Assembly (NCBI GenBank): GCA_020161065.1
Contig: JAIUPH010000008.1
Coordinates: forward strand, 341,040 to 405,039
DNA length: 64,000 bases
From: Pseudomonadota bacterium
GTDB taxonomy: Bacteria; Pseudomonadota; Gammaproteobacteria; Burkholderiales; Burkholderiaceae_C
Direction: 5' to 3'
Part shown: positions 1 to 64,000 of the stretch, piece by piece
Numbering within the stretch: position 1 is the first letter of the stretch
Layout: the number at the start of each line of letters is the position of its first letter
Program-made: the position numbers and the translations under genes
Notes under the pieces: generated by a model
What the model was told of the DNA's origin: nothing
What the model saw: only the letters and a program-made list of their open reading frames with translations
Databases searched by the model: none

Positions 1-242
1 GCGCCGGCAGCATCACCGCCAACTACGACGGCGCCAACAAGCACCGCACGGTGATCGAGGCCGACGCCCACATCGGCAGCAACTGCGTGCTGGTGGCGCC
101 GGTGACCATCGGCGCCGGCGCGACGATCGGCGGCGGCTCCACCATCGCCAAGCCGGCGCCGGCCGGGCAGCTGACGGTGGCGCGCGCCAAGCAGATCAGC
201 CTGTCGACCTGGTCGCGCCCGGTGAAGGCGAAGAAGGGCTAA
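1..242 (+). CDS. glmU: GlmU C-terminal fragment (5' end outside window)
   Basis: This is the tail of the bifunctional N-acetylglucosamine-1-phosphate uridyltransferase / glucosamine-1-phosphate acetyltransferase, which makes UDP-GlcNAc for peptidoglycan and glycans. Reading from base 3 gives about 79 residues of left-handed beta-helix hexapeptide repeats, including the motifs [11 protein letters not shown] and [15 protein letters not shown], then the typical GlmU end with RAKQ and W-RPVK. The reading frame is open at the left edge, so the uridyltransferase domain and start lie outside. The TAA stop is at 240-242. The acetyltransferase active-site region is only partly present, so nothing can be said about the whole enzyme's integrity. 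Family assignment is firm. Confidence 0.93.
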
Positions 243-250
243 CGCTCGAT

Positions 251-1078
251 TTAGACGGCTTCAACGGCTTCGGCGACGCCGGCCGCCAGGCACAGGTCGT
301 CCCAGGCCTTGGCCTTGTCGGGCAGGTTGCGCAGCAGGTAGGCCGGGTGGTAGGTGACGACCAGCGGCACGCCCTGATAGCGGTGCACGCGGCCGCGCAG
401 CTTGCCCACCGGCTCGCTGCTGCGCAGCAGGGCCTGCACCGCGAAGCGGCCCATCGCCAGGATCAGCCGCGGCCGCAGCAGCTCGATCTGGCGGATCAGG
501 AAGGGCTCGCAAGCCTGCATCTCGGCCGCTTCGGGGTTGCGGTTGCGCGGCGGCCGGCACTTCAGCGTGTTGGCGATGTAGACGCGCTGCGCCGGCGGCG
601 GCTGCGCGCCGTCGGCCGCGCGCGTGAGCGACAGCGCGCGCAGCATGCTGTCCAGCAACTGGCCGGCGGCGCCGACGAAAGGCTCGCCCTGCAGGTCTTC
701 CTGCTCGCCCGGCGCTTCGCCGACGACCATCCACTGCGCCTGCGGGTGACCGACGCCGAACACCGTCTGCTTGCGCGTGCGGCACAGCTCGCAGGCGGTG
801 CAGGCAGCCACCGCCTCGCGCAGCGCGGGCCAGTCGAGCGTGGCGATGCGGGCGCGACGCTCCTCGTCGGCCAGCGGCGCGGCTTCATTGCGGGCCGCGG
901 GGGCGGGTGCCGCGACTGGGGCCGGCGCGGGTGCAGGTGCGGGTGCACGCGCTGCTGGTGCGGCGACCACGGCCGGCGCGGGCGCCGGCTCAGCCGCGGG
1001 CGCAGCCGCGCCCGGCGGCTGCCACACCACCAACCCCATCTCGCGCAGCATCCGCTGCTGGCGTTCGGTCCAGGTCAT
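251..1078 (-). CDS. Uracil-DNA glycosylase, family 4 type
   Basis: This 275-residue protein removes uracil from DNA as the first step of base excision repair. The catalytic domain (about residue 90 to the end) has CTACELC, GEAPGEQED, the PFVGAAGQLLD loop, NTLKCRPPRNRNP and TYHPAYLLR. These match the iron-sulfur-containing family 4 enzymes, in which two cysteine pairs hold a 4Fe-4S cluster. Residues about 18-78 are a low-complexity Ala/Pro linker joining a short N-terminal helix to the catalytic domain. The ATG at 1078 overlaps the TGA of the upstream rimI by four bases (ATGA), so the two are translationally coupled. It is the last gene of a tsaB-rimI-glycosylase operon and ends 9 bases from the convergent glmU stop. 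Confidence 0.92.
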   Translation of the reverse strand: MTWTERQQRMLREMGLVVWQPPGAAAPAAEPAPAPAVVAAPAARAPAPAPAPAPVAAPAPAARNEAAPLADEERRARIATLDWPALREAVAACTACELCRTRKQTVFGVGHPQAQWMVVGEAPGEQEDLQGEPFVGAAGQLLDSMLRALSLTRAADGAQPPPAQRVYIANTLKCRPPRNRNPEAAEMQACEPFLIRQIELLRPRLILAMGRFAVQALLRSSEPVGKLRGRVHRYQGVPLVVTYHPAYLLRNLPDKAKAWDDLCLAAGVAEAVEAV

Positions 1079-1569
1079 GGCGGCGCGTCGGCCAGCACCA
1101 GCTTCATCACCACCGCGTCCTCGCGCCGGCCGTTGCCGGCCGGGTAGTACTCGCGACGCAGGCCCACCTCGGCAAAGCCGCGGCGCTGGTACAGCGCGCG
1201 GGCGCGGGCATTGCCGGCACGCACTTCCAGCCACACCAGCGGCAGCGCGCGCTCGCGGCTGCGCTGCTCCAGCACGTCCAGCAGCCGCCCGCCATGGCCC
1301 AGGCCCTGGCACGCCGGCGCGACGGTGAGGTTGAGCAAATGCATCTCGCCGAGGCCGGTCATCGCGACGAAATAACCGATGACCTGCGCGTCTTCGTCGA
1401 GCAGCAGCTCGGCCAGGTAGCCGGCGGCCAGCGAGTCGATGAAGTTGCCGCGCGTCCAGGGGTGGCTGTAGGCGCGCGACTCGATGGCCAGCACCGCGTC
1501 CAGGTCGGCGGCCTGCATCGCGCGCAGCGGCGGTGCGGGCGGCAGCGGCGGCGGCGGCAGCGTCGTCAT
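1075..1569 (-). CDS. rimI: Ribosomal protein S18-alanine N-acetyltransferase
   Basis: This 164-residue GNAT-fold protein is expected to acetylate the N-terminal alanine of ribosomal protein S18 with acetyl-CoA. The acetyl-CoA binding loop (CQGLGHGGRLL, fitting Q-x-x-G-x-G) and the RimI-type C-terminal signature NARARALYQRRGF followed by RREYYP are both present. The first 20 residues are a Pro-rich extension. Its ATG overlaps the stop of tsaB upstream, and its TGA overlaps the ATG of the glycosylase downstream, giving two ATGA couplings in a row. A tsaB-rimI pairing is common in proteobacteria, which supports the RimI call over a generic GNAT. Confidence 0.9.
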   Translation of the reverse strand: MTTLPPPPLPPAPPLRAMQAADLDAVLAIESRAYSHPWTRGNFIDSLAAGYLAELLLDEDAQVIGYFVAMTGLGEMHLLNLTVAPACQGLGHGGRLLDVLEQRSRERALPLVWLEVRAGNARARALYQRRGFAEVGLRREYYPAGNGRREDAVVMKLVLADAPP

Positions 1570-2303
1570 GCAGCCGAGCGCGCCGCGGCCCGCTCGGCCG
1601 TGGTCTGCGCCACCTTGTCGCGCACGTACAGCGGCAGCGCCTGGGCGGCATCGACGCCGGCACCGGCGCGCCAGGCGTGGTCGGCCAGCTCGATCAAGGC
1701 CGCGGCGCGGTCGTCGCCGACCGACAGGCGCTGCGCCGCCGGCCACAGCGCAGCGAGCGCGGGCCCGAACAGCGGCACGGCCGAGCCGGCCACGCGCGGC
1801 GGCGGCGCGGCGCCCCAGGCGCGCGCCAGGTCGTCCGGCGCCCACAGCGCCGGCGGCTGCAGCACGGTCCAGCCACCGACAGCGTCATGCCGGTAGCGGC
1901 CGGCGTAAATCTCGCCCATGCGCGCGTCCATGGTCACCGCCAGCTCGAAGCCGGCGCCGGCGCCGGCTTCGCGCCGCGCCTGCTCGGCCACCAGCAGCAG
2001 GCTGTCCAGCGGCAGCACCGGGCAGCCCAGGCCGAAGGCCAGGCCCTGGGCGACGGCGCAACTGGTGCGCAGGCCGGTGAAGGCGCCCGGCCCGCGGCCG
2101 AAGCCGATGGCCACCACGTCTTGCATGCGGCGGCCGGCGCGCTGCAGCAGCGCCTGCGCCGCCGGCAGCAGCTCGGCCGAGGCCTGGGCGCCGCCGGGCG
2201 CGTTGTGCAGCCAGCGGCCGGCCTCGGTCTGCACCGCCAGCGCCATGCGCTCGGTGGCGGTGTCGAAGGCCAGCAGGGTGTGCGGCGGCTGCGGCAAGGG
2301 CAT
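1566..2303 (-). CDS. tsaB: tRNA t6A biosynthesis protein TsaB
   Basis: TsaB (245 aa) is the non-catalytic partner of TsaD in transferring threonylcarbamoyl to A37 of ANN-decoding tRNAs. The ASKHA-fold N-terminus reads LLAFDTATERMALAV, followed by the diagnostic GPGAFTGLRTSCAVAQGLAFG. The C-terminal half is more variable, as usual for the family. The ATG at 2303 is 32 bases from the ATG of the divergent SemiSWEET gene, so the two share a very short promoter region. It heads the operon tsaB-rimI-glycosylase. The other t6A enzyme of this window, a Sua5/TsaC protein, lies 1.3 kb away in a different operon. Confidence 0.93.
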   Translation of the reverse strand: MPLPQPPHTLLAFDTATERMALAVQTEAGRWLHNAPGGAQASAELLPAAQALLQRAGRRMQDVVAIGFGRGPGAFTGLRTSCAVAQGLAFGLGCPVLPLDSLLLVAEQARREAGAGAGFELAVTMDARMGEIYAGRYRHDAVGGWTVLQPPALWAPDDLARAWGAAPPPRVAGSAVPLFGPALAALWPAAQRLSVGDDRAAALIELADHAWRAGAGVDAAQALPLYVRDKVAQTTAERAAARSAA

Positions 2304-2335
2304 CGAACGAGTGTAGCCGTGCGATCATCGGCGCC

Positions 2336-2638
2336 ATGCCCTGGGCTTCGCCGAATGCCGTTGATTTGCTGGGTTATGCCGCGGCCAGCCTGACCACGCT
2401 GTCGTTCTTGCCGCAGGCGCTGCTGACGCTGCGCACGCGCAACGTGGCCGGCATCTCGCTGGGCATGTACGGCGCCTTCACCGCCGGCGTGGCACTGTGG
2501 CTGGTGTACGGCGTGCTGATCGGGCAATGGCCCATCATCGTGGCCAACGCGCTGACGCTGGGGCTGGCCTCGGTGATCCTGGGGATGAAGATCGCGGTCG
2601 AGCGCGGCCGCCGCGAGCAGGCGGACCAGCAGCTCTGA
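2336..2638 (+). CDS. SemiSWEET family small sugar transporter
   Basis: This 100-residue membrane protein has three predicted transmembrane helices (about residues 8-28, 39-62 and 65-88), the size and layout of bacterial SemiSWEET half-transporters that dimerise to move mono- or disaccharides. The PQ-loop signature is visible as SFLPQALLTLRTRNVAGIS near the end of helix 1. A short charged tail (ERGRREQADQQ) ends the protein. It is transcribed divergently from tsaB and its stop abuts the convergent SGNH lipoprotein gene with no spacer. Substrate cannot be told from sequence. Confidence 0.85.
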   Translation: MPWASPNAVDLLGYAAASLTTLSFLPQALLTLRTRNVAGISLGMYGAFTAGVALWLVYGVLIGQWPIIVANALTLGLASVILGMKIAVERGRREQADQQL

Positions 2639-3586
2639 TCAGAACGGGTTGCCGGTGGCCCGCGCCACCGCCAGCGTGCCCAGGCGGGTCTGCCCGCCGT
2701 ACGCAAGATGGCGGTCGTCGGCCCACAGCCAGGTGGCCGAGGTGCCCGAGGCCACAAGCGTCTGCGTCGTGCAGTTGGGCAGCGCGACGGTGCACACCGC
2801 GGTGGTGGCGTCGGTGACGCCGTAGCTGCTGGCGTACTTGGCCACCGACTGCACCGCCTCGTCGCCCAGCACCAGGCCGATGTAGCGGCCGTCGTTGAGG
2901 ATGGTGGTGCGCAGCTTGCTGTTGAAGGCCGCCGTCAGCCGGGTGAGCAGCGCCGAGCGGTCGATGTCGCTGAACTTGGCCTTCTCCGCCAGCGCGTACG
3001 GGCTCAGGCCCATGTCGGGCACGGTGGCGACGATCACGCGCGCACCCAGGTCGACGAGGCGGTTGACCTGCGCGCCCAGCCGCGCGCCGCGGTCGGCCAG
3101 TTCGGCGGTGAGCTGTTCCTCGGTCTGCTGCGGATACGCGGCGTAGAGGTCGAGCACGTCGTTGGCGCCCACCAGGATGGTCACCAGGCTCAGCGGCGCA
3201 AAGCCGGCGCGCGCGATCTGGCTGTCGATCTGCGTCTTCAGGTCATCGGCGCGCGCGCCCGCCACGGCGCGCATCTCGGCCTTGGTCGCGCTGGAATTGT
3301 TGGGGTTGCACTCCTGGAAGGCGAAGCCGTAGTGGTTGGCCACGGCCTGGGTCCAGATCGGCTCGGTCGCGCAGTCGATCGCGCCATCGGTCGTCAGCGG
3401 GTTCACGGTGTAGCGCCGGCCGTCGGCCAGGATGACGCTGCTCTCGTCGCCGAAGGCCACGTACTGGTCGGGGATGAAGGCTTCGTACTGCGTGGTGCCG
3501 CCGCCGCAGGCCGCCAGCAGCGTCGCCGCGAAGACGGCGGTGAGCCCGAAGCGCGTGATGCGCGCCGATCGACGCCCAGATGTCAT
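2639..3586 (-). CDS. SGNH/GDSL-type esterase lipoprotein
   Basis: This 315-residue protein is probably an outer-membrane or periplasmic lipid-anchored esterase. The ATG at 3586 was chosen because a GGAG ribosome site sits 9 bases upstream and the translated start gives a lipoprotein signal (MTSGRRSARITRF, hydrophobic core, then LLAAC with the lipid-bearing Cys). The SGNH blocks are recognisable: YVAFGDESSVI as block I (the usual GDS is changed to GDES, so the Ser nucleophile position is shifted or degenerate), LVGANDVL as the GxND block III, and WADDRHLAYGG as the terminal D-x-x-H. The block I deviation leaves catalysis uncertain. The substrate is unknown. Confidence 0.82.
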   Translation of the reverse strand: MTSGRRSARITRFGLTAVFAATLLAACGGGTTQYEAFIPDQYVAFGDESSVILADGRRYTVNPLTTDGAIDCATEPIWTQAVANHYGFAFQECNPNNSSATKAEMRAVAGARADDLKTQIDSQIARAGFAPLSLVTILVGANDVLDLYAAYPQQTEEQLTAELADRGARLGAQVNRLVDLGARVIVATVPDMGLSPYALAEKAKFSDIDRSALLTRLTAAFNSKLRTTILNDGRYIGLVLGDEAVQSVAKYASSYGVTDATTAVCTVALPNCTTQTLVASGTSATWLWADDRHLAYGGQTRLGTLAVARATGNPF

Positions 3587-3651
3587 TGGAAAAACTCCGA
3601 AAGTCGCTGCGGTTGGGAAAGGGAATGAACGCCTGGACGACCGGCCGCCGA

Positions 3652-4641
3652 TCATGCGGCCGCCGCAGCGCGGGCCAACCGATCACGCACACCGTCCCAC
3701 GCGGGGCCGGGTGGCGGCGTCTCGACCCAGATCAGCCGGGCGCCGCCGGCATCGAAGCCGCGCAGCACCGCGAACAGTTCGTGCGCCACGTCTGCCGCCC
3801 GGTCCGGCATCAGCCGCAGCGTGATGCCGCGCGGCGCCTGCCGCACCGTGCGGGAATATACCGCGAGGCCCTGCGGCGGCTGGCCGCCGGCCAGCACCTC
3901 GAAGGCGCTGCGCAGCATCGCGCCGTCCATCAGCCGCAGCTTGGCCACGGGCGCGTAGTGCGCCGCCAGCGTGCCCGAGGCACGCGGCGCGTCGTCGCCC
4001 GGCGGCCGCAAGGCGGCGCCGAGCACGGCCTCGATCTCGTCGCGCGCCAGCACGCCGGGGCGCAGCAGCGCCGGCGCGGCGCGGCTGCAGTCGACGATGG
4101 CCGACTCGATGCCCAGTTCGCAGTCGCCACCGTCCAGCACCGGCAGCTCGGGCCCGAACTCGGCCGCCACGTGCGCCGCCTGCGTGGGGCTGATGCGGCC
4201 GAAGCGGTTGGCGCTGGGCGCCGCCACGCCGCGCACGCCGCGCGCTGCCGCCGCCTGCAGCAGCGCGCGCGCCACCGGGTGCGACGGCATGCGCAAGCCG
4301 ATGCTCGGCTGCCCGGCCGCCGCCGCCGCGCCCACGCCCGGCCGGCGCGGCACGATCAGCGTCAGCGGCCCGGGCCAGAAGCGCTCGGCCAGGCGCTGCG
4401 CGGCCGCGCTCGACAGCTCGCCGAAGTGGCGCGCGTCGTCCAGCGTGGCGACGTGGACGATCAGCGGATGGTCGGCCGGCCGGCCTTTGGCGGCGAAGAT
4501 GGCGGCCACCGCAGCATCGTCGTCGGCGCGCGCGCCGAGGCCGTAGACCGTTTCGGTGGCGAAGCCGACCAGGCCGCCGGCGGCCAGGCGGTCGGCGGCA
4601 GCGGCCACGGCGGCCGGGTCTTGTCCGTCGAGGATGGGCAT
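3652..4641 (-). CDS. tsaC: L-threonylcarbamoyladenylate synthase, Sua5 type
   Basis: This 329-residue enzyme makes threonylcarbamoyl-AMP from threonine, bicarbonate and ATP, the first step of t6A formation. The YrdC domain (residues about 8-200) has GLVGFATETVYGLGA, FAAKGRPADHPLIVHV and APSANRFGRISPT. A linker and a C-terminal Sua5 domain follow, from about residue 215 (SGTLAAHYAP). The two-domain length separates it from the short TsaC type. It lies 16 bases downstream of purK on the same strand, so it is likely the last gene of a purE-purK-sua5 transcription unit. That pairing recurs in Burkholderiales. Confidence 0.93.
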   Translation of the reverse strand: MPILDGQDPAAVAAAADRLAAGGLVGFATETVYGLGARADDDAAVAAIFAAKGRPADHPLIVHVATLDDARHFGELSSAAAQRLAERFWPGPLTLIVPRRPGVGAAAAAGQPSIGLRMPSHPVARALLQAAAARGVRGVAAPSANRFGRISPTQAAHVAAEFGPELPVLDGGDCELGIESAIVDCSRAAPALLRPGVLARDEIEAVLGAALRPPGDDAPRASGTLAAHYAPVAKLRLMDGAMLRSAFEVLAGGQPPQGLAVYSRTVRQAPRGITLRLMPDRAADVAHELFAVLRGFDAGGARLIWVETPPPGPAWDGVRDRLARAAAAA

Positions 4642-4657
4642 GGGCGCGCGCGGTCGG

Positions 4658-5863
4658 TCAGAAGGGCGGCAGGCCCAGGCGCTGCGCGGCCTGCAAGGCG
4701 GTGGCGCGCGCCGCGGCCGCGCTGGCCGCGGTGACGGTCAGGTGCCCCATCTTGCGGCCGCGGCGCGGTTCGGCCTTGCCGTACAGGTGCAGGTGCACGC
4801 CGGGCAGCGCCAGCACGGCGGGCCAGTCGGGCTCGCGCGGCGTGGCGACGGCCGCACCGCCGGCGGCATCGGCGGCGAACCACAGGTCGCCCAGCAGGTT
4901 GAGCATCACCGCGGCCGAGTGCTGGCGCGGCATGGCGAGCGGCAGGCCCAGCAGGGTGCGAAGCTGCAGCCCGAACTGCGAGAGGTCGCAGGCATCGATG
5001 CTGTAGTGACCCGAGTTGTGCGGGCGCGGCGCCATCTCGTTGGCCAGCAGTCGGCCGTCTTGCAGCACGAAGAACTCGACGCACAGCACGCCCACGTAGT
5101 CCATCGTCACCGCCAGCTCGCGCGCCATGCGCGCCGCTTCGGCGGCGGTGGCGGCATCGACGTCGGGCGCCGGCACCTGGGTGACGGCGAGGATGCCGTC
5201 GCGGTGCAGGTTCTGCTGCACCGGCAGGTGCACGCAGGCGCCGTCGGCACCGCGCGCCACCAGCACGCTGAGTTCGCAGCGGATCGGCAGCAGCGCCTCC
5301 AGCAGGCAGGGCGAGCGGCCCAGCGCCTGCCAGGCCTCGGCCAGCGCGGCGCGGTCGGCCACGCGCCGCTGGCCCTTGCCGTCGTAGCCGAGCTGCGAGG
5401 TCTTCAGCACGCCGGGCAGCAGCTCGTCGGCCACGGCCTGCAGATCGGCCGCCGATTCGATGCGCGCATGCGGCGCGCAAGGCACGCCGCTGCGCCCGAA
5501 ATGCGCCTTCTCCAGCGCGCGGTGCTGGCAGATGCGCACCGCCGCGGCCGCCGGCGAGACCACGCAGCGATCGGCCAGCGACTGCAACACGGCGGCCGGC
5601 ACGTTCTCGAATTCGGTCGTCACGGCGGCGCAAAGCGCGGCCATCTCCGACGCGGCGGCTGGGTCATCGTAGGCTGCACACAACAGTCGGTCGGCCGCCT
5701 GCCCGGCCGGCGCGCTCGGGTCGGGATCGAGCACGACGGCCCGATAGCCCATCGCCTGCGCCTCATGAACCAGCATGCGGCCGAGCTGGCCGCCGCCCAG
5801 GATGCCGATGCTGCGCGCGCGCGCCGCGGGCGCCGCCGGCGTGGCCGGGCGCTCCGCGCTCAC
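4658..5863 (-). CDS. purK: 5-(carboxyamino)imidazole ribonucleotide synthase
   Basis: PurK (401 aa) carboxylates AIR with bicarbonate and ATP to give N5-CAIR in de novo purine synthesis. The ATP-grasp enzyme begins with an Ala-rich leader and then SIGILGGGQLGRMLVHEAQ. TEFENVP, GVLKTSQLGYDGKGQ, LSVLVARG, NEMAPRPHNSGHYSIDAC and GKAEPRRGRKMGHLT follow, covering the three PurK subdomains. The ATG at 5863 overlaps the purE stop (ATGA type), so translation is coupled to PurE, which consumes the unstable N5-CAIR product. Length is slightly above the usual 355-380 because of the N-terminal extension. Confidence 0.95.
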   Translation of the reverse strand: MSAERPATPAAPAARARSIGILGGGQLGRMLVHEAQAMGYRAVVLDPDPSAPAGQAADRLLCAAYDDPAAASEMAALCAAVTTEFENVPAAVLQSLADRCVVSPAAAAVRICQHRALEKAHFGRSGVPCAPHARIESAADLQAVADELLPGVLKTSQLGYDGKGQRRVADRAALAEAWQALGRSPCLLEALLPIRCELSVLVARGADGACVHLPVQQNLHRDGILAVTQVPAPDVDAATAAEAARMARELAVTMDYVGVLCVEFFVLQDGRLLANEMAPRPHNSGHYSIDACDLSQFGLQLRTLLGLPLAMPRQHSAAVMLNLLGDLWFAADAAGGAAVATPREPDWPAVLALPGVHLHLYGKAEPRRGRKMGHLTVTAASAAAARATALQAAQRLGLPPF

Positions 5864-6360
5864 GACAAGTCCTGCGTCATCGCGCGCGCCGCCGCGGTCT
5901 GCCGCGTGCGAAAGTCGTTCAGCTTCTGCAGCAATGCCGCGTCGTCCGCGGCCAGCATGGCCACCGCGAACAACGCCGCATTGGCCGCCCCGGCGGGCCC
6001 GATGGCAAACGTCGCCACGGGTATCCCTTTGGGCATCTGCACGATCGAATACAGAGAATCGAGCCCTTGCAGATACCGACTGGCTACCGGAACCCCCAGC
6101 ACCGGCACGGTGGTTTTGGACGCCAGCATCCCCGGCAGATGCGCCGCACCCCCCGCCCCCGCAATGATCGCCCGAAACCCCCGATCGGCCGCGCTGGCCG
6201 CAAACGCGAACATATCGTCAGGCATGCGGTGCGCTGACAATACTTGCCGATGATAGGGAATGGCAAATTCATCGAGGACTGCAGCGGCGTTGGACAAGGT
6301 TTCCCAGTCGCTGGAGGAGCCCATGACGATGGCGATTTGATCGTGAGAGTTTTTCCCCAT
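5860..6360 (-). CDS. purE: N5-carboxyaminoimidazole ribonucleotide mutase
   Basis: PurE (166 aa) converts N5-CAIR to CAIR. The class I motifs are complete: IVMGSSSDWE, VLSAHRMPD, AGAGGAAHLPGM and GVPVASRYLQGLDSLYSIVQMPKG. The ATG at 6360 (MGKNSHDQ) was chosen over an in-frame TTG at 6375. Neither has a clear Shine-Dalgarno, and a TTGACA string overlaps the TTG. The first 300 bases of the gene are noticeably poorer in GC than its 3' half and grade into the AT-rich gene upstream. That TPR-like gene is on the same strand and stops 32 bases before this ATG, so purE may now depend on read-through or on a promoter inside it. Confidence 0.94.
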   Translation of the reverse strand: MGKNSHDQIAIVMGSSSDWETLSNAAAVLDEFAIPYHRQVLSAHRMPDDMFAFAASAADRGFRAIIAGAGGAAHLPGMLASKTTVPVLGVPVASRYLQGLDSLYSIVQMPKGIPVATFAIGPAGAANAALFAVAMLAADDAALLQKLNDFRTRQTAAARAMTQDLS

Positions 6361-6392
6361 ATTCAATATTGTCAAGCCAATAAAATGAAATC

Positions 6393-7520
6393 CTACAAAG
6401 CCGGAAACGCAAAATCCTTTGGGGCACGCTCGCCGAGCACTTTCAAAACGTCAGATTCTCGTTGACAATTTAGATCAAATCTCGCGATCGCATCCTGCCA
6501 CATTTTCGTGAATCTCTCATCCAAACCATCAAACTGTTTGAGTGCCAACTGGATCGAATAAGCGGCGATCGCCATACCGCTTGCACTAACTCCACCAAAG
6601 AATCTTTCCATGAGTGCTGACGCGCCTTGAATCACCTGAGATTGATCAATTTCACTCAATATGGCTCGGCTTCGCAATATATCTGCCGATCGCATCAATT
6701 CTGCCGCAGGCCAAATGGCAGCTAGATCAGCGGGAACCTTCGATGAAGTGAACCGACGGATCGCTTCAGCGTACTGCCCCTGGACGATTGCAAGCTGCCC
6801 AAACAACAAGTCGAATGCCCAACCCAAAGACGTATCTTTGATATATTGAGCATAATTCTCTGCGGATGCCGCCTGAACAATTAGATGGCATTCTTCAATA
6901 TCGAGGTCGAGACCTTTAACTTCTTGAATGCGCACATTGAAAACTTTGATTGCGGCGCGATTGTATAAAATTGCCCCAAGAGATGAATCATCCCCCAATC
7001 GAAGTGCAGACTCTCGCGCAGATTTATACCAGTTGTCAGCCTTCTTTATCGCACCAACGTCTTCACAGGTATCCGCCACAACAAGACAGGCACGGGCAGC
7101 CACCTCATCCGACACAACGCGACCCGAAACAAAGATATCTGCCAAATCACGCGATAAATTATCCCATTGACCGAGTATACGGTGAACGGCAGCAAGCCAC
7201 GCGGCGACCAATAACGGAAGATCATCATTTGGCGGGCATCCCGCTGCCAGCGCACGGCTTCGATTCAATTTATCAATTGCCTTGGCAGCGCCATTTTCGA
7301 AGTATTCACAAACACCTTCTGCGAAGTTTATATAAGCAACAATCTGTGCTGTATTCATCTGCGAGAGCACTGACCTAGCCGATCGAATTATCTCGCGTGC
7401 ATCATCAAGGTGTCCCAAGCGCGCTTTATAGACCGCATGCTTCAGACGGAGCATCCAATGCTTGTGAATATCTCGTTCACCTGAAAGGGCAGCAATCAGA
7501 CTGGATTCGTATCGAGACAT
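6393..7520 (-). CDS. AT-rich TPR-like hypothetical protein
   Basis: I do not recognise this 375-residue protein as a named family. It is mostly helical, with repeated A/L/Y-spaced helix pairs (for example AVYKARLGHLDDAREIIRSA and ACLVVADTCEDVGAIKKADNWYKSA) that look like degenerate tetratricopeptide repeats, so it is probably a protein-binding scaffold. No signal peptide, enzyme motif or DNA-binding helix is evident. The start at 7520 (MSRYESSL) is preferred because GAGG lies 5 bases upstream. Other in-frame starts are at 7550 and 7607. Base composition is roughly 45-50% GC against about 70% around it, with AT-ending codons common, indicating recent transfer. It is co-directional with purE, 32 bases upstream. 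Confidence 0.75.
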   Translation of the reverse strand: MSRYESSLIAALSGERDIHKHWMLRLKHAVYKARLGHLDDAREIIRSARSVLSQMNTAQIVAYINFAEGVCEYFENGAAKAIDKLNRSRALAAGCPPNDDLPLLVAAWLAAVHRILGQWDNLSRDLADIFVSGRVVSDEVAARACLVVADTCEDVGAIKKADNWYKSARESALRLGDDSSLGAILYNRAAIKVFNVRIQEVKGLDLDIEECHLIVQAASAENYAQYIKDTSLGWAFDLLFGQLAIVQGQYAEAIRRFTSSKVPADLAAIWPAAELMRSADILRSRAILSEIDQSQVIQGASALMERFFGGVSASGMAIAAYSIQLALKQFDGLDERFTKMWQDAIARFDLNCQRESDVLKVLGERAPKDFAFPAL

Positions 7521-7892
7521 CACTCCCTCGCTAGAAGCATCGGCCTTCATCCGATCACGGCGCCTGAAGCGACTCGGCTGTCGCAACGGCCCAAGGCTGC
7601 GCCGCAACCGACAACAGAACGCAAATGCAGGTCGTGTTCATTGTTGGCAACTTCGACCACGTCCATGGCTGTACCGCGGTCTAACGCGCATTTTGGACTG
7701 CATCCTTGCCTCCTAGTTTGCGTCAACATCGACGGAACAGCAGGGTGGGCTTTGACTGGTCGCAGCCAAGTGTGCTCGATACCTTCTCACTCACCAAGGC
7801 ACGCATTACCATGCGCGACAGCGTCGAGACGTACGAGAGACGGATGTCCAATGCTCGGCGCACAACGACATCAACTCTGACGGAGAACACTC
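7521..7892. other. Divergent intergenic region, AT-rich to GC-rich transition
   Basis: These 372 bases separate the minus-strand AT-rich gene from the plus-strand SWIB gene and should carry promoters for both. On the plus strand TTGACT at 7752-7757 is followed after 18 bases by TCGATA (7776-7781), a weak candidate sigma-70 promoter for the SWIB gene. GC content climbs along the interval back to the genome norm. No convincing gene, repeat or insertion-sequence end is visible. Confidence 0.35.
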
Positions 7893-8291
7893 ATGGCAAC
7901 TGCAAAGAAGGCACCGGCTAAGAAGGCGCCGGCGAAGAAGTCTGCACCCGCTAAGAAAATGGCGCCCGCAAAGAAGGCGGCATCCGGAAAGGCGGCGGCT
8001 TCTCCTAAGACTGCAGCCAAAAAAGCCGCCCCCGCCAAGAAGCGCACCCCCAACGCCGCCTTCATGAAGGCGATGACGCCCAGTGCGGCGCTGGCGGCGG
8101 TGATCGGGGACAAGGCGATGCCGCGGACCGAGGTGACCAAGAAGGTCTGGGAATACATCAAGAAGAACGGGCTGCAGGACAGCGCCAAGAAGACCATGAT
8201 CAACGCCGACGCCAAGCTGAAGGAGATCTTCAAGAAGGCGCAGGTCTCGATGTTCGAGATGACCAAGCTGATCAGCAGCCACCTCAAGTAA
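7893..8291 (+). CDS. SWIB/MDM2 domain protein with histone-H1-like tail
   Basis: This 132-residue DNA-associated protein has two parts. Residues 1-50 are a Lys/Ala/Pro tail built on repeats of the type APAKK, like bacterial histone-H1 (HctB/AlgP-like) tails and expected to bind DNA by charge. Residues about 58-130 form a SWIB domain, with TPSAALAAVIGD, RTEVTKKVWEYIKKNGLQD, INADAKLKEIF and VSMFEMTKLI. Such small proteins are common in chlamydiae and Burkholderiales; their function is unproven and probably nucleoid-related. GGAG sits 7 bases before the ATG. A strong hairpin terminator follows 21 bases after the stop, so the gene is monocistronic. Confidence 0.88.
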   Translation: MATAKKAPAKKAPAKKSAPAKKMAPAKKAASGKAAASPKTAAKKAAPAKKRTPNAAFMKAMTPSAALAAVIGDKAMPRTEVTKKVWEYIKKNGLQDSAKKTMINADAKLKEIFKKAQVSMFEMTKLISSHLK

Positions 8292-8312
8292 GGCCCGCAA
8301 GGCCAACCGGGA

Positions 8313-8349
8313 AAGCCGCAGCGTCGGTCGGATCGACCGGCTGCGGCTT
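8313..8349 (+). terminator. Rho-independent terminator after the SWIB gene
   Basis: A perfect 9-base stem (AAGCCGCAG at 8313-8321 paired with CTGCGGCTT at 8341-8349) is extended inward by CGGTC/GACCG around a short GATC-containing loop. A T-rich stretch (TTTT) follows after five bases. It lies between the convergent SWIB and aldolase genes and may work in both directions. Confidence 0.8.
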
Positions 8350-8386
8350 CGTCGTTTTCGCCGCCGACTTGCTCAGCGGCGGCGCG

Positions 8387-9451
8387 TCAGTTGACCACCT
8401 GCGCCAGGCTGCCGCTGGCGTACTGGCGCGCCACGGCGGCCAGCGGCTCGGGCTTGATCTTGCCGGCCTGGCCTTCGCAGCCGAACTCCACGTAGCGCTG
8501 GCGGCAGATGGCCTTAGCAGCCTCGCGCGCGGGCTTGAGGTAGTCGCGCGGGTCGAACTTGCCGGGGTTCTCGGCCATGTACTTGCGGATGGCGCCGGTC
8601 ATCGCCAGCCGGATGTCGGTGTCGATGTTGATCTTGCGCACGCCGTACTTGATGGCGTGCTGGATCTCCTCCACCGGCACGCCATAGGTCTCCTTCATGT
8701 CGCCGCCGTACTGGCGGATGATGGCCAGCAGGTCCTGCGGCACGCTGGAGCTGCCGTGCATCACCAGGTGGGTGTTGGGGATGCGGCGGTTGATCTCCTT
8801 GATGCGGTCGATCGCCAGGATGTCGCCGGTGGGCTTGCGGGTGAACTTGTAGGCGCCGTGGCTGGTGCCGATGGCAATGGCCAGCGCGTCGAGCTGGGTC
8901 TTCTTGACGAAGTCGGCCGCCTGCTCGGGGTCGGTCAGCAATTGCTCGCGCGTCATCGTCGCGTCGGTGCCGTGGCCGTCTTCCTTGTCGCCGCGCATGG
9001 TCTCCAGCGAGCCCAGGCAGCCCAGCTCGCCTTCGACCGTGACGCCCTGGCGGTGCGCCATGTCCACCACCTGGCGCGTCACGTCGACGTTGTAGTCGTA
9101 GCTGGCGATGGTCTTGCCGTCGGCCTGCAAAGAGCCGTCCATCATCACCGAGCTGAAGCCCAGGTCGATGGCGCCGCGGCAGACCTCGGGGCTCTGGCCG
9201 TGGTCCTGGTGCATCACCAGCGGAATGTGCGGCCACGACTCCACCGCCGCCTGGATCAGGTGCTTGATGAAGGGCTCGCCGGCGTACTTGCGCGCGCCGG
9301 CGCTGGCCTGCAGGATCACCGGGGCGTTGACCTCGGCGGCGGCCGTCATCACGGCCTGCACCTGCTCCAGGTTGTTGACGTTGAAGGCGGGGATGCCGTA
9401 GCCGTTTTCGGCGGCGTGGTCGAGCAACTGGCGCATCGAGACGAGGGGCAT
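8387..9451 (-). CDS. fba: Class II fructose-bisphosphate aldolase
   Basis: This 354-residue zinc-dependent aldolase cleaves or forms fructose-1,6-bisphosphate in glycolysis and gluconeogenesis. Visible motifs are [13 protein letters not shown], the zinc and catalytic region [53 protein letters not shown] and [12 protein letters not shown]. These fit the class IIA/Calvin-type enzymes of proteobacteria. The ATG at 9451 has GGAG 7 bases upstream. It is near other central carbon genes (pyk, maeB, pgk) on the same strand but separated from them by a plus-strand regulator gene. The 3' end faces the SWIB terminator. Confidence 0.96.
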
Positions 9452-9718
9452 GGCGGGCTCCGGAAAAATGGTCGGGTGGATGGAATTCCAGGCCCTGTCG
9501 GCGCTCGCTGCGTAACCGGGCCGTAACCGGCGGATTTTAGGCGCTGGCCCCGGGCGGCCGCGGCCTTGTCCGCACGCGGCGCAGGCGCGCGGCGAAGGCA
9601 TGCAAGCGAAACTGGCCGGATTTCGCCCGGCTTTTCCGCGCTCGGCGGCGGGCAGCTCTTGCCGACACTGCGGCTCACCTGCCCCTTGTCTGCGGGCCGC
9701 CCGCCGAAGACCACGCCG

Positions 9719-10756
9719 ATGAAGCCCGCCGCCCGCCTGGCCGATGCCACCGCCTGGATCACCACCGCCGCCACGCGCGCCGGGGATGAGTTGCCGGCCT
9801 ATGTGATGGACCGCCTGCAGATCGGCCGCCGCTCGGCATTGAGCCTGCTGCGCCGCTTGGAAGCCGCGCAGTGGCTGCAGCGCAGCGGCAGCCGCCGCAA
9901 GCCCTGCTGGCAGCCGGGCCCGCTGCGCCAGGTGGTGCAGCGCTATGCGCTGGCCGGGTTGCAGGAAGACCTGCCCTGGAGCCGCGACTTCGCGCCCTTC
10001 TTCCAGTTGCCGCCCGCGGTGGCGCGGCTCGCGCAGCACGCCTTCACCGAGCTGCTGAACAACGCCATCGAGCACAGCGGCGGCAGCCAGGTGACGATCT
10101 CGCTGCGCCAGACGGCGCTGCACCTGCAGTTGCTGGTGTCGGACGACGGCTGCGGGCTGTTCCGGCGCCTGCAGGATGCGCACGACCTCGCCGACCCGCG
10201 GCTGGCGATGCTGGAACTCAGCAAGGGCAAGCTCAGCAGCCTGCCGGATCGCCACAGCGGCCGCGGCTTGTTCTTCTGCTCGCGCCTGGCCGACGTGCTG
10301 GACCTGCATGCCAACGAGACGGCCTTCCAGCACCGCGGCTTCGGCGGCGCGCCCGGCTGGCGTGAAGGGCGGCCGCTGGCGCGCCAGGGCACTTCCGTCT
10401 ATCTGGCCGTCGCGCTGGACACGCCGCGCACGCTGGACGCGGTGCTGCGCCGGCACAGCGCCGATGGCCGCGGCTACGGCTTCGAGCGCACCGCGGTGCC
10501 GCTGAAGCTGCTGACCGGTGGCGCCGGCGCCGCGGTGCACCTGGCCTCGCGCGCGCAGGCGCGGCGCGCGGCGCTGCGGCTGCAGGCCTTCCGCCATGCC
10601 GAGCTGGACTTTTCGGGCATCGACGAAATCGGCCACAGCTTCGCCGACGAGCTGTTCCGCGTCTTCGCGCGCGAGCAGCCGCTACTCGAACTGCAGCCCA
10701 CCGGCATGGCGCCGGCGGTGGCGGCGATGGTCGATTCGGTGCGCGCCGGCGGCTGA
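9719..10756 (+). CDS. HTH - HATPase - STAS-like regulatory protein
   Basis: This 345-residue protein combines three parts. Residues about 15-75 look like a winged helix ([19 protein letters not shown]). Residues about 95-225 form a GHKL ATPase with the N-box [12 protein letters not shown], the G1-type SDDGCGLF and a C-terminal G-rich HSGRGLFF box. From about 265 to the end is a STAS-like domain of the DUF4325 type ([23 protein letters not shown]). No histidine phosphoacceptor or receiver is seen, so it resembles anti-sigma-factor or switch kinases rather than a two-component kinase. The ATG at 9719 is preferred over an upstream TTG because the extension is Arg/Gly-rich and featureless. It converges on pyk with a 13-base gap. 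The target is unknown. Confidence 0.78.
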
Positions 10757-10769
10757 CGCCGGCTGGGCC

Positions 10770-12200
10770 TCAATCCACCCGGCAGACTTTCAACATGTTG
10801 GTACCGCCGGGGTAGCCCATCGGCTCGCCGCAGGTGATGGCGTAGGTGTCGCCGGGCTTGAGCTCGCCGCGCGCCACCAGCAGCTTCTCGGCCTGCACCA
10901 GGGCCGAATCGCGGTCGCTTTCCTTGGCCATCAGCATCGGCCGAACGTTGCGGTAGAGCGCCATCTTGCGTTGCGACACGGTCTGCGTCGTCAGGCCGAA
11001 GATCGGCAGCTTGATGTTGTGCCGGCTCATCCACAGCGCCGTGCTGCCCGACTCGGTGAGCGCGATGATGGCCTTGCAGCCCAGGTGATGCGCCGTGAAC
11101 AGCGCGCCCATCGCGATGCTCTGGTCGATGCGGCCGAAGCGCTTGTTGGTGAAGTCGGTGTCGAGCGAGACGTCCTCCGCGCGCTCGGCCTCCAGCGCGA
11201 TCAGCGCCATGTGCTCCACCGTCTCCACCGGGTACTTGCCGGCCGCCGTCTCGGCGCTCAGCATCACGGCGTCGGTGCCATCGAGTACCGCGTTAGCCAC
11301 GTCCGACACCTCGGCGCGCGTGGGCACCGGGTTCTGGATCATGCTCTCCATCATCTGCGTGGCGGTGATGGCCACCTTGTCCATCTCGCGCGCCATGCGG
11401 ATCATCTTCTTCTGCAGCGCCGGCACCGCGGCGTTGCCGACCTCCACCGCGAGGTCGCCGCGCGCCACCATGATGCCGTCGCTGGCCTTGAGGATGGCTT
11501 CGAGCTGGGGGATGGCCTCGCTGCGCTCGATCTTGGCGATCATCGCCGGCTTGTGGCGGTAGGCCTCGCCGGCCACGTTGGCGAGCTGGCGCGCCATCTC
11601 CATGTCGGTGGCGCTCTTCGGGAAGCTCACCGCCACGTACTCGGCCTGGAAGGCCATCGCGGTGCGGATGTCTTCCATGTCCTTGGCCGTCAGCGCCGGC
11701 GCCGTCAGGCCGCCGCCCTGCTTGTTGATGCCCTTGTTGTTGGACAGCTCGCCGCCGACCTTGACGACGGTGTGCACCTGCTCGCCGCGCACCGCGTCGA
11801 CGGTCAGCACGATCAGCCCGTCGTTGAGCAGCAGCGTGTCGCCGGGGCGCACGTCGCGCGGCAGCTCCTTGTAGTCCAGGCCCACGGCGTGCACGTCGCC
11901 GGCTTCGGCGCGCTGCGCGTCCAGCACGAAGGGCTGGCCGTTTTGCAGCATCACGCGGCCGTCGACGAACTTGCCGACGCGGATCTTCGGCCCCTGCAGG
12001 TCGGCCATCAGCGCCACCGTGCGGCCCACCTTGTCGGCCGTGCGGCGCACCAGCTCGGCGCGGGCGATGTGGTCCTCGGCCTTGCCGTGGCTGAAGTTCA
12101 GGCGCACCACGTCGACGCCGGCGAGCAGCAGACGCTCCAGCACCTCCGGGTCGCTGGACGCGGGGCCGAGGGTGGCGACGATCTTGGTGGCACGCGACAT
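10770..12200 (-). CDS. pyk: Pyruvate kinase
   Basis: This 476-residue enzyme converts phosphoenolpyruvate and ADP to pyruvate and ATP. Motifs are complete: SRATKIVATLGPASS at the start, VVRLNFSHG, LMADLQGPKIRVG, the catalytic MIAKIERSEAI, GIMVARGDLAVEV, ITATQMMESMI and DAVMLSAETAAGKYPVE, followed by the regulatory C-domain. I chose the ATG at 12200 because family members begin at this MSRATKI. An ATG at 12221 and a TTG at 12233 are in-frame alternatives. It lies downstream of maeB on the same strand with about 125 bases between, and both enzymes feed pyruvate. Confidence 0.95.
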   Translation of the reverse strand: MSRATKIVATLGPASSDPEVLERLLLAGVDVVRLNFSHGKAEDHIARAELVRRTADKVGRTVALMADLQGPKIRVGKFVDGRVMLQNGQPFVLDAQRAEAGDVHAVGLDYKELPRDVRPGDTLLLNDGLIVLTVDAVRGEQVHTVVKVGGELSNNKGINKQGGGLTAPALTAKDMEDIRTAMAFQAEYVAVSFPKSATDMEMARQLANVAGEAYRHKPAMIAKIERSEAIPQLEAILKASDGIMVARGDLAVEVGNAAVPALQKKMIRMAREMDKVAITATQMMESMIQNPVPTRAEVSDVANAVLDGTDAVMLSAETAAGKYPVETVEHMALIALEAERAEDVSLDTDFTNKRFGRIDQSIAMGALFTAHHLGCKAIIALTESGSTALWMSRHNIKLPIFGLTTQTVSQRKMALYRNVRPMLMAKESDRDSALVQAEKLLVARGELKPGDTYAITCGEPMGYPGGTNMLKVCRVD

Positions 12201-12324
12201 GGGCTGGAGCTTCTGATTCATGGAACCTGGCAAGGGCGGCGGCAGGGCCGGCGGATTATCAGCGCGCGCCGGCTGGCCGCGGTTTCATCGCGGTTTCATC
12301 GCGGGCCCCGCGCGACCCAACCCA

Positions 12325-14640
<2,316 letters not shown>

Positions 14641-14714
14641 GCTCGTCTCCTTCGTTGTTCGTTCTCGATGGGCGGACGGTACACCCGCACGCGCCCCGGC
14701 GGACAGCCCCCGGC

Positions 14715-15908
14715 TCAGCCCTGCGCGCGCCGCTGCAGCACCTCGAAGGCGGGCAGCGTCTTGCCTTCCAGCACCTCCAGGAAGGCGCCGCCGCCGGTGC
14801 TGATGTAGCCCACGTCTTTCTCGATGCCGTACTTGGCGATGGCGGCCAGCGTGTCGCCGCCGCCGGCGATGCTGAAGGCGCTGCTCTGCGCGATCGCCCG
14901 CGCGATGGTCTCCGTGCCCTTGGCGAAGGCGTCGAACTCGAACACGCCGACCGGGCCGTTCCAGACGATGGTGCCGGCGGCCAGCAGCTTGGCGGCCAGC
15001 AGCTGTGCCGTCTTCGGGCCGATGTCGAGGATGAGGTCGTCGTCGGCCACGTCCGTGGCTGCCTTCACGGTGGCCGGCGCGTCGGCGGCAAAGGTCTTGG
15101 CGCACACCACGTCGACCGGAATCGGCACCTCGGCGCCGCGCGCCTTCATCGCCTCGATCACCGCCTTCGCCTGGTCCACCAGGTCGGGCTCGGCAAGGCT
15201 CTTGCCGATCTTCAGCCCGGCGGCCAGCATGAAGGTGTTGGCGATGCCGCCGCCGACCACCAGGCCGTCGACCTTGGCGGCCAGGCTTTGCAGGATGGTC
15301 AGCTTGGTGCTCACCTTGCTGCCGGCGACGATGGCCACCAGCGGCCGCTTCGGGTTGGCCAGCGCCTTGGTGATGGCGTCGATCTCGGCGGCCAGCAGCG
15401 GGCCGGCGCAGGCCACCGGCGCGAACTGCGCGATGCCGTAGGTGCTGGCCTCGGCGCGGTGCGCGGTGCCGAAGGCGTCGTGCACGAAGATGTCGCACAG
15501 CGCGGCCATCGTGCGCGAGAGCGTCTCGTCGTTCTTCTTCTCGCCCTTGTTGACGCGGCAGTTCTCCAGCAGCACCACCTGGCCGGGCGCGACGTCGACG
15601 CCGTCGACCCAGTTCGACTTCAGCGGCACCTCGCGCCCCAGCAGTTCGGCCAGCCGCGCGGCCACCGGCGCCAGCGAGTCTTCGGGCTTGAAGGCGCCCT
15701 CGGTCGGGCGGCCCAGGTGGCTGGTGACCATCACCGCGGCGCCGGCGTCGAGCGCCATGCGGATGCAGGGCACGCTGGCGCGGATGCGCGTGTCTTCGGT
15801 GATGCGGCCGGCATCGTCCTGCGGCACGTTGAGGTCGGCGCGGATGAACACGCGCTTGCCCTTGGCGAGGCCTTGCGCGGCGAGGTCGGCGAAACGGAGG
15901 ATCTTCAT
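14715..15908 (-). CDS. pgk: Phosphoglycerate kinase
   Basis: This 397-residue glycolytic enzyme interconverts 1,3-bisphosphoglycerate and 3-phosphoglycerate with ADP/ATP. The N-lobe substrate motifs are [11 protein letters not shown] and [13 protein letters not shown]. The hinge and nucleotide-binding lobe contain [38 protein letters not shown] and [15 protein letters not shown]. Length is normal and no change in key residues is seen. The stop is 74 bases before the maeB start on the same strand, so cotranscription is possible. The 1,3-bisphosphoglycerate pool it handles is also the donor expected for the FkbH-like enzyme encoded at 46481-48331. Confidence 0.96.
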
Positions 15909-15968
15909 GGCGGGGCGGCAGTCAGTGGAGGAAATCGCTGCCGGCGATTGTCAGGCCGGACATCGCGC

Positions 15969-16313
15969 CTACCAACCCAGCCCCAGCCGCAGCGCCAGCA
16001 TCACCGCCATGCCGACGACGATGGTGCCCAGGATGCTGCGCTGCCAGGCGTAGAACAGCGCGGCGGCGGCGGCGGCGTAGAGCCGCGCGTCCTGCAGCGT
16101 GGCGACCCACTGGCCCTGCGTCAGCACCACCTCGGGCGCGACCACCGCCGTCAGCGCTGCCAGCGGCGCGTAGCGCAGGCCCTGGCGCAGCCAGGCGGGC
16201 AGCGGCCATTCGCGGTCGGGAAGCAGGAAGAAGCCGCGCGTCAGCAGCGTGATCAGCCCCAGGCCGACCAGCGCCAGCAGCAGCGACCAGGACCACTCCA
16301 GCGTCGCCGTCAT
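15969..16313 (-). CDS. azlD: AzlD family branched-chain amino acid export subunit
   Basis: This 114-residue integral membrane protein has four predicted helices: residues about 10-27, 47-64, 75-92 and 94-111. The motif LALVGLGLITLLTRGFFLL near the start is typical of AzlD. The small subunit pairs with AzlC to export branched-chain amino acids or analogues. It lies 76 bases downstream of azlC on the same strand, with a GC-rich palindromic repeat between the two genes. Substrate is inferred from the family only. Confidence 0.88.
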   Translation of the reverse strand: MTATLEWSWSLLLALVGLGLITLLTRGFFLLPDREWPLPAWLRQGLRYAPLAALTAVVAPEVVLTQGQWVATLQDARLYAAAAAALFYAWQRSILGTIVVGMAVMLALRLGLGW

Positions 16314-16316
16314 GCA

Positions 16317-16372
16317 GCCCCCTTGGCGCTGCGCGCCGTCCCCCCGAGGGGGAGCGAGCGCAACCGGGGGAC
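16317..16372. repeat. GC-rich palindromic intergenic repeat, copy 1
   Basis: Between azlC and azlD lies a C-rich then G-rich palindromic stretch. GTCCCCCC at 16338-16345 can pair either with the adjacent G-run (16348-16352) or with GGGGGAC at 16366-16372, giving alternative hairpins. The flank contains GCCCCCTTGG, also present in a second element at 22358-22367. Elements of this look are scattered in Burkholderiales intergenic regions; whether this is a mobile palindrome or an attenuating hairpin is not shown here. Confidence 0.5.
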
Positions 16373-16389
16373 CCGGATCGCGCTCATCC

Positions 16390-17121
16390 TCATGTCCGGT
16401 CGTCGGCGGTGGCTGCGCCGGCCGGCGTGCGGTGGTCCATCGCCACGCCCACCAGCACGGCGGCGGCGATCGCCAGCACGATGTTCAGCTTGTACGGCAG
16501 CCCGTAGCTCAGCACCGCGGTGACGGCGGCCACCGCCGCGGCGACCCAGGTCGAGCGCGTGTTGAGCATCGAGCCGATGAGCCCGATCAGCACCAGGACG
16601 CCGGCGAAGCCCAGCCCCCATTCGGTGGGCACGCGGTCACCGAGCAGGATGCCGGCGACCGACGACAACTGCCACGCCGGGTAGTTGAGCGCCGCGCCGC
16701 CCCAGAAGTAGGCCTCTTGCCCCGGCGCCGGCTCGGGCCGCGGGTAGCGCTTCATGAACAGCACGAAGTTCAGGTCGGCCGCGAAATAGGCCAGCCGCAG
16801 CCGCCGCGCGCGCGGCAGGTGGCCGAAGTAAGGGCGCCACTGCGTGCCCAGGATCACGAAGCGCAGGTTGACGCAGGCCGCCGTGGCCCACACCACCCAC
16901 AGCGGCGCACCGCCGGCCAGCAGCGGCAAGGTGGCGAGCTGCGCGCTGCCGGCGAACACCAGCAGCGAGGTCGCCAGCGCGATCGACACGCTCATGCCCG
17001 ACTTCACCATCGCGACGCCGGTCACCAGCCCCCAGGCGGCGATGCCCATCGCCGGGCCCACCATGTCCTGCACGCCGCGGCGAAACGCAGGGTCGCGCCA
17101 CCGCGCGCTCGCACCTTCCAT
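16390..17121 (-). CDS. azlC: AzlC family branched-chain amino acid export permease
   Basis: This 243-residue membrane protein is the large subunit of the AzlCD exporter. Visible features are an N-terminal cytoplasmic stretch with RRGVQDMVGPAMGIAAWG, then FAGSAQLATLPLLAGGAPLWV, the conserved ACVNLRFVILGTQWRPYF region, and six to seven hydrophobic segments. The C-terminus (DHRTPAGAATADDRT) is polar. The partner azlD follows on the same strand across a palindromic repeat. Expression balance between the two subunits could be affected by that hairpin, but this is inference. Confidence 0.9.
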   Translation of the reverse strand: MEGASARWRDPAFRRGVQDMVGPAMGIAAWGLVTGVAMVKSGMSVSIALATSLLVFAGSAQLATLPLLAGGAPLWVVWATAACVNLRFVILGTQWRPYFGHLPRARRLRLAYFAADLNFVLFMKRYPRPEPAPGQEAYFWGGAALNYPAWQLSSVAGILLGDRVPTEWGLGFAGVLVLIGLIGSMLNTRSTWVAAAVAAVTAVLSYGLPYKLNIVLAIAAAVLVGVAMDHRTPAGAATADDRT

Positions 17122-17184
17122 GCGGCCGATTGTGATGGCGTCGCGGCGGGTCCGCGGCCGGCCGCGGCGGTGGCTGCCAGCGCG

Positions 17185-17583
17185 TCAGTGGCGCTTGGCG
17201 TCGTGGCCCTTGGCGCTGGCGGTCTTGGCCGACTTGGCGTCGGCCTCGTCGTCGGCTTCGCCATCGGCGCTGGCCGTGGCCTTGGGCGCCGAAGCGGCGG
17301 CACCCGGCGGCGGCAGCACGGGCGCGACGACCTCGATCTTGTTCTCGCGCATGTAGTCGTTCATCTCGCGCCAGCCGGCGAAGACGGCGCCCTTGTCGGA
17401 CTTGCGATTGAGCGTGTAGCAGTCTTCGATGGCGCGGCCGGCGTGCCGGCAGGCGCCGCCGATGGCCTTGCCTTCGGCTTCGCGCCGCCCGGCAACGGCA
17501 CCCGCCGACTCGATGCCCAATTGCTCGCAGCCCGCCAGCAAGGCGAGCACGAGGACGGCGGCGAGGGTGATGGCGGATCGCAT
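17185..17583 (-). CDS. Small lipoprotein of unknown function
   Basis: This 132-residue protein starts at the ATG at 17583 (an in-frame TTG lies at 17598). It has a lipoprotein signal ending in the lipobox LLAGC at about residues 16-20. The mature part contains two cysteines (GGACRHAGRAIEDCYTLN), which could form a disulfide. A conserved-looking segment DKGAVFAGWREMNDYMREN follows, and then a Pro/Ala- and Lys/Asp-rich tail ending in a histidine. I do not recognise a functional family. Small lipoproteins with this plan occur in Burkholderiales. It lies downstream of fmt on the same strand, 46 bases away. Confidence 0.72.
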   Translation of the reverse strand: MRSAITLAAVLVLALLAGCEQLGIESAGAVAGRREAEGKAIGGACRHAGRAIEDCYTLNRKSDKGAVFAGWREMNDYMRENKIEVVAPVLPPPGAAASAPKATASADGEADDEADAKSAKTASAKGHDAKRH

Positions 17584-17629
17584 GGCGGAGGGCGTCAACC
17601 CTCGCTATCGGCCGCCGGGCGGGGCGGCT

Positions 17630-18595
17630 TTAGTCCAGCCGCGTGCCGGCCGTCACGCCGCGGCCGCGCAGGAAGTCGGCCACCGCCACGCGGCGGCCGC
17701 CGGTGCGCTGCAGTTCCAGCAGGTCCAACGCGCCGTCGCCGCAGGCCACGCGCAGCACGCCGACCGGCGCCGCCAGGCATTGGCCGGGCTCGCCGCGGCC
17801 GGGGGCCAATGCCGCGCGCCAGAGCTTGACCGTCTCGCCGTCGAGCCGGAAGCTGCAGCCGGGGAAGGGGTCGAAGGCGCGCACGCGGCGCTCGATCACG
17901 GCCGCCGGCTGCGACCAGGCGATCGCCGCCTCGGCCTTGTCGATCTTGTGCGCATAACTGACATTCTCGGCGGGCTGCGGCTGCGCCGGCCGCTCGCCGC
18001 GCAGCCAGCCGGGCAAAGTGTCGACCAGCAGCCGCGCGCCGAGCGCGGCCAGCCGGTCGTGCAGCGTGGCCGCGCTGTCGTCGGGCGCCATCGCCACGCG
18101 GGCGGCGGCGATCATCGGCCCGGTGTCGAGGCCGGTGTCCATCTCCATCAGCGTGATGCCGCTCTCGGCGTCGCCGGCTTCGATGGCGCGCTGGATCGGC
18201 GCCGCGCCGCGCCAGCGCGGCAGCAGCGAGCCGTGGATGTTGACGCTGCCGCGGCGCGCGCAGCCCAGCGTCCAGGCCGGCAGGATCAACCCGTAGGCGG
18301 CGACCACCAGCACATCAAGATCGGCCGCTGCCAGCGCCGCCTGCGCGGCGGCGGCGTCTTCCGGGTACTTGCCGTCCAGCCGCAGGCTGCGCGGCTGGAT
18401 CACCGGCAGGCCGCGCGCCAGCGCCTCCTGCTTGACGGCCGAGGGCTGTAGCTTCAGGCCGCGGCCGGCCGGCCGGTCGGGCTGGGTCAGCACCAGCGGC
18501 ACCGCGTGCCCGGCATCGGCCAGCGCCGCCAGCGCGACTTGCGCGAAGGCCGGCGTGCCGGCGAAGCCGACGCGAAATCGCTCGCTGCCGCTCAC
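17630..18595 (-). CDS. fmt: Methionyl-tRNA formyltransferase
   Basis: Fmt (321 aa) formylates initiator Met-tRNA using 10-formyl-THF. Its N-domain shows [29 protein letters not shown], the signature [17 protein letters not shown] with the catalytic Asn-His nearby (VNIHGSLL) and [11 protein letters not shown]. The C-terminal OB-like domain follows from about residue 205. The start is a GTG at 18595, which overlaps the def stop by four bases (GTGA); no ATG fits the family start. The def-fmt pairing is the standard arrangement, placing deformylation and formylation under one transcript. Confidence 0.95.
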
Positions 18596-19107
18596 GCTTT
18601 GCCGGCCTCGTCGCGCGTCTTCTTGATCATCTTGGTGCGGATGCGGTCGCGCTTGAGGGCGCTCAGGTACTCGACGAAGACCTTGCCCACCAGGTGATCC
18701 ATCTCGTGCTGCACGCACACCGCGGCCAGGTCTTCGGCGTGCATCTCGAAAGGCTCGCCGTCGCGGCCGAGCGCCTGCACCTTCACGCTGGCGTGGCGCT
18801 CCACCTTGTCGTAGATCGCCGGCACCGACAGGCAGCCTTCCTCGGCCAGGCGGAACTCGGGGCTGCGCCAGCTGAGCTCGGGGTTGATCAGCACGATGGG
18901 ATGGTCGCGCTGCTCGGAGGTGTCCATCACGATCACGCGCCGGTGCACGTCCACCTGGGTGGCGGCCAGGCCCACGCCCTCGGCGGCGTACATGGTCTCC
19001 AGCATGTCGTCGACCAGGCGGCGGATGCCGTCGTCCACCGCCGCCACCGGCTGGGCCACCTTGTGCAGGCGGGGATCGGGATAGCGCAGGATGGTCAGGC
19101 GGGCCAT
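18592..19107 (-). CDS. def: Peptide deformylase
   Basis: This 171-residue iron/zinc hydrolase removes the formyl group from nascent proteins. All three family motifs are present: GVGLAATQ (motif 1), EEGCLSVP (motif 2, with the metal-binding Cys) and QHEMDHL (motif 3, HExxH). The ATG at 19107 ([14 protein letters not shown]) fits the family start; a TTG four codons upstream is less likely. It is the first gene of def-fmt and is transcribed divergently from the LysM-dprA-smg group, a layout common in betaproteobacteria. Confidence 0.96.
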
Positions 19108-19380
19108 GGCAATCGGCAAAAGGGCAGCCGCCGGCGGTTGCGGCTACACGGCGAAACAGTTGTGGACGAGGCGCAACGCAGCGCGTGTGAGGGGCTTCGC
19201 ATCAAGCGCGTTGAGCGGGCCACTTTCGTTGCGATATCAATGATTTAGGGGCAGAATCTGCGAAACCAAGTGAAGAGTTTTGGCGGCTGCGGCGGCTCTT
19301 GGGCTGCGGCACGCTGTTGATCCATGGCACCGATTGTGGCATTCGCGCGCCCCGCGGCGCGCCAGCCGGGAGACCCGCAC

Positions 19381-20616
19381 ATGAGTCGAAGCGATCGTCG
19401 AGGCGAGCCCCGCGCGGGGCAGCGCCGCGGACGTCTGGCCGCCGCGATGGCCCTCGGCGCACGGGGCACCCTCGCTGGCGTGATCGGCCTCAGCGGCCTG
19501 ACCAGCCTGCCCGCGCTGGCCGCCGGCGGCACCGTGCCCAACTACCCGATCACCGAGCAACAGCGCAGCACCGCCAACCAGGTGGCGCAGGCCGGCGTGC
19601 CGCTGTCGGACCTGGCGGCCAACGCGCCCGACTCGCACACCGTGCAGCGCGGCGACACGCTGTGGGGCATTTCCCGCATCTTCCTCAAGAGCCCCTGGCG
19701 CTGGCCGCAGCTGTGGGGCATGAACCTCGACCAGATCCGCAACCCGCACCTGATCTACCCCGGCCAGGTGCTGGTGCTGGTCAAGGCCGACGGCCGCGCC
19801 ACGTTGCGCGTGGCGCAGGACGCGGGTCCGCTGGGCGGCACCTTGACGCTGTCGCCGCGCGTGCGCGCCGAACTGCTGCCCAACGGCGCCATCGCCTCGC
19901 TGCCGCTGCACCTGATCGGCCCCTTCCTCAACGAAGCCGTGGTCTTCGACACCGACGAGTTGGCGCGCGCGCCGCGCATCGTGGCCACGCAGGAAGGCCG
20001 CGTGATCGTCTCGCGCGGCGAGACGGCCTACGTGCGCGGCGACCTCGGCGGCGCGCGCGACTTCCGGCTGTTCCGCGAGCCGCGGCCGCTGCTCGACCCA
20101 GTGACGCGCGAGGTGCTGGGCTACGAAGCCACCTACGTCGGCACGGCCGAGTTCGTGCGCGACGGCGGCTTGCTGCCGGCGGCCGACGGCAAGGCCTCGC
20201 TGGTGGTGCCGGCCACCTTCCGGATCAACGAGACGCGGCTCGAAGCCGGCGTCGGCGACCGCCTGTCGCCGGTGCCGGCCAGCGACCTGGCTGCCTACAT
20301 GCCGCACCCGCCCACCACGCCGGTGGACGGCCGCATCGTCTCGGTCTACGGCGACGCGCTGCGCGCCGGCCAGAACCAGATCGTCGCGCTCAACCGCGGC
20401 GCGCGCGACGGCATCGAGCGCGGCCACGTGCTGGCCTTGTGGCGGGCCGGCGAAGCGGCGGTCGACCGCACCGACGGCCAGCGCACCTTGATGCGCCTGC
20501 CCGACGAGCGGCATGGCCTGCTGTTCGTCTTCCGCGTCTTCGACCGCGTGTCCTACGCGCTGATCCTGTCGGTGTCCGAGCCGGTCGGCGCCGGCGATCG
20601 CTTCACCCAGCCCTGA
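19381..20616 (+). CDS. LysM-domain secreted protein
   Basis: This 411-residue protein begins at an ATG with GGAG 8 bases upstream. It has a long, Arg-rich signal sequence ending near LPALAAGG (about residues 43-50). A LysM domain lies at about residues 83-135 (HTVQRGDTLWGISRIFL, then NPHLIYPGQVLVL) and should bind peptidoglycan or other GlcNAc-containing glycans. The remainder (about 140-411) is a beta-rich region without a catalytic motif that I recognise; RDGIERGHVLALW is a conserved-looking segment. The gene sits directly ahead of dprA (11-base gap) and divergent from def-fmt, a conserved neighbourhood in this order. Its role is probably envelope-associated. Confidence 0.87.
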   Translation: MSRSDRRGEPRAGQRRGRLAAAMALGARGTLAGVIGLSGLTSLPALAAGGTVPNYPITEQQRSTANQVAQAGVPLSDLAANAPDSHTVQRGDTLWGISRIFLKSPWRWPQLWGMNLDQIRNPHLIYPGQVLVLVKADGRATLRVAQDAGPLGGTLTLSPRVRAELLPNGAIASLPLHLIGPFLNEAVVFDTDELARAPRIVATQEGRVIVSRGETAYVRGDLGGARDFRLFREPRPLLDPVTREVLGYEATYVGTAEFVRDGGLLPAADGKASLVVPATFRINETRLEAGVGDRLSPVPASDLAAYMPHPPTTPVDGRIVSVYGDALRAGQNQIVALNRGARDGIERGHVLALWRAGEAAVDRTDGQRTLMRLPDERHGLLFVFRVFDRVSYALILSVSEPVGAGDRFTQP

Positions 20617-20627
20617 GCGCGCCGCGC

Positions 20628-21731
20628 TTGCCGATCGACGCTGACGAGCTCGGCGCCTGGCTGCGCCTGCTGCTGGTGCCCGGCGTCGGCCGGCAGGCGG
20701 CGCGCCGCCTGCTGCAGGCGCTGGGCTCGCCGCAGGCGGTGGCCGCGGCCCCTGGCGACCAATTGCGGCCGCTGGTCGGCGACAAGCTGGCCGCCGCGCT
20801 GCTGCAGGACAGCGACGACTGGACCCGCGCGCGCGACTCGGTGCTGGCCTGGCTGCAAGGCGGCACGCAGCGCCAGGTGATCACGCTGGGCGACCCCGCC
20901 TATCCGCCGGCGCTGCTGGAAAGCCCGGACCCGCCGCTGCTGCTTTACGTGCAGGGCGAGGCGCGCCATTTGTCGGCGCGCGCGGTGGCCGTGGTCGGCA
21001 GCCGCCGGCCGACGGCCCAGGGCCGCGACAACGCGCACGCCTTCGGCCAGGCACTGGGCGCCGCCGGCTACGTGGTGGTGTCGGGCCTGGCGCAAGGCAT
21101 CGACGGCGCCGCGCACGAAGGCGCGCTGGCCGCCGGCGCGCCGACGGTGGCCGTGCTCGGCACCGGCCCCGACCGCGTCTACCCGCCGCAGCACCTGGAG
21201 CTGGCGCGCCGCATCGCCGCGCAGGGTGCGCTGCTCAGCGAATACCTGCCGGGCACGCCGCCGCTGGCCGAGAACTTCCCGCCGCGCAACCGGCTGATCG
21301 CCGGGCTCTGCCTGGGCACGGTGGTGATCGAGGCGGCGCTGCGCTCGGGCTCGCTGATCACCGCGCGGCTGGCCAACGAGGCCGGGCGCGAGGTGTTCGC
21401 GGTGCCGGGGTCGATCCACGCGGCGCAGTCACGCGGCTGCCATGCGCTGATCCGCGAAGGCGCGCACCTGGTCGAAAGCGCCGCCGAGGTGCTGGCGGAA
21501 CTGGGCGGCACGGCGATGCCGCCGCCGGCAGCGGCCCCGGAGGTGCCGCCGCCGCGCGACGCCGACCCGCTGCTGGACGCGCTGGGCCACGACCCCATCG
21601 GCCTGGACGGCCTGCAGGCCCGCACCGGGCTGCCGACCCCCACGCTGCTGGCCCGGCTGCTGGAGTTGGAGCTCGACGGCCAGGTCGCGCGGCTGCCCGG
21701 CGGCCTGTTCCAGCGCCGCGTGCGCGCCTGA
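20628..21731 (+). CDS. dprA: DNA-processing protein DprA
   Basis: DprA (367 aa) protects incoming single-stranded DNA and loads RecA during natural transformation. The Rossmann-like DprA domain shows VAVVGSRRPTAQGRDNA, VSGLAQGIDGAAHEGAL, AVLGTGPDRVYPP, FPPRNRLIAGLCLGTVVIEA and AVPGSIHAAQSRGCHALI. An N-terminal SAM-like helical part and a C-terminal winged helix (from about residue 305) complete the usual three-part plan. No ATG fits. The TTG at 20628, 11 bases after the LysM gene stop, gives a family-typical start and suggests translational coupling. It implies, but does not prove, competence. Confidence 0.93.
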   Translation: MPIDADELGAWLRLLLVPGVGRQAARRLLQALGSPQAVAAAPGDQLRPLVGDKLAAALLQDSDDWTRARDSVLAWLQGGTQRQVITLGDPAYPPALLESPDPPLLLYVQGEARHLSARAVAVVGSRRPTAQGRDNAHAFGQALGAAGYVVVSGLAQGIDGAAHEGALAAGAPTVAVLGTGPDRVYPPQHLELARRIAAQGALLSEYLPGTPPLAENFPPRNRLIAGLCLGTVVIEAALRSGSLITARLANEAGREVFAVPGSIHAAQSRGCHALIREGAHLVESAAEVLAELGGTAMPPPAAAPEVPPPRDADPLLDALGHDPIGLDGLQARTGLPTPTLLARLLELELDGQVARLPGGLFQRRVRA

Positions 21732-21811
21732 GGCGCAGCCGGCGGGACGGGCGGGCCCCGCCAGGGCCCTGCCCCGGGGCGGTCAAAAGGCCCTGGGGTA
21801 TAGTGGCTCGC

Positions 21812-22264
21812 ATGTTCGACGTGCTGGTCTATCTCTACGAGAACTACTGGCGGCCGGACGCTTGCCCCGACCACCGGCAGCTCTCGCGCAAGCTCAGTGC
21901 CGTCGGCTTCGAGTCCGACGAGATCCAGGAAGCGCTGCACTGGCTGGACGGCCTGGCCAGCACCGCCGAATCGCGCGTCGGCGAGCAAAGCAGCCGCAGC
22001 CTGCGGCTGTACACCGAGGCCGAGCGCGAACTGCTCGGCGAAGATTCGATCGCCTTCATCAGCTTTCTCGAATCGGCCGGCGTGCTGCCGCCCGAAATGC
22101 GCGAAATGGTGATCGACCGCGCCAGCGCCGTCGGCAGCGGCCCGCTCGGCCTGGAGGACCTCAAGGTCATCGTGCTGATGGTCTTCTGGAGCCTGGGCGA
22201 GGAGCCCGATGCGCTGATCCTCGACGAACTCTTCGTCGATCCGGAAGACCGCTTGATCCACTGA
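21812..22264 (+). CDS. smg: Smg / DUF494 family protein
   Basis: This 150-residue protein of the Smg (DUF494) family has unknown biochemical function. The start MFDVLVYLYENYW is the family hallmark, followed by LSRKLSAVGFESDEIQEALHWL and the C-terminal acidic segment with LDELFVDPEDRLIH. The ATG at 21812 is used; a GTG three codons upstream is in frame. It follows dprA by 80 bases, as in many beta- and gammaproteobacteria where smg accompanies dprA (and often topA). A palindromic repeat lies downstream. Confidence 0.9.
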   Translation: MFDVLVYLYENYWRPDACPDHRQLSRKLSAVGFESDEIQEALHWLDGLASTAESRVGEQSSRSLRLYTEAERELLGEDSIAFISFLESAGVLPPEMREMVIDRASAVGSGPLGLEDLKVIVLMVFWSLGEEPDALILDELFVDPEDRLIH

Positions 22265-22319
22265 CGCCGGCGCTCGCAACGACCAGCCGCCGCAGGCGGC
22301 CAGGTCGCAGCGGCGGCAA

Positions 22320-22397
22320 ACGGGCCGGACCCGATCCGGGTTCCCCGGTCGGGTTCGGTGCCCCCTTGGGGGGCGGCCGCCCGGCGGCCGGGGGCTG
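22320..22397. repeat. GC-rich palindromic intergenic repeat, copy 2
   Basis: Between smg and the convergent DUF1631 gene there is a nested set of inverted repeats: CCCCC-TT-GGGGG at about 22361-22372 and GGCCGC-CCG-GCGGCC around 22374-22388. The segment GCCCCCTTGG is shared with the element at 16317-16372. It may serve as a bidirectional terminator for the two converging genes. Confidence 0.5.
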
Positions 22398-24725
22398 TCA
22401 GTTCAGCAGGCGAGAGGAGTCCACGTCCAGCTTGGCCAACGCGCTGCGCGTGGCGCGCACGGTCAGCGCTTCGTCCTGCGCAGGCAGCAGCAGCCCGGCC
22501 TGCAGGTACGACGCCAGCCGGTGCTGCTGGAACAGCATGCAGCGGCCCTGCGGCGTGACGAACAGCGAGAGCTGCTTGCGCAAGCCCTGCCAGGCCAGTT
22601 GCACCGGCTCGTTGCGGCCCTTGTGCTCCAGCATGTACCAGCTGCCGACCTGCAGCTCGCGCGCCCAGGCCACCATCGCCGGCGTCGGCATCGAGCCGCC
22701 TTCGAGCACGATCTCCAGTTCGCTGCTCTGGTGGCCCGAGAGGTCGAGCACCATCGACTCGTCGATCTCGACATTGGAGGCGTCGGGCAGCATCTCTTCC
22801 AGCGTCTCCAGCCGCTCCATCATCTCGCGCAGGCGGTCGTCGGGGATCACCGCGGCGCGCGCCGTGAAGGCCGCGGCCAGCGAGTTGTTGAGCTGCTGGA
22901 TCTGCTCGTCCTGGCGGGCACTGTCCATGCCGGCCGACGACATGCCTTCGCGCAACTGCTTGAGCAGCGGCGGCAGCCGGCGGATCACTTCGGCGCGTTC
23001 CTCGCGCGAGACCTTGGCGCTTGCCGACCAGATCAGGTCGGCCGCCGCGCGCTTCATCTTGCGCGTGGTGTCGCCCTGCCCGCCGTAGCGCACGGCCGCG
23101 GTGGCCAACACGTCGGCCCAGACGTGGAACAGGAACTGCCGCACGCCTTCTTGCACCGGCATCTCGTTGAGCATGCGGCGCAGCTCGATCGTGTACTGGA
23201 TGGCCAGCGTCTCGCGCTGCTCGACCTGCTGGGCCAGCGAGACGCCCTTCTTGGTGGCCTCGTTCTGGTCGCGGAAGTACTGCTCCAGGAACTTCTCGAA
23301 CTCGGTCAGCACCGTCTGGAAGACGCGACGCCCGGTGTCGGGGTAGGCCTCCACCACCTGCACGATGCGCTTGACCTCTTTTTCCAGCGCCTCGCCCACC
23401 TGCATCGACGACGCGCTGTCGAAGCCCATCACGCAGGCGCCCATGCGGTCGATCAGCCGGCGCGCCGGGTGGTCGATGGTGGCGAAGAAGTCGGGCTCGG
23501 ACACCGCGACGCGCAGCACCGGCATCTGCAGCCGCGCGAACCACACGCGCACCGCGGCGGGGATGCGGTCCTCGGTGAGGATGCTCTGGAACAGCAGCGC
23601 GACGATCTCGATCGTCGCCCGCTCCTCGGGCGTGGCCGCGGCCTTCTTCAGCGCCTGCTTGCGCTGGTGCAGGTCCTCCAGCATCGCCGGCGTGGTGACC
23701 TGCATGGCGCGCTGGGTGGTCGCCGAATAGCGCCGGCGCACCCCCGTCTGTGCCGAGTCGATGGCCTGCGCCAGGCCCGGCGAGACGGCGCCGCGCCCCG
23801 CGCCCGACTGGCCGAAGTGCGGCAGGTGGCGGCCGACCAGCCGGTTCAGGCGCAGCAGCACGGCCTCGGCATGCTCGCCGCTGCGCGGCAGCGGCGCGCT
23901 GCGCGTCATCAGCCGCGTTTCTTCGCCGACGCCGCCGTGGCCGGTGCGCACGAAGCCGCCGCTCACGGTGGGGTCGTAGCCGCCGGCGGTGCCCGGCCCG
24001 TACAGCGAGCCCTGCGGCGTGTTGCCGCTGCCCGCCACCCAGCCCAGCGGCGCCTGCGGATGCGTGCGCGCGCGGCGGATGAAGGGACGCAGGTCGACCT
24101 CGGGCAGCACGCGCTGCTCGATCAGCCAGCGGTTGGTGTCGTGGTAGCACTCTTCGACGAGGTGCGCGAACTCCTCGTGCAGCACCGGCTGCAGTTCGCG
24201 CCAGCTGGTCAGGCTGATGCCGGCGGCGCGCCAGGCGTCGAACACGATGCGCGCCAGCACGTGGGCGCGCAGCAGGTCCTGCGCTTCCAGCTCGGTGCGG
24301 CCTTCGAGCGTGGCCACGCGCGAGCGCAGGTCGGCAAACTCCCACGACGCGCGGTCCATGATCGCCAGCGCCAGCCGCGAGGTGACGATCTCCAGCTCGA
24401 TCGTGTCGTCGTCCACCAGCGACAGGCCGGCCGCGCCGCGGCCCGGCGGCGGCAGGTCACCCGGCCGCGACGCCGAGATGCCGTGCACCAGGGCGTGGCG
24501 CAGGGCATTGACCATCGACCGGTGCCAGCCCTGGGCGCCCTTTTGCAGCTCTTGCAGCAGGTCGCGCCGACGGATGAAGATCGAGTGCTCGGCCGGCTTG
24601 TCGAACAGCGCGCGGCTACCGTCGAGCGCCGACTGCACCAGCGCGGCCAGGTGCCGCACCACCTCCTCGACGTACAGGCGCCGCGCCTGCGCGGCGAGCT
24701 GTGAGGGGGCGGCATACGTCGCCAT
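22398..24725 (-). CDS. DUF1631 family protein
   Basis: This 775-residue cytoplasmic protein belongs, by overall pattern, to the DUF1631 family of large, Arg- and Leu-rich proteobacterial proteins of unknown function. The start has LAAQARRLYVEEVVRHLAALVQ. The central region contains FFATIDHPARRLIDRMGAC, a family-typical segment. The C-terminal 120 residues form a PilZ-like or Tudor-like beta region (VGSWYMLEHKGRNEPVQLAW and LSLFVTPQGRCMLFQQ). No signal peptide or membrane helix is seen. It starts at an ATG, 47 bases downstream of secF on the same strand, so it could be cotranscribed, but family function gives no support for a link with secretion. Confidence 0.8.
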   Translation of the reverse strand: MATYAAPSQLAAQARRLYVEEVVRHLAALVQSALDGSRALFDKPAEHSIFIRRRDLLQELQKGAQGWHRSMVNALRHALVHGISASRPGDLPPPGRGAAGLSLVDDDTIELEIVTSRLALAIMDRASWEFADLRSRVATLEGRTELEAQDLLRAHVLARIVFDAWRAAGISLTSWRELQPVLHEEFAHLVEECYHDTNRWLIEQRVLPEVDLRPFIRRARTHPQAPLGWVAGSGNTPQGSLYGPGTAGGYDPTVSGGFVRTGHGGVGEETRLMTRSAPLPRSGEHAEAVLLRLNRLVGRHLPHFGQSGAGRGAVSPGLAQAIDSAQTGVRRRYSATTQRAMQVTTPAMLEDLHQRKQALKKAAATPEERATIEIVALLFQSILTEDRIPAAVRVWFARLQMPVLRVAVSEPDFFATIDHPARRLIDRMGACVMGFDSASSMQVGEALEKEVKRIVQVVEAYPDTGRRVFQTVLTEFEKFLEQYFRDQNEATKKGVSLAQQVEQRETLAIQYTIELRRMLNEMPVQEGVRQFLFHVWADVLATAAVRYGGQGDTTRKMKRAAADLIWSASAKVSREERAEVIRRLPPLLKQLREGMSSAGMDSARQDEQIQQLNNSLAAAFTARAAVIPDDRLREMMERLETLEEMLPDASNVEIDESMVLDLSGHQSSELEIVLEGGSMPTPAMVAWARELQVGSWYMLEHKGRNEPVQLAWQGLRKQLSLFVTPQGRCMLFQQHRLASYLQAGLLLPAQDEALTVRATRSALAKLDVDSSRLLN

Positions 24726-24772
24726 GGGCTCGGAACGATGAAATTTCGTGAATTCTTGACGCTCGAAGGACT

Positions 24773-25804
24773 CTACACCACGGCCCCCGCGTTCGGGTCA
24801 TTCGGATCGTGGTCCTTGTTGGCCTTGACAAGGTCCTCGCGCTTGACCCCCAGCCACATCGCGATGCCGGCGGCCACGAAGATCGACGAATAGATGCCGA
24901 ACAGGATGCCGATGGTCAGCGCCACCGCGAAGTAGTGCAGCGTGGGCCCGCCGAACAGCAGCATCGACAGCACCATCATCTGCGTGCTGCCGTGGGTGAT
25001 GATGGTGCGGCTGGTGGTGCTGGTGATCGCGTGGTCGATCACCTGCGGCGTGTTCAGCTTGCGGAACTTGCGGAACGTCTCGCGGATGCGGTCGAAGATC
25101 ACCACCGACTCGTTCACCGAGTAGCCCAGCACCGCCAGGATGGCCGCCAGCACCGCCAGCGAGAACTCCCACTGGAAGAAGGCGAAGAAGCCCAGGATGA
25201 TCACCACGTCGTGCAGGTTGGCCACGATGCCGGCGACCGAGAACTTCCACTCGAAGCGGAACGCCAGGTAGACCATGATGCCCAGCACCGTGACGGCCAG
25301 CGCCAGCGCGCCGTCGCGCGCCAGTTCCGAGCCGACCGAGGGGCCGACGAACTCGGTGCGCATCAGGCGCAGCGGCTCGGCGCCGGCCGCGGTGGCGCAC
25401 GAGGGCCGGCTCACCTGCTCGCCCTGCGGCGTGGTGTACTGCTTGGTCGAGACCGTGCCGGCCTCGGCCTTGCACAGCGCCGTCAGCACGGTGTTGGCCA
25501 CCTCGCTTTGCTTGACGTCGCCGCGGATCGGCACGCGCACCAGCACGTCGTGCGAGGTGCCGAAGTTCTGCACCTGCACCTCGCCGTAGTTCAGCGCCTC
25601 GACGGTGCCGCGCACGCGGCCGATGTCGGCGGCCTGCGCGTACTCCACCTCCAGCACCGTGCCGCCGGTGAATTCGATCGACAGGTGCAGCCCGCGGGTG
25701 ATCAGGAAGAACACCGCCAGCGCGAAGGTGACGAACGAGATGACGTTCAGCACCAGCGCATAGCGCATGAAGGGGATGTCCCGCTTGATGCGGAAGAATT
25801 CCAT
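24773..25804 (-). CDS. secF: Protein translocase subunit SecF
   Basis: SecF (343 aa) works with SecD as a proton-driven chaperone that pulls secreted proteins out of the SecYEG channel. The start MEFFRIKRDIPFM leads into helix 1. LSIEFTGGTVLEV (the SecD/F DLxGG-equivalent) and the first periplasmic domain follow. Helices 2-6 contain VVIILGFFAFF, LGYSVNESVVIFDRIRE and TSTTSRTIITHGST. The periplasmic loop includes an insertion with two cysteines (ALCKAEAG and RPSCATA), making it slightly longer than usual. It lies 15 bases after secD in the yajC-secD-secF operon. Confidence 0.95.
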   Translation of the reverse strand: MEFFRIKRDIPFMRYALVLNVISFVTFALAVFFLITRGLHLSIEFTGGTVLEVEYAQAADIGRVRGTVEALNYGEVQVQNFGTSHDVLVRVPIRGDVKQSEVANTVLTALCKAEAGTVSTKQYTTPQGEQVSRPSCATAAGAEPLRLMRTEFVGPSVGSELARDGALALAVTVLGIMVYLAFRFEWKFSVAGIVANLHDVVIILGFFAFFQWEFSLAVLAAILAVLGYSVNESVVIFDRIRETFRKFRKLNTPQVIDHAITSTTSRTIITHGSTQMMVLSMLLFGGPTLHYFAVALTIGILFGIYSSIFVAAGIAMWLGVKREDLVKANKDHDPNDPNAGAVV

Positions 25805-25819
25805 TTGCGCGCCCCCTGG

Positions 25820-27706
25820 TCAGTTTTCGGTGGCCGGCCGGCCCGCATCGGCCTGCGGCTTCCACACCTGACCGATGGAGACCGACTTCAACCGCTTCTG
25901 GCGCCCGTACCACAGGTTGACCAGGCCGCGCGAGAACACCACGGCAGAGAACATCGAGGTCAGGATGCCCAGGCAGTGCACCACCGCGAAGCCGCGCACC
26001 GGGCCCGAGCCGAAGGCCAGCAGCGCCAGGCCGGCGATCAGCGTGGTGATGTTGGAGTCGAGGATGGTGCCCCAGGCGCGCTCGTAGCCCGCCGCGATGG
26101 CCGCCTGCGGCGGCGCGCCGCCGCGCAGCTCTTCGCGCACGCGCTCGTTGATCAGCACGTTGGCGTCGATCGCCATGCCCAGCGTCAGCGCGATGGCGGC
26201 GATGCCCGGCAGCGTCAGCGTGGCCTGCAGCATCGACAGCACGGCCACCAGCAGCAGCAGGTTGAAGCCCAGCGCCACGGTGGAGAACACGCCGAACAGC
26301 AGGTAGTAGGCGCACATGAACAGCGCGATCGCCGCGAAGCCGTAGGTGACGCTGTGGAAGCCCTTGGCGATGTTCTCGGCGCCCAGCGCCGGGCCGATGG
26401 TCTTCTCCTCGATGATCTCCATCGGCGCGGCCAGCGAGCCGGCGCGCAGCAGCAGCGCGGTGTCGGTGGCCTCGGCGGTGGTCATGCGGCCGGAGATCTG
26501 GAAGCGCGCGCCCAGCTCACTGCGGATCACCGGCGCGGTGACGACCTCGCCCTTGCCGCGCTCGAACAGCAGGATCGCCATGCGCTTGCCGACGTTGTCG
26601 CGCGTGACGTCGCGAATGATGCGCGCGCCCTTGGCGTCCACCGTCAGGTTGACCGTGGGCTCGTGCGTTTGGCCGTCGAAGCCGGGCTGCGCATCGCTCA
26701 GGTTGTCGCCCGTCAGCACCACCTGGCGGAAGACGATCAGCGGCTGGCCGCCGCGCTCGACGAAGCGCTCGCTGCCGAAAGGCACCGGCCCGGCGCCGCG
26801 CGCCGCGGCCTGGGCCTCGGCGCTTTCGTTGACCATGCGCAGTTCCAGCGTGGCGGTGCGGCCAATGATGTCCTTGGCGCGCGCCGTGTCCTGCACGCCC
26901 GGCAGCTGCACGACGACGCGGTCGACGCCCTGCTGCTGGATCACCGGCTCGCTGGTGCCCAGTTCGTTGACGCGGTTGTGCAGCGTGGTGATGTTCTGCT
27001 TGAGTGCCTGCTCCTGCACCTTGAACGCCGACTCGGGCTTGAGCGTGCCGCGCAGCTTGGGGTCGCCGGCGCCTTCCTGCACGTCCTGCCAGGCCATCTC
27101 GGGCAGGTTGTCGCCGAGCACGTTGCGCGCCGCGTTGCGCGACTCGGCGTCGCGGAACGAGACCTCCACCGCATTGCCGTCGCGCGCAATGCCGGTGTGG
27201 CGGATGTTCTTGTCGCGCAGCAGCGTGCGCATGTCGCTGCTGACCGACTCGGCCTTCTTGGCCAGCGCCGACTTCATGTCGACCTGCATCAGGAAGTGCA
27301 CGCCGCCGCGCAGGTCCAGGCCCAGGAACATCGGCAGCGCGTGGATGCGCGCCAGCCAGGCCGGCGAGCGCGAGACCAGGTTCAGCGCGACGATGTAGCC
27401 GGGGTCGGCGGGGTCGGGGTTCAGCGCCTTGGAGACGGCGTCCTTGGCCTTGATCTGGGTGTCGGTGTCGGCGAAGCGCGCGCGCACCGAGTTGCCCTCC
27501 AACTGCACGAAGTCGGGCTTGACGCCGGCCTGCTGCAGCGCCTGCTCGACGCGCGCGGTGACGGCGGGGTCGATCTTGACCGTCGCCTTGCCGCTGGACA
27601 CCTGCACCGCAGGCGCCTCGCCGTAGAAGTTGGGCAGCGTGTACAGCAGCCCGATCACCAACGCGATGGCGAGGATCGCGTACTTCCACCAGGGGTATCG
27701 GTTCAT
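25820..27706 (-). CDS. secD: Protein translocase subunit SecD
   Basis: SecD (628 aa) is the large half of the SecDF motor. An N-terminal helix (WWKYAILAIALVIGLLYTLP) leads to the P1 head and base, with DLRGGVHFLMQVD the conserved D-x-x-GG motif and QLPGVQDTARAKDIIGRTATLELR further on. The C-terminal six-helix bundle contains TLPGIAAIALTLGMAIDANVLI-type and GTILDSNITTLIA-type RND motifs. Length matches betaproteobacterial SecD. yajC lies 12 bases upstream and secF 15 bases downstream, forming one operon. Confidence 0.96.
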   Translation of the reverse strand: MNRYPWWKYAILAIALVIGLLYTLPNFYGEAPAVQVSSGKATVKIDPAVTARVEQALQQAGVKPDFVQLEGNSVRARFADTDTQIKAKDAVSKALNPDPADPGYIVALNLVSRSPAWLARIHALPMFLGLDLRGGVHFLMQVDMKSALAKKAESVSSDMRTLLRDKNIRHTGIARDGNAVEVSFRDAESRNAARNVLGDNLPEMAWQDVQEGAGDPKLRGTLKPESAFKVQEQALKQNITTLHNRVNELGTSEPVIQQQGVDRVVVQLPGVQDTARAKDIIGRTATLELRMVNESAEAQAAARGAGPVPFGSERFVERGGQPLIVFRQVVLTGDNLSDAQPGFDGQTHEPTVNLTVDAKGARIIRDVTRDNVGKRMAILLFERGKGEVVTAPVIRSELGARFQISGRMTTAEATDTALLLRAGSLAAPMEIIEEKTIGPALGAENIAKGFHSVTYGFAAIALFMCAYYLLFGVFSTVALGFNLLLLVAVLSMLQATLTLPGIAAIALTLGMAIDANVLINERVREELRGGAPPQAAIAAGYERAWGTILDSNITTLIAGLALLAFGSGPVRGFAVVHCLGILTSMFSAVVFSRGLVNLWYGRQKRLKSVSIGQVWKPQADAGRPATEN

Positions 27707-27718
27707 GGCCCCGGCGGC

Positions 27719-28039
27719 TTACTTGAACGTGCCCTTGGGCAGCACCTGGATGATCGACGGCCGCTGCACCTGCAGTTCGACGCCGTTGGCCACCTCGACA
27801 TGGACGAACGACTCGCCGATCTTGGCGATGCGCCCGATCACGCCGCCGGCGATGACCACCTCGTCGCCCTTGGCCAGCGCCTCGATCATCGCCTTGTGCT
27901 CCTTCTGCTTCTTCATCTGCGGGCGGATCATGATGAAGTAGAGCACCACGAACATCAGCACCAGCGGTGCGAAGCTGAGCAGCGATTCGGCGCCGCCGGC
28001 GGCGGGGGCGCCCTGGGCGTAGGCGTTGGAGATGAACAC
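27719..28039 (-). CDS. yajC: Sec translocase accessory subunit YajC
   Basis: YajC (106 aa) is the small single-helix partner of SecDF. A short periplasmic N-terminus (MFISNAYAQG) is followed by one transmembrane helix (about residues 20-40, SFAPLVLMFVVLYFIMIRP) and the cytoplasmic part with RPQMKKQKEHKAMIEAL, GDEVVIAGGVIGRI and VQRPSIIQVLPKG. All are standard for the family. It opens the yajC-secD-secF operon. The tgt/queA genes that often precede yajC are not present here; instead the neighbouring DNA starts the divergent glycan cluster. Confidence 0.95.
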   Translation of the reverse strand: MFISNAYAQGAPAAGGAESLLSFAPLVLMFVVLYFIMIRPQMKKQKEHKAMIEALAKGDEVVIAGGVIGRIAKIGESFVHVEVANGVELQVQRPSIIQVLPKGTFK

Positions 28040-28164
28040 GTGCAGGATCCTTCAGATAGGCCCGCCTCGCGCGGGCAAGCCGACAATTTTAGGGGCTAGG
28101 CCGATCCGGCCGGGGCACACTCCGGTGCGGCGCCGTATTCGCGCCCATCAGCACCTCTCGTGAC

Positions 28165-29163
28165 ATGAGAACCAAGGTCTTCCTCACCATCGACACCGAG
28201 TTCAGCATCGGCGGCGCATTCCGGTCCGCCGACGGCGCCTTGCCCATCGGCGACCAGAACGTCCTGTGCAATGTCGGCGGCAGGTCCGAAGGGCTGGGCT
28301 TCATGCTCGAAACCTTCAAAACACACGGCCTGGAGGCCACTTTCTTCGTCGAAGCGCTGCAGGCGACGTATTTCGGCGACGAACCGATGGCGGCGCTGGC
28401 GCGGCGCATCGGCGCGGCCGGGCACGACGTGCAGCTTCACCTGCACCCGGTGTGGACCTATTTCGAACACCCGCAATGGCGGCAACAGCTGGCCACCGTC
28501 CGCCCCACCGACAACATGCACGAGCGGCCGCTGGCGCAACTGGTGCAATGGCTGCAGCGCGGCCGAGAAGCCCTGATTCGCTGGGGTCTTCCGGCCCCGA
28601 TCGCCCTGCGCACCGGCAACCTGATGGTCGATCGCAATGTCTACCGCGCCATGGCCAGCGTCGGCATGACCGTGGCTTCCAACGTGGCGCGCGCGGTGTT
28701 CGAACCCGGCGACGCCGCCTTGCGCCTGAATGCTGGCATCCATTGGGTCGACGGCGTCCTCGAGCTTCCCGTGCTGACCTATGCCGATCTGGCCGTCGGC
28801 GCGCGCCAGCGGCGCAAGGCGCTCACCATCACCGGCACCTCGCTGGCCGAGGCGACCTGTTTGCTCGACCGCGCTCACCGCGCGGGCCTGCAGGCGGTGG
28901 TGCTGCTGACCCATTGCCACGAGTTCGTCAAGGGCGACATGCGCGGCAACCTGGCCGCCAACCGCGTCAACCAGCGGCGCCTGGCCGGCATCTGCCGCTA
29001 CCTGCAGCGCTCGCAAGACCGCTTCGAGGTCACCACCATGGGCCGCATGGCCGGCTGGCCGCAGCAGGCCCCTGCTTCCGACGACCCGCTGATCGGCGTT
29101 CCCGCGCCGCTGGCGGTGGGCCGCATGCTGCAGAACAAGCTCAATGAATTTCAATGGTACTGA
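28165..29163 (+). CDS. Polysaccharide deacetylase-like protein
   Basis: This 332-residue protein has the fold of carbohydrate esterase family 4-like deacetylases. The metal-binding first motif is TIDTEF (residues 8-13) rather than the classical TFDDG. The second metal motif is QLHLHPVW (about residues 91-98), and LRTGNLMVD and LLTHCHEF mark later motifs. It lacks a signal peptide, so it is probably cytoplasmic or works on a lipid-linked intermediate at the inner face. It is the first gene of the glycan cluster, divergent from yajC and 56 bases upstream of an AAC(3)-fold acetyltransferase on the same strand. One gene would remove and the other add N-acyl groups. Confidence 0.82.
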   Translation: MRTKVFLTIDTEFSIGGAFRSADGALPIGDQNVLCNVGGRSEGLGFMLETFKTHGLEATFFVEALQATYFGDEPMAALARRIGAAGHDVQLHLHPVWTYFEHPQWRQQLATVRPTDNMHERPLAQLVQWLQRGREALIRWGLPAPIALRTGNLMVDRNVYRAMASVGMTVASNVARAVFEPGDAALRLNAGIHWVDGVLELPVLTYADLAVGARQRRKALTITGTSLAEATCLLDRAHRAGLQAVVLLTHCHEFVKGDMRGNLAANRVNQRRLAGICRYLQRSQDRFEVTTMGRMAGWPQQAPASDDPLIGVPAPLAVGRMLQNKLNEFQWY

Positions 29164-29219
29164 GTGCCCACAGGTCCGGGCCGGCCCGGCCTTGCCCGTG
29201 AGCCAATGACCGCAACGCC

Positions 29220-30119
29220 ATGAGCCCGCTCGAAATCGTCTCCGGCCTCGCGCTGCGCCACCTCAAGGGCAGCCGCGTCAGCGCGCTGCGCGACGCCTAC
29301 TTCTCGTTGCGCACGCGCCTGTCGCCGGCGCTGCGGCTGATCCACGGGCAGTTCGACGCCGCCGAACTGCGCCGCCATCTGGTCGAGCGTGTCGGCGACG
29401 ACTGGCAGGTGCTGATGGTGCACAGCTCGGTCAACCACATGAAGCCGATGTACACCGGCACGCCCCTCGAACTGGTGCGCATGCTGGTGGACTGGTGCGG
29501 GCCGCAGCGCACGCTGGCGATGCCGGCCTTCTACTTCGGCGACCCCGAGGTGGGCGGCGCTTTCGACACCTTCAAGCGCAACCCCCGCTTCGACCTGCGC
29601 CGAACGCCGTCACAGATGGGGCTGGCCACCGAGTTGTTCCGCCGCATGCCCGGGGTGCTGCAAAGCCGCCACCCGGTCTATCGCGTGGCGGCGCTGGGAC
29701 CGCTGGCCGCCGACATCACGGCAGGCCACGAGCGGGCGTCGACGCCCGCCGGGCTGGGAACGCCGTTCGAGGCGATGGCGCGGCTGGACGCGCGCATCAT
29801 CGGCATCGGCAAGCCGATCCAGGTGCTGACCCAGGCTCACCACGTCGAAGGGGCTATGGGCGATGCATTCCCGGTGCCCTGCACCGTGGGCGAACCGCTG
29901 CCGATGACGCTGGTCGACCGCGACGAGGAGATCGCCTTCCTGCTGCCGCGACGCTCGTACCAGGGGCGCTTCAACATCTGGCGTTTGCGCAAGCTGATGC
30001 GGCGCGACAGCCTGCGCGAATGGACGTTCCACCACGTGCCCTTCTTCGCGTCCAGCGCCAGGGACGTGACGGACCAGCTCACCGCCGCCGCGCAGCGCGG
30101 TCAGACGCTGTACGAATGA
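29220..30119 (+). CDS. AAC(3)-fold N-acetyltransferase
   Basis: This 299-residue protein has the architecture of the aminoglycoside 3-N-acetyltransferase family: VHSSVNHMKPMYTGTP, CGPQRTLAMPAFYFGD, RRTPSQMGLATELFRR and QSRHPVYRVAALGP are the acetyl-CoA and substrate loop motifs. The family includes enzymes acting on amino sugars other than antibiotics, and the setting among glycan genes argues for amino-sugar acetylation in the exported polymer. The ATG at 29220 follows the deacetylase by 56 bases. The 3' end overlaps the convergent acyltransferase-3 gene by 19 bases. An antibiotic-resistance role is not supported by context. Confidence 0.8.
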   Translation: MSPLEIVSGLALRHLKGSRVSALRDAYFSLRTRLSPALRLIHGQFDAAELRRHLVERVGDDWQVLMVHSSVNHMKPMYTGTPLELVRMLVDWCGPQRTLAMPAFYFGDPEVGGAFDTFKRNPRFDLRRTPSQMGLATELFRRMPGVLQSRHPVYRVAALGPLAADITAGHERASTPAGLGTPFEAMARLDARIIGIGKPIQVLTQAHHVEGAMGDAFPVPCTVGEPLPMTLVDRDEEIAFLLPRRSYQGRFNIWRLRKLMRRDSLREWTFHHVPFFASSARDVTDQLTAAAQRGQTLYE

Positions 30120-31207
30120 TCGCGGCTGCCGGTCAGCCGGCGCCGGATCCATGCCGTCAGCCCGCGGCGCCGGTTCTCGGTCACGGCGCCGATCAGGCCG
30201 ACCGAGGCGGCCACCAGCAGCGTCGTCAGCAGCCACGCCGTGTAGCCCTTGTTGTCGAGGCGCAGCACCGAGCCCCAGAACAGGAACAGCGGCTGGTGCA
30301 GCAGGTACAGCGTGAAGGTGTAGGCGGCCAGCAGGCGGATCGGCCGCTCGCAGACGACCAGCACCTGGCCGACCACCGGCGCGACCTTGCGCATGCCGGC
30401 GAAGTGCAGCATCACCAGCAGCCCGAGCAGGTAATCACCGAGGAAGAAGCGCGAGAACGTGAACTCGATGAACCGCGTCTTGCCGACCAGCGCCTCGAAC
30501 ACGGCGCCGGCGCGATGCTCGACATCGAGTTGCAGGTAGCACGCGATGCCGATCACGGTGCCGACCACCAGCACCCAGGCGGTGCGCAGCGAGATGTCCG
30601 CCAAGCGCTGCCAGCGGTACAGCACCACCCCCATCGCCCACACCGGCGCCAGCAGCAGCAGCTTGGGGCCCAGCAGCAGCGCCAGCGCGGCGATCACCAG
30701 CCAGGCCTTGCGCCGAGGCAGGAAGACCAGCGCCCCGAAAGCCACGTAGTACCAGAACTCGTAGCAGATCGACCAGTACGGCACGTTGGAGAAGCTGGTG
30801 ATCGAGACGAACCAGGCCTCGTTGAGCATCAGCAGGCTGCCGGCAATGCGCGGCAGGAAGCGGTCGAAGGGGTAGCCGCTGTAGACGTCCGGCAGCAGCT
30901 GGCGGCCGATGCTGTCGAGCACCACCGTCAGCACCAGCGCCGGCAGCGCGACCGAGTACACGCGCGACAAGCGGCTGGCGGTGAACGATGCCCAGTCGCG
31001 CTCCTTGGTCGCCGTCACGTAGGTGATGACGTAGCCCGAGAGCACGAAGAACACGATGACCGAGCTGTGCCCCAGCTGGCTGGCCGGCAGGATGGGCTCG
31101 ACGAGCCAGCGCTGGTTGGAGTGGTACAGGTAGACCAGGCAGGCCGCCCCGAACCGCACCACGTCGAGGTAGAGGGAAAACGTCTTGGGGATCGCAGGGC
31201 TGCTCAT
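30101..31207 (-). CDS. Acyltransferase family 3 membrane protein
   Basis: This 368-residue integral membrane protein of the acyltransferase-3 (OafA/NodX-like) family would transfer acetyl or another acyl group from cytoplasmic acyl-CoA to a glycan. Family features are the first helix YLDVVRFGAACLVYLYH, the loop VIVFFVLSGYVITY, VPYWSICYEFWYYVAFG, and a terminal helix with TLYLLHQPLFLFW; about ten helices are predicted. No SGNH extension is fused to it. The ATG at 31207 overlaps the stop of the upstream SGNH gene (ATGA), so it is coupled to the MBOAT-SGNH pair. A longer upstream start would only add an Arg/Gly-rich leader. Confidence 0.87.
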   Translation of the reverse strand: MSSPAIPKTFSLYLDVVRFGAACLVYLYHSNQRWLVEPILPASQLGHSSVIVFFVLSGYVITYVTATKERDWASFTASRLSRVYSVALPALVLTVVLDSIGRQLLPDVYSGYPFDRFLPRIAGSLLMLNEAWFVSITSFSNVPYWSICYEFWYYVAFGALVFLPRRKAWLVIAALALLLGPKLLLLAPVWAMGVVLYRWQRLADISLRTAWVLVVGTVIGIACYLQLDVEHRAGAVFEALVGKTRFIEFTFSRFFLGDYLLGLLVMLHFAGMRKVAPVVGQVLVVCERPIRLLAAYTFTLYLLHQPLFLFWGSVLRLDNKGYTAWLLTTLLVAASVGLIGAVTENRRRGLTAWIRRRLTGSRDHSYSV

Positions 31208-32271
31208 CGCTGGACCTCGGGCCCCGTCCGGTCGGCCGCCAGCGCCTTTGCCGCAGCGTCCGCGAACAGGCGATAACACAGGGCGTTGGGGTGGCCATCA
31301 TAGGGGCCGATCTCCAGCGACAGGTGCGAACTTGCGAAATGTTTGGCGAACAACGGCTCCACGTCGACGACCTGCAGGCCCGCGGCGCGCGCGCGCTGCA
31401 TGAACGCCTGGCGCTGCGCATCCGCCGGCACGCGGCCCTGCGCCAGCGCCCGCCGGTCGGCATCGACGAGCAGCAGCAGCCGCCCGTCGCGGAAGGGCTG
31501 GATGCGCTCGACGAACGCCGCCAGCACGGCGTCGAAGGCAGCGGGCGACAAGCGCGGCCCATCGGCGGCGCGGTCGGCAGGCGCTCCCGGCGCTGCCGGG
31601 GCGTGCGGCTCGGTGCGCTTGAAGAGCGTGCCGAGCAGGCGCGCCGGGTCCAGCTTGAGCTGGCTGGCCACGTAGCGCGCCAGCGCCGACTGCCGCAACC
31701 AGCGCTTCACCGTCGACGCCGGCGGCTGCAGTTCGGTGCGGGGCGCCAGGCTCGCTGGGTCGAGGCACTGGCTGGCCACGTTGCCCGACCCGCACATCGC
31801 CTGCCAGATGTCGCCGCGCTCGATCAGCACGACGAAGTCGCGGATCTGCAGCCGCTCGTGCGCGAAGCGGATGCGCTCGGCATAGTCGAGCAGCGAGCTG
31901 CCGGCGGTGCCCATCGAATACACCGGGCGCCGGCCGTCCAGTGCGGCTTCGAGCTGCTGCGCCGGACGGTCCTTCGGCACCAGGCTGGCCGCGTCGACGA
32001 AGCTGTCGCCAATCAGCGCCACGGCGTTGGGGTCGGGCTTGAAGCTGCGCTCGGCAACGAAGCCCATCTCGTTGGTGCGCAGGCGTTGCGCGTTGCGCAG
32101 GTCCCAGCCGGTGGCGTAGTCGGTCTCCAGCAGCGGCTGGAAGGTGGGGATCTTCGGGTCGACGTAGGTGCCGACCCGTGTCGCGCCGGACACCGGCAGC
32201 ACGCGCAGCAGCAGCTCGCAAGCCAACAGCAGGGCCAGCGTGCCGAGGACGAAGCCGGAGAGGACGCGCAT
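31204..32271 (-). CDS. AlgJ/AlgX-like SGNH O-acetyltransferase partner
   Basis: This 355-residue protein has an N-terminal signal-anchor (LGTLALLLACELLLRVL, with a Cys that might also be lipidated). Its periplasmic SGNH-like domain has the nucleophile block ALIGDSFVDAA (about residues 85-95), VLIERGDIW and the terminal D-x-x-H block DGHPNALCYRLFADA. Proteins of this plan work with a neighbouring MBOAT channel to O-acetylate polysaccharides in the periplasm, as AlgJ/AlgX do for alginate. The MBOAT gene ends 2 bases upstream of this start, and an acyltransferase-3 gene overlaps its stop. The polymer is unidentified. Confidence 0.8.
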   Translation of the reverse strand: MRVLSGFVLGTLALLLACELLLRVLPVSGATRVGTYVDPKIPTFQPLLETDYATGWDLRNAQRLRTNEMGFVAERSFKPDPNAVALIGDSFVDAASLVPKDRPAQQLEAALDGRRPVYSMGTAGSSLLDYAERIRFAHERLQIRDFVVLIERGDIWQAMCGSGNVASQCLDPASLAPRTELQPPASTVKRWLRQSALARYVASQLKLDPARLLGTLFKRTEPHAPAAPGAPADRAADGPRLSPAAFDAVLAAFVERIQPFRDGRLLLLVDADRRALAQGRVPADAQRQAFMQRARAAGLQVVDVEPLFAKHFASSHLSLEIGPYDGHPNALCYRLFADAAAKALAADRTGPEVQR

Positions 32272-32273
32272 CG

Positions 32274-33752
32274 TCAGAAGTTGAAGTAGATGAAGGCGCT
32301 GACCGAGTCACGCGCCGCGTTCAACACCACCAGCAGCAGCGTTGCCGTCAAGGCGGCACCGCCGAGCCAGCCGCGCTGGAAGGCGCCGCGTGCGGCCAGC
32401 GCCTGCATCTGCTGGCCGATGCGGTTGCTGTTGGGCAGCAGGCAGGCGATGAACGCCAGCACCGCGCACCAGCCGGCCCCCGTGCCGGCGTGTAGTCCGG
32501 CGTTCCACAACAGCGGATGAACCTCGGTCGGCGGCGTCAGCCCCGCCATGCCTTGCAGCATGCGCCCGGCGCCGCCCAGCGAGGTGGCGCGGAACAACAC
32601 CCAGGCCACGACCACCGCCAGCATGGTCAGCGCCCAGCCGAACAGGCTGAAGGCCCGGCTGCCGTCGAGCCGCCGGCACAGCGCCGCGCCGCAGACGGCA
32701 CGGAAGGCGTGGTTGACCATCAGGTACAGCCCGTGCAGCGCGCCCCAGATCACGAACGACCAGCTCGCGCCGTGCCAGAGGCCGCCCAGCACCATCGTGA
32801 TCGCCAGGTTGGCGTAGCGCCGCACGCTGCCGTGACGGTTGCCGCCGAGCGCGATGTACAGGTAGTCGCGCAGGAAGTTCGACAGCGAAATGTGCCAGCG
32901 GCGCCAGAAGTCGCTGATGCTCGTGGCCTTGTAGGGCGAGTCGAAATTGAACGGCAGCCTGACGTTGAACAACAGCGACAAGCCGATGGCCATGTCCGAA
33001 TAGCCCGAGAAGTCGAAGTACAGCTGGAAGGTGTAGGCCAGCGCCCCCAGCCAGGCTTCGGTGAGATCAGGCGCGCTGCCGCCATCGACCGGGTTGAACA
33101 CCGCATCGGCATAAGGCGCCACGCCGTCCGCCAGCACCACCTTCTTCACCAGGCCGAGCGCGAAGATCGCCAGCCCCGCCGCCAGGTTGGCGCCGTTGAT
33201 GCGGTAGATCGCCGCATCGGCGAACTGCGGCATCATCTGCGCGTGGTGCAGCACGGGCCCGGCCACCAGGTGTGGGAAGTAGGTGACGAACAGGCCGTAG
33301 TGAATGATCTGCGCTTCGTTGACCTTGCCCTTGTAGGTGTCCACCAGGTAGGCCAGTTGCGTGAAGCTGTAGAACGAGATGCCGATGGGCAGGATCACGC
33401 GGCCGATGTGCCATTGCACGCCCAGCAATGCGTCCACGCTGTCGACGAAGAAGTTGGCGTACTTGAAGTAGCCCAGCAGCGAAAGGTTGAACACGATGCC
33501 CAGCACCAGCCAGCGGCGCGCGCGGACCGATCCCGCGCCCGCGCGGGCGATGCGCAGGCCGACGGCGAAGTTGCAGCCGATCGACGCCAGCAGCAGCAGC
33601 GTGAAGATCGGCATCCACCAGCCGTAGAAGAACAGCGAGGCCAGCAGCAGCCACGCGGCCGCCGCCCTGTGCGAAGAGCGCCCGGCGATGAAGAACCCCA
33701 GCAGGGTCAGCGGCAGGAAGAGCAGTACGAACTGCGCTGTCGTGAAAAGCAT
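32274..33752 (-). CDS. MBOAT family O-acyltransferase (AlgI-like)
   Basis: This 492-residue membrane protein moves acyl groups across the inner membrane for O-acylation of an exported glycan. AlgI hallmarks are ILPIGISFYSFTQLAYLVD, HLVAGPVLHH, QLYFDFSGYSDMAIGLSLL, FWRRWHISLSNFLRDYLY, ALGGNR and GLWHGASW with the catalytic His. Roughly eleven hydrophobic segments are seen. The ATG at 33752 (MLFTTAQFVLLFLPL) gives the normal family start; the upstream extension is Arg/Cys-rich and unlikely to be coding. It heads the transcription unit MBOAT-SGNH-acyltransferase 3. Confidence 0.92.
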   Translation of the reverse strand: MLFTTAQFVLLFLPLTLLGFFIAGRSSHRAAAAWLLLASLFFYGWWMPIFTLLLLASIGCNFAVGLRIARAGAGSVRARRWLVLGIVFNLSLLGYFKYANFFVDSVDALLGVQWHIGRVILPIGISFYSFTQLAYLVDTYKGKVNEAQIIHYGLFVTYFPHLVAGPVLHHAQMMPQFADAAIYRINGANLAAGLAIFALGLVKKVVLADGVAPYADAVFNPVDGGSAPDLTEAWLGALAYTFQLYFDFSGYSDMAIGLSLLFNVRLPFNFDSPYKATSISDFWRRWHISLSNFLRDYLYIALGGNRHGSVRRYANLAITMVLGGLWHGASWSFVIWGALHGLYLMVNHAFRAVCGAALCRRLDGSRAFSLFGWALTMLAVVVAWVLFRATSLGGAGRMLQGMAGLTPPTEVHPLLWNAGLHAGTGAGWCAVLAFIACLLPNSNRIGQQMQALAARGAFQRGWLGGAALTATLLLVVLNAARDSVSAFIYFNF

Positions 33753-33949
33753 CGAGGCGAGGTGACCGCTTGCGGAGGAGGCCGGCCGCAGGCGCCGTGC
33801 GGCACAGGGCCTGCAACGAGCTCGGGTCTGCGGGGTCTGGCCGAAGATACTAGCCGCTGCGCAGGCGCACGACCGAGAACTCACCCACGCTGGCCGTCGA
33901 TTTCAACCGCCCACCCCCCGGTTCGCATGGCGCGAAGAGGCGCGGCCGT

Positions 33950-34324
33950 TCAATCCGGCAGCGTCGTCGCCCGCTCGCGGCCGGCGCGGTAGACCTCGGC
34001 CATCTGCGGGTTCTGCTGCACGCGCAGGCGCATGACGTCGGCCGGCGTGGTCAGCGCCAGCACGCGGCAGTCGAAGCGGCGGCAGATCGACGGCGCCTGT
34101 TCGTGGATGCCGCAGCCCGAGTTGGTGAGGTAGACGCAAGCGCCGTCGGGCCGGCGGTCGAGCACGGCATAGCCGTCCTCGACATGCCAGCGGTAGCGCC
34201 GTGGGTCATCGGCAGGGCCCAGAAAGACGCGGTCGTGCCAGCAGCAGGCGCGGCAGCCGCCGCAGGGCAGGTCGGCCACCTGCTGCTTGCGCGCCGCCAG
34301 CGCATCGGCCTGCGGCGGCTTCAC
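33950..34324 (-). CDS. YkgJ-type cysteine cluster protein
   Basis: This 124-residue protein has eight cysteines in a pattern typical of the YkgJ (zinc/iron-chelating, CxxCxxCC) family: LPCGGCRACC near residue 22, then GACVYLTNSGCGIHEQAP and ICRRFDCRVL. It probably binds a metal or a 4Fe-4S centre; some family members accompany oxidative maturation of secreted or radical enzymes. The start is a GTG at 34324 that overlaps the TGA of the large lipoprotein gene upstream (GTGA), so the two are translationally coupled, which makes a functional link worth considering. Substrate and role are unknown. Confidence 0.82.
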   Translation of the reverse strand: MKPPQADALAARKQQVADLPCGGCRACCWHDRVFLGPADDPRRYRWHVEDGYAVLDRRPDGACVYLTNSGCGIHEQAPSICRRFDCRVLALTTPADVMRLRVQQNPQMAEVYRAGRERATTLPD

Positions 34325-37300
34325 AACTGCAGGAACCAGGCGTTGGAGCCGGCATGCGGAAAGTAGACCACGCCGCGCAGCGCCGGCACCCACAGCCAGC
34401 GGTTGTAGACGCCCTCCTCGCCGCTGAGCGCCGGGCCGCGCTCGATCGCGCTGCCGCCGCGGGTCGCCAGCAGGGTCACTGCCAGCGTGTCGGCATCGAT
34501 GCGGAACACCGCGGCGCCGGCCGCCGTGCCGCGCACGAGAAAGGCATCGAGATGCGGCACGTAGACCATGCCCAGCGACGGCAGCAGCGCATCGAAGGCC
34601 GGCCTGGCGGCGCTGCTCGGGTGCGTGCGCGCCGTCCAGGTGCCGGTGGCCAGGTCGCAGGTGTAGGGTTGCTTCGGCCCATAGCCGCGCAGCCACAGCA
34701 GCCGCCCGCGCTTGGTGTCGACGGCCGTTGCCGCCATGGCGCCGCTGTTGAGTTCGGCCGGCAACGGGCCCATCACCTCCCAGCGGCCGCCGACGCCCGC
34801 GGCCGCCGGCGTGAAGCGGCGCAGGCTCGGTGCCTGCACGACGTACAGGCGCTCGGTGGACGGATCCTTGCAGACGCAAAAGCCGATCGCCAACGTCCAG
34901 CCGGCAGCGCCGAACACCGGCGGATAGGTGCCGGCGGCATCCCAGCCGTTGGTCCCCTGCGGCAGCTTGACGTTGAAGGCCTCGACGTCCTGCCAGCCCG
35001 AGCCGTAGGGCGACATCGAGCCGCCGAGCCGCAGCGCGCGGTCGTGGCGCTCGATGAATTGCTGCCCGTAGTAGCTGTGCGCCGAGGTCGGCAGGCCGTC
35101 CTTGTAACGCCCTAGTTCGGGGTGCTCGTTGGACGGCGCCGTCACGTTGTCGACCACCTTGCCGTTCGAGCCGGCGAACCACTCCACCCAGGCCGGCTGG
35201 TCGGCCATCAGCGCGATCTTGACCACCTCGTTGCCATAGTAGTCGCCGTGGCCGCCGTTGGCCGCCGCCCAGACCTCGGAGCTGCGCGTGTCGATCGACA
35301 GCCCGCACCACGCATCCAGCCGCGACCGCGGCCCCACCACCGCCGCACCGCCCGACAGCGTCAGCGCGACATTCGTCGGCACCTGCGCGCTCAGGTTGGA
35401 ACCCGGCAGTTCGCGCCATTCGCCGGCCGCCTGGCCGCGGTTCCACGCCGGCGGCACCACGGCCGCGGCGCCGGCCGCGCCCGCGCCCGCGGCCGCCATG
35501 GCCACGCCCGGCGCGACGGCCCACACCGGCTGCAGTTGCAGCCCCTGCACGAACTCGGACCAGTTGCTGGCCGAACTCAGGCGCTGATAGGCCGCCTGCG
35601 CGCCAGCCACCTGATGCCGCACGGCATAGGCCAGCGCCGGCAAGGCGTTGGCCAGATAGCCGTCGGCATTGAGCCCCATGCGCAGCGGCCCGTCGACCTT
35701 GGGCCCCGGCGCCACATAGGGCGGCGGCTTGCGATCCAGCGGCGAGCGGCCGCCGAACGTCGCCCGGTACACCTGGCCCCAGTTGCTGTACCAGGGGCCG
35801 CCCCCGCCTTCGAAGTCGGGGGTCTCGCTGGGCGCAATGGCGATCGAATAGGGCGCGGCGTCGCGAAACAGGAAGTCGCCCTCGGCAGCAGTGCCGAACT
35901 GGCCGATGACGTTGGGCGCGTTCCACGCGAACAGCGCGTCCAGGCGCGACCGCGTGGTGCCGTCGAGCGCCGTCGCCAGGTCTTTGGCATAACCCAGCGC
36001 CGCGGTGAAGAAGGCCTGCATCCAGGTCGCGTCGAAGTACACGTCGTCGTTGATCGTGTAGCGCGTGTTCTCCGCCGGCGCCCGGCTGAACGGCGGCGCC
36101 ACCGTGACCACGTTGGTGCTCATCACGAACGAAGTGACGGTGCGGGTTTCGCCGCCGATCGTGAGCTTCCAGCCGACATACTGGTCATCGGCCGTCTCGT
36201 TGTACGGCGCGCCGTAGAGGCCGCCCTGGACGACCAGGGACTGCGCCGTGCTGCCGGCGGCGATCTGGCCTCCCATCAGGCCGTTGTAGTCGGAATACGG
36301 CGTGACGAAGCCCAGCGGGTTGCTGGGCTTGAGCACGTAGCGGCCGTGGTAGTACTCGATGTTGTTGCGCAGGTTGGCGGCGAACTCGGCCTTGAACACG
36401 GTGTCGTCGTCCGGCGTGGCGGCCACGGCCTGGGCCAGCGTGCGCCAGCGCCAGGCCACGCCACGCACGCTGCCGGCTGCCTCGGTCTTGAACAAGCCCT
36501 TGACACCTTCGCGCCAGGTGTTGGGCGCCGCCAGCGCATTGGCGGCCGCCAGGAACTGCAACTCCTCCAGGAAATACTGCCGGCCGGTCACGAGGTAGGC
36601 GAGATAGCCCATCGACGGCTGGTGCGACGATGGCCACGCCGGCGGCTGCGCGCCGCCGGCCTGCGGCGGCGTGGTCCAGCCGGGGGAAGGTTCCATCACC
36701 GTCAGCGTCGAATAGCGCGAGATGCGCGGCGGGCGAAACGCTTGCTGCGGGTTGGTCTCGTCGCGGAAGTGGAAGCCGTAGCGGCCCGCCGAGTAGCCGT
36801 TGAAGACCACGCCCTTGAAGGTTTCGGGCGCGCTGCAGGTCAGGTACAGCACATCCCATTCGGGCAGCAGGCCGATCGACGGGCTGTAGCCGGCGGTGCC
36901 GATGGCCAGCGGGAAACTGCCTTGCTGCAGTGGCACGAAGCTCGTCGGCAGGGCCCTCACCCGCGCCGCTTGAACGGGCGTGACCGCCTGGTAGGTCGGC
37001 ACCAGGCCCGTGGCCTGCAGGTAGGCCGCATCGTGCTTGACGGTGACATCGTGCGCGGCCCCCAGCCAATGCGACGTGGCCGTGCCCGACAGCAGCGGCG
37101 TACGCTGGTGGTGCAGCAGCTCGATGGTCTGGCGAAAGCGTTCGCGCCCGCCGAGTGCGAACACATAACTCGCCACTTTGGACGACGGCGCCGGCACCAG
37201 CAGGTAGCCGTTCTCGACGCTGGGCAGCACCTCGACGCTGCCGTCGCGCCACAGGTTGACGTCCAGCCAGGCCACCAGGTGCGGGTCGGTGCCGATCGGC

Positions 37301-37851
37301 TTGCGGAACTTCCAGCTCGACATCAGCGGGCCGGACACCCAGCTGGCAAACGGCTGGTCCCAGTCGGCGTCGGACCACGCGGCACTGCCGAAGCTGCCGG
37401 CGTCGACCGCCGCCTTGACGCCGGTGGCCCGCAGGTCGGCGGTGGTCAGCACGGGGCCGGCGGCGCCGCTGCCGCTGCGCAGCGCCAGGGCGTAGGCGGC
37501 GTTCGCCTGCAGGTCCAGCAGCGCCGACACGACGCCGAAGCTGACGCTGCCGTCGGGCCAGCGCGTCTTGACGTCGATCTGCAGGCCGTCGAGCGCGCTG
37601 CCGGCCGGCAGGTCGCCCGGCCTGAACACCTGCCCGAAGCTCACCGGCGCGCTGCCGGTGACGGTGTCGCGCAGCGTGGTGGTCGTGATCAGCGTGCCGG
37701 CAGCCGCGGCCGGCGGCGGCGTGGCCGGGCTGCCCGTGCTGCCCGGCGCGGTCGCCGCGTTGCCGTTGCCGCCGCAGGCCGACAAGGCACCGCCGAAGGC
37801 GGCTGCCATCAGCAACTGGCGGCGCTGGGCGTCGATGTCGTGGGCATCCAT
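34321..37851 (-). CDS. Large secreted lipoprotein, RIFT-barrel and propeller-like
   Basis: At 1176 residues this is the largest gene of the cluster. The N-terminus DAQRRQLLMAAAFGG ending in LSACGG looks like a twin-arginine lipoprotein signal. Residues about 50-230 have SFGQVFRPGDLPAGSALDG and VKTRWPDGSVSFGV, reminiscent of the RIFT-barrel start of PcRGLX/YetA-like rhamnogalacturonan lyases, which is a tentative likeness. The middle (about 370-760) is helical with many aromatic residues and could be a toroid. From about residue 800, repeats such as GGHGDYYGNEVVKIAL and LNSGAMAATAVDTKRGRLLWLRG suggest a Kelch/galactose-oxidase-type propeller. A glycan-cleaving or glycan-binding role is inferred from this and context. 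It is coupled to the YkgJ-type gene downstream. Confidence 0.65.
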   Translation of the reverse strand: MDAHDIDAQRRQLLMAAAFGGALSACGGNGNAATAPGSTGSPATPPPAAAAGTLITTTTLRDTVTGSAPVSFGQVFRPGDLPAGSALDGLQIDVKTRWPDGSVSFGVVSALLDLQANAAYALALRSGSGAAGPVLTTADLRATGVKAAVDAGSFGSAAWSDADWDQPFASWVSGPLMSSWKFRKPIGTDPHLVAWLDVNLWRDGSVEVLPSVENGYLLVPAPSSKVASYVFALGGRERFRQTIELLHHQRTPLLSGTATSHWLGAAHDVTVKHDAAYLQATGLVPTYQAVTPVQAARVRALPTSFVPLQQGSFPLAIGTAGYSPSIGLLPEWDVLYLTCSAPETFKGVVFNGYSAGRYGFHFRDETNPQQAFRPPRISRYSTLTVMEPSPGWTTPPQAGGAQPPAWPSSHQPSMGYLAYLVTGRQYFLEELQFLAAANALAAPNTWREGVKGLFKTEAAGSVRGVAWRWRTLAQAVAATPDDDTVFKAEFAANLRNNIEYYHGRYVLKPSNPLGFVTPYSDYNGLMGGQIAAGSTAQSLVVQGGLYGAPYNETADDQYVGWKLTIGGETRTVTSFVMSTNVVTVAPPFSRAPAENTRYTINDDVYFDATWMQAFFTAALGYAKDLATALDGTTRSRLDALFAWNAPNVIGQFGTAAEGDFLFRDAAPYSIAIAPSETPDFEGGGGPWYSNWGQVYRATFGGRSPLDRKPPPYVAPGPKVDGPLRMGLNADGYLANALPALAYAVRHQVAGAQAAYQRLSSASNWSEFVQGLQLQPVWAVAPGVAMAAAGAGAAGAAAVVPPAWNRGQAAGEWRELPGSNLSAQVPTNVALTLSGGAAVVGPRSRLDAWCGLSIDTRSSEVWAAANGGHGDYYGNEVVKIALMADQPAWVEWFAGSNGKVVDNVTAPSNEHPELGRYKDGLPTSAHSYYGQQFIERHDRALRLGGSMSPYGSGWQDVEAFNVKLPQGTNGWDAAGTYPPVFGAAGWTLAIGFCVCKDPSTERLYVVQAPSLRRFTPAAAGVGGRWEVMGPLPAELNSGAMAATAVDTKRGRLLWLRGYGPKQPYTCDLATGTWTARTHPSSAARPAFDALLPSLGMVYVPHLDAFLVRGTAAGAAVFRIDADTLAVTLLATRGGSAIERGPALSGEEGVYNRWLWVPALRGVVYFPHAGSNAWFLQL

Positions 37852-37936
37852 CGACGCAGATTAATGGAGTTCGACGACCCTGCGGTGTCCGGTCGATGCG
37901 CCGCGTCAGCGGCGACGGTGTCAGCGGTTGCAGGAA

Positions 37937-39622
37937 TTACGTCGCGTCACCAGCGTCGATGCGGAATTTCGGCGCGTGCTGCTGCAGCCACTGCTCCAGG
38001 ATCATCAGGATCCACACCAGTTCGCCGTAGTAGCCGGGGTGCTGCGGCAGGTATTGGTCGACGAGTTCGCGGATGAAATCGGCGCGCACGACGCCGCGGT
38101 CGGCCAGGCTGTGCAGCGAATCGACCGCCAGCTTGCGCAGCCCCGCGTGGCGGCTGGTCCAGACGCCGAAGGGCAGGCCGAAGCCCTGTTTGCGCTTGGT
38201 GATGATGGCCTCGGGCAGGAAGTCGCGCAGCGCCTCCTTGAAGAACCAGCGCAGCTTCAGTCCCTTGAGCTTGTAGTCGGGCGGCAGCTGCATCGAGAAG
38301 TCGAGCAGCGACTGGTCGAGGAACGGAAAGCCCACCTCGACACCCGCCAGCCGCGTGGTGCCGCAAACCTTGGGCAGGTCGCTCTCGGCGAGGGTGTAAC
38401 GCCAGTCGAAGGCCAGCGTGCGGTCGATCTCGTTGTCGGCGCGCGCCTGCGCCCAGACCTCGCGCTGCTGCCGCGCCGGCGCCTCCTGGTCGACGCGCGA
38501 CAGGAAGCCGGCGGCAAGCACGTTGGCCGCGCCCAGCCGGCGCAGCAGGTTGTACATCTGCAGCCGGTCGGGCATCGGCACCTTGGCCTGCTCGATGTAG
38601 CTGGTGCCCTTGCGCAGCAGCGGGGCGCTGCCGATCGGCGTGCGCTCGAACAGCGGCTCCAGCATGCCGGCGCGCAGCGCCGACGGCACGCCGCGGTACC
38701 AGCCGAACACCCGTTGCTTGGCATAACGCGAATTGCCACCGAACAGTTCGTCGCCGCCGTCGCCTGCCAGCAGCTTGCTGACGCCGTCGTCGCGCGCCTC
38801 CTTGGCACAGTAGTAGGCGGGCAAGGCCGACGAGTTGCCGAACGGCTGGTCGTAGGAAGCCGCCACGTCGCCAATGCTGCGCACCAGGTCGTCGGGCGTC
38901 ACGTAGTACTCGTGATGCCGTGCGCCGAAATGGCGGGCCGCGATGCGCGCGAACTCCATCTCGTCGTAGCCCTCGGCCTCGAAGCCGATCGAATAGCAGG
39001 CCGCGGCCTCGCCGGTGACGGCGCGGATCATGCCGGCGACGGTCGAGCTGTCGGTGCCGCCGCTGAGGAAACACGCCGCCTTGCTGCCGTCGAGCTGGCG
39101 TTGCACGGCCTGCTGCAGCAGCTTGCGAAACTCGTCCTTCAGCGCCGGAAACGAGACCGATCCGGCCGGCGGGCTGAACTCCGGCACCCAGTACGGCGCC
39201 ACCGTCAGCCGGCCGCCTTCGAACAGCACATAGTGGCCCGGCGGCACCCGCATCACGCCCTTGAAGATGGTGCGCGGCGACGGGATGGCGTGGAAGTAGA
39301 GGTAGTCGAAGATCGCCTGCGGGTCGAGGTCGGGCTCGGCATCGGCCAAGTCATCGGCCCGCGCGGCAAAGCGCAGTTCGCCGCCCACGAGGCGATAGCA
39401 CAGCGTGCGCACCGCGAAGCGGTCGACCGCCAGGAACACGCGGCCCGAGTCTTCGCGCAGCGCGACGGCGAAGTCGCCGCTGGCGCCGCGCGCGGCCGCG
39501 GCCGGGCCTTCGGCCAGCGCCGCCTGCCAGGCGGCCGCGGCATCGCCGGCGCGCACGAGGTGGTTCAATGGTGCAGCGTTGAAGACGGGCGAGCCGGCGG
39601 TGATGGATTGGACGATGGACAT
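37937..39622 (-). CDS. Asparagine synthase-like protein lacking the glutaminase cysteine
   Basis: This 561-residue protein has an N-terminal Ntn-type domain (about 1-165; GDFAVALRED, LAVDRFAVRTLCYR and RVPPGHYVLF) and a C-terminal ATP-pyrophosphatase domain with the PP-loop FLSGGTDSSTVAGM, LAGDGGDELFGGN and KRKQGFGLPFG. True AsnB enzymes need Cys2 as the glutaminase nucleophile. Here the sequence begins MSIVQS, with no Cys and a shortened first strand, so it cannot use glutamine in the usual way. It may use ammonia or another amine, or form an amide or other adenylate-driven bond as beta-lactam synthetase relatives do. It is encoded 32 bases downstream of the polymerase gene. A role in amidating a uronic acid or acyl substituent of the glycan is plausible. 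Confidence 0.85.
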   Translation of the reverse strand: MSIVQSITAGSPVFNAAPLNHLVRAGDAAAAWQAALAEGPAAAARGASGDFAVALREDSGRVFLAVDRFAVRTLCYRLVGGELRFAARADDLADAEPDLDPQAIFDYLYFHAIPSPRTIFKGVMRVPPGHYVLFEGGRLTVAPYWVPEFSPPAGSVSFPALKDEFRKLLQQAVQRQLDGSKAACFLSGGTDSSTVAGMIRAVTGEAAACYSIGFEAEGYDEMEFARIAARHFGARHHEYYVTPDDLVRSIGDVAASYDQPFGNSSALPAYYCAKEARDDGVSKLLAGDGGDELFGGNSRYAKQRVFGWYRGVPSALRAGMLEPLFERTPIGSAPLLRKGTSYIEQAKVPMPDRLQMYNLLRRLGAANVLAAGFLSRVDQEAPARQQREVWAQARADNEIDRTLAFDWRYTLAESDLPKVCGTTRLAGVEVGFPFLDQSLLDFSMQLPPDYKLKGLKLRWFFKEALRDFLPEAIITKRKQGFGLPFGVWTSRHAGLRKLAVDSLHSLADRGVVRADFIRELVDQYLPQHPGYYGELVWILMILEQWLQQHAPKFRIDAGDAT

Positions 39623-39654
39623 GGGCCTTCAGGCGAGCGGACGGTCTTCAGGAC

Positions 39655-42141
39655 TCAGGCGGCGTTGGCCGCTGCCGCGGCCGGCCGCGGCGGCTGCAGC
39701 GTCAGCCCGAGCAAAACCAGGAAGTAGAACAGGAACGCCACGCGCGGGATGTCGAGCAGGCTGTCGAACATCCCCACGACGAGAAATCCTGCCAGGCCGC
39801 CGGCGACGCTGGGTGCCAACGCATGCGAGTGCGCCGCGCCGGCGACCACGCGCCACAGCGCCGCGGCCACCAGCGTGGCCAGCAGGACCAACCCGACCAG
39901 GCCCTGGTCGAACAACACATGGGCCGCCATGTTCTTGATGTGCCATGGCATGTGATGGCGGTCGCTGGTCATGAACCAGCGCGCCAGGTCGTCGGAGAAG
40001 CCGCCGTTGACCAGCAGGTTGCGGCCGTCGGACGCCGTAAGTTGAAGGTTATCGACGTCAATGCGCTGGCCCGCCGTTTCCGACGCCACGGAGAACATCG
40101 CCAGCCTGGGCGCCCAGGCGCTGCCGGCGTCCAGCGGCGCGCCGTCCAGGCGCAGCTTTACCGCCTGCCACTGGCCGGGCCGCGCCGGCAGACGCGCCTG
40201 GCCGATCAGGCAGCCTTGGTCGTACAGCAGGTGCTTCAGACAGACCTCGAAATGAACCACGGCCTCGCCGTCCGAGCGCAGGTCGGCGCTCACGACCGCG
40301 GGGCCGACCGGCACCGGCACGCGCTGCGACAAGCGCTGCACCTCGCCCCAGCCCAGTTCGTGCCGCCCGGCAACCAGCGTCAGGTGGGCGTTGCCACCGT
40401 CGTCGCGCAGCCGGTAGTCGCCCGGCGTTTCGCGGCTGGGCACGGCGAAGGCGAAGTCGTCGACGAAGCGGCCCAGTCCGCGGCCGAAGAGCCACTGCGC
40501 CGGCGTCTGCAGCAAGGCCAGCCCCTGGCGCCAGTGCTGCACGCGGCCGCCGAAGTCCGAACCGGTGGTGGTGAAGCGCCCGCTCATGTAGTCGCCGCCG
40601 CTGAAGGCCGCCACCACACCGGCCGTCAGCACCAGGGCGCCGCCGGTGACGCCCAGCCAGCGCCCTTGCGTGGGCCAGGGCGGCCGGCGGCTGACGACCA
40701 CGATGCCCAGTGCCAGTGCCAGGCCGATCAGCACCGGCAGCGCAGCGGTCAATGCCGGGCCGCCACCCCAGTGGCGAATGACCAGCGCCGCGCTGACCAG
40801 CGCCGCCACCAGCCCGCCGACCACGGCCACCGCCGCCGCGCGCGACCGCGCGGCGGACCGCTGGCCGCCGGCGATCAGCCCCAGCGTGAACAGCGCGCAA
40901 GCCGCAAAGGCGATGTAGGCACCCTTGTCCACCACATGACTCAGCCCCCAGGCCGCGGCGGCGAGCAGCGCCCCCGCCGCCAGGCCGGGCAGCCGCAGCG
41001 GCAGCGCTACGCCGCCCAGCGCCCGCGGTGCCGCCAGCAGCAGCACGCAGCAGCCCAGCAAGGCCAGCAAGCCGCGGTAGCCACTGCCCGGGAACAGCGT
41101 GGCAGCAGCCCAGGCAAAGGCCGCCACCCACGCCGCCGCCAGGGCGCTGGCCAGCAGCCAGCGCCGCGGCTGCAGGCTGCGCTGCGCCAGCGATTGGCGC
41201 GCGTATACCATCAACATGACGGTTAGCGCCATCGGTATGGCCAGATAGACGCCGCGCGAGAACGTGGTCAGGCAGACATAGCCGGCCAGCGGCAGCACGC
41301 CGGCCATCAGAAGCCAGCGGGGGCGCGAGGTGGCCGTCATCAACTCGCGCACGACGAAGGCGAAGGTCAGCGCCAGCATGCCGTCGAGCGCGGCGCCGCC
41401 GACGTGCATTTCCCAGAACAACGCGGTCGTGCGGTAGTCGGTGGAGAAGTTGAGCAGTCCGGTGAAGGCCACGCGTTCCCAGATCGCCGCCAGCGACGTG
41501 GCCAGCAACCCCAACACCAGCCCGAGCGACAACTGCCGCGAGGCCGCCGCCGCGTTGCGACGAACCGCCGCGCGCCACAACGGCCACAGCAGCAGCGGCG
41601 CGAACAGCGGCTTGGCCAGGCGCACCGCATTCATCGGCTCGCGGTAGCCCTGGAACAGCCCGAACGCGAAGCCCCCGGCATCGTCGAAGCCGCGCAGCAT
41701 CGATAGCGCCGTCGCCGCCGCATAGAGCAACAGCGCCAGCAGGACCAGTGGCGATGCACGCGGCGCACCGGCGGCGTCGCCGGCGCGCGACCGGCCGCCC
41801 TTGATGGCACGCCGCAGATAGCCGCCGGCCGCGATGGCCAGCACCAGCAGGTCCCATTCCTCGAACGTGATCCAGCCCGTCCAGGGTGCGAAGCCGATGA
41901 CCGGCAAGGCCGCCGGCAGCACCACCAGCCAGGCCCCCGGCCAGACCCCGAAGGCCACACAGGCCAGCGCAAACAGCGCCGGTGCCAGCGGCGGCGACAG
42001 CGGGTATCGCAACGCCAGCCACAGGCCGGCCGCAATGCAGCCCGCGGCCACCAGCAGCGACGTGGCGGCAGCCCAGCCCAGCCGACGCTGCACACGCGCA
42101 GGGCGGCCGGCGCGCCGCGCCGTGGGCTCAGCGGTGGGCAT
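39655..42141 (-). CDS. O-antigen ligase/polymerase-like membrane protein with inserted beta-sandwich
   Basis: This 828-residue protein has about twelve or more hydrophobic segments and the Wzy/WaaL-type layout with a large periplasmic loop near the C-terminus. Family-like features are LTTFSRGVYLAIPM, FGGRVQHWRQGLALLQ and WLFGRGLGRF. The loop (about residues 580-725) carries an insert of roughly 120 residues (RVPVPVGPAVVSADLRSDG, RPGQWQAVKLRLDG and IDVDNLQLTASDGRNLLVNGGF) that reads as a carbohydrate-binding-type beta-sandwich. It then returns to AHVLFDQGLVGL and the last helices. The ATG at 42141 removes an unlikely leader. It is divergent from the flippase gene and upstream of the asparagine synthase-like gene. 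Polymerisation or ligation of the repeat unit is inferred. Confidence 0.78.
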   Translation of the reverse strand: MPTAEPTARRAGRPARVQRRLGWAAATSLLVAAGCIAAGLWLALRYPLSPPLAPALFALACVAFGVWPGAWLVVLPAALPVIGFAPWTGWITFEEWDLLVLAIAAGGYLRRAIKGGRSRAGDAAGAPRASPLVLLALLLYAAATALSMLRGFDDAGGFAFGLFQGYREPMNAVRLAKPLFAPLLLWPLWRAAVRRNAAAASRQLSLGLVLGLLATSLAAIWERVAFTGLLNFSTDYRTTALFWEMHVGGAALDGMLALTFAFVVRELMTATSRPRWLLMAGVLPLAGYVCLTTFSRGVYLAIPMALTVMLMVYARQSLAQRSLQPRRWLLASALAAAWVAAFAWAAATLFPGSGYRGLLALLGCCVLLLAAPRALGGVALPLRLPGLAAGALLAAAAWGLSHVVDKGAYIAFAACALFTLGLIAGGQRSAARSRAAAVAVVGGLVAALVSAALVIRHWGGGPALTAALPVLIGLALALGIVVVSRRPPWPTQGRWLGVTGGALVLTAGVVAAFSGGDYMSGRFTTTGSDFGGRVQHWRQGLALLQTPAQWLFGRGLGRFVDDFAFAVPSRETPGDYRLRDDGGNAHLTLVAGRHELGWGEVQRLSQRVPVPVGPAVVSADLRSDGEAVVHFEVCLKHLLYDQGCLIGQARLPARPGQWQAVKLRLDGAPLDAGSAWAPRLAMFSVASETAGQRIDVDNLQLTASDGRNLLVNGGFSDDLARWFMTSDRHHMPWHIKNMAAHVLFDQGLVGLVLLATLVAAALWRVVAGAAHSHALAPSVAGGLAGFLVVGMFDSLLDIPRVAFLFYFLVLLGLTLQPPRPAAAAANAA

Positions 42142-42418
42142 GACGACAACGGCCTTCGAAGAGGTTGGGGCGATCCATGCGCAGGTGGCAGCGAAGGCCC
42201 GATCGACCTGCGCGACGGCAAGCGTCGGCGGCACCGGGACGAGGCCGAAGGAATGATAGGGTGTGGCCCCTCGCACGCCAAACCGGCGCGGCCCAAGCGG
42301 CGCGGCAGCGTGCGAAAGTGACTGCGGCGCGGCCGCGGGCCTGGCTCACAATGCCGGTCCCGCAGCCCGGCTGCGTGGCGGGCTTGCCGCCTGATCCCGA
42401 CCCTGCAGGCCTGCCCGC

Positions 42419-44008
42419 GTGAAGCCCTCTTCCGATCCCGACCCGTGCGCCCCTGGCGCGCCTGTTCCCGCACCCGTGCCCACGCCGCCGCCCGCGAGCG
42501 CTGCGGTGGCCGCGCCCACGCCTGCTGCCGGCGCCAACCACCTGTTGCGCGGCTCGATCTGGATGATCGCGGTGCGCTGGGCCATGCGGCTGATCGGCCT
42601 GGTCAGCACGATGATCCTGGCGCGGCTGCTGGCGCCCGGCGACTTCGGCCTGATCGCGATGGTGATGATCGCCTATGGCCTGCTGGAGACCATCTCCTAT
42701 GCCGGGGTCGACCTGGCCTTGATGCGCAGCGGTGCCGACTCGCGCGAGCACTACGACACCGCGTGGACCGTGCAGATCCTGCAAGGCGTGTTCATCGCGC
42801 TGTGCCTGGTGGCATCGGCCGGTTTCGTGGTCGACTACTTCAAGGAGCCGCGCGCCGCCGTGGTGATGTACTGGGTGGCCTTGCGCGCCGTCATCGACTC
42901 GCTGCAGAACATCGGCGTCGTCGCCTTTCGCAAGGAACTGGATTTCGCCAAGGAGTTTCGCTTCTCGCTCTACAACAAGCTGCTGAACTTCGTCGTGGTG
43001 GTCGGCGCCGCGCTGTGGCTGCGCAACTACTGGGCGCTGGTGCTGGGTTCGATCGCCTCGTCGCTGATCACCGTCGTCGTCAGCTACGTGATGCACCCGT
43101 TCCGCCCGCGGCTGTCACTGGCGCGCATTCGCGACATCTGGGGCTTCTCGCAGTGGCTGATGATCTCGCGCATCGGCTCGTACCTGAACCGCAAGTGCGA
43201 CGAACTGGTGGTGGGCGGCCACGTCGGCGTCGTCGCCATGGGCAACTACCACGTGGCCAGCGACCTGGCCACCTTGCCCAGCAACGAGATCGTGATGCCG
43301 GTGCGGCGCGCGATTTTCCCGACGCTGACGAAGATTGCCGACCGCGCCGACGAATTCGCCCGCGGGGTGTTGTCGAGTTTTTCCGGCGTCTCGGCGCTGT
43401 GCCTGTTCATCAGCGTCACGCTGCTGGTCAGCGCGCCCGAAGTGGTTGCCGTGGTGCTGGGCGCGCAGTGGAGCGACGCCGTGCCGCTGATGCGGTGGAT
43501 GGCGCTGTTCGGCGGCTTTTCGGCGCTGGTGCTGGTGCTCGAAGTGCCGCTGTGGGTGGCCGGCCGCACCAGCAATTCGGCCGCGCAGACCTGGCTGGAA
43601 CTGGCCATCATCGTGCCGTCCACGCTGCTGGCCGTGAGGGCCTACGGCGCCGAAGGCGCGGCAGCGGCGCGCGCCGGCGTGTCACTGGCGATGGTGCCGG
43701 TGATGATGATCCTCACGGCGCGCAACAGCAGCGTTTCGCTGGGCCAGCTTGCCGGCGCCCTGTGGCGGCCGCTGGCCGCCGCGCTGCTGACGGGCGCCTT
43801 GGTGCACCTGCTGCCCTTCGCCGACGGCTGGCCCGCCTTGCTGCGCCTGGCGCTGAAGGCCGGCACCTGCGGCGTGGTCTATTTCGCCTTGCTGCTGGGG
43901 TTGTGGTGGGTCGGCGGCCGGCCGGCCGGCATCGAGGCCACGATCGTCAACCACCTGCGGCAGCGCCTGGCGCGGCGCCGGGCCGCGCCGCCGCCCGATC
44001 TCGGCTGA
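42419..44008 (+). CDS. Wzx/WzxC-type oligosaccharide flippase
   Basis: This 529-residue member of the MOP superfamily would flip an undecaprenyl-linked oligosaccharide to the periplasm. After a Pro/Ala-rich cytoplasmic leader (about residues 1-38), twelve to fourteen helices follow. Typical motifs are GSIWMIAVRWAMRLIGLVS, ILARLLAPGDFGLIAMVMI, SYAGVDLALMRSG, GFSQWLMISRIGSYLNRK and LGAQWSDAVPLMRWMA. These are close to the polysaccharide-transport (PST) WzxC/RfbX type. The start is a GTG at 42419. It is followed after 5 bases by a GNAT-like gene on the same strand and is divergent from the polymerase gene. Confidence 0.9.
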   Translation: MKPSSDPDPCAPGAPVPAPVPTPPPASAAVAAPTPAAGANHLLRGSIWMIAVRWAMRLIGLVSTMILARLLAPGDFGLIAMVMIAYGLLETISYAGVDLALMRSGADSREHYDTAWTVQILQGVFIALCLVASAGFVVDYFKEPRAAVVMYWVALRAVIDSLQNIGVVAFRKELDFAKEFRFSLYNKLLNFVVVVGAALWLRNYWALVLGSIASSLITVVVSYVMHPFRPRLSLARIRDIWGFSQWLMISRIGSYLNRKCDELVVGGHVGVVAMGNYHVASDLATLPSNEIVMPVRRAIFPTLTKIADRADEFARGVLSSFSGVSALCLFISVTLLVSAPEVVAVVLGAQWSDAVPLMRWMALFGGFSALVLVLEVPLWVAGRTSNSAAQTWLELAIIVPSTLLAVRAYGAEGAAAARAGVSLAMVPVMMILTARNSSVSLGQLAGALWRPLAAALLTGALVHLLPFADGWPALLRLALKAGTCGVVYFALLLGLWWVGGRPAGIEATIVNHLRQRLARRRAAPPPDLG

Positions 44009-44013
44009 AGACC

Positions 44014-44853
44014 ATGGACGTTCAACCCATCCGCGAAGCCGACCTGCCGGTGGTCGGCGAGTTCCTGCACCAGCATCTCAACCGGAAGATCGCGGCGCAG
44101 ACCTGGAGCGATTCGTTGCGGCACCGCTGGGCGGCCGCGCAGCCAAACCACGGCATGCGGCTGCTGACGCCCGAAGGCCGCCTGGTCGGCGTGCTGTGCG
44201 CGGTGTATTCCGACCAGCTCATCGCCGGCAAGCTCGAACGCTTCTGCAACCCGCACAGCTGGTGCGTGCTGGACGAATTCCGCCATGCCAGCATCAACCT
44301 CGTGCTGGCGGTGATCCGGCAGCGCGACTACCACTTCACGATGTTCACGCCCAACCCGAAGGTGACCCAGGTCTTCATGGGCCTGCGCTTTCGCCTGCTG
44401 GACGATGCCTTGCTGTACTTTCCCAACCTGCCCGCCCTGGGGGGCGGCTTCGTCGAAGCCCGGCCGGAACGCATCGCGCAACACCTCGAGGGCGCGGCGC
44501 GCGCCGAGTTTGAAGCCCACCGCGCAATTCCCTGGCTGCGCTTCGTGGCCTTCGGCCCCCCGGGCAATGCCTGCCTGGCGATCTACAAGCGCGGACGCTG
44601 GAAGAAGATGGCCTGCGCGATGATCTCGCACCTCAGCGACCCGGCGTCGATGGCGCGCCACGGCCCTCTGCTGCGGCGCCACCTGCTGCTGCAGGGCATG
44701 CCGGTGTCGCGCATCGAGGCGCGCTTCGTCACCGCCGCGCCGCCACTGGCCTACCGCACGCAGCGCACGCAGCCCAAGCTGGCGTTGACGCGCACGCTGG
44801 CCGATGCGCAGATCCGCGACGTCTACAGCGAACTGATGGCGCTGGACATCTGA
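44014..44853 (+). CDS. GNAT-like acyltransferase of glycan cluster
   Basis: This 279-residue cytoplasmic protein begins IREADLPVVGEFLHQHLNR, followed by a beta-strand pattern LLTPEGRLVGVLCAVYS that fits the GNAT fold. FTPNPKVTQVFMGLRF may be the acetyl-CoA-loop equivalent, but a clear Q/R-x-x-G-x-G/A is not visible, so the acyl donor is uncertain. The C-terminal third is separate and helical. The ATG at 44014 lies 5 bases after the flippase stop, so the two are cotranscribed. The last 31 bases overlap the convergent hotdog-SDR gene. It is probably an N- or O-acyltransferase for a sugar precursor. Confidence 0.65.
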   Translation: MDVQPIREADLPVVGEFLHQHLNRKIAAQTWSDSLRHRWAAAQPNHGMRLLTPEGRLVGVLCAVYSDQLIAGKLERFCNPHSWCVLDEFRHASINLVLAVIRQRDYHFTMFTPNPKVTQVFMGLRFRLLDDALLYFPNLPALGGGFVEARPERIAQHLEGAARAEFEAHRAIPWLRFVAFGPPGNACLAIYKRGRWKKMACAMISHLSDPASMARHGPLLRRHLLLQGMPVSRIEARFVTAAPPLAYRTQRTQPKLALTRTLADAQIRDVYSELMALDI

Positions 44854-46277
44854 CGCACCACGGCCAGCATGGCGTCGAGGGTGGGCGCCACGCCCGACTG
44901 CAGGATCGACGCCGTCTGGTCGGTGGCCATGCGCGGCAGCCGGGTGTGGACCACCACCACGTTGCGCAGGCTGCGGTTCAGATCGTCGGCCAGCACCTCG
45001 GCGGCCGCCTTGACCATCGCGTACTCGGTCATGCCCTTGGGGCGCTCGCTGATGAACACCGTGGACGGCAGGTAGACCCGGGCCGGACGCTCGCGCTCCA
45101 CGCCATCCAGCCACAGGCACAGCGCGTAGAAGCGCTGCAGGTAGAAGTCGACGAAGCCGTCGAACGCCGTGCGATCGAACAAGCCGGTGCGCTTGCTGTA
45201 GATGCGCGGCGTGGCGAAGTAGTACACCGCATCGAGCGCCGCGGGGTCGAGCCCGCCGGCGTCGAAACCGGCCTGCAGGTCCAGCGGCACCACGCTGCAG
45301 CGGCCGCGGCCGGCGGCATTGATATCGGCCGCCACGGCTTCGGCGTCGGCGCGCCCGCTGGCATACGACACCATCACGTCGCCGCCGCCGGCAGCCAGGA
45401 TCTTGGCGGTGATTTCGCCCAGCCCGCGCGAGCCGCCGACGACCAGGCTGCGCACGCCCCGGAACTCGTCGCCGCGCAACTGCGCCGCGACCTCGCCCAT
45501 GGCGGGCTGGGGCTGCGGCGGCGGCCGCAGGAAGGCGCGCAACTCGCCGCGCACGGCGCCGTCGAAAGCGACGATGAAGAGGTGAAAGCGCGGGTCGTAG
45601 CGCCGCACCTCGAAGCGCAGCGTTCGCGCCGCCGGGTCCGCGGGCATCAGCACCAGCGACGAGAACACCGAATGCAGGCCCGGGCACAGCATGCCGACGA
45701 AGTACGACAACTGCGCCAGCGCCGTCAGCGCCGGCGCGCCCAGCCTTTCGGCAGCACGCGGGAAGCGCGCTGCCAGCTCGTCCTGCCAGACGGGCAGTTC
45801 GATGACGCTGCCGATCTGCGAGCCCGGCGGCTCGTCCAGCGCGGCCGGCAATTCACCCAGTTGGCGCACGGGCAAGGTCGCGCCCGGTTCGCGAACCTTC
45901 GCCGCCGCGCCGGCGGACAGCGGGTCGATCGTGATCTCGGTGCTGGCCAGGCCATCCACCGAGGCGGTGATCAGGCTGCGCCCCTCGTCGGCGCGCTGGC
46001 TGAACACCAGCGGATCGCCCACGTTCACCGGGTTGGCGAAGCTGCAGGCGATGGACGCGACCGCGCTCGTGCCGGGCGGCTGCCAGAGCTCCAGCGCGTG
46101 CATCAGCGTGTGAATGCCATGCACCACCTGCCGCCCCGACAGCAGCCGCCGCGCCGCGACGGCGTCGACGTGCATGGGGTTCCAGTCGCGCGACGCGGTG
46201 GCGAATTCGATCTGGTCCTGCGCGGTGAACCTCTTTTGTCCGAGCGGCCGCGCCGCCGCCGATTCATGGGTGCTCAT
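44823..46277 (-). CDS. MaoC-like hotdog / hotdog / SDR fusion protein
   Basis: This 484-residue protein joins parts normally found on separate proteins. Residues about 15-110 are a MaoC-type hydratase with the catalytic pattern RDWNPMHVD and then VVHGIHTLMHAL. Residues about 185-255 look like a second hotdog (PGLHSVFSSLVLMPAD, RYDPRFHLFIVAFDG). From about 270 on is a short-chain dehydrogenase with VVGGSRGLGE and the catalytic Ser...Tyr-x-x-x-Lys seen in YLPSTVF and EYAMVKAA. Together it could reduce a 3-oxoacyl-ACP and dehydrate or hydrate the product. It stands alone on this strand, divergent from the FkbH-ACP-hydrolase operon. Acyl-chain processing on the local ACPs is an inference. Confidence 0.8.
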   Translation of the reverse strand: MSTHESAAARPLGQKRFTAQDQIEFATASRDWNPMHVDAVAARRLLSGRQVVHGIHTLMHALELWQPPGTSAVASIACSFANPVNVGDPLVFSQRADEGRSLITASVDGLASTEITIDPLSAGAAAKVREPGATLPVRQLGELPAALDEPPGSQIGSVIELPVWQDELAARFPRAAERLGAPALTALAQLSYFVGMLCPGLHSVFSSLVLMPADPAARTLRFEVRRYDPRFHLFIVAFDGAVRGELRAFLRPPPQPQPAMGEVAAQLRGDEFRGVRSLVVGGSRGLGEITAKILAAGGGDVMVSYASGRADAEAVAADINAAGRGRCSVVPLDLQAGFDAGGLDPAALDAVYYFATPRIYSKRTGLFDRTAFDGFVDFYLQRFYALCLWLDGVERERPARVYLPSTVFISERPKGMTEYAMVKAAAEVLADDLNRSLRNVVVVHTRLPRMATDQTASILQSGVAPTLDAMLAVVRQMSSAISSL

Positions 46278-46480
46278 GCGCGCGATGATGGCATCGGTCC
46301 GAGCGGCCCCGTGCGGCGTTCGGTGACCAAGTTGGCAGCGCCCGCGCCAGAGGCCGCGAGGCCCGTGATAACCTCAAAAGTCCCCAGGATTCCGACCGGG
46401 TTGCGATGGCGGCACGGCCACCGTCGGCCGGCGGCCGCCCGTCCGGCGCGGCTGCCGCGATACCCGTTGTCCGCATCGCG

Positions 46481-48331
46481 ATGACCGACTTCGAGAAACT
46501 GCTGTCCACCCAGTCGCTGGCGCAACTGCGCGCCGAATTGAGCACCGGCAAGGCACCGGCCAGCCCTGCGCACGCACAGCAACTGGCCGCGCATGCTGCC
46601 AGGCTGGCGGCGCCGACGCATGAATTGCGCATCGGCTTCGTCCACACCTACACCAGCGACTTGCTCGACCCCTGGCTCGGCATGGCTGCCGCGGTGCAAG
46701 GCACGTCGATCAAGATCCATCACGCGCCCTACGGGCTGGCGCTGCAGGAAGCCGCGCCGCAGTCTGCGCTGGTGCAGCACAAGCCGCAGCTCACGGTGCT
46801 GCTGCTGCAGCGCGAAGACCTGCATCCGGCGCTGGCGCGCCCGGTCACCGGCCTCGGCGTCGAAGGCATGGCGCAGCTTCGCAGCCAGGCGCTGCAGCAC
46901 TTGCAGGAGATCGTGGCCCGCTTTCGCGAGCAGCCGGTCGGCCACCTCGTCGTGAGCCTGCTGCCGCGCATCGCGGGTCCGGCGCTGGGGCTGTTCGATG
47001 CCCAGGCCGAAGCCTCGGAAGGCGCCTGGTGGTCGGGCCTGAAGGCCGAGCTGGGCCAATGGCTGCGCACGGCAGTGCCTTCGTCGCTGCTGCTCGACCT
47101 CGACGAGGTGCTGCTGCAGGTCGGCCGCACGGCCTTCTTCGACCGCCGCTTCTGGTATTCGGCGCGCTTCCCGTTCGCGCCGGCGGCGGCCCATGAAATC
47201 AGCCGGCGGCTGGTGGCCATCGGCATCGCGCTGACCACGCCCAAGGCCAAGGTGCTGGTGCTCGACGCCGACAACACGCTGTGGGGCGGGGTCGTCGGCG
47301 AGGACGGCTTCGATGGCATCAAGCTCGGCCCCGACTACCCGGGCAACGTCTACGTCGACTTCCAGCGCCGCATCCTCGATTTCCAGCAGCGCGGCCTGAT
47401 TCTCGCGATGTGCAGCAAGAACAATGCGGCCGACGTCGACCAGGTGCTGAAGGAGCACCCGCACCAGGTGCTGCGCGACGAGCGCTTCGCGGCGCGGCGC
47501 GTCAACTGGGTGCCCAAGCCGGAAAACCTGGTGTCGCTGGCCAAGGAGCTGAACCTGGGGCTGGACGCGTTCATCTTCGTCGACGACAGCGACCACGAGT
47601 GCGCCGCCGTGCGCCATGCGCTGCCGCAGGTCGAGGTGATCCAGGTGCCGTCGCGACCGACCGAGATCGCCGGTTGCCTCGACCAGGTGGCCCGGCTGGA
47701 GGTGCTGTCGCTGACGGCCGAAGACCTGTCGAAGACCGAGATGTACGCGCAGGAACGGCGCCGCCGCGAGCTAATGGACAGCGCCGACACCGGTGGCGAC
47801 TACCTGCAGCGGCTGGGCATGAAGATGAGCATCCGCGTCGACGTGCCCGCCAACGTGCCGCGCCTGGCGCAGCTGACGCAGAAGACCAACCAGTTCAACC
47901 TGACGACGCGCCGCTACGACGAGCAGCAGATCCAGTCGTTCCAGCGCGCTGAAGACTGGCTGGTGGCCGACTTCTCGCTGGCCGACACTTTCGGCGACAG
48001 CGGCGTCGTCGGCCTGGCGTTGATCAACCTGACGACGCCGCAATCGGCACGGCTGGACAGCTTCATGATGTCGTGCCGGGTGATCGGGCGCGAAGCCGAA
48101 GGGGCCTTCCTGCACACCTTGTTCCGCCACCTGGCCGAGCGTGGCGTGCAGGAGGTGAGCGCCGAATACCTGCCGACGGCGAAGAACGACCTGGTGAAGA
48201 ACTTCCTGCCCGACCAGGGCTTCGAGCCGCTGGGCGACGGCAAGTACCGGCGCGACCTGGCGAAGTCACCGCCCAGGGTCGAGAGCGAATTTCCGATCGA
48301 GATTTTGTTGACCGCGGGTGGCGGGCGCTGA
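46481..48331 (+). CDS. FkbH-like HAD-IIIC phosphatase/acyl-loading protein
   Basis: This 616-residue protein matches the FkbH family, which takes 1,3-bisphosphoglycerate, dephosphorylates it and loads a D-glyceryl group on an acyl carrier protein. An N-terminal SGNH-like region (about 40-240, IGFVHTYTSDLLDPWLG) precedes the HAD domain with the nucleophile motif LVLDADNTLWGG (Asp262 and Asp264), then LAMCSKNN and IFVDDSDHECA. A C-terminal GNAT-like region (about 450-600) has LTQKTNQFNLTTRRY and FGDSGVVGLALI. The ATG at 46481 (MTDFEKLL) is preferred; 46406 is an in-frame alternative. An ACP gene follows 28 bases downstream, the expected acceptor. Confidence 0.9.
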   Translation: MTDFEKLLSTQSLAQLRAELSTGKAPASPAHAQQLAAHAARLAAPTHELRIGFVHTYTSDLLDPWLGMAAAVQGTSIKIHHAPYGLALQEAAPQSALVQHKPQLTVLLLQREDLHPALARPVTGLGVEGMAQLRSQALQHLQEIVARFREQPVGHLVVSLLPRIAGPALGLFDAQAEASEGAWWSGLKAELGQWLRTAVPSSLLLDLDEVLLQVGRTAFFDRRFWYSARFPFAPAAAHEISRRLVAIGIALTTPKAKVLVLDADNTLWGGVVGEDGFDGIKLGPDYPGNVYVDFQRRILDFQQRGLILAMCSKNNAADVDQVLKEHPHQVLRDERFAARRVNWVPKPENLVSLAKELNLGLDAFIFVDDSDHECAAVRHALPQVEVIQVPSRPTEIAGCLDQVARLEVLSLTAEDLSKTEMYAQERRRRELMDSADTGGDYLQRLGMKMSIRVDVPANVPRLAQLTQKTNQFNLTTRRYDEQQIQSFQRAEDWLVADFSLADTFGDSGVVGLALINLTTPQSARLDSFMMSCRVIGREAEGAFLHTLFRHLAERGVQEVSAEYLPTAKNDLVKNFLPDQGFEPLGDGKYRRDLAKSPPRVESEFPIEILLTAGGGR

Positions 48332-48359
48332 GCCGCGTTCGCCCCCATCAGCCTGAGGC

Positions 48360-48608
48360 ATGAGTGTGTCCATGACGACCTTCGAAAAACTGCAACAGAC
48401 GATCGCCGCCACGCTGAAGGTGCCGCCGGCCAAGGTGACGCAAACCACGCGCGACCAGGACCTGCCGGCCTGGGATTCACTCGGCCAGGTCAACCTGATC
48501 ATGGCGCTGGAGCAGGAGTTCAACGTCTTCATCGAGGTCGAGGAGTTCGGCAAGCTGAACTCGGTGCCGGCGATCCTGGGCTTCCTGGAGCAGCAAGGCC
48601 TGTCGTGA
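48360..48608 (+). CDS. Acyl carrier protein 1 (FkbH-linked)
   Basis: This 82-residue stand-alone carrier protein has the phosphopantetheine attachment sequence AWDSLGQVNLIMALE, with the modified Ser at about residue 40. The surrounding four-helix pattern is complete (LQQTIAATLKV; FNVFIEVEEF; AILGFLEQQ). A second ATG lies four codons in (48372). It sits 28 bases after the FkbH-like gene, and its TGA overlaps the GTG start of the double hydrolase gene. The order therefore reads loading enzyme, carrier and acyl-transfer or release enzyme. It is not part of a fatty-acid synthesis locus. Confidence 0.92.
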   Translation: MSVSMTTFEKLQQTIAATLKVPPAKVTQTTRDQDLPAWDSLGQVNLIMALEQEFNVFIEVEEFGKLNSVPAILGFLEQQGLS

Positions 48609-50428
48609 GCAGCGTGAGCCTGGACGCGGGCAGCGTTCGCGACGCCGCCGCCGCGCCGGCGGTGGCGCCGGCGGCGGCCGTGAAGCCGCAGGCCTTCGTG
48701 CTGCCGGGTTCGCGCGGCGGGTTGTGCGCGCTGTACTTTGCGCCGCGCCCCGGCGTGGCGCTCAAGGGCGACGTGCTGGTGGTGCCCTCTTTCGCCGAGG
48801 AGATGAACCGCTGCCGGGCGATGGTGTCGCTGCAGGCCCGCGCCTGGGCCGAAGAGGGCGTGGGCACGCTGGTGCTCGACCCCCATGGCACCGGCGACAG
48901 CGCCGGCGACTTCGTCGACGCCACCTGGGCCCAGTGGCGCGACGATCTGCTGCGCGGCATTGCCTGGCTCGAACGGCACGGCCAGGGCTGCCAGGCGCTG
49001 CTGGGCATTCGCCTGGGCGCGATCATGGCGGCCGAACTGGCGCGCGAAGCGGGCGGCGTGCGCCACCTGCTGCTGTGGCAGCCGGTGCTGTCAGGCAAGA
49101 CCTTCTACACGCAGTTCCTGCGCATCCGCATCGCCGCCGAGCTGAACCTGCCCGAGCGCGTGAAGTCGACCAACGAGCTGCGCCAGATGGGCGCCGCCGG
49201 CAAGGCCGTCGAAGTATCGGGTTATGAAATCGGCCCCACCCTCGGCGCTGAACTCGACGGCCTGAGCTTCGACGCCGCCGCCTGCGCAACCCGCACGGCG
49301 ATCACCTGGTTCGAGGTCAACGCCGAGGCCGAGGCGACGATTGCCCCCGCGTCGCAGAAGGCGATCGACGAGTTGCGCCACGCCGGCGCGACGGTGCAGG
49401 CGCACAGCGTCGCGGGGCCGGCCTTCTGGCACGTGCATGAGCGTGAGCTGGCCCCGTCGCTGATCGCCGCCACCACGCGCTGCGCCGCTGCCTGGGGCGT
49501 GCGAGACGCCGCCCATGCCGGCGAGCCCGCCGAGCCCGGCGAAGCGGCCGTCGCCGCGCCGGCCGAGTTTCCGCTGGTGCTGCGCTGCGGGCCCGAGCTG
49601 CTGTCGGCCAACCTGCACCTGTCGGCGCCCGATGCCACGCGAGGCGTGGTCATCATCGTCGCCGGCGGGCCGCAATACCGCGCCGGTGCGCACCGCCAGT
49701 TCGTGGCGATGGCGCGCAAGCTTGCCGCGAACGGTTATCCGGTGCTGCGCTTCGACCTGCGCGGCATGGGCGACAGCAGTGGCAGCTACCTCGGCTACGA
49801 GCATTCGGTGCCCGACATCCGCGCCGCCATCGACGAGTTGATGGCGCGCCAACCGCAGCTACGGGACGTGACGCTGGTCGGCGAATGCGAGTCGGCCTCG
49901 GGCATCCTGTTCTACGCCTTCCGCGATGCGCGGGTCAGCGGCGCGGTGCTGATCAACCCCTGGGTGCGCACCACCGAAGGCCGCGCGCAGGTGATCCTGA
50001 AAGACTACTACTTCGACCGCCTGCGCTCACCCGAGTTCTGGTCCAAGCTGCGCAGCGGCCGCTTCGACGTGCTGGGGTCGTTGCGCTCGCTGGCCGACGT
50101 CGTGCGCGCCTACGTGCGCGGCAAGCGCATGTTCGCGCGCTCGTCGCTGGGCCAGGCGGAGGACGATCTGTCCGCGCTGCCGTTGCCGGTGCGCACGGCA
50201 ACCGGCATGAGCCGCTTCACCGGCCGCGTGCTGCTGCTGATGAGCGGCAACGACTACATCGCGCGCGAGTTCGACGAGGTGGTGGCCGCGTCGCGCGCGT
50301 GGGACGGCTTGCTCGCCGACCCGCGCGTGCTGCGCCGGGACATCGAAGGTGCCGACCACACCTTCTCGCGCAGGCACTGGAAGGAAGCCGCGTCCGACGC
50401 GGTGGTCGGCTGGATCAAGGCCTGGTAG
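48605..50428 (+). CDS. Fused double alpha/beta hydrolase, exosortase-A-system hydrolase 2 + 1 type
   Basis: This 607-residue protein contains two alpha/beta-hydrolase domains. The first (about 20-300; VLVVPSFAEEMNRCRAMV, DPHGTGDSAGDF, LLWQPVLSGKTF) resembles hydrolase 2, and the second (about 315-607; VAGGPQYRAGAHRQFVAMA, FDLRGMGDSSGSY) resembles hydrolase 1 of exosortase-A loci. These are usually two separate genes. At the nucleophile elbow the first has Arg136 (GIRLG) and the second Cys428 (GECES), with a later Asp and GADHTF His. The first half is probably non-catalytic, and the second resembles Cys-dependent acyl transfer enzymes more than Ser hydrolases. The GTG start overlaps the ACP stop. 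Confidence 0.85.
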   Translation: MSSVSLDAGSVRDAAAAPAVAPAAAVKPQAFVLPGSRGGLCALYFAPRPGVALKGDVLVVPSFAEEMNRCRAMVSLQARAWAEEGVGTLVLDPHGTGDSAGDFVDATWAQWRDDLLRGIAWLERHGQGCQALLGIRLGAIMAAELAREAGGVRHLLLWQPVLSGKTFYTQFLRIRIAAELNLPERVKSTNELRQMGAAGKAVEVSGYEIGPTLGAELDGLSFDAAACATRTAITWFEVNAEAEATIAPASQKAIDELRHAGATVQAHSVAGPAFWHVHERELAPSLIAATTRCAAAWGVRDAAHAGEPAEPGEAAVAAPAEFPLVLRCGPELLSANLHLSAPDATRGVVIIVAGGPQYRAGAHRQFVAMARKLAANGYPVLRFDLRGMGDSSGSYLGYEHSVPDIRAAIDELMARQPQLRDVTLVGECESASGILFYAFRDARVSGAVLINPWVRTTEGRAQVILKDYYFDRLRSPEFWSKLRSGRFDVLGSLRSLADVVRAYVRGKRMFARSSLGQAEDDLSALPLPVRTATGMSRFTGRVLLLMSGNDYIAREFDEVVAASRAWDGLLADPRVLRRDIEGADHTFSRRHWKEAASDAVVGWIKAW

Positions 50429-50434
50429 CGGCCT

Positions 50435-51181
50435 TCATCGCGACGCGGCCGAAGCGGCTGGCGCCGCCGATGCCGCTGAAGCCGGCACCGACGCGGCGTC
50501 GGCGGCCGCGGCGGGCACGGGGTCGGTCCACTTGCCGGCGGCCTGCAGGCCCTGCTTGAGATCGGGCCGCGCAAAGCCCTGGGCGATGGCCAGGTGCGCC
50601 TGCGCCAGCGCCTTGTCGTACTGCTTGAGGTCGAGGTACAGCAGGCCCAGGTTGTGGTGGGTGAAAGGCTCGTCCTTCACCACATCCGCGATGACGTCGA
50701 GCTGTCGCATCGCTTCATCGGGCCGGCCTTTGACGGTGAGGTACTTGGCGTACAGCATGCGCGCGATCTGGTCGTCGGGCCTGAAGGTCAGCGCCCGCTT
50801 GAAGTAGCACTCGACCGGGAAGTTCGCGCCCTTGAGCGTGTCGCTCTTCATGCGCACGCTCAGATTCAGCATCGACGCCAGCGCCCGATGGTGGTTCGGG
50901 AACGCGCGCAGCGTGTAGTCGATCTCGCCGGCCAGGGTGCCCGACACGCCGCGGATCAGCGATTCGACGGCCGGCGTGAAGTGGTAGTCCTCGACGATCT
51001 TGAGCTGCTGACCCTGGGTGACGCGGTAGTCGAACGGGCCGTAGGTGTTGGCGAAGGCATTGCCGCAGACGGGATCGGCGGCCTGTGCCGCCGCCGGCGG
51101 CGCAAAGGCAGCCGCCAGCATCAGGGCCAGGATCAAGGCCGGCCGGTGGGCGGGACTGGGTCGAAAGCGGGTGATTCCCAT
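50435..51181 (-). CDS. Secreted TPR-repeat protein
   Basis: This 248-residue protein has a signal peptide (about residues 1-34, core ALILALMLAAAFAPPAAAQA). In the mature part DPVCGNAFANTYGPFDYR is followed by YHFTPAVESLIRG. From about residue 95 come tetratricopeptide-like repeats (HHRALASMLNLSVRM, DDQIARMLYAKYLTVKGRPDEAMRQL and FTHHNLGLLYLDLKQYDKALAQAHLA). The tail is Ala/Ser-rich low complexity. The ATG at 51181 was chosen because upstream in-frame sequence adds only an Arg-rich leader before the signal peptide. It lies 119 bases downstream of the sulfotransferase gene on the same strand. It is a likely periplasmic scaffold for the glycan machinery. Confidence 0.78.
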   Translation of the reverse strand: MGITRFRPSPAHRPALILALMLAAAFAPPAAAQAADPVCGNAFANTYGPFDYRVTQGQQLKIVEDYHFTPAVESLIRGVSGTLAGEIDYTLRAFPNHHRALASMLNLSVRMKSDTLKGANFPVECYFKRALTFRPDDQIARMLYAKYLTVKGRPDEAMRQLDVIADVVKDEPFTHHNLGLLYLDLKQYDKALAQAHLAIAQGFARPDLKQGLQAAGKWTDPVPAAAADAASVPASAASAAPAASAASR

Positions 51182-51300
51182 GGCGCTGGTTGCGGCCTCG
51201 ACGGAGGCTGAAGCGAGCGCGAAGTCTATACGCCGGGCCCGCCGGCCCCGGCTGGCGTCGGCACCGCCGTGCAAGGGCGGGCCGGCAAAGCTTCACGATG

Positions 51301-52083
51301 TCACGCCGCTGCATCGGCCTTGCGGCGGGCGGTCGCGCCGGCGCTGCGCCCGTCGCGTCGGGCATGGTTCTTCAGGTAGATCAGCAGGGCATGCGCGTGG
51401 TCGATCGGCCCGCGGCTCTTGCGATACAGCGGCTCGCTGCAGACGGCGCGCAGCGTATCCATCGTCAGCGCCAGGCCGAAGGCAGCGTTGAGCCGGTCCA
51501 GCGTGGCCTCGGGGCGCAGCAGCAGGTCCTCGAAGCTGGCCTGCAGGCAAGGCAGGCCGCTCGAACGCACGAAGTGCAGATTGGACTGCGTGATGCCGTC
51601 GTTGTAGCGGCGCGTGAACTGCGGGCTCTGGATGTGGCGGCGGATGTTGGACGACACCCAGGCCTGCACCGGGTCGCGCGTGAGCACCAGCACCGCGATG
51701 CGCTCGAGGTCCAGCGCGCGCGCCCAGACCCGGATGGTCCAGGTCAGCCGCGGATCCTTCCACAGCCAGGGCGCCTGGGCATCGCAGCTCCGCACGAAGT
51801 CCCGGTACGGCGCCAGGTCCAGTTGTTCGGCGGCGCGCTCGATCGCCAGCACGTCGGCGACGTCGAAGCGGTGCTCGTGCGCCAGCGTCGGGTGCAGCTC
51901 GCGCAGCAGCCGCCGGTTCAGTGCCACCAGGTCGGCGCTCTCGTACGTGTTGTAGTCGGGCTTGTGGACCGTTTCACCGCCCAGCCAGTAGCCGGCCTGG
52001 CCGAGCAGGGCCGAGAACACCGAGCTGCCGGTCCAGCCATGGGTGAGCACGATCACGTTGCGCGTGCCGGGGTTGGCGGTCAT
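51301..52083 (-). CDS. Sulfotransferase family protein
   Basis: This 260-residue protein carries the two PAPS-binding signatures: a P-loop-like 5'-phosphosulfate motif VLTHGWTGSSVFSALL at about residues 12-27, and the 3'-phosphate region VLVLTRDPVQAWVSS at about residues 130-144, preceded by LWKDPRLTW. It would transfer sulfate from PAPS to a hydroxyl, here most likely on a sugar of the exported glycan. No signal peptide or membrane helix is seen, so the acceptor is modified in the cytoplasm. It is divergent from the methyltransferase gene and followed on its strand by the secreted TPR gene. Confidence 0.83.
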   Translation of the reverse strand: MTANPGTRNVIVLTHGWTGSSVFSALLGQAGYWLGGETVHKPDYNTYESADLVALNRRLLRELHPTLAHEHRFDVADVLAIERAAEQLDLAPYRDFVRSCDAQAPWLWKDPRLTWTIRVWARALDLERIAVLVLTRDPVQAWVSSNIRRHIQSPQFTRRYNDGITQSNLHFVRSSGLPCLQASFEDLLLRPEATLDRLNAAFGLALTMDTLRAVCSEPLYRKSRGPIDHAHALLIYLKNHARRDGRSAGATARRKADAAA

Positions 52084-52396
52084 GGGCGTCGTTGCAAGTC
52101 AGTTCGGGTGCGGACTCTCGCGCCCCGGCGTGACGGCCTGATGACGCGCGGCGCCCGGGCGCCGCGCCAATTCGTCACGAGTTCGCCGCCGGCCGTGTGG
52201 AATGGCGCGCAAGCGGTTGATTTCGCGGCGCTTTCGGCGATTGCATGGCGCCTCCGTGAAGCCCCTGCATGCGAGAATGCTTGACGCTTGACGACGGCGT
52301 CGTCAGCGTCCCTGCGGGGATCAAGCCAGGTGGCAGGGCCACGTTTGCCGGTGAGGGGCGGGCCGCTCGTCACCAACCAGGAACACAAGGACATTC
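52084..52396. other. Divergent intergenic region between sulfotransferase and methyltransferase genes
   Basis: These 313 bases must hold promoters in both directions. I see no gene, no clear sigma-70 or sigma-54 promoter pair and no terminator. A short inverted repeat CGACGGCGTCGTC lies near 52292-52304, and a G/C palindrome GGCGCCCGGGCGCC lies near 52150. Either could be an operator, but nothing ties them to a regulator. Confidence 0.3.
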
Positions 52397-53146
52397 ATGG
52401 GCGTGATCGAAAAAGCGGCTTCGACCGAACAGGACTATCGGTCCAGTCACCTGGAAGTCGGCGGCCGCTACGATGCCAAGTTAGCCGAGTCGCCCTTCGA
52501 TGCCTACATGTCGGCCTGGGAACGCAAGTACCTGCCCGGCATCATCAAGCGCTTTTTCCCTAGCGGGCCGGCCCGCTATCTCGACTTCGCCTGCGGCACC
52601 GGTCGCATCACCGAGCAGATCGCGCCGCTGGCCAAGCAATCGGTTGCCGTCGACATCTCGCCGACGATGATCGAAGAGGCGCGGCGCAAGTGCCCGCAGA
52701 CGCGTTTTCATCTCGGCGACCTGACCACGACCGACCCCGACCTCGGTCAGTTCGACCTGGTCAGTTCGTTTCGCTTCTTCGGCAACGCGCAAGACGAACT
52801 GCGCGACGGCGCGCTGCGGGCCATCACGCGCCGTTTGCAGCCGGGCGGCCACCTGCTGATCAACAGCCATCGCAACCCGCGCGCCTTGTACGCGGTGTTG
52901 GACCGCCTGACGGGCGGCCCGGCCAGCGGCATGGACCTTCATCTGCCCAAGCTGCGCAAGCTGCTCGACCGCCACGGGCTGAGCATCGTCTGGCTGCAGC
53001 CGATCGCCGTGTGGATGTACCGCTCGCGCATCATGCTCGACACCCGCCCGGACGACTCACAGGCCGCGGCGAAAGAGGCCCGCTACGGCAGCGCTTCGTT
53101 CGCGTCCATCGCGCCCGACCTCATCGTCGTCGCCCGCAAGCGCTGA
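52397..53146 (+). CDS. Class I SAM-dependent methyltransferase
   Basis: This 249-residue Rossmann-fold methyltransferase shows motif I as YLDFACGTGRITEQIAPL, the acidic motif II SVAVDISPTMIEEARRK, the GDLTTTDPDLG segment and motif IV-like FDLVSSFRFFGN. LQPGGHLLINSHRNPRAL serves as the post-motif. It probably methylates a small molecule or sugar intermediate; the acceptor cannot be read from sequence. It is first of three plus-strand genes (methyltransferase, degenerate methyltransferase-like, kinase-like) spaced by 27 bases and a 4-base overlap. Confidence 0.87.
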   Translation: MGVIEKAASTEQDYRSSHLEVGGRYDAKLAESPFDAYMSAWERKYLPGIIKRFFPSGPARYLDFACGTGRITEQIAPLAKQSVAVDISPTMIEEARRKCPQTRFHLGDLTTTDPDLGQFDLVSSFRFFGNAQDELRDGALRAITRRLQPGGHLLINSHRNPRALYAVLDRLTGGPASGMDLHLPKLRKLLDRHGLSIVWLQPIAVWMYRSRIMLDTRPDDSQAAAKEARYGSASFASIAPDLIVVARKR

Positions 53147-53173
53147 GCGCTCGCCGCCACGCACGCGGGTTCG

Positions 53174-53839
53174 ATGGATGTCCAATTCCCCTACGCCGAC
53201 GGCGGGTCGCGCAGGCGGCTGCTGTATCGGCTGCCCTCGACGCCGGCGCCGCGGCGGCTGCTGATCGTCTGCACCGACGCCGAACAGGCGCGCATCGGCG
53301 ACGACTGGGGCGCACCGGTGCAGGTGCTTGCACCTTCTGCACTGGCCGCCGAACGGCAACAAGGCCCGGCCCGCTTCGACGCCGTTGCCTTGCCGGCGCT
53401 GCTGGATCGGCCGTCCGCCGTCGACACCGGCGAACTGCTGGCCAGCGTGCGCTACCTGCTGGCGCCTGCGGGCGTCGTCGTCGGCCACGTCGCGCATGCC
53501 CTGGCCTTGCGATCCATGGCCTCTCCGCGCGGCATGGCCGGCGCGCTGGCCGCCCTGCTGCAACCGCAGGCCATCGACCGCGCGGGCGGCTGCCGGCGGC
53601 GGCTGCTGGGCGCGGGCTTCGTCGCGCCGCAATGCTTCTACGTGCAGCCTGCGATCGAAGACCCGATGGGCCTGATCCCGGCGCAGGGCCCCGCGGCACG
53701 CGCGCACTTCGTGCAGTCGGTCCGCTCGACGCGCGAACTGCACCACGTGCTCGGGCATGTGCCGCGCCTGCTGATGGCGCACGGCGGCCTCGGCGGCATG
53801 ATGCAGGCGCAACTGTTCTTCTGGGCGCGCCGGCCATGA
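53174..53839 (+). CDS. Hypothetical protein, degenerate methyltransferase-like
   Basis: I cannot assign this 221-residue protein firmly. The segment FDAVALPALLDRPSAV...LLASVRYLLAPAGVVVGHVAH has the order of motif IV to post-motif IV in SAM methyltransferases, but a glycine-rich motif I is missing. The N-terminal 80 residues are short and Arg-rich, so it may be a non-catalytic partner of the methyltransferase just upstream. The C-terminal part (AHFVQSVRSTRELHHVLGHVP) is conserved-looking. No signal peptide or membrane helix is present. Its TGA overlaps the ATG of the kinase-like gene (ATGA), tying the two together translationally. Confidence 0.6.
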   Translation: MDVQFPYADGGSRRRLLYRLPSTPAPRRLLIVCTDAEQARIGDDWGAPVQVLAPSALAAERQQGPARFDAVALPALLDRPSAVDTGELLASVRYLLAPAGVVVGHVAHALALRSMASPRGMAGALAALLQPQAIDRAGGCRRRLLGAGFVAPQCFYVQPAIEDPMGLIPAQGPAARAHFVQSVRSTRELHHVLGHVPRLLMAHGGLGGMMQAQLFFWARRP

Positions 53840-54738
53840 TCGACGAGGTGCTCGGTCTCGTGGCCGACGAGCATTGGTTCGATCGCTCGCGGCCGTTCGA
53901 GGTCTCGATCAACCTCACCCAGGGCGCCTGCCTGTGGCTGCTGCTGACGCGCCGCGGCGTCAGCGATACCTACGTCAAGTTTTCCGATTGCTTCGACCTG
54001 CGCCAGGAGGCCGCTCGCGCCGCGGCGGCCAGCACGCGCTACCCGGGCCTGGCGCCGGCCTTCATCGGCCATGCCAGCCGCGGTACGCTGCAGGTGCTGG
54101 TGTGCCGGGCCGTGCCCTACCGCCGGCTGTCGCCGGCGCAGTTGTTCCACCCCCGGCAGGGACAGCGCGCGCTGGCCGATCTGCTGGGTTATTTCGACGC
54201 CATGCAGCGGCCACAGGCGGTGCAGGTGCCGGGCCTGTCGGCGGCGGCCGAGCCCGCCGAGCTGCTGCAAGCACTGCAGGCCTACTTCGCCGGCCAGCCC
54301 AGCGCAGCGCTGGCCCGGCGCTGGCTGCGCAACGATGCGTTGTCGCGGCTGGCCAGCGTCGTGCCCCATGCGCAGCACGGCGACCTGGTGCTCAACAACA
54401 TCGGCGTCACGCCGACGGGCGCCACCGTCGTCTTCGATTGGGAAGACCTGAGCGCGTCGTGGCTCACCGGCCTCGATCTGTTCACCCTGGAACTGTCGCT
54501 GGCGGGCAGTGCCGAGCGCCTGTTCGCCGCGCGCCTGCAGCCGCAGTCACCGATTTCAGGGCTGGTCGCCCGCGCCTGCGAGGCGATGCGGCTGCGCCGC
54601 GACGACTACGAGACGCTGACGCCGCTGTACGCGCTGGTTTTCCGTTATCTCAAGCGCAACTATGGGCCCGGCGTGCGCGAGCGCATGGACCTGCTGCTGC
54701 GCGACCTCGACCAGCAGCGCAACCGCGCGCTGGACTGA
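53836..54738 (+). CDS. APH/choline-kinase-like phosphotransferase
   Basis: This 300-residue protein has the protein-kinase-like fold of small-molecule kinases. The catalytic loop HGDLVLNNIGV (about residues 189-199) and the metal-binding FDWED (about 210-214) are intact. An N-lobe Lys occurs in TYVKFSD (about residue 47). Members phosphorylate aminoglycosides, choline, homoserine or sugars. In this setting a sugar or an amino-alcohol substituent is more likely than an antibiotic. The ATG overlaps the stop of the methyltransferase-like gene. The 3' end is 12 bases from the convergent ACP 2 gene. Confidence 0.8.
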   Translation: MIDEVLGLVADEHWFDRSRPFEVSINLTQGACLWLLLTRRGVSDTYVKFSDCFDLRQEAARAAAASTRYPGLAPAFIGHASRGTLQVLVCRAVPYRRLSPAQLFHPRQGQRALADLLGYFDAMQRPQAVQVPGLSAAAEPAELLQALQAYFAGQPSAALARRWLRNDALSRLASVVPHAQHGDLVLNNIGVTPTGATVVFDWEDLSASWLTGLDLFTLELSLAGSAERLFAARLQPQSPISGLVARACEAMRLRRDDYETLTPLYALVFRYLKRNYGPGVRERMDLLLRDLDQQRNRALD

Positions 54739-54750
54739 AGCCGCCGCGAA

Positions 54751-55002
54751 TCAGGCCGCAGCTTTCTGTTGCACGAATTCGAGCAGCGTGCCGAAGGTGC
54801 GGAAAATCGAACCGTCGATCTCGTCGTCTTCGACCGTGATGCCCAGGCGGTCCTCGAATGCCGTGAGCAGCGACACCACGCCCATCGAATCGAGTTCCGG
54901 CAGCGCGCCCATCAACGGCGAGTCGTCCTTCAGGCTGAGGCCGCGGCCGCCCAGGCTGAGCGTCGTGTCCAGGAGCGAAAGCAATTCGGTTCTGATGTCC
55001 AA
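54751..55002 (-). CDS. Acyl carrier protein 2 (exosortase-A-system type)
   Basis: This 83-residue carrier protein has the attachment site ELDSMGVVSLLTAFE, with Ser at about residue 39, and ends DDEIDGSIFRTFGTLLEFVQQK. The PELDSM motif and the acidic helix 3 are typical of the ACPs that accompany exosortase-A-associated ligases. The start is a TTG at 55002 backed by a strong AGGAG 8 bases upstream. It is divergent from the AMP-forming ligase gene, with 167 bases between. This is the expected carrier for the ligase and PLP decarboxylase encoded next to it. Confidence 0.9.
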   Translation of the reverse strand: MDIRTELLSLLDTTLSLGGRGLSLKDDSPLMGALPELDSMGVVSLLTAFEDRLGITVEDDEIDGSIFRTFGTLLEFVQQKAAA

Positions 55003-55169
55003 GCCGGATCTCCTGGGCAGGCGAGCAAAGTGGCCCGCATTCTAGGTGGCTGCCGCGCCGTGGGCAGGCGCACTTCGTCACAGAACGCCGGGCCACCGTG
55101 TCAGGGCCGGCGCAAGGCCCTGCGCTACATTTTTGGGCTGGCTTCGCAAGGCCCTTCAACCGCGTGAGC

Positions 55170-56768
55170 ATGCCCGTGCCCGAATCGACCCTGCTTCCCG
55201 AACTGATCTTCGCCACGGCCGCCCGCGCCGGCGCCAACACGGCGCTGACCGACGGCAAGCGGGCGGCGTCGTATGCCGACCTCGAAGACCAGGTTCGCCG
55301 CTTTGCCTGGGGCCTGGTGGCGCACGGCGTGGCCCGTGCCGAGCGGGTGGCCATCTACCTCGACAAGCGCATCGAGACCGTGGTGGCCAGCTTCGGCGCC
55401 ACCGCGGCCGGCGCGGTGTTCGTGCCGGTCAATCCCTTGCTCAAGCCCGAGCAGGTCGGCTTCATCCTGCGCGACTGCGACGTGCGCGTGCTGGTGACCT
55501 CGGCCGAGCGCCTGCCGCTGCTGCCGTCGGTGCTGGCCGAATGCCCGGCCTTGCGCACGGTGGTCGTGGTCGGCGACCTGCCGCCGGCACCGCCCTCGAC
55601 GACGCCCGTGGTGCCATGGTCGCAACTGCTGCGCACGGGCCCGCAGGCCACGCACCGCGTCATCGACACCGACATGGCGGCCATTCTCTACACCTCGGGC
55701 AGCACCGGGCGTCCCAAGGGCGTGGTGCTGTCCCACCGCAACATGGTGGCCGGCGCCAAGAGCGTGGCCAGCTACTTGGAAAACGTTGCCGCCGACACCT
55801 TGCTGGCCGCGCTGCCGTTGTCGTTCGACGCCGGCTTCAGCCAGTTGACCACGGCCTTCCACAGCGGCGCGCGCGTGGTGCTGCTGAACTACCTGCTGCC
55901 GCGCGACGTGCTCAAGGCGATGGAGCGCGAACAGGTCACCGGCCTGACCGCGGTGCCGCCGCTGTACATCCAGCTCACGCAGTTGCCGTGGCCCGAGGCC
56001 ATCGGCCGGCACCTGCGCTATTTCGCCAACACCGGCGGCCGCATGCCGCGCGAAACGCTGGCACTGCTGCAGCAGAAGGTGCCGCAGGCCAAGCCGTTCC
56101 TGATGTACGGCCTGACCGAAGCGTTTCGCTCGACCTACCTGCCGCCGGAAGAAGTCGCGCGCCGGCCCGATTCCATCGGAAAGGCCATTCCGAATGCGGA
56201 GATCCTGGTGCTGCGGCCCGACGGCACGCCTTGCGACGACGACGAGCCCGGCGAGCTGGTGCACCGCGGCGCGCTGGTCGGCATGGGCTACTGGGGCGAT
56301 GCCGAGAAGACGGCCGAGCGGTACAAGCTGATGCCCGGCCGCGAGAGCGGGCTGCAACTGCCCGAGTACGCCGTGTTCTCCGGCGACACCGTGCGCCGCG
56401 ACCGCGACGGGTTTCTCTACTTCGTCGGCCGGCGCGACGAGATGATCAAGACCTCGGGCTACCGCGTCAGTCCGACCGAGGTGGAAGAGGTGCTGTACGC
56501 CACGCGCCTGGTCGGCGAATGCGCGGCCTTCGGCGTCGATCATCCGTCGCTGGGCCAGGCCATTCACGTCATCGCCACGGCGCCGGAGGCGGCCGCCGAT
56601 GTCGACGTGCCGGCCTTGCTGGCGCAGTGCAAGGCGCGCATGCCGGCCTACATGGTGCCGGCGCAGGTGCAGGTGGTGGCGGGCCCGCTGCCGCGCAACC
56701 CCAACGGCAAGATCGACCGCAAGCTGCTGGCCACCGAATGGGTCGCGCCGACCCGCGAAACCGCCTGA
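55170..56768 (+). CDS. AMP-forming acyl-CoA/ACP ligase, exosortase-A-system type
   Basis: This 532-residue adenylate-forming enzyme activates a carboxylic acid with ATP and passes it to CoA or a carrier protein. The P-loop ILYTSGSTGRPKGVVLS (about residues 172-188), LMYGLTEAFRST, GELVHRGALVGMGYWGD, the hinge VGRRDEMIKTSGYRVSPTE and the C-terminal catalytic Lys region NPNGKIDRK are all present. The sequence closely follows the ligase found with PLP decarboxylases in exosortase-A loci. The start is the ATG at 55170, with a GTG two codons upstream. The PLP decarboxylase gene begins 10 bases after its stop. Confidence 0.9.
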   Translation: MPVPESTLLPELIFATAARAGANTALTDGKRAASYADLEDQVRRFAWGLVAHGVARAERVAIYLDKRIETVVASFGATAAGAVFVPVNPLLKPEQVGFILRDCDVRVLVTSAERLPLLPSVLAECPALRTVVVVGDLPPAPPSTTPVVPWSQLLRTGPQATHRVIDTDMAAILYTSGSTGRPKGVVLSHRNMVAGAKSVASYLENVAADTLLAALPLSFDAGFSQLTTAFHSGARVVLLNYLLPRDVLKAMEREQVTGLTAVPPLYIQLTQLPWPEAIGRHLRYFANTGGRMPRETLALLQQKVPQAKPFLMYGLTEAFRSTYLPPEEVARRPDSIGKAIPNAEILVLRPDGTPCDDDEPGELVHRGALVGMGYWGDAEKTAERYKLMPGRESGLQLPEYAVFSGDTVRRDRDGFLYFVGRRDEMIKTSGYRVSPTEVEEVLYATRLVGECAAFGVDHPSLGQAIHVIATAPEAAADVDVPALLAQCKARMPAYMVPAQVQVVAGPLPRNPNGKIDRKLLATEWVAPTRETA

Positions 56769-56778
56769 GGCCGCCGCG

Positions 56779-58062
56779 ATGAACGACGAACGCAGCACGG
56801 CCCCACGCGCAGCGCCGGCGCATGTGCCGATGTCGCAGTACGGCTTGTCGGGCGACGAACTCGTGGTCGGCGGCAAGCCGATCTCGGTGCTGGCCACGCA
56901 GGTCGGGCAGACGCCGTTCTACGCCTATGACCGCGGCCTGCTCGCGGCGCGCGCCGCGCAGCTGCGCCAGGCGCTGCCGGCCGGCGTCAAGCTGCACTAC
57001 GCGATGAAGGCCAATCCGATGCCGGCGCTGGTGGCGCTGATGGCGCGGCTGGTCGACGGCATCGACGTGGCATCGGCCGGCGAGCTGAAGGTGGCGCTGG
57101 ATGCCGGCGCCGACGCGGCCGAAGTCAGCTTCGCCGGGCCCGGCAAGCGCGACATCGAACTGCACCAGGCGGTGGCGGCCGGCGTGCTGGTGAACGTCGA
57201 ATCGGCGCGCGAGCTGCCGGTGCTGGCGCAGGCGTCGCAAGCGCTTGGCCTGCCCGCGCGGGTGGCCGTGCGCGTGAACCCCGACTTCGAGCTGAAGGGC
57301 TCGGGCATGAAGATGGGCGGCGGCTCCAAGCAGTTCGGCGTCGATGCCGAGGCGGTGCCGGCGCTGCTGTCGCAGATCGGCAAGCTGCAACTGCAGTTCG
57401 AGGGCTTCCACCTCTTCGCCGGTTCGCAGAACCTGCGCGCCGAATCGATCTGCGAAGCGCAGCGGCTGTCGTACGAGCTGGCTCGGCAGTTGGCCGGGCA
57501 CGCGCCGGCGCCGGTGCGTTTTCTCAACCTGGGCGGCGGCTTCGGCATTCCCTACTTTCCCGGCGAGCAGCGGCTGGACCTGCAGCCCATCGGCGAGAAC
57601 CTGGCCGCGCTGCAGGAGCGCGCCCGCACCGAGCTGCCCGAGGCCAGCCTGGTGATCGAACTTGGGCGTTATCTGGTCGGAGAGGCCGGCGTCTACGTGA
57701 CGCGCGTGGTCGACCGCAAGGTCTCCCGCGGACAGGTCTACCTGGTGTGCGACGGCGGCCTCAACCACCACCTGTCGGCTTCAGGCAACTTCGGCCAGGT
57801 GCTGCGCAAGAACTACCCGGCGACGATCGGCAACCGCGCCGGCAGCCGCGCCGGCAACACCACGCGCGAGACGGCGTCGGCGGTGGGGCCGCTGTGCACG
57901 CCGCTGGATCTGCTGGCCGACCGCATGGAACTGCCCGTGGCGCAGGCCGGTGATCTGCTGGTCATCTTCCAGTCGGGCGCCTATGGCGCGAGCGCCAGCC
58001 CGCAAGGCTTTCTCGGCCATCCCGTGTATGCCGAGGTGCTGGTCGGCGCGGTCAACAGCTGA
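56779..58062 (+). CDS. PLP-dependent decarboxylase, exosortase-A-system type
   Basis: This 427-residue fold-III decarboxylase belongs to the diaminopimelate/ornithine decarboxylase superfamily. The PLP Lys77 lies in HYAMKANPMP, the phosphate loop in LNLGGGFGIPYFPGE and the dimer active-site Cys373 in GPLCTPLDLLAD, so catalysis should be intact. The substrate pocket differs from LysA and matches the exosortase-A-associated subfamily. The substrate is presumably an amino acid joined to or destined for the neighbouring ligase and carrier protein. It is 10 bases after the ligase gene. Its last 11 bases overlap the convergent SDR gene. Confidence 0.9.
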   Translation: MNDERSTAPRAAPAHVPMSQYGLSGDELVVGGKPISVLATQVGQTPFYAYDRGLLAARAAQLRQALPAGVKLHYAMKANPMPALVALMARLVDGIDVASAGELKVALDAGADAAEVSFAGPGKRDIELHQAVAAGVLVNVESARELPVLAQASQALGLPARVAVRVNPDFELKGSGMKMGGGSKQFGVDAEAVPALLSQIGKLQLQFEGFHLFAGSQNLRAESICEAQRLSYELARQLAGHAPAPVRFLNLGGGFGIPYFPGEQRLDLQPIGENLAALQERARTELPEASLVIELGRYLVGEAGVYVTRVVDRKVSRGQVYLVCDGGLNHHLSASGNFGQVLRKNYPATIGNRAGSRAGNTTRETASAVGPLCTPLDLLADRMELPVAQAGDLLVIFQSGAYGASASPQGFLGHPVYAEVLVGAVNS

Positions 58063-58798
58063 TGCCGCCGTCGATGACGAGCGTCTGGCCGGTGATGAAC
58101 GCCGCCTGATCCGACAACAGGAACAGCACCACGGGCACCACATCGTCGACCGTGCCCAGGCGGCCGAGCGGCGTGCGGTTGATGATCTGGCTGCGCTGGC
58201 GCTGCTGAAGGCTGGCCGACATCTCGGTTTCGAGGTAGCCCGGCGCGACCGAATTGACCGTGATCTTGCGCCGCCCCACCTCGCGCGCCAGCGCACGGGT
58301 CAGGCCGTCGAGCCCGGCTTTCGACGCCGAGTAGGCGGCCAGCCCCGTGTAGCCGCGCGAGCCGATGATCGAGCTGATGTTGATCAGGCGCCCCGCCGTG
58401 CCCTTGGACAGCAGGTGCCGCAAGGCCAGCCGGCTCAGACGCAACGCGCCCGTCAGGTTGGTTTCGATGATGCGTTCACTATCGACGTTAGGCAGCGTGG
58501 CCAGGATGCCGTCCTGCGCCGTCGCCGCATTGTTGATGAGCGCCCACAACGGCCGCCCGGCCGTCCATTGCACGGCCTGCGCGAAAAACCGCTCTTCGTC
58601 TTCGGCCTGGCCGACCGCGGCTGCACACCACGACAACCGCGCCGGGCCGGCTTGCGCCATCAACGCTTGCAGTTCGGGCGTCTGGCTGCGGCTGCAGGTG
58701 AAGACGTTGTAGCCCTGCTGCAGCAACTGGCGCGTGGTGGCCAGGCCCAGGCCGCGGCTGCCGCCCGTCACGAGCACGCATTTGTCCGTCATGTCCAT
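58052..58798 (-). CDS. FabG-like short-chain dehydrogenase/reductase
   Basis: This 248-residue classical SDR has the NADP(H)-binding VTGGSRGLGLATT, the LINNAATAQDG motif, catalytic Ser in NISSIIGSRG and YSASKAG (Tyr-x-x-x-Lys), and the terminal ITGQTLVIDGG. The pattern fits 3-oxoacyl-ACP reductases. The gene starts immediately after the stop of the second AMP-forming ligase, with no spacer, in the order ACP 3, ligase, SDR. It is therefore expected to reduce an acyl group activated by that ligase and carried on ACP 3. Confidence 0.9.
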   Translation of the reverse strand: MDMTDKCVLVTGGSRGLGLATTRQLLQQGYNVFTCSRSQTPELQALMAQAGPARLSWCAAAVGQAEDEERFFAQAVQWTAGRPLWALINNAATAQDGILATLPNVDSERIIETNLTGALRLSRLALRHLLSKGTAGRLINISSIIGSRGYTGLAAYSASKAGLDGLTRALAREVGRRKITVNSVAPGYLETEMSASLQQRQRSQIINRTPLGRLGTVDDVVPVVLFLLSDQAAFITGQTLVIDGGISC

Positions 58799-60100
58799 TC
58801 ATCCCCCTCGCTGCTTCTTGCCGGTGGCTGAAGCATCCAAAGCCGTCACTTGCCGCAGCACGCGCGGCACCTTGTAGCCGCCAAGCCGCTGCCTGGCGTG
58901 GGCGACGATGATCGGCCTGACGTCGTCCAGGCGCAGGCCCTCGGCCAGCACCAGCTCCACGCCGACCAGTTCGCCGGTGATCGGATTGCGTGCCGCGAAG
59001 GCGCGCACATCCGCCACCTGTGGCAGTTCGAGCAGCGCCGCCTCGATTTCCTCGGGCCTGACTTTCGCGCCGCCGACATTGATGACCGAGTCGACACGGC
59101 CACGAAACAGCACGCGATCGCCCTCTGCTTCGACCAGGTCGCCGGTGGACAGCCAACCGTCGGCATCGATCGGCGATGCCCCGGCGCCGGCCACGTAGGC
59201 CTGCATGGCGCGCGGGCTGCGCACCTGCAGCGCGCCATCGCGGATGCGCAGGCTCACGCCGTCGATGCCGTCGTCCAGCCAGGCCCGCGGGAAACCGGCA
59301 CGGCCGTCGCGCACGGCATACAAGGCCCCGGCTTCGGTCGACGCGTAGATGTGGACGATGCCGGCCGCGGGGAAGCACTGGCGCAGGCGGTCGAGCGTGA
59401 CCTGATCGACCGCCTCACCGCCGAGCGTGATGTGCCGCAGCGGCACGGAAGCCGCCTGCGGGCCCAGCGCCAGCATGAAGCCGCGCCAGAACGTCGGCGT
59501 CCCGCTGCACAGCGTGGGCCGATGGGCCAGCGCCGCGGCGGCCAGGCTGGCCACGGTGGATCGGCTCACGGCCAGCAGTTCGGCGCCCGACACCAACGCC
59601 GTCAGCAACACCTGCAGGCCGGCAAAGCTGCACGGGTGGTAGGTCAGCAAGACGCGGTCGTGCTGCGCGGCGGCGGCATCGCGTGGCGACCGCACGCGGC
59701 CCAGCAAGCGATCCAGCCGATGCATCGCGACCTTGGGCGTGCCGGTGGTTCCCGAAGTGGCCAGCAGCACCAGCCCCGCCGCTTCGGCCCGCCGCGGCAG
59801 CGGCAACTCGACCAGGCCCAACTCGCCATCGAGCAGCGCCGAGACGCCCAGCTCGCGCCACACCGGCGAATCGGGCGGCGTGGCCTGGCGCCACAGCAGC
59901 AGATCGCAACCGGCACGCTGGCAGGCGAGCAGAGCGACCAGCGCGGCGTCGGCGCGGTCGGAGATCAAGGCCACGCGCTGACGCGCCCCTTGTTCGAGTC
60001 GCTGCGCCAGGCCGGCCACCAGGGCCTGCACCGCGGCCGCGGGCAAGCGCACGCCGTCTTGCAACAGGCCGGCGGTGCCGATCGTCAGCTCGGCGGCCAT
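58799..60100 (-). CDS. Second AMP-forming ligase, short form
   Basis: This 433-residue adenylate-forming enzyme is shorter than usual (most are 500-550) because its N-terminal region is reduced. The core motifs remain: LLATSGTTGTPKVAM, YASTEAGALY, STGDLVE, and the hinge RVDSVINVGGAKVRPEEIE. It ends SATGKKQRGG, keeping a lysine near the catalytic position. Such short forms load carrier proteins in small biosynthetic clusters. Its ATG shares one base with the stop of ACP 3 (TGATG), and its own stop touches the SDR start, giving a tight three-gene unit. The carboxylate substrate is unknown. Confidence 0.85.
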   Translation of the reverse strand: MAAELTIGTAGLLQDGVRLPAAAVQALVAGLAQRLEQGARQRVALISDRADAALVALLACQRAGCDLLLWRQATPPDSPVWRELGVSALLDGELGLVELPLPRRAEAAGLVLLATSGTTGTPKVAMHRLDRLLGRVRSPRDAAAAQHDRVLLTYHPCSFAGLQVLLTALVSGAELLAVSRSTVASLAAAALAHRPTLCSGTPTFWRGFMLALGPQAASVPLRHITLGGEAVDQVTLDRLRQCFPAAGIVHIYASTEAGALYAVRDGRAGFPRAWLDDGIDGVSLRIRDGALQVRSPRAMQAYVAGAGASPIDADGWLSTGDLVEAEGDRVLFRGRVDSVINVGGAKVRPEEIEAALLELPQVADVRAFAARNPITGELVGVELVLAEGLRLDDVRPIIVAHARQRLGGYKVPRVLRQVTALDASATGKKQRGG

Positions 60101-60345
60101 CAGCCCACGTACAGCGCCGCCAGCTCGCCCACGGTGCGGAACTCGATGAAACCGCCGGCAAAGGGGTCCTTGCCCAACCGCGTTTCCAGTTCCACCACCA
60201 CCGCGGCGAGGTCGAGCGAATCGATGTCGAGCTCACCCCCCAACAAGCGCGTTTGCGAGTTGACGGGCCCGGCCTGCTGCCCCCGTTCTGCGAGAATTCT
60301 CTGCACCAGTTCGGCAATCAGTGATTCGACTTGTTCGATGCTCAT
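60100..60345 (-). CDS. Acyl carrier protein 3
   Basis: This 81-residue carrier protein has the attachment site LDIDSLDLAAVVVELE, with Ser near residue 42, and the usual flanking helices. The ATG at 60345 (MSIEQVES) is used; a GTG five codons earlier is possible. Together with the downstream ligase and SDR it forms a compact operon in which stop and start codons touch. It is the third carrier protein within 12 kb, and its sequence differs clearly from ACP 1 (DSLGQVN) and ACP 2 (DSMGVVS), suggesting separate acyl cargoes. Confidence 0.88.
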   Translation of the reverse strand: MSIEQVESLIAELVQRILAERGQQAGPVNSQTRLLGGELDIDSLDLAAVVVELETRLGKDPFAGGFIEFRTVGELAALYVG

Positions 60346-60386
60346 GGTTCGTTTCGGCACGCATGGCCAAGAATGAGGACGGCTTG

Positions 60387-61343
60387 ATGGACACCCGGCA
60401 GATCATGCCCGAGTCTCCGTTCGTGGTGGCCGAGCAGCTTCAACCCGCACTGCTGGCCGATTTCGAAAAGGCCTTGCCCCAGGGGCCGGCGAAGTATCCG
60501 GTGGCCGCCTTCATCGCCGGCTTGCACCCGGGTCAATGGCTGGGCCAGTACGGCCGTCTGGACGAGCGCTCATTGCGCGTGACGGCGCAAATTCGTGCCG
60601 AGGGCGGCGACGTCGCGCTCGATGCCTACCACCGGCTGGCGCTCGCGGCGTTGATTGCCGCGCATCCGCAACGCCGGCAGGCGCTTCGCATTCCGGCATC
60701 GATCGAGCTCCAGTACGAGATCGAATTCAACCGCATACTGGCGCAGTTGAAGACCAACCGCGCCGGCTTCTATCTGCATGACAACGACCTGTTCCTGAAA
60801 GACCTCGGTGTGTGCCGCGGCAAGCTGCTGCCTTGCGGCGCCCAGTTGGTAGACATCCGCTCAGGCGTGCCGAGGCGCATCCTGGCATCCGGTGGCGTGG
60901 CGCAGGCGCTGGGCGCGCTGAGCTTCTTCGGCCTGCAATGCCGGGGCTTCAAGCCCCTGCTGGAACTGCACTACGACCCCAGGGCATCGAGCCAGTTCAC
61001 GCCTGAAGCCTGGGATCGATGTTACCTGCGGATCGCCGACATCCTGGCGCTCAACGATGACGTTCTGGGCGCTTTCGGCAGCAGTTGGTGGTTCGATCCG
61101 GCTGTGCCGGCGTTGAGCCCGAAGCTGTCGTTCCTGCTGCAGCGCCCCTTGTCCGAGGGCGCGCGCACCTTCAAGGTCGGCAGTGACGACAGCGCGGTGA
61201 AGAACGCCACGCGCTTCTCCAAGGAGCGCAGCGAAGCCGTCGCCCAAGGACGCTACGTTCCCACCCACTACACGATGGCATGGCCGGCACGACGGCTCAT
61301 CGATTGGGCTCGCAAGGCGCGCGCCGGCGGCCTGCAGGGCTGA
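60387..61343 (+). CDS. Conserved protein of unknown function
   Basis: I do not recognise a named family for this 318-residue soluble protein. The C-terminal half is the most distinctive: YLRIADILALNDDVLGAFGSS is followed by WWFDPAVPALSPKLSFLL and THYTMAWPARRLIDWARK. It looks like an enzyme domain with several invariant-looking Trp, Asp and Pro residues. A central segment has FYLHDNDLFLKDLGVCRGKLLPCG. No signal peptide or membrane helix is seen. The ATG at 60387 is preferred because GAGG lies 8 bases upstream; 60363 is an alternative. It is divergent from the ACP 3 operon and lies 7 bases before a polysaccharide deacetylase gene. Confidence 0.7.
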   Translation: MDTRQIMPESPFVVAEQLQPALLADFEKALPQGPAKYPVAAFIAGLHPGQWLGQYGRLDERSLRVTAQIRAEGGDVALDAYHRLALAALIAAHPQRRQALRIPASIELQYEIEFNRILAQLKTNRAGFYLHDNDLFLKDLGVCRGKLLPCGAQLVDIRSGVPRRILASGGVAQALGALSFFGLQCRGFKPLLELHYDPRASSQFTPEAWDRCYLRIADILALNDDVLGAFGSSWWFDPAVPALSPKLSFLLQRPLSEGARTFKVGSDDSAVKNATRFSKERSEAVAQGRYVPTHYTMAWPARRLIDWARKARAGGLQG

Positions 61344-61350
61344 GCGTCGC

Positions 61351-62373
61351 ATGAGGCGCAAGTTCCTGGCCACGGCCCGCGCACTCGGCTTGTTCGCGCT
61401 GGCGCACCGGCTGACGTCGCGCGGCCTGCGCATCCTGTGCTACCACGGCGTCGCGCTGGCCGACGAGCAGCAGTTCCAGCCCAAGCTCTTCATCAGCGAG
61501 GCGGTGTTCCGCCAACGCATGGCCTTTCTCCGCGCCCGCGGCTATCCGGTGCTGACGCTGGCCGATGCGCTTCAGCGCCTGGATGCAGGCACGCTGCCGC
61601 GGCATGCCACGGTGATCACCTTCGACGATGGCTGGCTGGGCACCGGCACGCTGGCCGCGCCGGTGCTGGCCGAGGCGCGCTTCCCATCGACGCTGTATGT
61701 GACCACGCGCGAAGTGCTCGAAGGCACGCCGGTGCTCAACGTCGCCGTGCGCTACCTGTTGTGGGCAGGCCGCGGCGCTGGGCGCATCGAATCAGCGCCC
61801 GGCGGCATCGGCGGCAGTTTCGACCTCGCGGAGCCGGCGCAGCGCGAGGCACTCGCCACGGCCATCTGCGAACACGGCGGCCGGCTGGAGCCGGCGGCAA
61901 GGCTGACGTTGATGCAAGGCCTTGCCGCCCGCTTGACGATCGACTGGGAACGCTTTGAGCGCCTGCGCTTGTGCCGCTTGATGGACTTGACCATGCTGGC
62001 GCGCCTGCCGGCGGCCGGCATGGACCTGCAATTGCACACCCACACGCACCGCTTTCCCGACCAAGACCGCGTAGCGGCCGCCGACGAAATTGCGCGCAAC
62101 CGCCAGGCCTTGGCGCCCGTGGCGGCGAGCGAACTCACTCACTTCTGCTACCCCAGCGGCGAGTACCACGCAGGCCAGTTCGCCTGGCTGCGCGAGAGCG
62201 CCGTGCGCAGCGCAACGACCTGCGTGGCCGGCTTCAACTATGCCGAGACGGAGCGCATGGAGCTGCGCCGCTTCCTCGACGGCGAAAACATCTCGCAACT
62301 CGAGTTCGAGGCCGAAATGTCCGGCTTTCTCGAACTGCTGCGGCGCGCGCGCCGCTGGCTGAAGCCGGCATAG
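61351..62373 (+). CDS. NodB-type polysaccharide deacetylase
   Basis: This 340-residue protein is a carbohydrate esterase family 4 enzyme. The start RILCYHGVA is the family's first conserved strand. TFDDGW (about residues 90-95) supplies the catalytic Asp and metal-binding Asp, and LHTHTHRFPD (about 230-239) the metal-binding His residues. HFCYPSGEY is motif 3. The N-terminal 25 residues (KFLATARALGLFALAHRL) could be a weak anchor, so location is unclear. It follows the unknown gene by 7 bases. It would N-deacetylate a HexNAc in the glycan or its lipid-linked precursor. Confidence 0.88.
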   Translation: MRRKFLATARALGLFALAHRLTSRGLRILCYHGVALADEQQFQPKLFISEAVFRQRMAFLRARGYPVLTLADALQRLDAGTLPRHATVITFDDGWLGTGTLAAPVLAEARFPSTLYVTTREVLEGTPVLNVAVRYLLWAGRGAGRIESAPGGIGGSFDLAEPAQREALATAICEHGGRLEPAARLTLMQGLAARLTIDWERFERLRLCRLMDLTMLARLPAAGMDLQLHTHTHRFPDQDRVAAADEIARNRQALAPVAASELTHFCYPSGEYHAGQFAWLRESAVRSATTCVAGFNYAETERMELRRFLDGENISQLEFEAEMSGFLELLRRARRWLKPA

Positions 62374-62431
62374 CCGGGCGGCGCCGATCCGCCCGTTATG
62401 AGCGTTATTCCTGCGGCGCCGAATTCAGCCC

Positions 62432-63625
62432 TTACTTGCTGGAAACGCCCGCCGTTGCCGGAAGATTCGTTCGCGGAGCAGCCGGCGGCTTGCCTTCCAC
62501 CCCTTTGACGAAGAAATCCATCTTGTCGAGCCAATCCTGGTCGGCCATGGCACCGGCGGCCAGGCGCTCCTTGCCGGCACCGTCCACCACAGGCCCGGTG
62601 TAGACCGCGAACGTGCCGCTCTTCAGGCCGGCGCTGAGCTTTTCGACCTGCTCCCTGATGTCGGCAGGAACGGCGTCTGCGATCTTCACGACGGCCAGCT
62701 GGCCCTCCTTGATGCCCACGGACGTGCGGCCCGTGGCCCAGGTGCCGTCGATGGCCTGGCGGATTTCCTTCTTGTAGTAAGGACCCCAGTCGACCACGCA
62801 CGAGGCCAGGTGCGCCTTCGGCGCATAGGCGCTCATGTCGCCGTTCCAGCCGAATGCACGCTTGCCGTTCGCCTCCGCGGCTTGCAGCACCGCGGTCGAC
62901 TGGGTGCTTTGCAACAGCACGTCGGCGCCGCCGTTCATCAGGCTCTGCGCGGCGGCGCTCTCCTTAGGCGGATCGAACCAGTCGTTGACCCAGACGACCT
63001 TGGTCCTGACCTTCGGGTTGACGCTCTGCGCGCCCAGCGTGAAGGCGTTGATGCTGCGCAGCACCTCGGGTATCGGCACGCTGGCCACGAAGCCCAGCGC
63101 GTTGGTCCTGGTCATCCGGCCGGCGATCACGCCAGCAAGATAGGCCACCTCGAAATGCCGGGCCTCGTATGACCGCAGGTTCTCGGTCGTCTGGCGGCCG
63201 AAGGCAGTCTCGAACTTGACGTTGGGGAACTCGGCGGCCACCTTGAGCATGGGCTCGATGTAGCCGCTGCTGGTCGCGAAGATGATCTGGTTGCCCTTGG
63301 CGGCCAGGTCGCGAATCACGCCCACGGCGCCGGCGCCTTCGGGCACCTTCTCGACGAAGCTGGTCTGTACCTGGCGGCCCAGCTCGGCCTCCACGGCTTT
63401 GCGGCCACGGTCTTGCGCCATCGTCGAGCCGGCATCGGCCACGGGGCCGACATAGACCCAGGCCGCCTTCAGCGCCTCGGGCTTCGGCATTTCGGCGGCC
63501 GATGCAGCGGCAGCGGCTTGCGATGCCGCTGGCGGGGTCGCGGGCTCGCTGGTCTTCTTGGTGCAGGCTCCCAGTGCGGCGGCAAGGGCAAGGGCAAGCA
63601 GGAAACGCTTCGACGGTTGGCTCAT
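62432..63625 (-). CDS. BMP family solute-binding lipoprotein
   Basis: This 397-residue lipoprotein has a signal sequence ending in LGAC (about residues 18-21), a Pro/Ala linker and then the basic membrane protein (PnrA/Med-like) periplasmic-binding fold. AAWVYVGPVADAGSTMAQDRGRK, IIFATSSGYIEPML, HFEVAYLAGVIAGRMTRTN, LGFVASVPIPEVLRSINAF and FGWNGDMSAYAPKAHL are family-typical. Members bind nucleosides or similar ligands for an ABC importer; the ATPase and permease genes are not in this window. It follows a DNRLRE-domain gene by 19 bases on the same strand. Confidence 0.9.
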   Translation of the reverse strand: MSQPSKRFLLALALAAALGACTKKTSEPATPPAASQAAAAASAAEMPKPEALKAAWVYVGPVADAGSTMAQDRGRKAVEAELGRQVQTSFVEKVPEGAGAVGVIRDLAAKGNQIIFATSSGYIEPMLKVAAEFPNVKFETAFGRQTTENLRSYEARHFEVAYLAGVIAGRMTRTNALGFVASVPIPEVLRSINAFTLGAQSVNPKVRTKVVWVNDWFDPPKESAAAQSLMNGGADVLLQSTQSTAVLQAAEANGKRAFGWNGDMSAYAPKAHLASCVVDWGPYYKKEIRQAIDGTWATGRTSVGIKEGQLAVVKIADAVPADIREQVEKLSAGLKSGTFAVYTGPVVDGAGKERLAAGAMADQDWLDKMDFFVKGVEGKPPAAPRTNLPATAGVSSK

Positions 63626-63644
63626 GCGCACGGGATCGGGTGGG

Positions 63645-64000
63645 TCACTGGCTGGTCTGGATGGTCAGCACCGGGCGCAAGGTCGTGTCGCCGGTGTACT
63701 CGCTGCTGTAGAAGTATTTCAGGTTGCCGTTGCCGCTGAGCGGGTCGAGCACCCAGCCCCGGTTGGCTCGGCCGTTGGCCATGGCTTGCACGCCCGCGGT
63801 CACGTCGAAGTTCAGCCAGCCCGGCGTCCATGCCGTGTCGCCGATGGCGTCGGGACTGGTGGCGGCATCGGTGCCCAGCCCGGTGGCACCGGCCCCGGCC
63901 CATGCCACGCCGCTGCGGGCCTGGTTCCACGTGACTTCGTTTTGCACCCAGTTCGCAAGCAGCGGGCGCAGCTGGTACTTGGTGTCGTAGTAGCTGTACT
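63645..64000 (-). CDS. DNRLRE-domain protein, C-terminal part (5' end outside window)
   Basis: This open frame runs off the right edge; 117 residues are visible. The segment YYDTKYQLRPLLANWVQNEVTWNQA, WTPGWLNFDVTAGVQAMANG and RGWVLDP (each part of a beta-sandwich) matches the DNRLRE/CBM96-like domains of large secreted proteins that bind polysaccharide. It ends LRPVLTIQTSQ with a TGA at 63645-63647, with no sorting signal such as PEP-CTERM at its end. The full size and function cannot be seen. Confidence 0.75.
   Translation of the reverse strand, partial: YSYYDTKYQLRPLLANWVQNEVTWNQARSGVAWAGAGATGLGTDAATSPDAIGDTAWTPGWLNFDVTAGVQAMANGRANRGWVLDPLSGNGNLKYFYSSEYTGDTTLRPVLTIQTSQ

What the first reader, a model, noticed from the sequence alone, without database searches (positions are those of the whole stretch)
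46481..60345. Carrier-protein acyl module resembling exosortase-A loci but without an exosortase
In under 14 kb there are three stand-alone ACPs, two AMP-forming ligases, a PLP decarboxylase, an FkbH-like loader, an SDR and a fused double hydrolase, interleaved with sulfotransferase, methyltransferase and kinase genes. Ligase, decarboxylase, ACP 2 and both hydrolase domains resemble families catalogued as exosortase-A-associated, whose chemistry is uncharacterised as far as I know. Neither an EpsH/XrtA-type transpeptidase nor a PEP-CTERM substrate is in the window. Inference: the module synthesises an acyl or amino-acyl group and attaches it to the exported glycan, and its link to exosortase loci comes from the glycan rather than protein sorting.
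Basis: partly seen in the sequence, partly recalled or inferred. Interest (0 to 1): 0.8.

Follow-up and report, generated by a model that had tools for sequence, protein, structure and literature searches.

The report
Carrier-bound amino acid decarboxylation in exopolysaccharide loci
A set of bacterial genes long listed only as 'exosortase-associated' looks like a small assembly line that loads an amino acid on a carrier protein, removes its carboxyl group and probably passes the product to a surface sugar polymer; the genome does have an exosortase, but outside the stretch first read.

Summary
Observation confirmed. The ligase, decarboxylase and both halves of the fused hydrolase pass the cut-offs of TIGR03098, 03099, 03101 and 03100. 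"Without an exosortase" holds only for the window: the genome has XrtA (362 bits) in an XrtA exopolysaccharide locus and 20 PEP-CTERM tails over cut-off, perhaps just across a contig break.

What it is: a carrier-protein amino-acid decarboxylation unit. The decarboxylase and BtrK (L-glutamyl-carrier decarboxylase) are mutual best matches. The ligase is nearest to VinN among stand-alone solved ligases; aligned pocket Asp and Arg are invariant in 88 of 88. Its carrier, ACP2, is in 24 of 25 decarboxylase-positive genomes tested, all ten without XrtA included, and 0 of 11 others.

The "hydrolases" are odd: hydrolase 1 has Cys for Ser in 80 of 80, hydrolase 2 Arg in 82 of 82. In 110 genomes of one family hydrolase 1 follows XrtA (44 both, 62 neither, 4 discordant); the decarboxylase does not (48 of 94 lack XrtA).

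Most likely: ligase, ACP2 and decarboxylase make an omega-amino-acyl-ACP, which the hydrolase pair transfers to XrtA-locus exopolysaccharide. First part well supported; transfer inferred.

The parts
54751..55002 (-). ACP2, the dedicated carrier protein (Ser39, codon 54886-54888)
   Evidence: In 64 of 80 named loci, divergent and adjacent to the ligase in 54 of 80; 24 of 25 TIGR03099+ genomes tested, 0 of 11 TIGR03099-
55098..56768 (+). AMP-forming amino-acid:ACP ligase, TIGR03098 (the start may be the ATG at 55170)
   Evidence: 771.6 bits, cut-off 592.35; 3wvn (VinN, name recalled) best stand-alone solved relative, 192 bits; D244 and R344 invariant 88 of 88
56779..58062 (+). PLP decarboxylase, TIGR03099, BtrK-like
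   Evidence: 612.7 bits; BtrK 279 bits vs diaminopimelate decarboxylase 159; reciprocal: BtrK scores TIGR03099 377 vs lysA 261
48605..50428 (+). fused hydrolase 2 (N, TIGR03101) and hydrolase 1 (C, TIGR03100)
   Evidence: Arg at the nucleophile elbow of hydrolase 2 (codon 49010-49012), Cys of hydrolase 1 (49886-49888), Asp 50252-50254, His 50357-50359
46406..48331 (+). FkbH-type loader (HAD-IIIC plus FkbH domain)
   Evidence: TIGR01686 286 bits; accessory: relative in 1 of 80 named loci, Ideonella sp. A 288, L155
48360..48608 (+). ACP1, carrier between FkbH and the fused hydrolase
   Evidence: PP-binding 24.2 bits; DSL serine
44823..46277 (-). MaoC-like plus SDR fusion
   Evidence: MaoC 50.2 bits; relative beside FkbH in L155
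37937..39622 (-). asparagine-synthetase-like protein, probably without a working glutaminase
   Evidence: Asn_synthase 257 bits, aligned from position 119 of TIGR03108; SGGTDS in 10 of 10 sequences read, no Met-Cys-Gly start found; in 21 of 80 named loci (20 at the stricter setting)
58052..58798 (-). SDR of the second carrier cassette
   Evidence: 208.6 bits to TIGR01830, below its cut-off 297.75; no relative in 80 named loci at the setting
58799..60100 (-). second, short AMP-binding ligase
   Evidence: AMP-binding 93.6 bits; TIGR03098 only 87 bits
60100..60360 (-). ACP3
   Evidence: PP-binding 26.1 bits
53836..54738 (+). APH-like kinase-like protein
   Evidence: Pfam APH 27.6 bits; frame conserved with L100, 56% identical
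51301..52083 (-). sulfotransferase
   Evidence: Sulfotransfer_3 28.7 bits; 62% identical relative in L100
52397..53146 (+). SAM methyltransferase
   Evidence: Methyltransf_25 67.5 bits
50435..51274 (-). TPR protein, frequent module neighbour
   Evidence: 25 of 80 named loci
42419..44008 (+). MOP/Wzx-type flippase
   Evidence: Polysacc_synt_3 225 bits

Best explanation
The core is ligase, ACP2 and decarboxylase. The ligase adenylates an amino dicarboxylic acid (aspartate-, methylaspartate- or glutamate-like) at its distal carboxylate and loads it on ACP2. The PLP decarboxylase then removes the alpha-carboxylate of the carrier-bound amino acid, leaving an omega-amino-acyl thioester (beta-alanyl, 3-aminoisobutyryl or 4-aminobutyryl), as VinN/VinL/VinO and BtrI/BtrK do for antibiotics. 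In genomes with an XrtA exopolysaccharide locus a partner pair is usually added: hydrolase 1, an alpha/beta-hydrolase-fold enzyme with a cysteine nucleophile, takes the acyl group from ACP2 and transfers it to a hydroxyl or amine of the XrtA-locus exopolysaccharide or its lipid-linked repeat, together with hydrolase 2, which has arginine where the nucleophile should be and is probably catalytically dead. In this genome the pair is fused into one protein and the module is enriched with a FkbH/ACP1 and a short-ligase/ACP3/SDR cassette. Shown: families, residues, gene co-occurrence. Inferred from homology: loading and decarboxylation. Inferred from residues and distribution only: transfer, and the acceptor.
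For: Decarboxylase: BtrK is the best solved relative (279 vs 159 bits for the next enzyme) and TIGR03099 is BtrK's best of 18,950 NCBIfam models (377 vs lysA 261); the C-T-P-x-D motif is shared with BtrK and invariant in 19 of 19, where diaminopimelate decarboxylase 2p3e has C-E-x-x-D. Ligase: VinN is the best stand-alone match; the Asp and Arg that align with VinN Asp230 and Arg331 (numbers and roles recalled) are invariant in 88 of 88, and two other pocket positions occur only as A with T (79) or Y with S (9). Carrier: ACP2 in 24 of 25 TIGR03099+ genomes tested, also where the genes are on different contigs (G244 C3 and C9), and 0 of 11 TIGR03099- genomes. Hydrolases: Cys 80 of 80, Asp and His 78 of 80; Arg elbow 82 of 82; the two were found together in 80 loci (81 with hydrolase 1, 83 with hydrolase 2) and fused in 5 of those 80; hydrolase 1 and XrtA 44/2/2/62 in 110 genomes. 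Precedent: VinN-type ligases load VinL-type carriers and VinO-type enzymes decarboxylate (PMC5785472, PMC10662134, passages).
Against: No substrate or product has been measured. Cysteine at the elbow also occurs in true hydrolases (dienelactone hydrolase, recalled), so hydrolase 1 could simply release the product. 24 of 60 XrtA genomes in the order sample have no TIGR03099 and 20 of these also lack hydrolase 1, so XrtA does not need the module. 5 of 36 genomes with both XrtA and TIGR03099 lack hydrolase 1. In the five genomes without XrtA over cut-off that I read, the ligase-decarboxylase pair is not beside recognisable glycan genes. G103 has the decarboxylase but no ACP2 match and no ligase match in the 40 kb read around it. 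Multidomain synthetases (linear gramicidin synthetase 217 bits, 8xjz 195) score slightly above VinN for the ligase. Genomes are related, so Fisher values overstate independence. The hydrolase models resemble esterases and lipases, not a known acyltransferase.
Confidence: 0.5

Rival explanations
1. The triad makes a free or small-molecule product (beta-alanine, GABA, an N-acyl amino acid or an ovothiol conjugate) that hydrolase 1, where present, releases as a thioesterase; no polymer is modified.
For: TIGR03099 persists without XrtA over cut-off and without hydrolase 1 in 9 of 46 decarboxylase genomes, even in a 1.3 Mb genome, and all 9 have ACP2. In the five read, the ligase-decarboxylase pair lies by a gltX-like gene (by eye), trp genes (trpD 422 bits) or a TIGR03694 N-acyl amino acid synthase, or ACP2 heads an ovoA-lyase operon. 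The hydrolase fold is esterase-like.
Against: 46 of 80 named loci hold all five genes (ACP2, both hydrolases, ligase, decarboxylase), and 28 of the 48 loci with hydrolase 1 also hold a Wzx, Wzy-like, ligase, glycosyltransferase or UDP-sugar dehydrogenase relative; hydrolase 1 is nearly confined to XrtA genomes in the family tested, which a simple thioesterase would not explain.
Confidence: 0.25
2. The amino group made by the module is the nucleophile that exosortase A uses, that is, the module builds the amine-bearing anchor to which PEP-CTERM proteins are joined.
For: Hydrolase 1 and XrtA are inherited together in one family (44/2/2/62); decarboxylation on a carrier yields a primary amine; sortases use amine acceptors (recalled).
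Against: 20 of 24 XrtA genomes without TIGR03099 also lack hydrolase 1, so XrtA is kept without it there.
Confidence: 0.08
3. Dlt-like route: the ligase and ACP2 act as DltA/DltC and the MBOAT at 32274-33884 transfers the group across the membrane.
For: The MBOAT protein matches TIGR04091 (DltB) at 158.8 bits and Pfam MBOAT at 117.9.
Against: 158.8 is below the DltB cut-off 375; an MBOAT relative lies within the flanks held for only 3 of 80 named loci (26 of the 80 are under 20 kb); the ligase scores 192 to VinN and 111 to DltA.
Confidence: 0.07
4. Ordinary acyl-CoA ligase, lysine-biosynthesis decarboxylase and esterases that happen to cluster.
For: The fold families are common.
Against: All four special families over cut-off, lysA under its cut-off; the exact divergent five-gene layout in 36 of 80 loci; genome-wide ACP2 association.
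Confidence: 0.03

Closest known systems
VinN/VinL/VinO (vicenistatin) and homologues PacE/PacC/PacF, SceI/SceH/SceK
   Same: Stand-alone AMP-forming ligase, stand-alone ACP and PLP decarboxylase; the ligase pocket keeps the aligned Asp and Arg
   Different: I noticed no glutamate mutase, VinK-type acyltransferase or polyketide synthase among the genes annotated (not searched for separately); sits in Betaproteobacterial loci with an alpha/beta-hydrolase pair
BtrI/BtrK (butirosin side chain)
   Same: The decarboxylase is the mutual best match of BtrK, named L-glutamyl-[BtrI acyl-carrier protein] decarboxylase in the PDB
   Different: The loading enzyme here is AMP-forming; BtrJ is ATP-grasp (recalled); the acceptor is not an aminoglycoside
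XrtA-associated gene set TIGR03098-03101 (catalogued without a function in NCBIfam names)
   Same: All four families over cut-off; XrtA locus in the same genome
   Different: Hydrolases fused and moved away from ACP2; extra FkbH and short-ligase carrier cassettes; not on one contig with XrtA
Dlt system (DltA, DltC, DltB)
   Same: ANL ligase plus carrier, possibly feeding an envelope polymer
   Different: Has a decarboxylase and a Cys-hydrolase pair; no conserved MBOAT
Dienelactone-hydrolase and PHA-synthase type Cys alpha/beta enzymes (recalled)
   Same: Cys nucleophile in the hydrolase fold
   Different: Paired with an Arg-elbow partner; fold searches rank feruloyl esterases and lipases first

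Membership tests
TIGR03098-03101 exosortase-A-associated set | Score over the curated cut-off of each model | tested here: met
   771.6/592.35, 612.7/478.45, 300.3/168.45, 287.8/202.75
TIGR03098-03101 exosortase-A-associated set | XrtA in the same genome | tested here: met
   TIGR03109 362.1 bits, cut-off 208
TIGR03098-03101 exosortase-A-associated set | Same locus as XrtA | tested here: inconclusive
   Different contigs; both contig ends carry open gene ends; same-family relative G049 has XrtA and TIGR03099 44 kb apart on one contig
VinN/VinL/VinO-type carrier-bound amino acid decarboxylation | ANL ligase with amine-binding Asp and carboxylate-binding Arg | tested here: met
   88 of 88; the role of these residues in VinN is recalled
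VinN/VinL/VinO-type carrier-bound amino acid decarboxylation | Dedicated stand-alone ACP | tested here: met
   24 of 25 against 0 of 11 genomes
VinN/VinL/VinO-type carrier-bound amino acid decarboxylation | Decarboxylase of the acyl-carrier rather than diaminopimelate subfamily | tested here: met
   (against BtrK; VinO itself was not compared)
VinN/VinL/VinO-type carrier-bound amino acid decarboxylation | Decarboxylation of aminoacyl-ACP demonstrated | not testable with these tools
   needs an in vitro assay
Serine alpha/beta hydrolase (as the TIGR03100/03101 names suggest) | Ser nucleophile with His and acid | tested here: not met
   Cys 80 of 80 in hydrolase 1; Arg 82 of 82 in hydrolase 2
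Dlt D-alanylation system | DltB-type MBOAT as conserved partner | tested here: not met
   3 of 80 named loci
Glutamine-dependent asparagine synthetase (37937-39622) | N-terminal catalytic Cys of the glutaminase | tested here: inconclusive
   No Met-Cys-Gly start in 10 sequences read; but G055 and G103 have a Cys a few residues in (MSGICGW, MSGLCGW) and the start of G179 is unclear

The most novel reading that the evidence does not exclude
Carrier-bound amino acid decarboxylation, known from a few antibiotics, is a widespread general pathway in Betaproteobacteria, and where an XrtA locus is present the Cys-hydrolase/Arg-pseudohydrolase pair uses it to put a primary amine on the exopolysaccharide or its lipid, which in those lineages serves as the acceptor to which exosortase A joins PEP-CTERM proteins.
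Probability: 0.09. Interest if true: 0.9.

Novelty: new variant of a known kind. Interest (0 to 1): 0.62.

Why it matters
Four protein families are catalogued as exosortase-A-associated with no stated chemistry; in the library searched, one paper names any of them by accession, TIGR03100 as a predicted hydrolase. The evidence here gives two of them (ligase, decarboxylase), plus an unnamed ACP, a specific and cheaply testable reaction, shows that this part occurs without XrtA, and points to the other two (hydrolases 1 and 2, the second by its near-constant company with the first) as the part tied to XrtA. The named loci include Zoogloea, Thauera and Accumulibacter, bacteria of activated sludge, so the product may matter for what holds flocs together.

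Tried and rejected
Rejected: (1) an exosortase-less genome: XrtA found. (2) Dlt-like transfer by the window's MBOAT: not conserved. (3) FkbH/ACP1 and short ligase/ACP3/SDR as part of the core: of 80 named loci, FkbH and MaoC-SDR relatives only in L155, ACP3 and SDR in none, weak ligase-2 matches (about 26% identical) in 7. (4) A universal exosortase amine acceptor: 20 of 24 XrtA+ TIGR03099- genomes lack hydrolase 1 too. (5) A general ovothiol link: ovoA over cut-off in 9 of 10 decarboxylase+ XrtA- genomes, 8 of 36 with both, 9 of 24 XrtA only, 11 of 180 neither, but the nine are only two lineages, and ACP2 adjoins ovoA in 3 of the 30 ovoA loci held (and, by coordinates, in G001, G136 and G174, which are of the same genus as two of those three).

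Led nowhere: the profile search with the ligase alignment returned only multidomain synthetases; structure searches of the hydrolases gave generic esterases, lipases and some thioesterases with tied scores. No acyltransferase family was singled out; that absence is not evidence. Literature searches for function or context; search listings only, except the passages of six papers.

Rows dropped and limits: identical sequences were counted once and the second copy of the window left out; two hydrolase 2 rows are gapped at the W column; hydrolase 1 of L094 and L107 lack the Asp and His. In one search a first text pattern missed 3 Cys rows and misread 1; the aligned count replaces it. Hydrolase 1 (TIGR03100) was searched in 70 of the 250 order genomes (46 with TIGR03099, 24 with XrtA only), not in the other 180; TIGR03101 was never searched genome-wide. 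In one search I gave 36 chosen genomes: 25 of 46 TIGR03099+ (all 10 without XrtA over cut-off among them), 8 of 24 XrtA-only, 3 of 180 others; at least 4 of the 24 positives supplied rows of the profile. In one search the partial hydrolase 1 of G267 (below cut-off) was counted as absent. Named loci and G-handle genomes may overlap; I could not check.

Full report
OBSERVATION. HMM scans give FkbH (TIGR01686), TIGR03098 ligase, TIGR03099 decarboxylase and a single 607-residue protein that holds TIGR03101 in its N half and TIGR03100 in its C half, each over the curated cut-off. Three short carrier proteins, a FabG-like SDR, a second shorter AMP-binding protein, a sulfotransferase, a methyltransferase and an APH-type kinase-like protein complete the list.

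EXOSORTASE. The window is the right end of contig C34 of a 6.29 Mb draft. The genome has one exosortase match, which scores 362 bits against the XrtA model (cut-off 208), and 20 PEP-CTERM tails over cut-off. XrtA lies on contig C14 within an XrtA exopolysaccharide locus: of ten neighbours scanned, nine pass the cut-off of an XrtA-system model (TIGR03007, 03018, 03015, 03006, 03019, 03088, 03108, 03087, 03097). Only one TIGR03098 gene in the genome passes its cut-off, the one in the window. So the gene set is there but split in the assembly.

LINKAGE. C14 ends on the right in an open reading frame (kelch- and Ig-like by eye) that runs off the contig (L003 16089-18020, plus strand). C34 ends on the right in a minus-strand frame that enters from beyond the contig (63645-64000). 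These could be two ends of one repeat-rich gene; if so, and if the gap is short, XrtA would lie roughly 25 kb from the ligase. Relatives of the C14-end protein lie in the module loci L155, L160 and L110, and more weakly L134; the C34-end piece had no relative in the loci held. In the same-family genome G049 XrtA and the decarboxylase are 44 kb apart on one contig. In other genomes the distance varies: 11 kb in G056, 0.69 Mb in G107.

CHEMISTRY OF THE CORE. The decarboxylase's best solved relative is BtrK, L-glutamyl-[BtrI acyl-carrier protein] decarboxylase (279 bits; next enzyme, a diaminopimelate decarboxylase, 159). In the reverse direction the BtrK sequence shown scores highest, of 18,950 NCBIfam models, on TIGR03099 (377 bits, under that model's cut-off of 478) and only 261 on lysA. 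A C-T-P-x-D motif is invariant in 19 of 19 relatives and present in BtrK, where the diaminopimelate enzyme 2p3e has C-E-x-x-D. The ligase's best stand-alone solved relative is 3wvn (VinN; the PDB label is only 'non-ribosomal peptide synthetase', the name is recalled), 192 bits, ahead of FadD5 (154), malonyl-CoA synthetase (150), a beta-aminoacyl-ACP synthetase (7dq5, 137) and DltA (111); two multidomain synthetases scored higher (217 and 195). From the alignment, and with VinN residue numbers and roles that I recall, the residues that bind the amine (Asp230) and the second carboxylate (Arg331) correspond to D244 and R344, both invariant in 88 of 88 ligases; positions 245 and 312 occur only as A with T (79) or Y with S (9), which suggests two substrate classes. 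Published pathways with this logic: VinN-type ligases load 3-methylaspartate on a VinL-type carrier and VinO-type enzymes decarboxylate it (PMC5785472 and PMC10662134, passages read).

CARRIER. In the 80 named loci (the best 80 of 568 confirmed; 26 are under 20 kb) ACP2 was found in 64, the ligase in 72, hydrolase 2 in 50, hydrolase 1 in 48, the asparagine-synthetase-like protein in 21 and a TPR protein in 25. All five core genes are in 46, and 36 show the exact order hydrolase 1 <- hydrolase 2 <- ACP2 | ligase -> decarboxylase ->. A profile of ACP2 found a match in 24 of 25 TIGR03099-positive genomes given and in 0 of 11 negative ones, including all ten without XrtA over cut-off and cases where carrier and decarboxylase are far apart (G244: contigs 3 and 9; G146: 0.67 Mb apart). 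At least four of the 24 had supplied rows to the profile. G103 is the exception; no ligase match was found in the 40 kb read there either.

HYDROLASES. Aligned over the distinct copies found, hydrolase 1 has Cys at the nucleophile elbow in 80 of 80, the acid Asp in 78 and the His in 78 (L094 and L107 lack both); hydrolase 2 has Arg at its elbow in 82 of 82 and no invariant or nearly invariant His among 35 sequences (the window's own copy has His residues after the conserved F-W). They were found together in 80 loci and are fused in 5 of these, from at least three families by handle, which suggests that they act together. AlphaFold models (pLDDT 89 and 93) are feruloyl-esterase/lipase-like folds. 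A Cys enzyme with an Arg-elbow partner fits acyl transfer from a carrier thioester, but does not prove it.

DISTRIBUTION. In 250 genomes of the order, TIGR03099 is in 46 and XrtA over cut-off in 60; both in 36. Of the ten with TIGR03099 and no XrtA over cut-off, four have a below-cut-off exosortase match and six none at E<=1e-10. Of the 46, 32 have hydrolase 1: 31 of the 36 with XrtA, 1 of the 10 without (G217, whose exosortase match is 177 bits). Of the 24 with XrtA but no TIGR03099, 4 have hydrolase 1. The other 180 genomes were not searched for it. In 110 genomes of one family, XrtA and hydrolase 1 agree in 106 (44 both, 62 neither, 2 and 2 discordant; one of these, G345, has XrtA in two pieces), while TIGR03099 is in 94, 48 of them without XrtA over cut-off (32 with a weaker exosortase match, 16 with none). 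Among genomes searched, hydrolase 1 thus appears mainly where both TIGR03099 and XrtA are present, as a coupling enzyme would. Related genomes are not independent.

WITHOUT XRTA. In five such genomes read, the ligase-decarboxylase pair sits by a gltX-like gene (by eye) and a TIGR03694 N-acyl amino acid synthase (G146, G183, G214), by trp genes (G244, 1.3 Mb), or with ACP2 in front of ovoA and a PatB-type lyase (G001; in G183 ACP2, away from the pair, heads the same operon). G146, G183 and G214 do have a weaker exosortase match elsewhere.

OTHER PARTS. The asparagine-synthetase-like neighbour keeps the SGGTDS site in 10 of 10 sequences read but shows no normal Met-Cys-Gly glutaminase start (G055 and G103 have a Cys a few residues in; the start of G179 is unclear). 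If its glutaminase is dead it would join an amine other than glutamine ammonia to a carboxylate, conceivably the new amino group to a uronic acid (inference). FkbH with a MaoC-SDR fusion recurs only in Ideonella sp. A 288, L155, beside a fused hydrolase.

LITERATURE. No paper in the library holds the phrase 'exosortase A system-associated'; one names TIGR03100, for Bcam1334 of a Burkholderia exopolysaccharide cluster, as a predicted hydrolase possibly for quality control (PMC3584217, passages). Work on floc formation in Aquincola reports that exopolysaccharide genes, prsT and a PEP-CTERM gene are involved (PMC9850573, passages). A reference list seen in passing names a study linking N-acyl amino acid synthases to PEP-CTERM/exosortase systems (in PMC11631085; not read). 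Most subscription journals are outside the library.

VERDICT. A real member of the exosortase-A-associated gene set, whose core is best read as carrier-bound amino-acid decarboxylation. Confidence about 0.7 for loading and decarboxylation, about 0.4 to 0.5 for transfer to the exopolysaccharide by the hydrolase pair.

Noticed in passing
L061:8351-12636 and L206:7726-11741: In two lineages without XrtA over cut-off ACP2 heads an operon ACP2-ovoA-PatB-type lyase (ovothiol synthesis; TIGR04344, 04345, 04350 over cut-off). Possible aminoacylated ovothiol; unexplained.
   Followed up: partly
L072:12359-13180, L073:11846-12625 and L070:12316-13140: A TIGR03694 exosortase-associated N-acyl amino acid synthase follows the ligase-decarboxylase pair in genomes without XrtA over cut-off (two of the three scored by HMM; the third read by eye).
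   Followed up: no
window 55098-56768, residues 245 and 312: The ligase pocket exists in two perfectly coupled states (A/T 79, Y/S 9 of 88), suggesting two substrates.
   Followed up: partly
window 37937-39622: Asparagine-synthetase-like protein without a normal glutaminase start, a frequent neighbour of the module.
   Followed up: partly
L003:16089-18020 and window 63645-64000: Two contig ends with open genes that may be halves of one repeat-rich protein, which would link the XrtA locus to the module.
   Followed up: partly
window 34321-37851: 1,176-residue protein with no Pfam match; parts of it have relatives near the module in G217 and G179.
   Followed up: no
G029:C23:3884-5044: G029 has a second, diverged TIGR03099-like gene (427 bits, below the 478 cut-off).
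   Followed up: no
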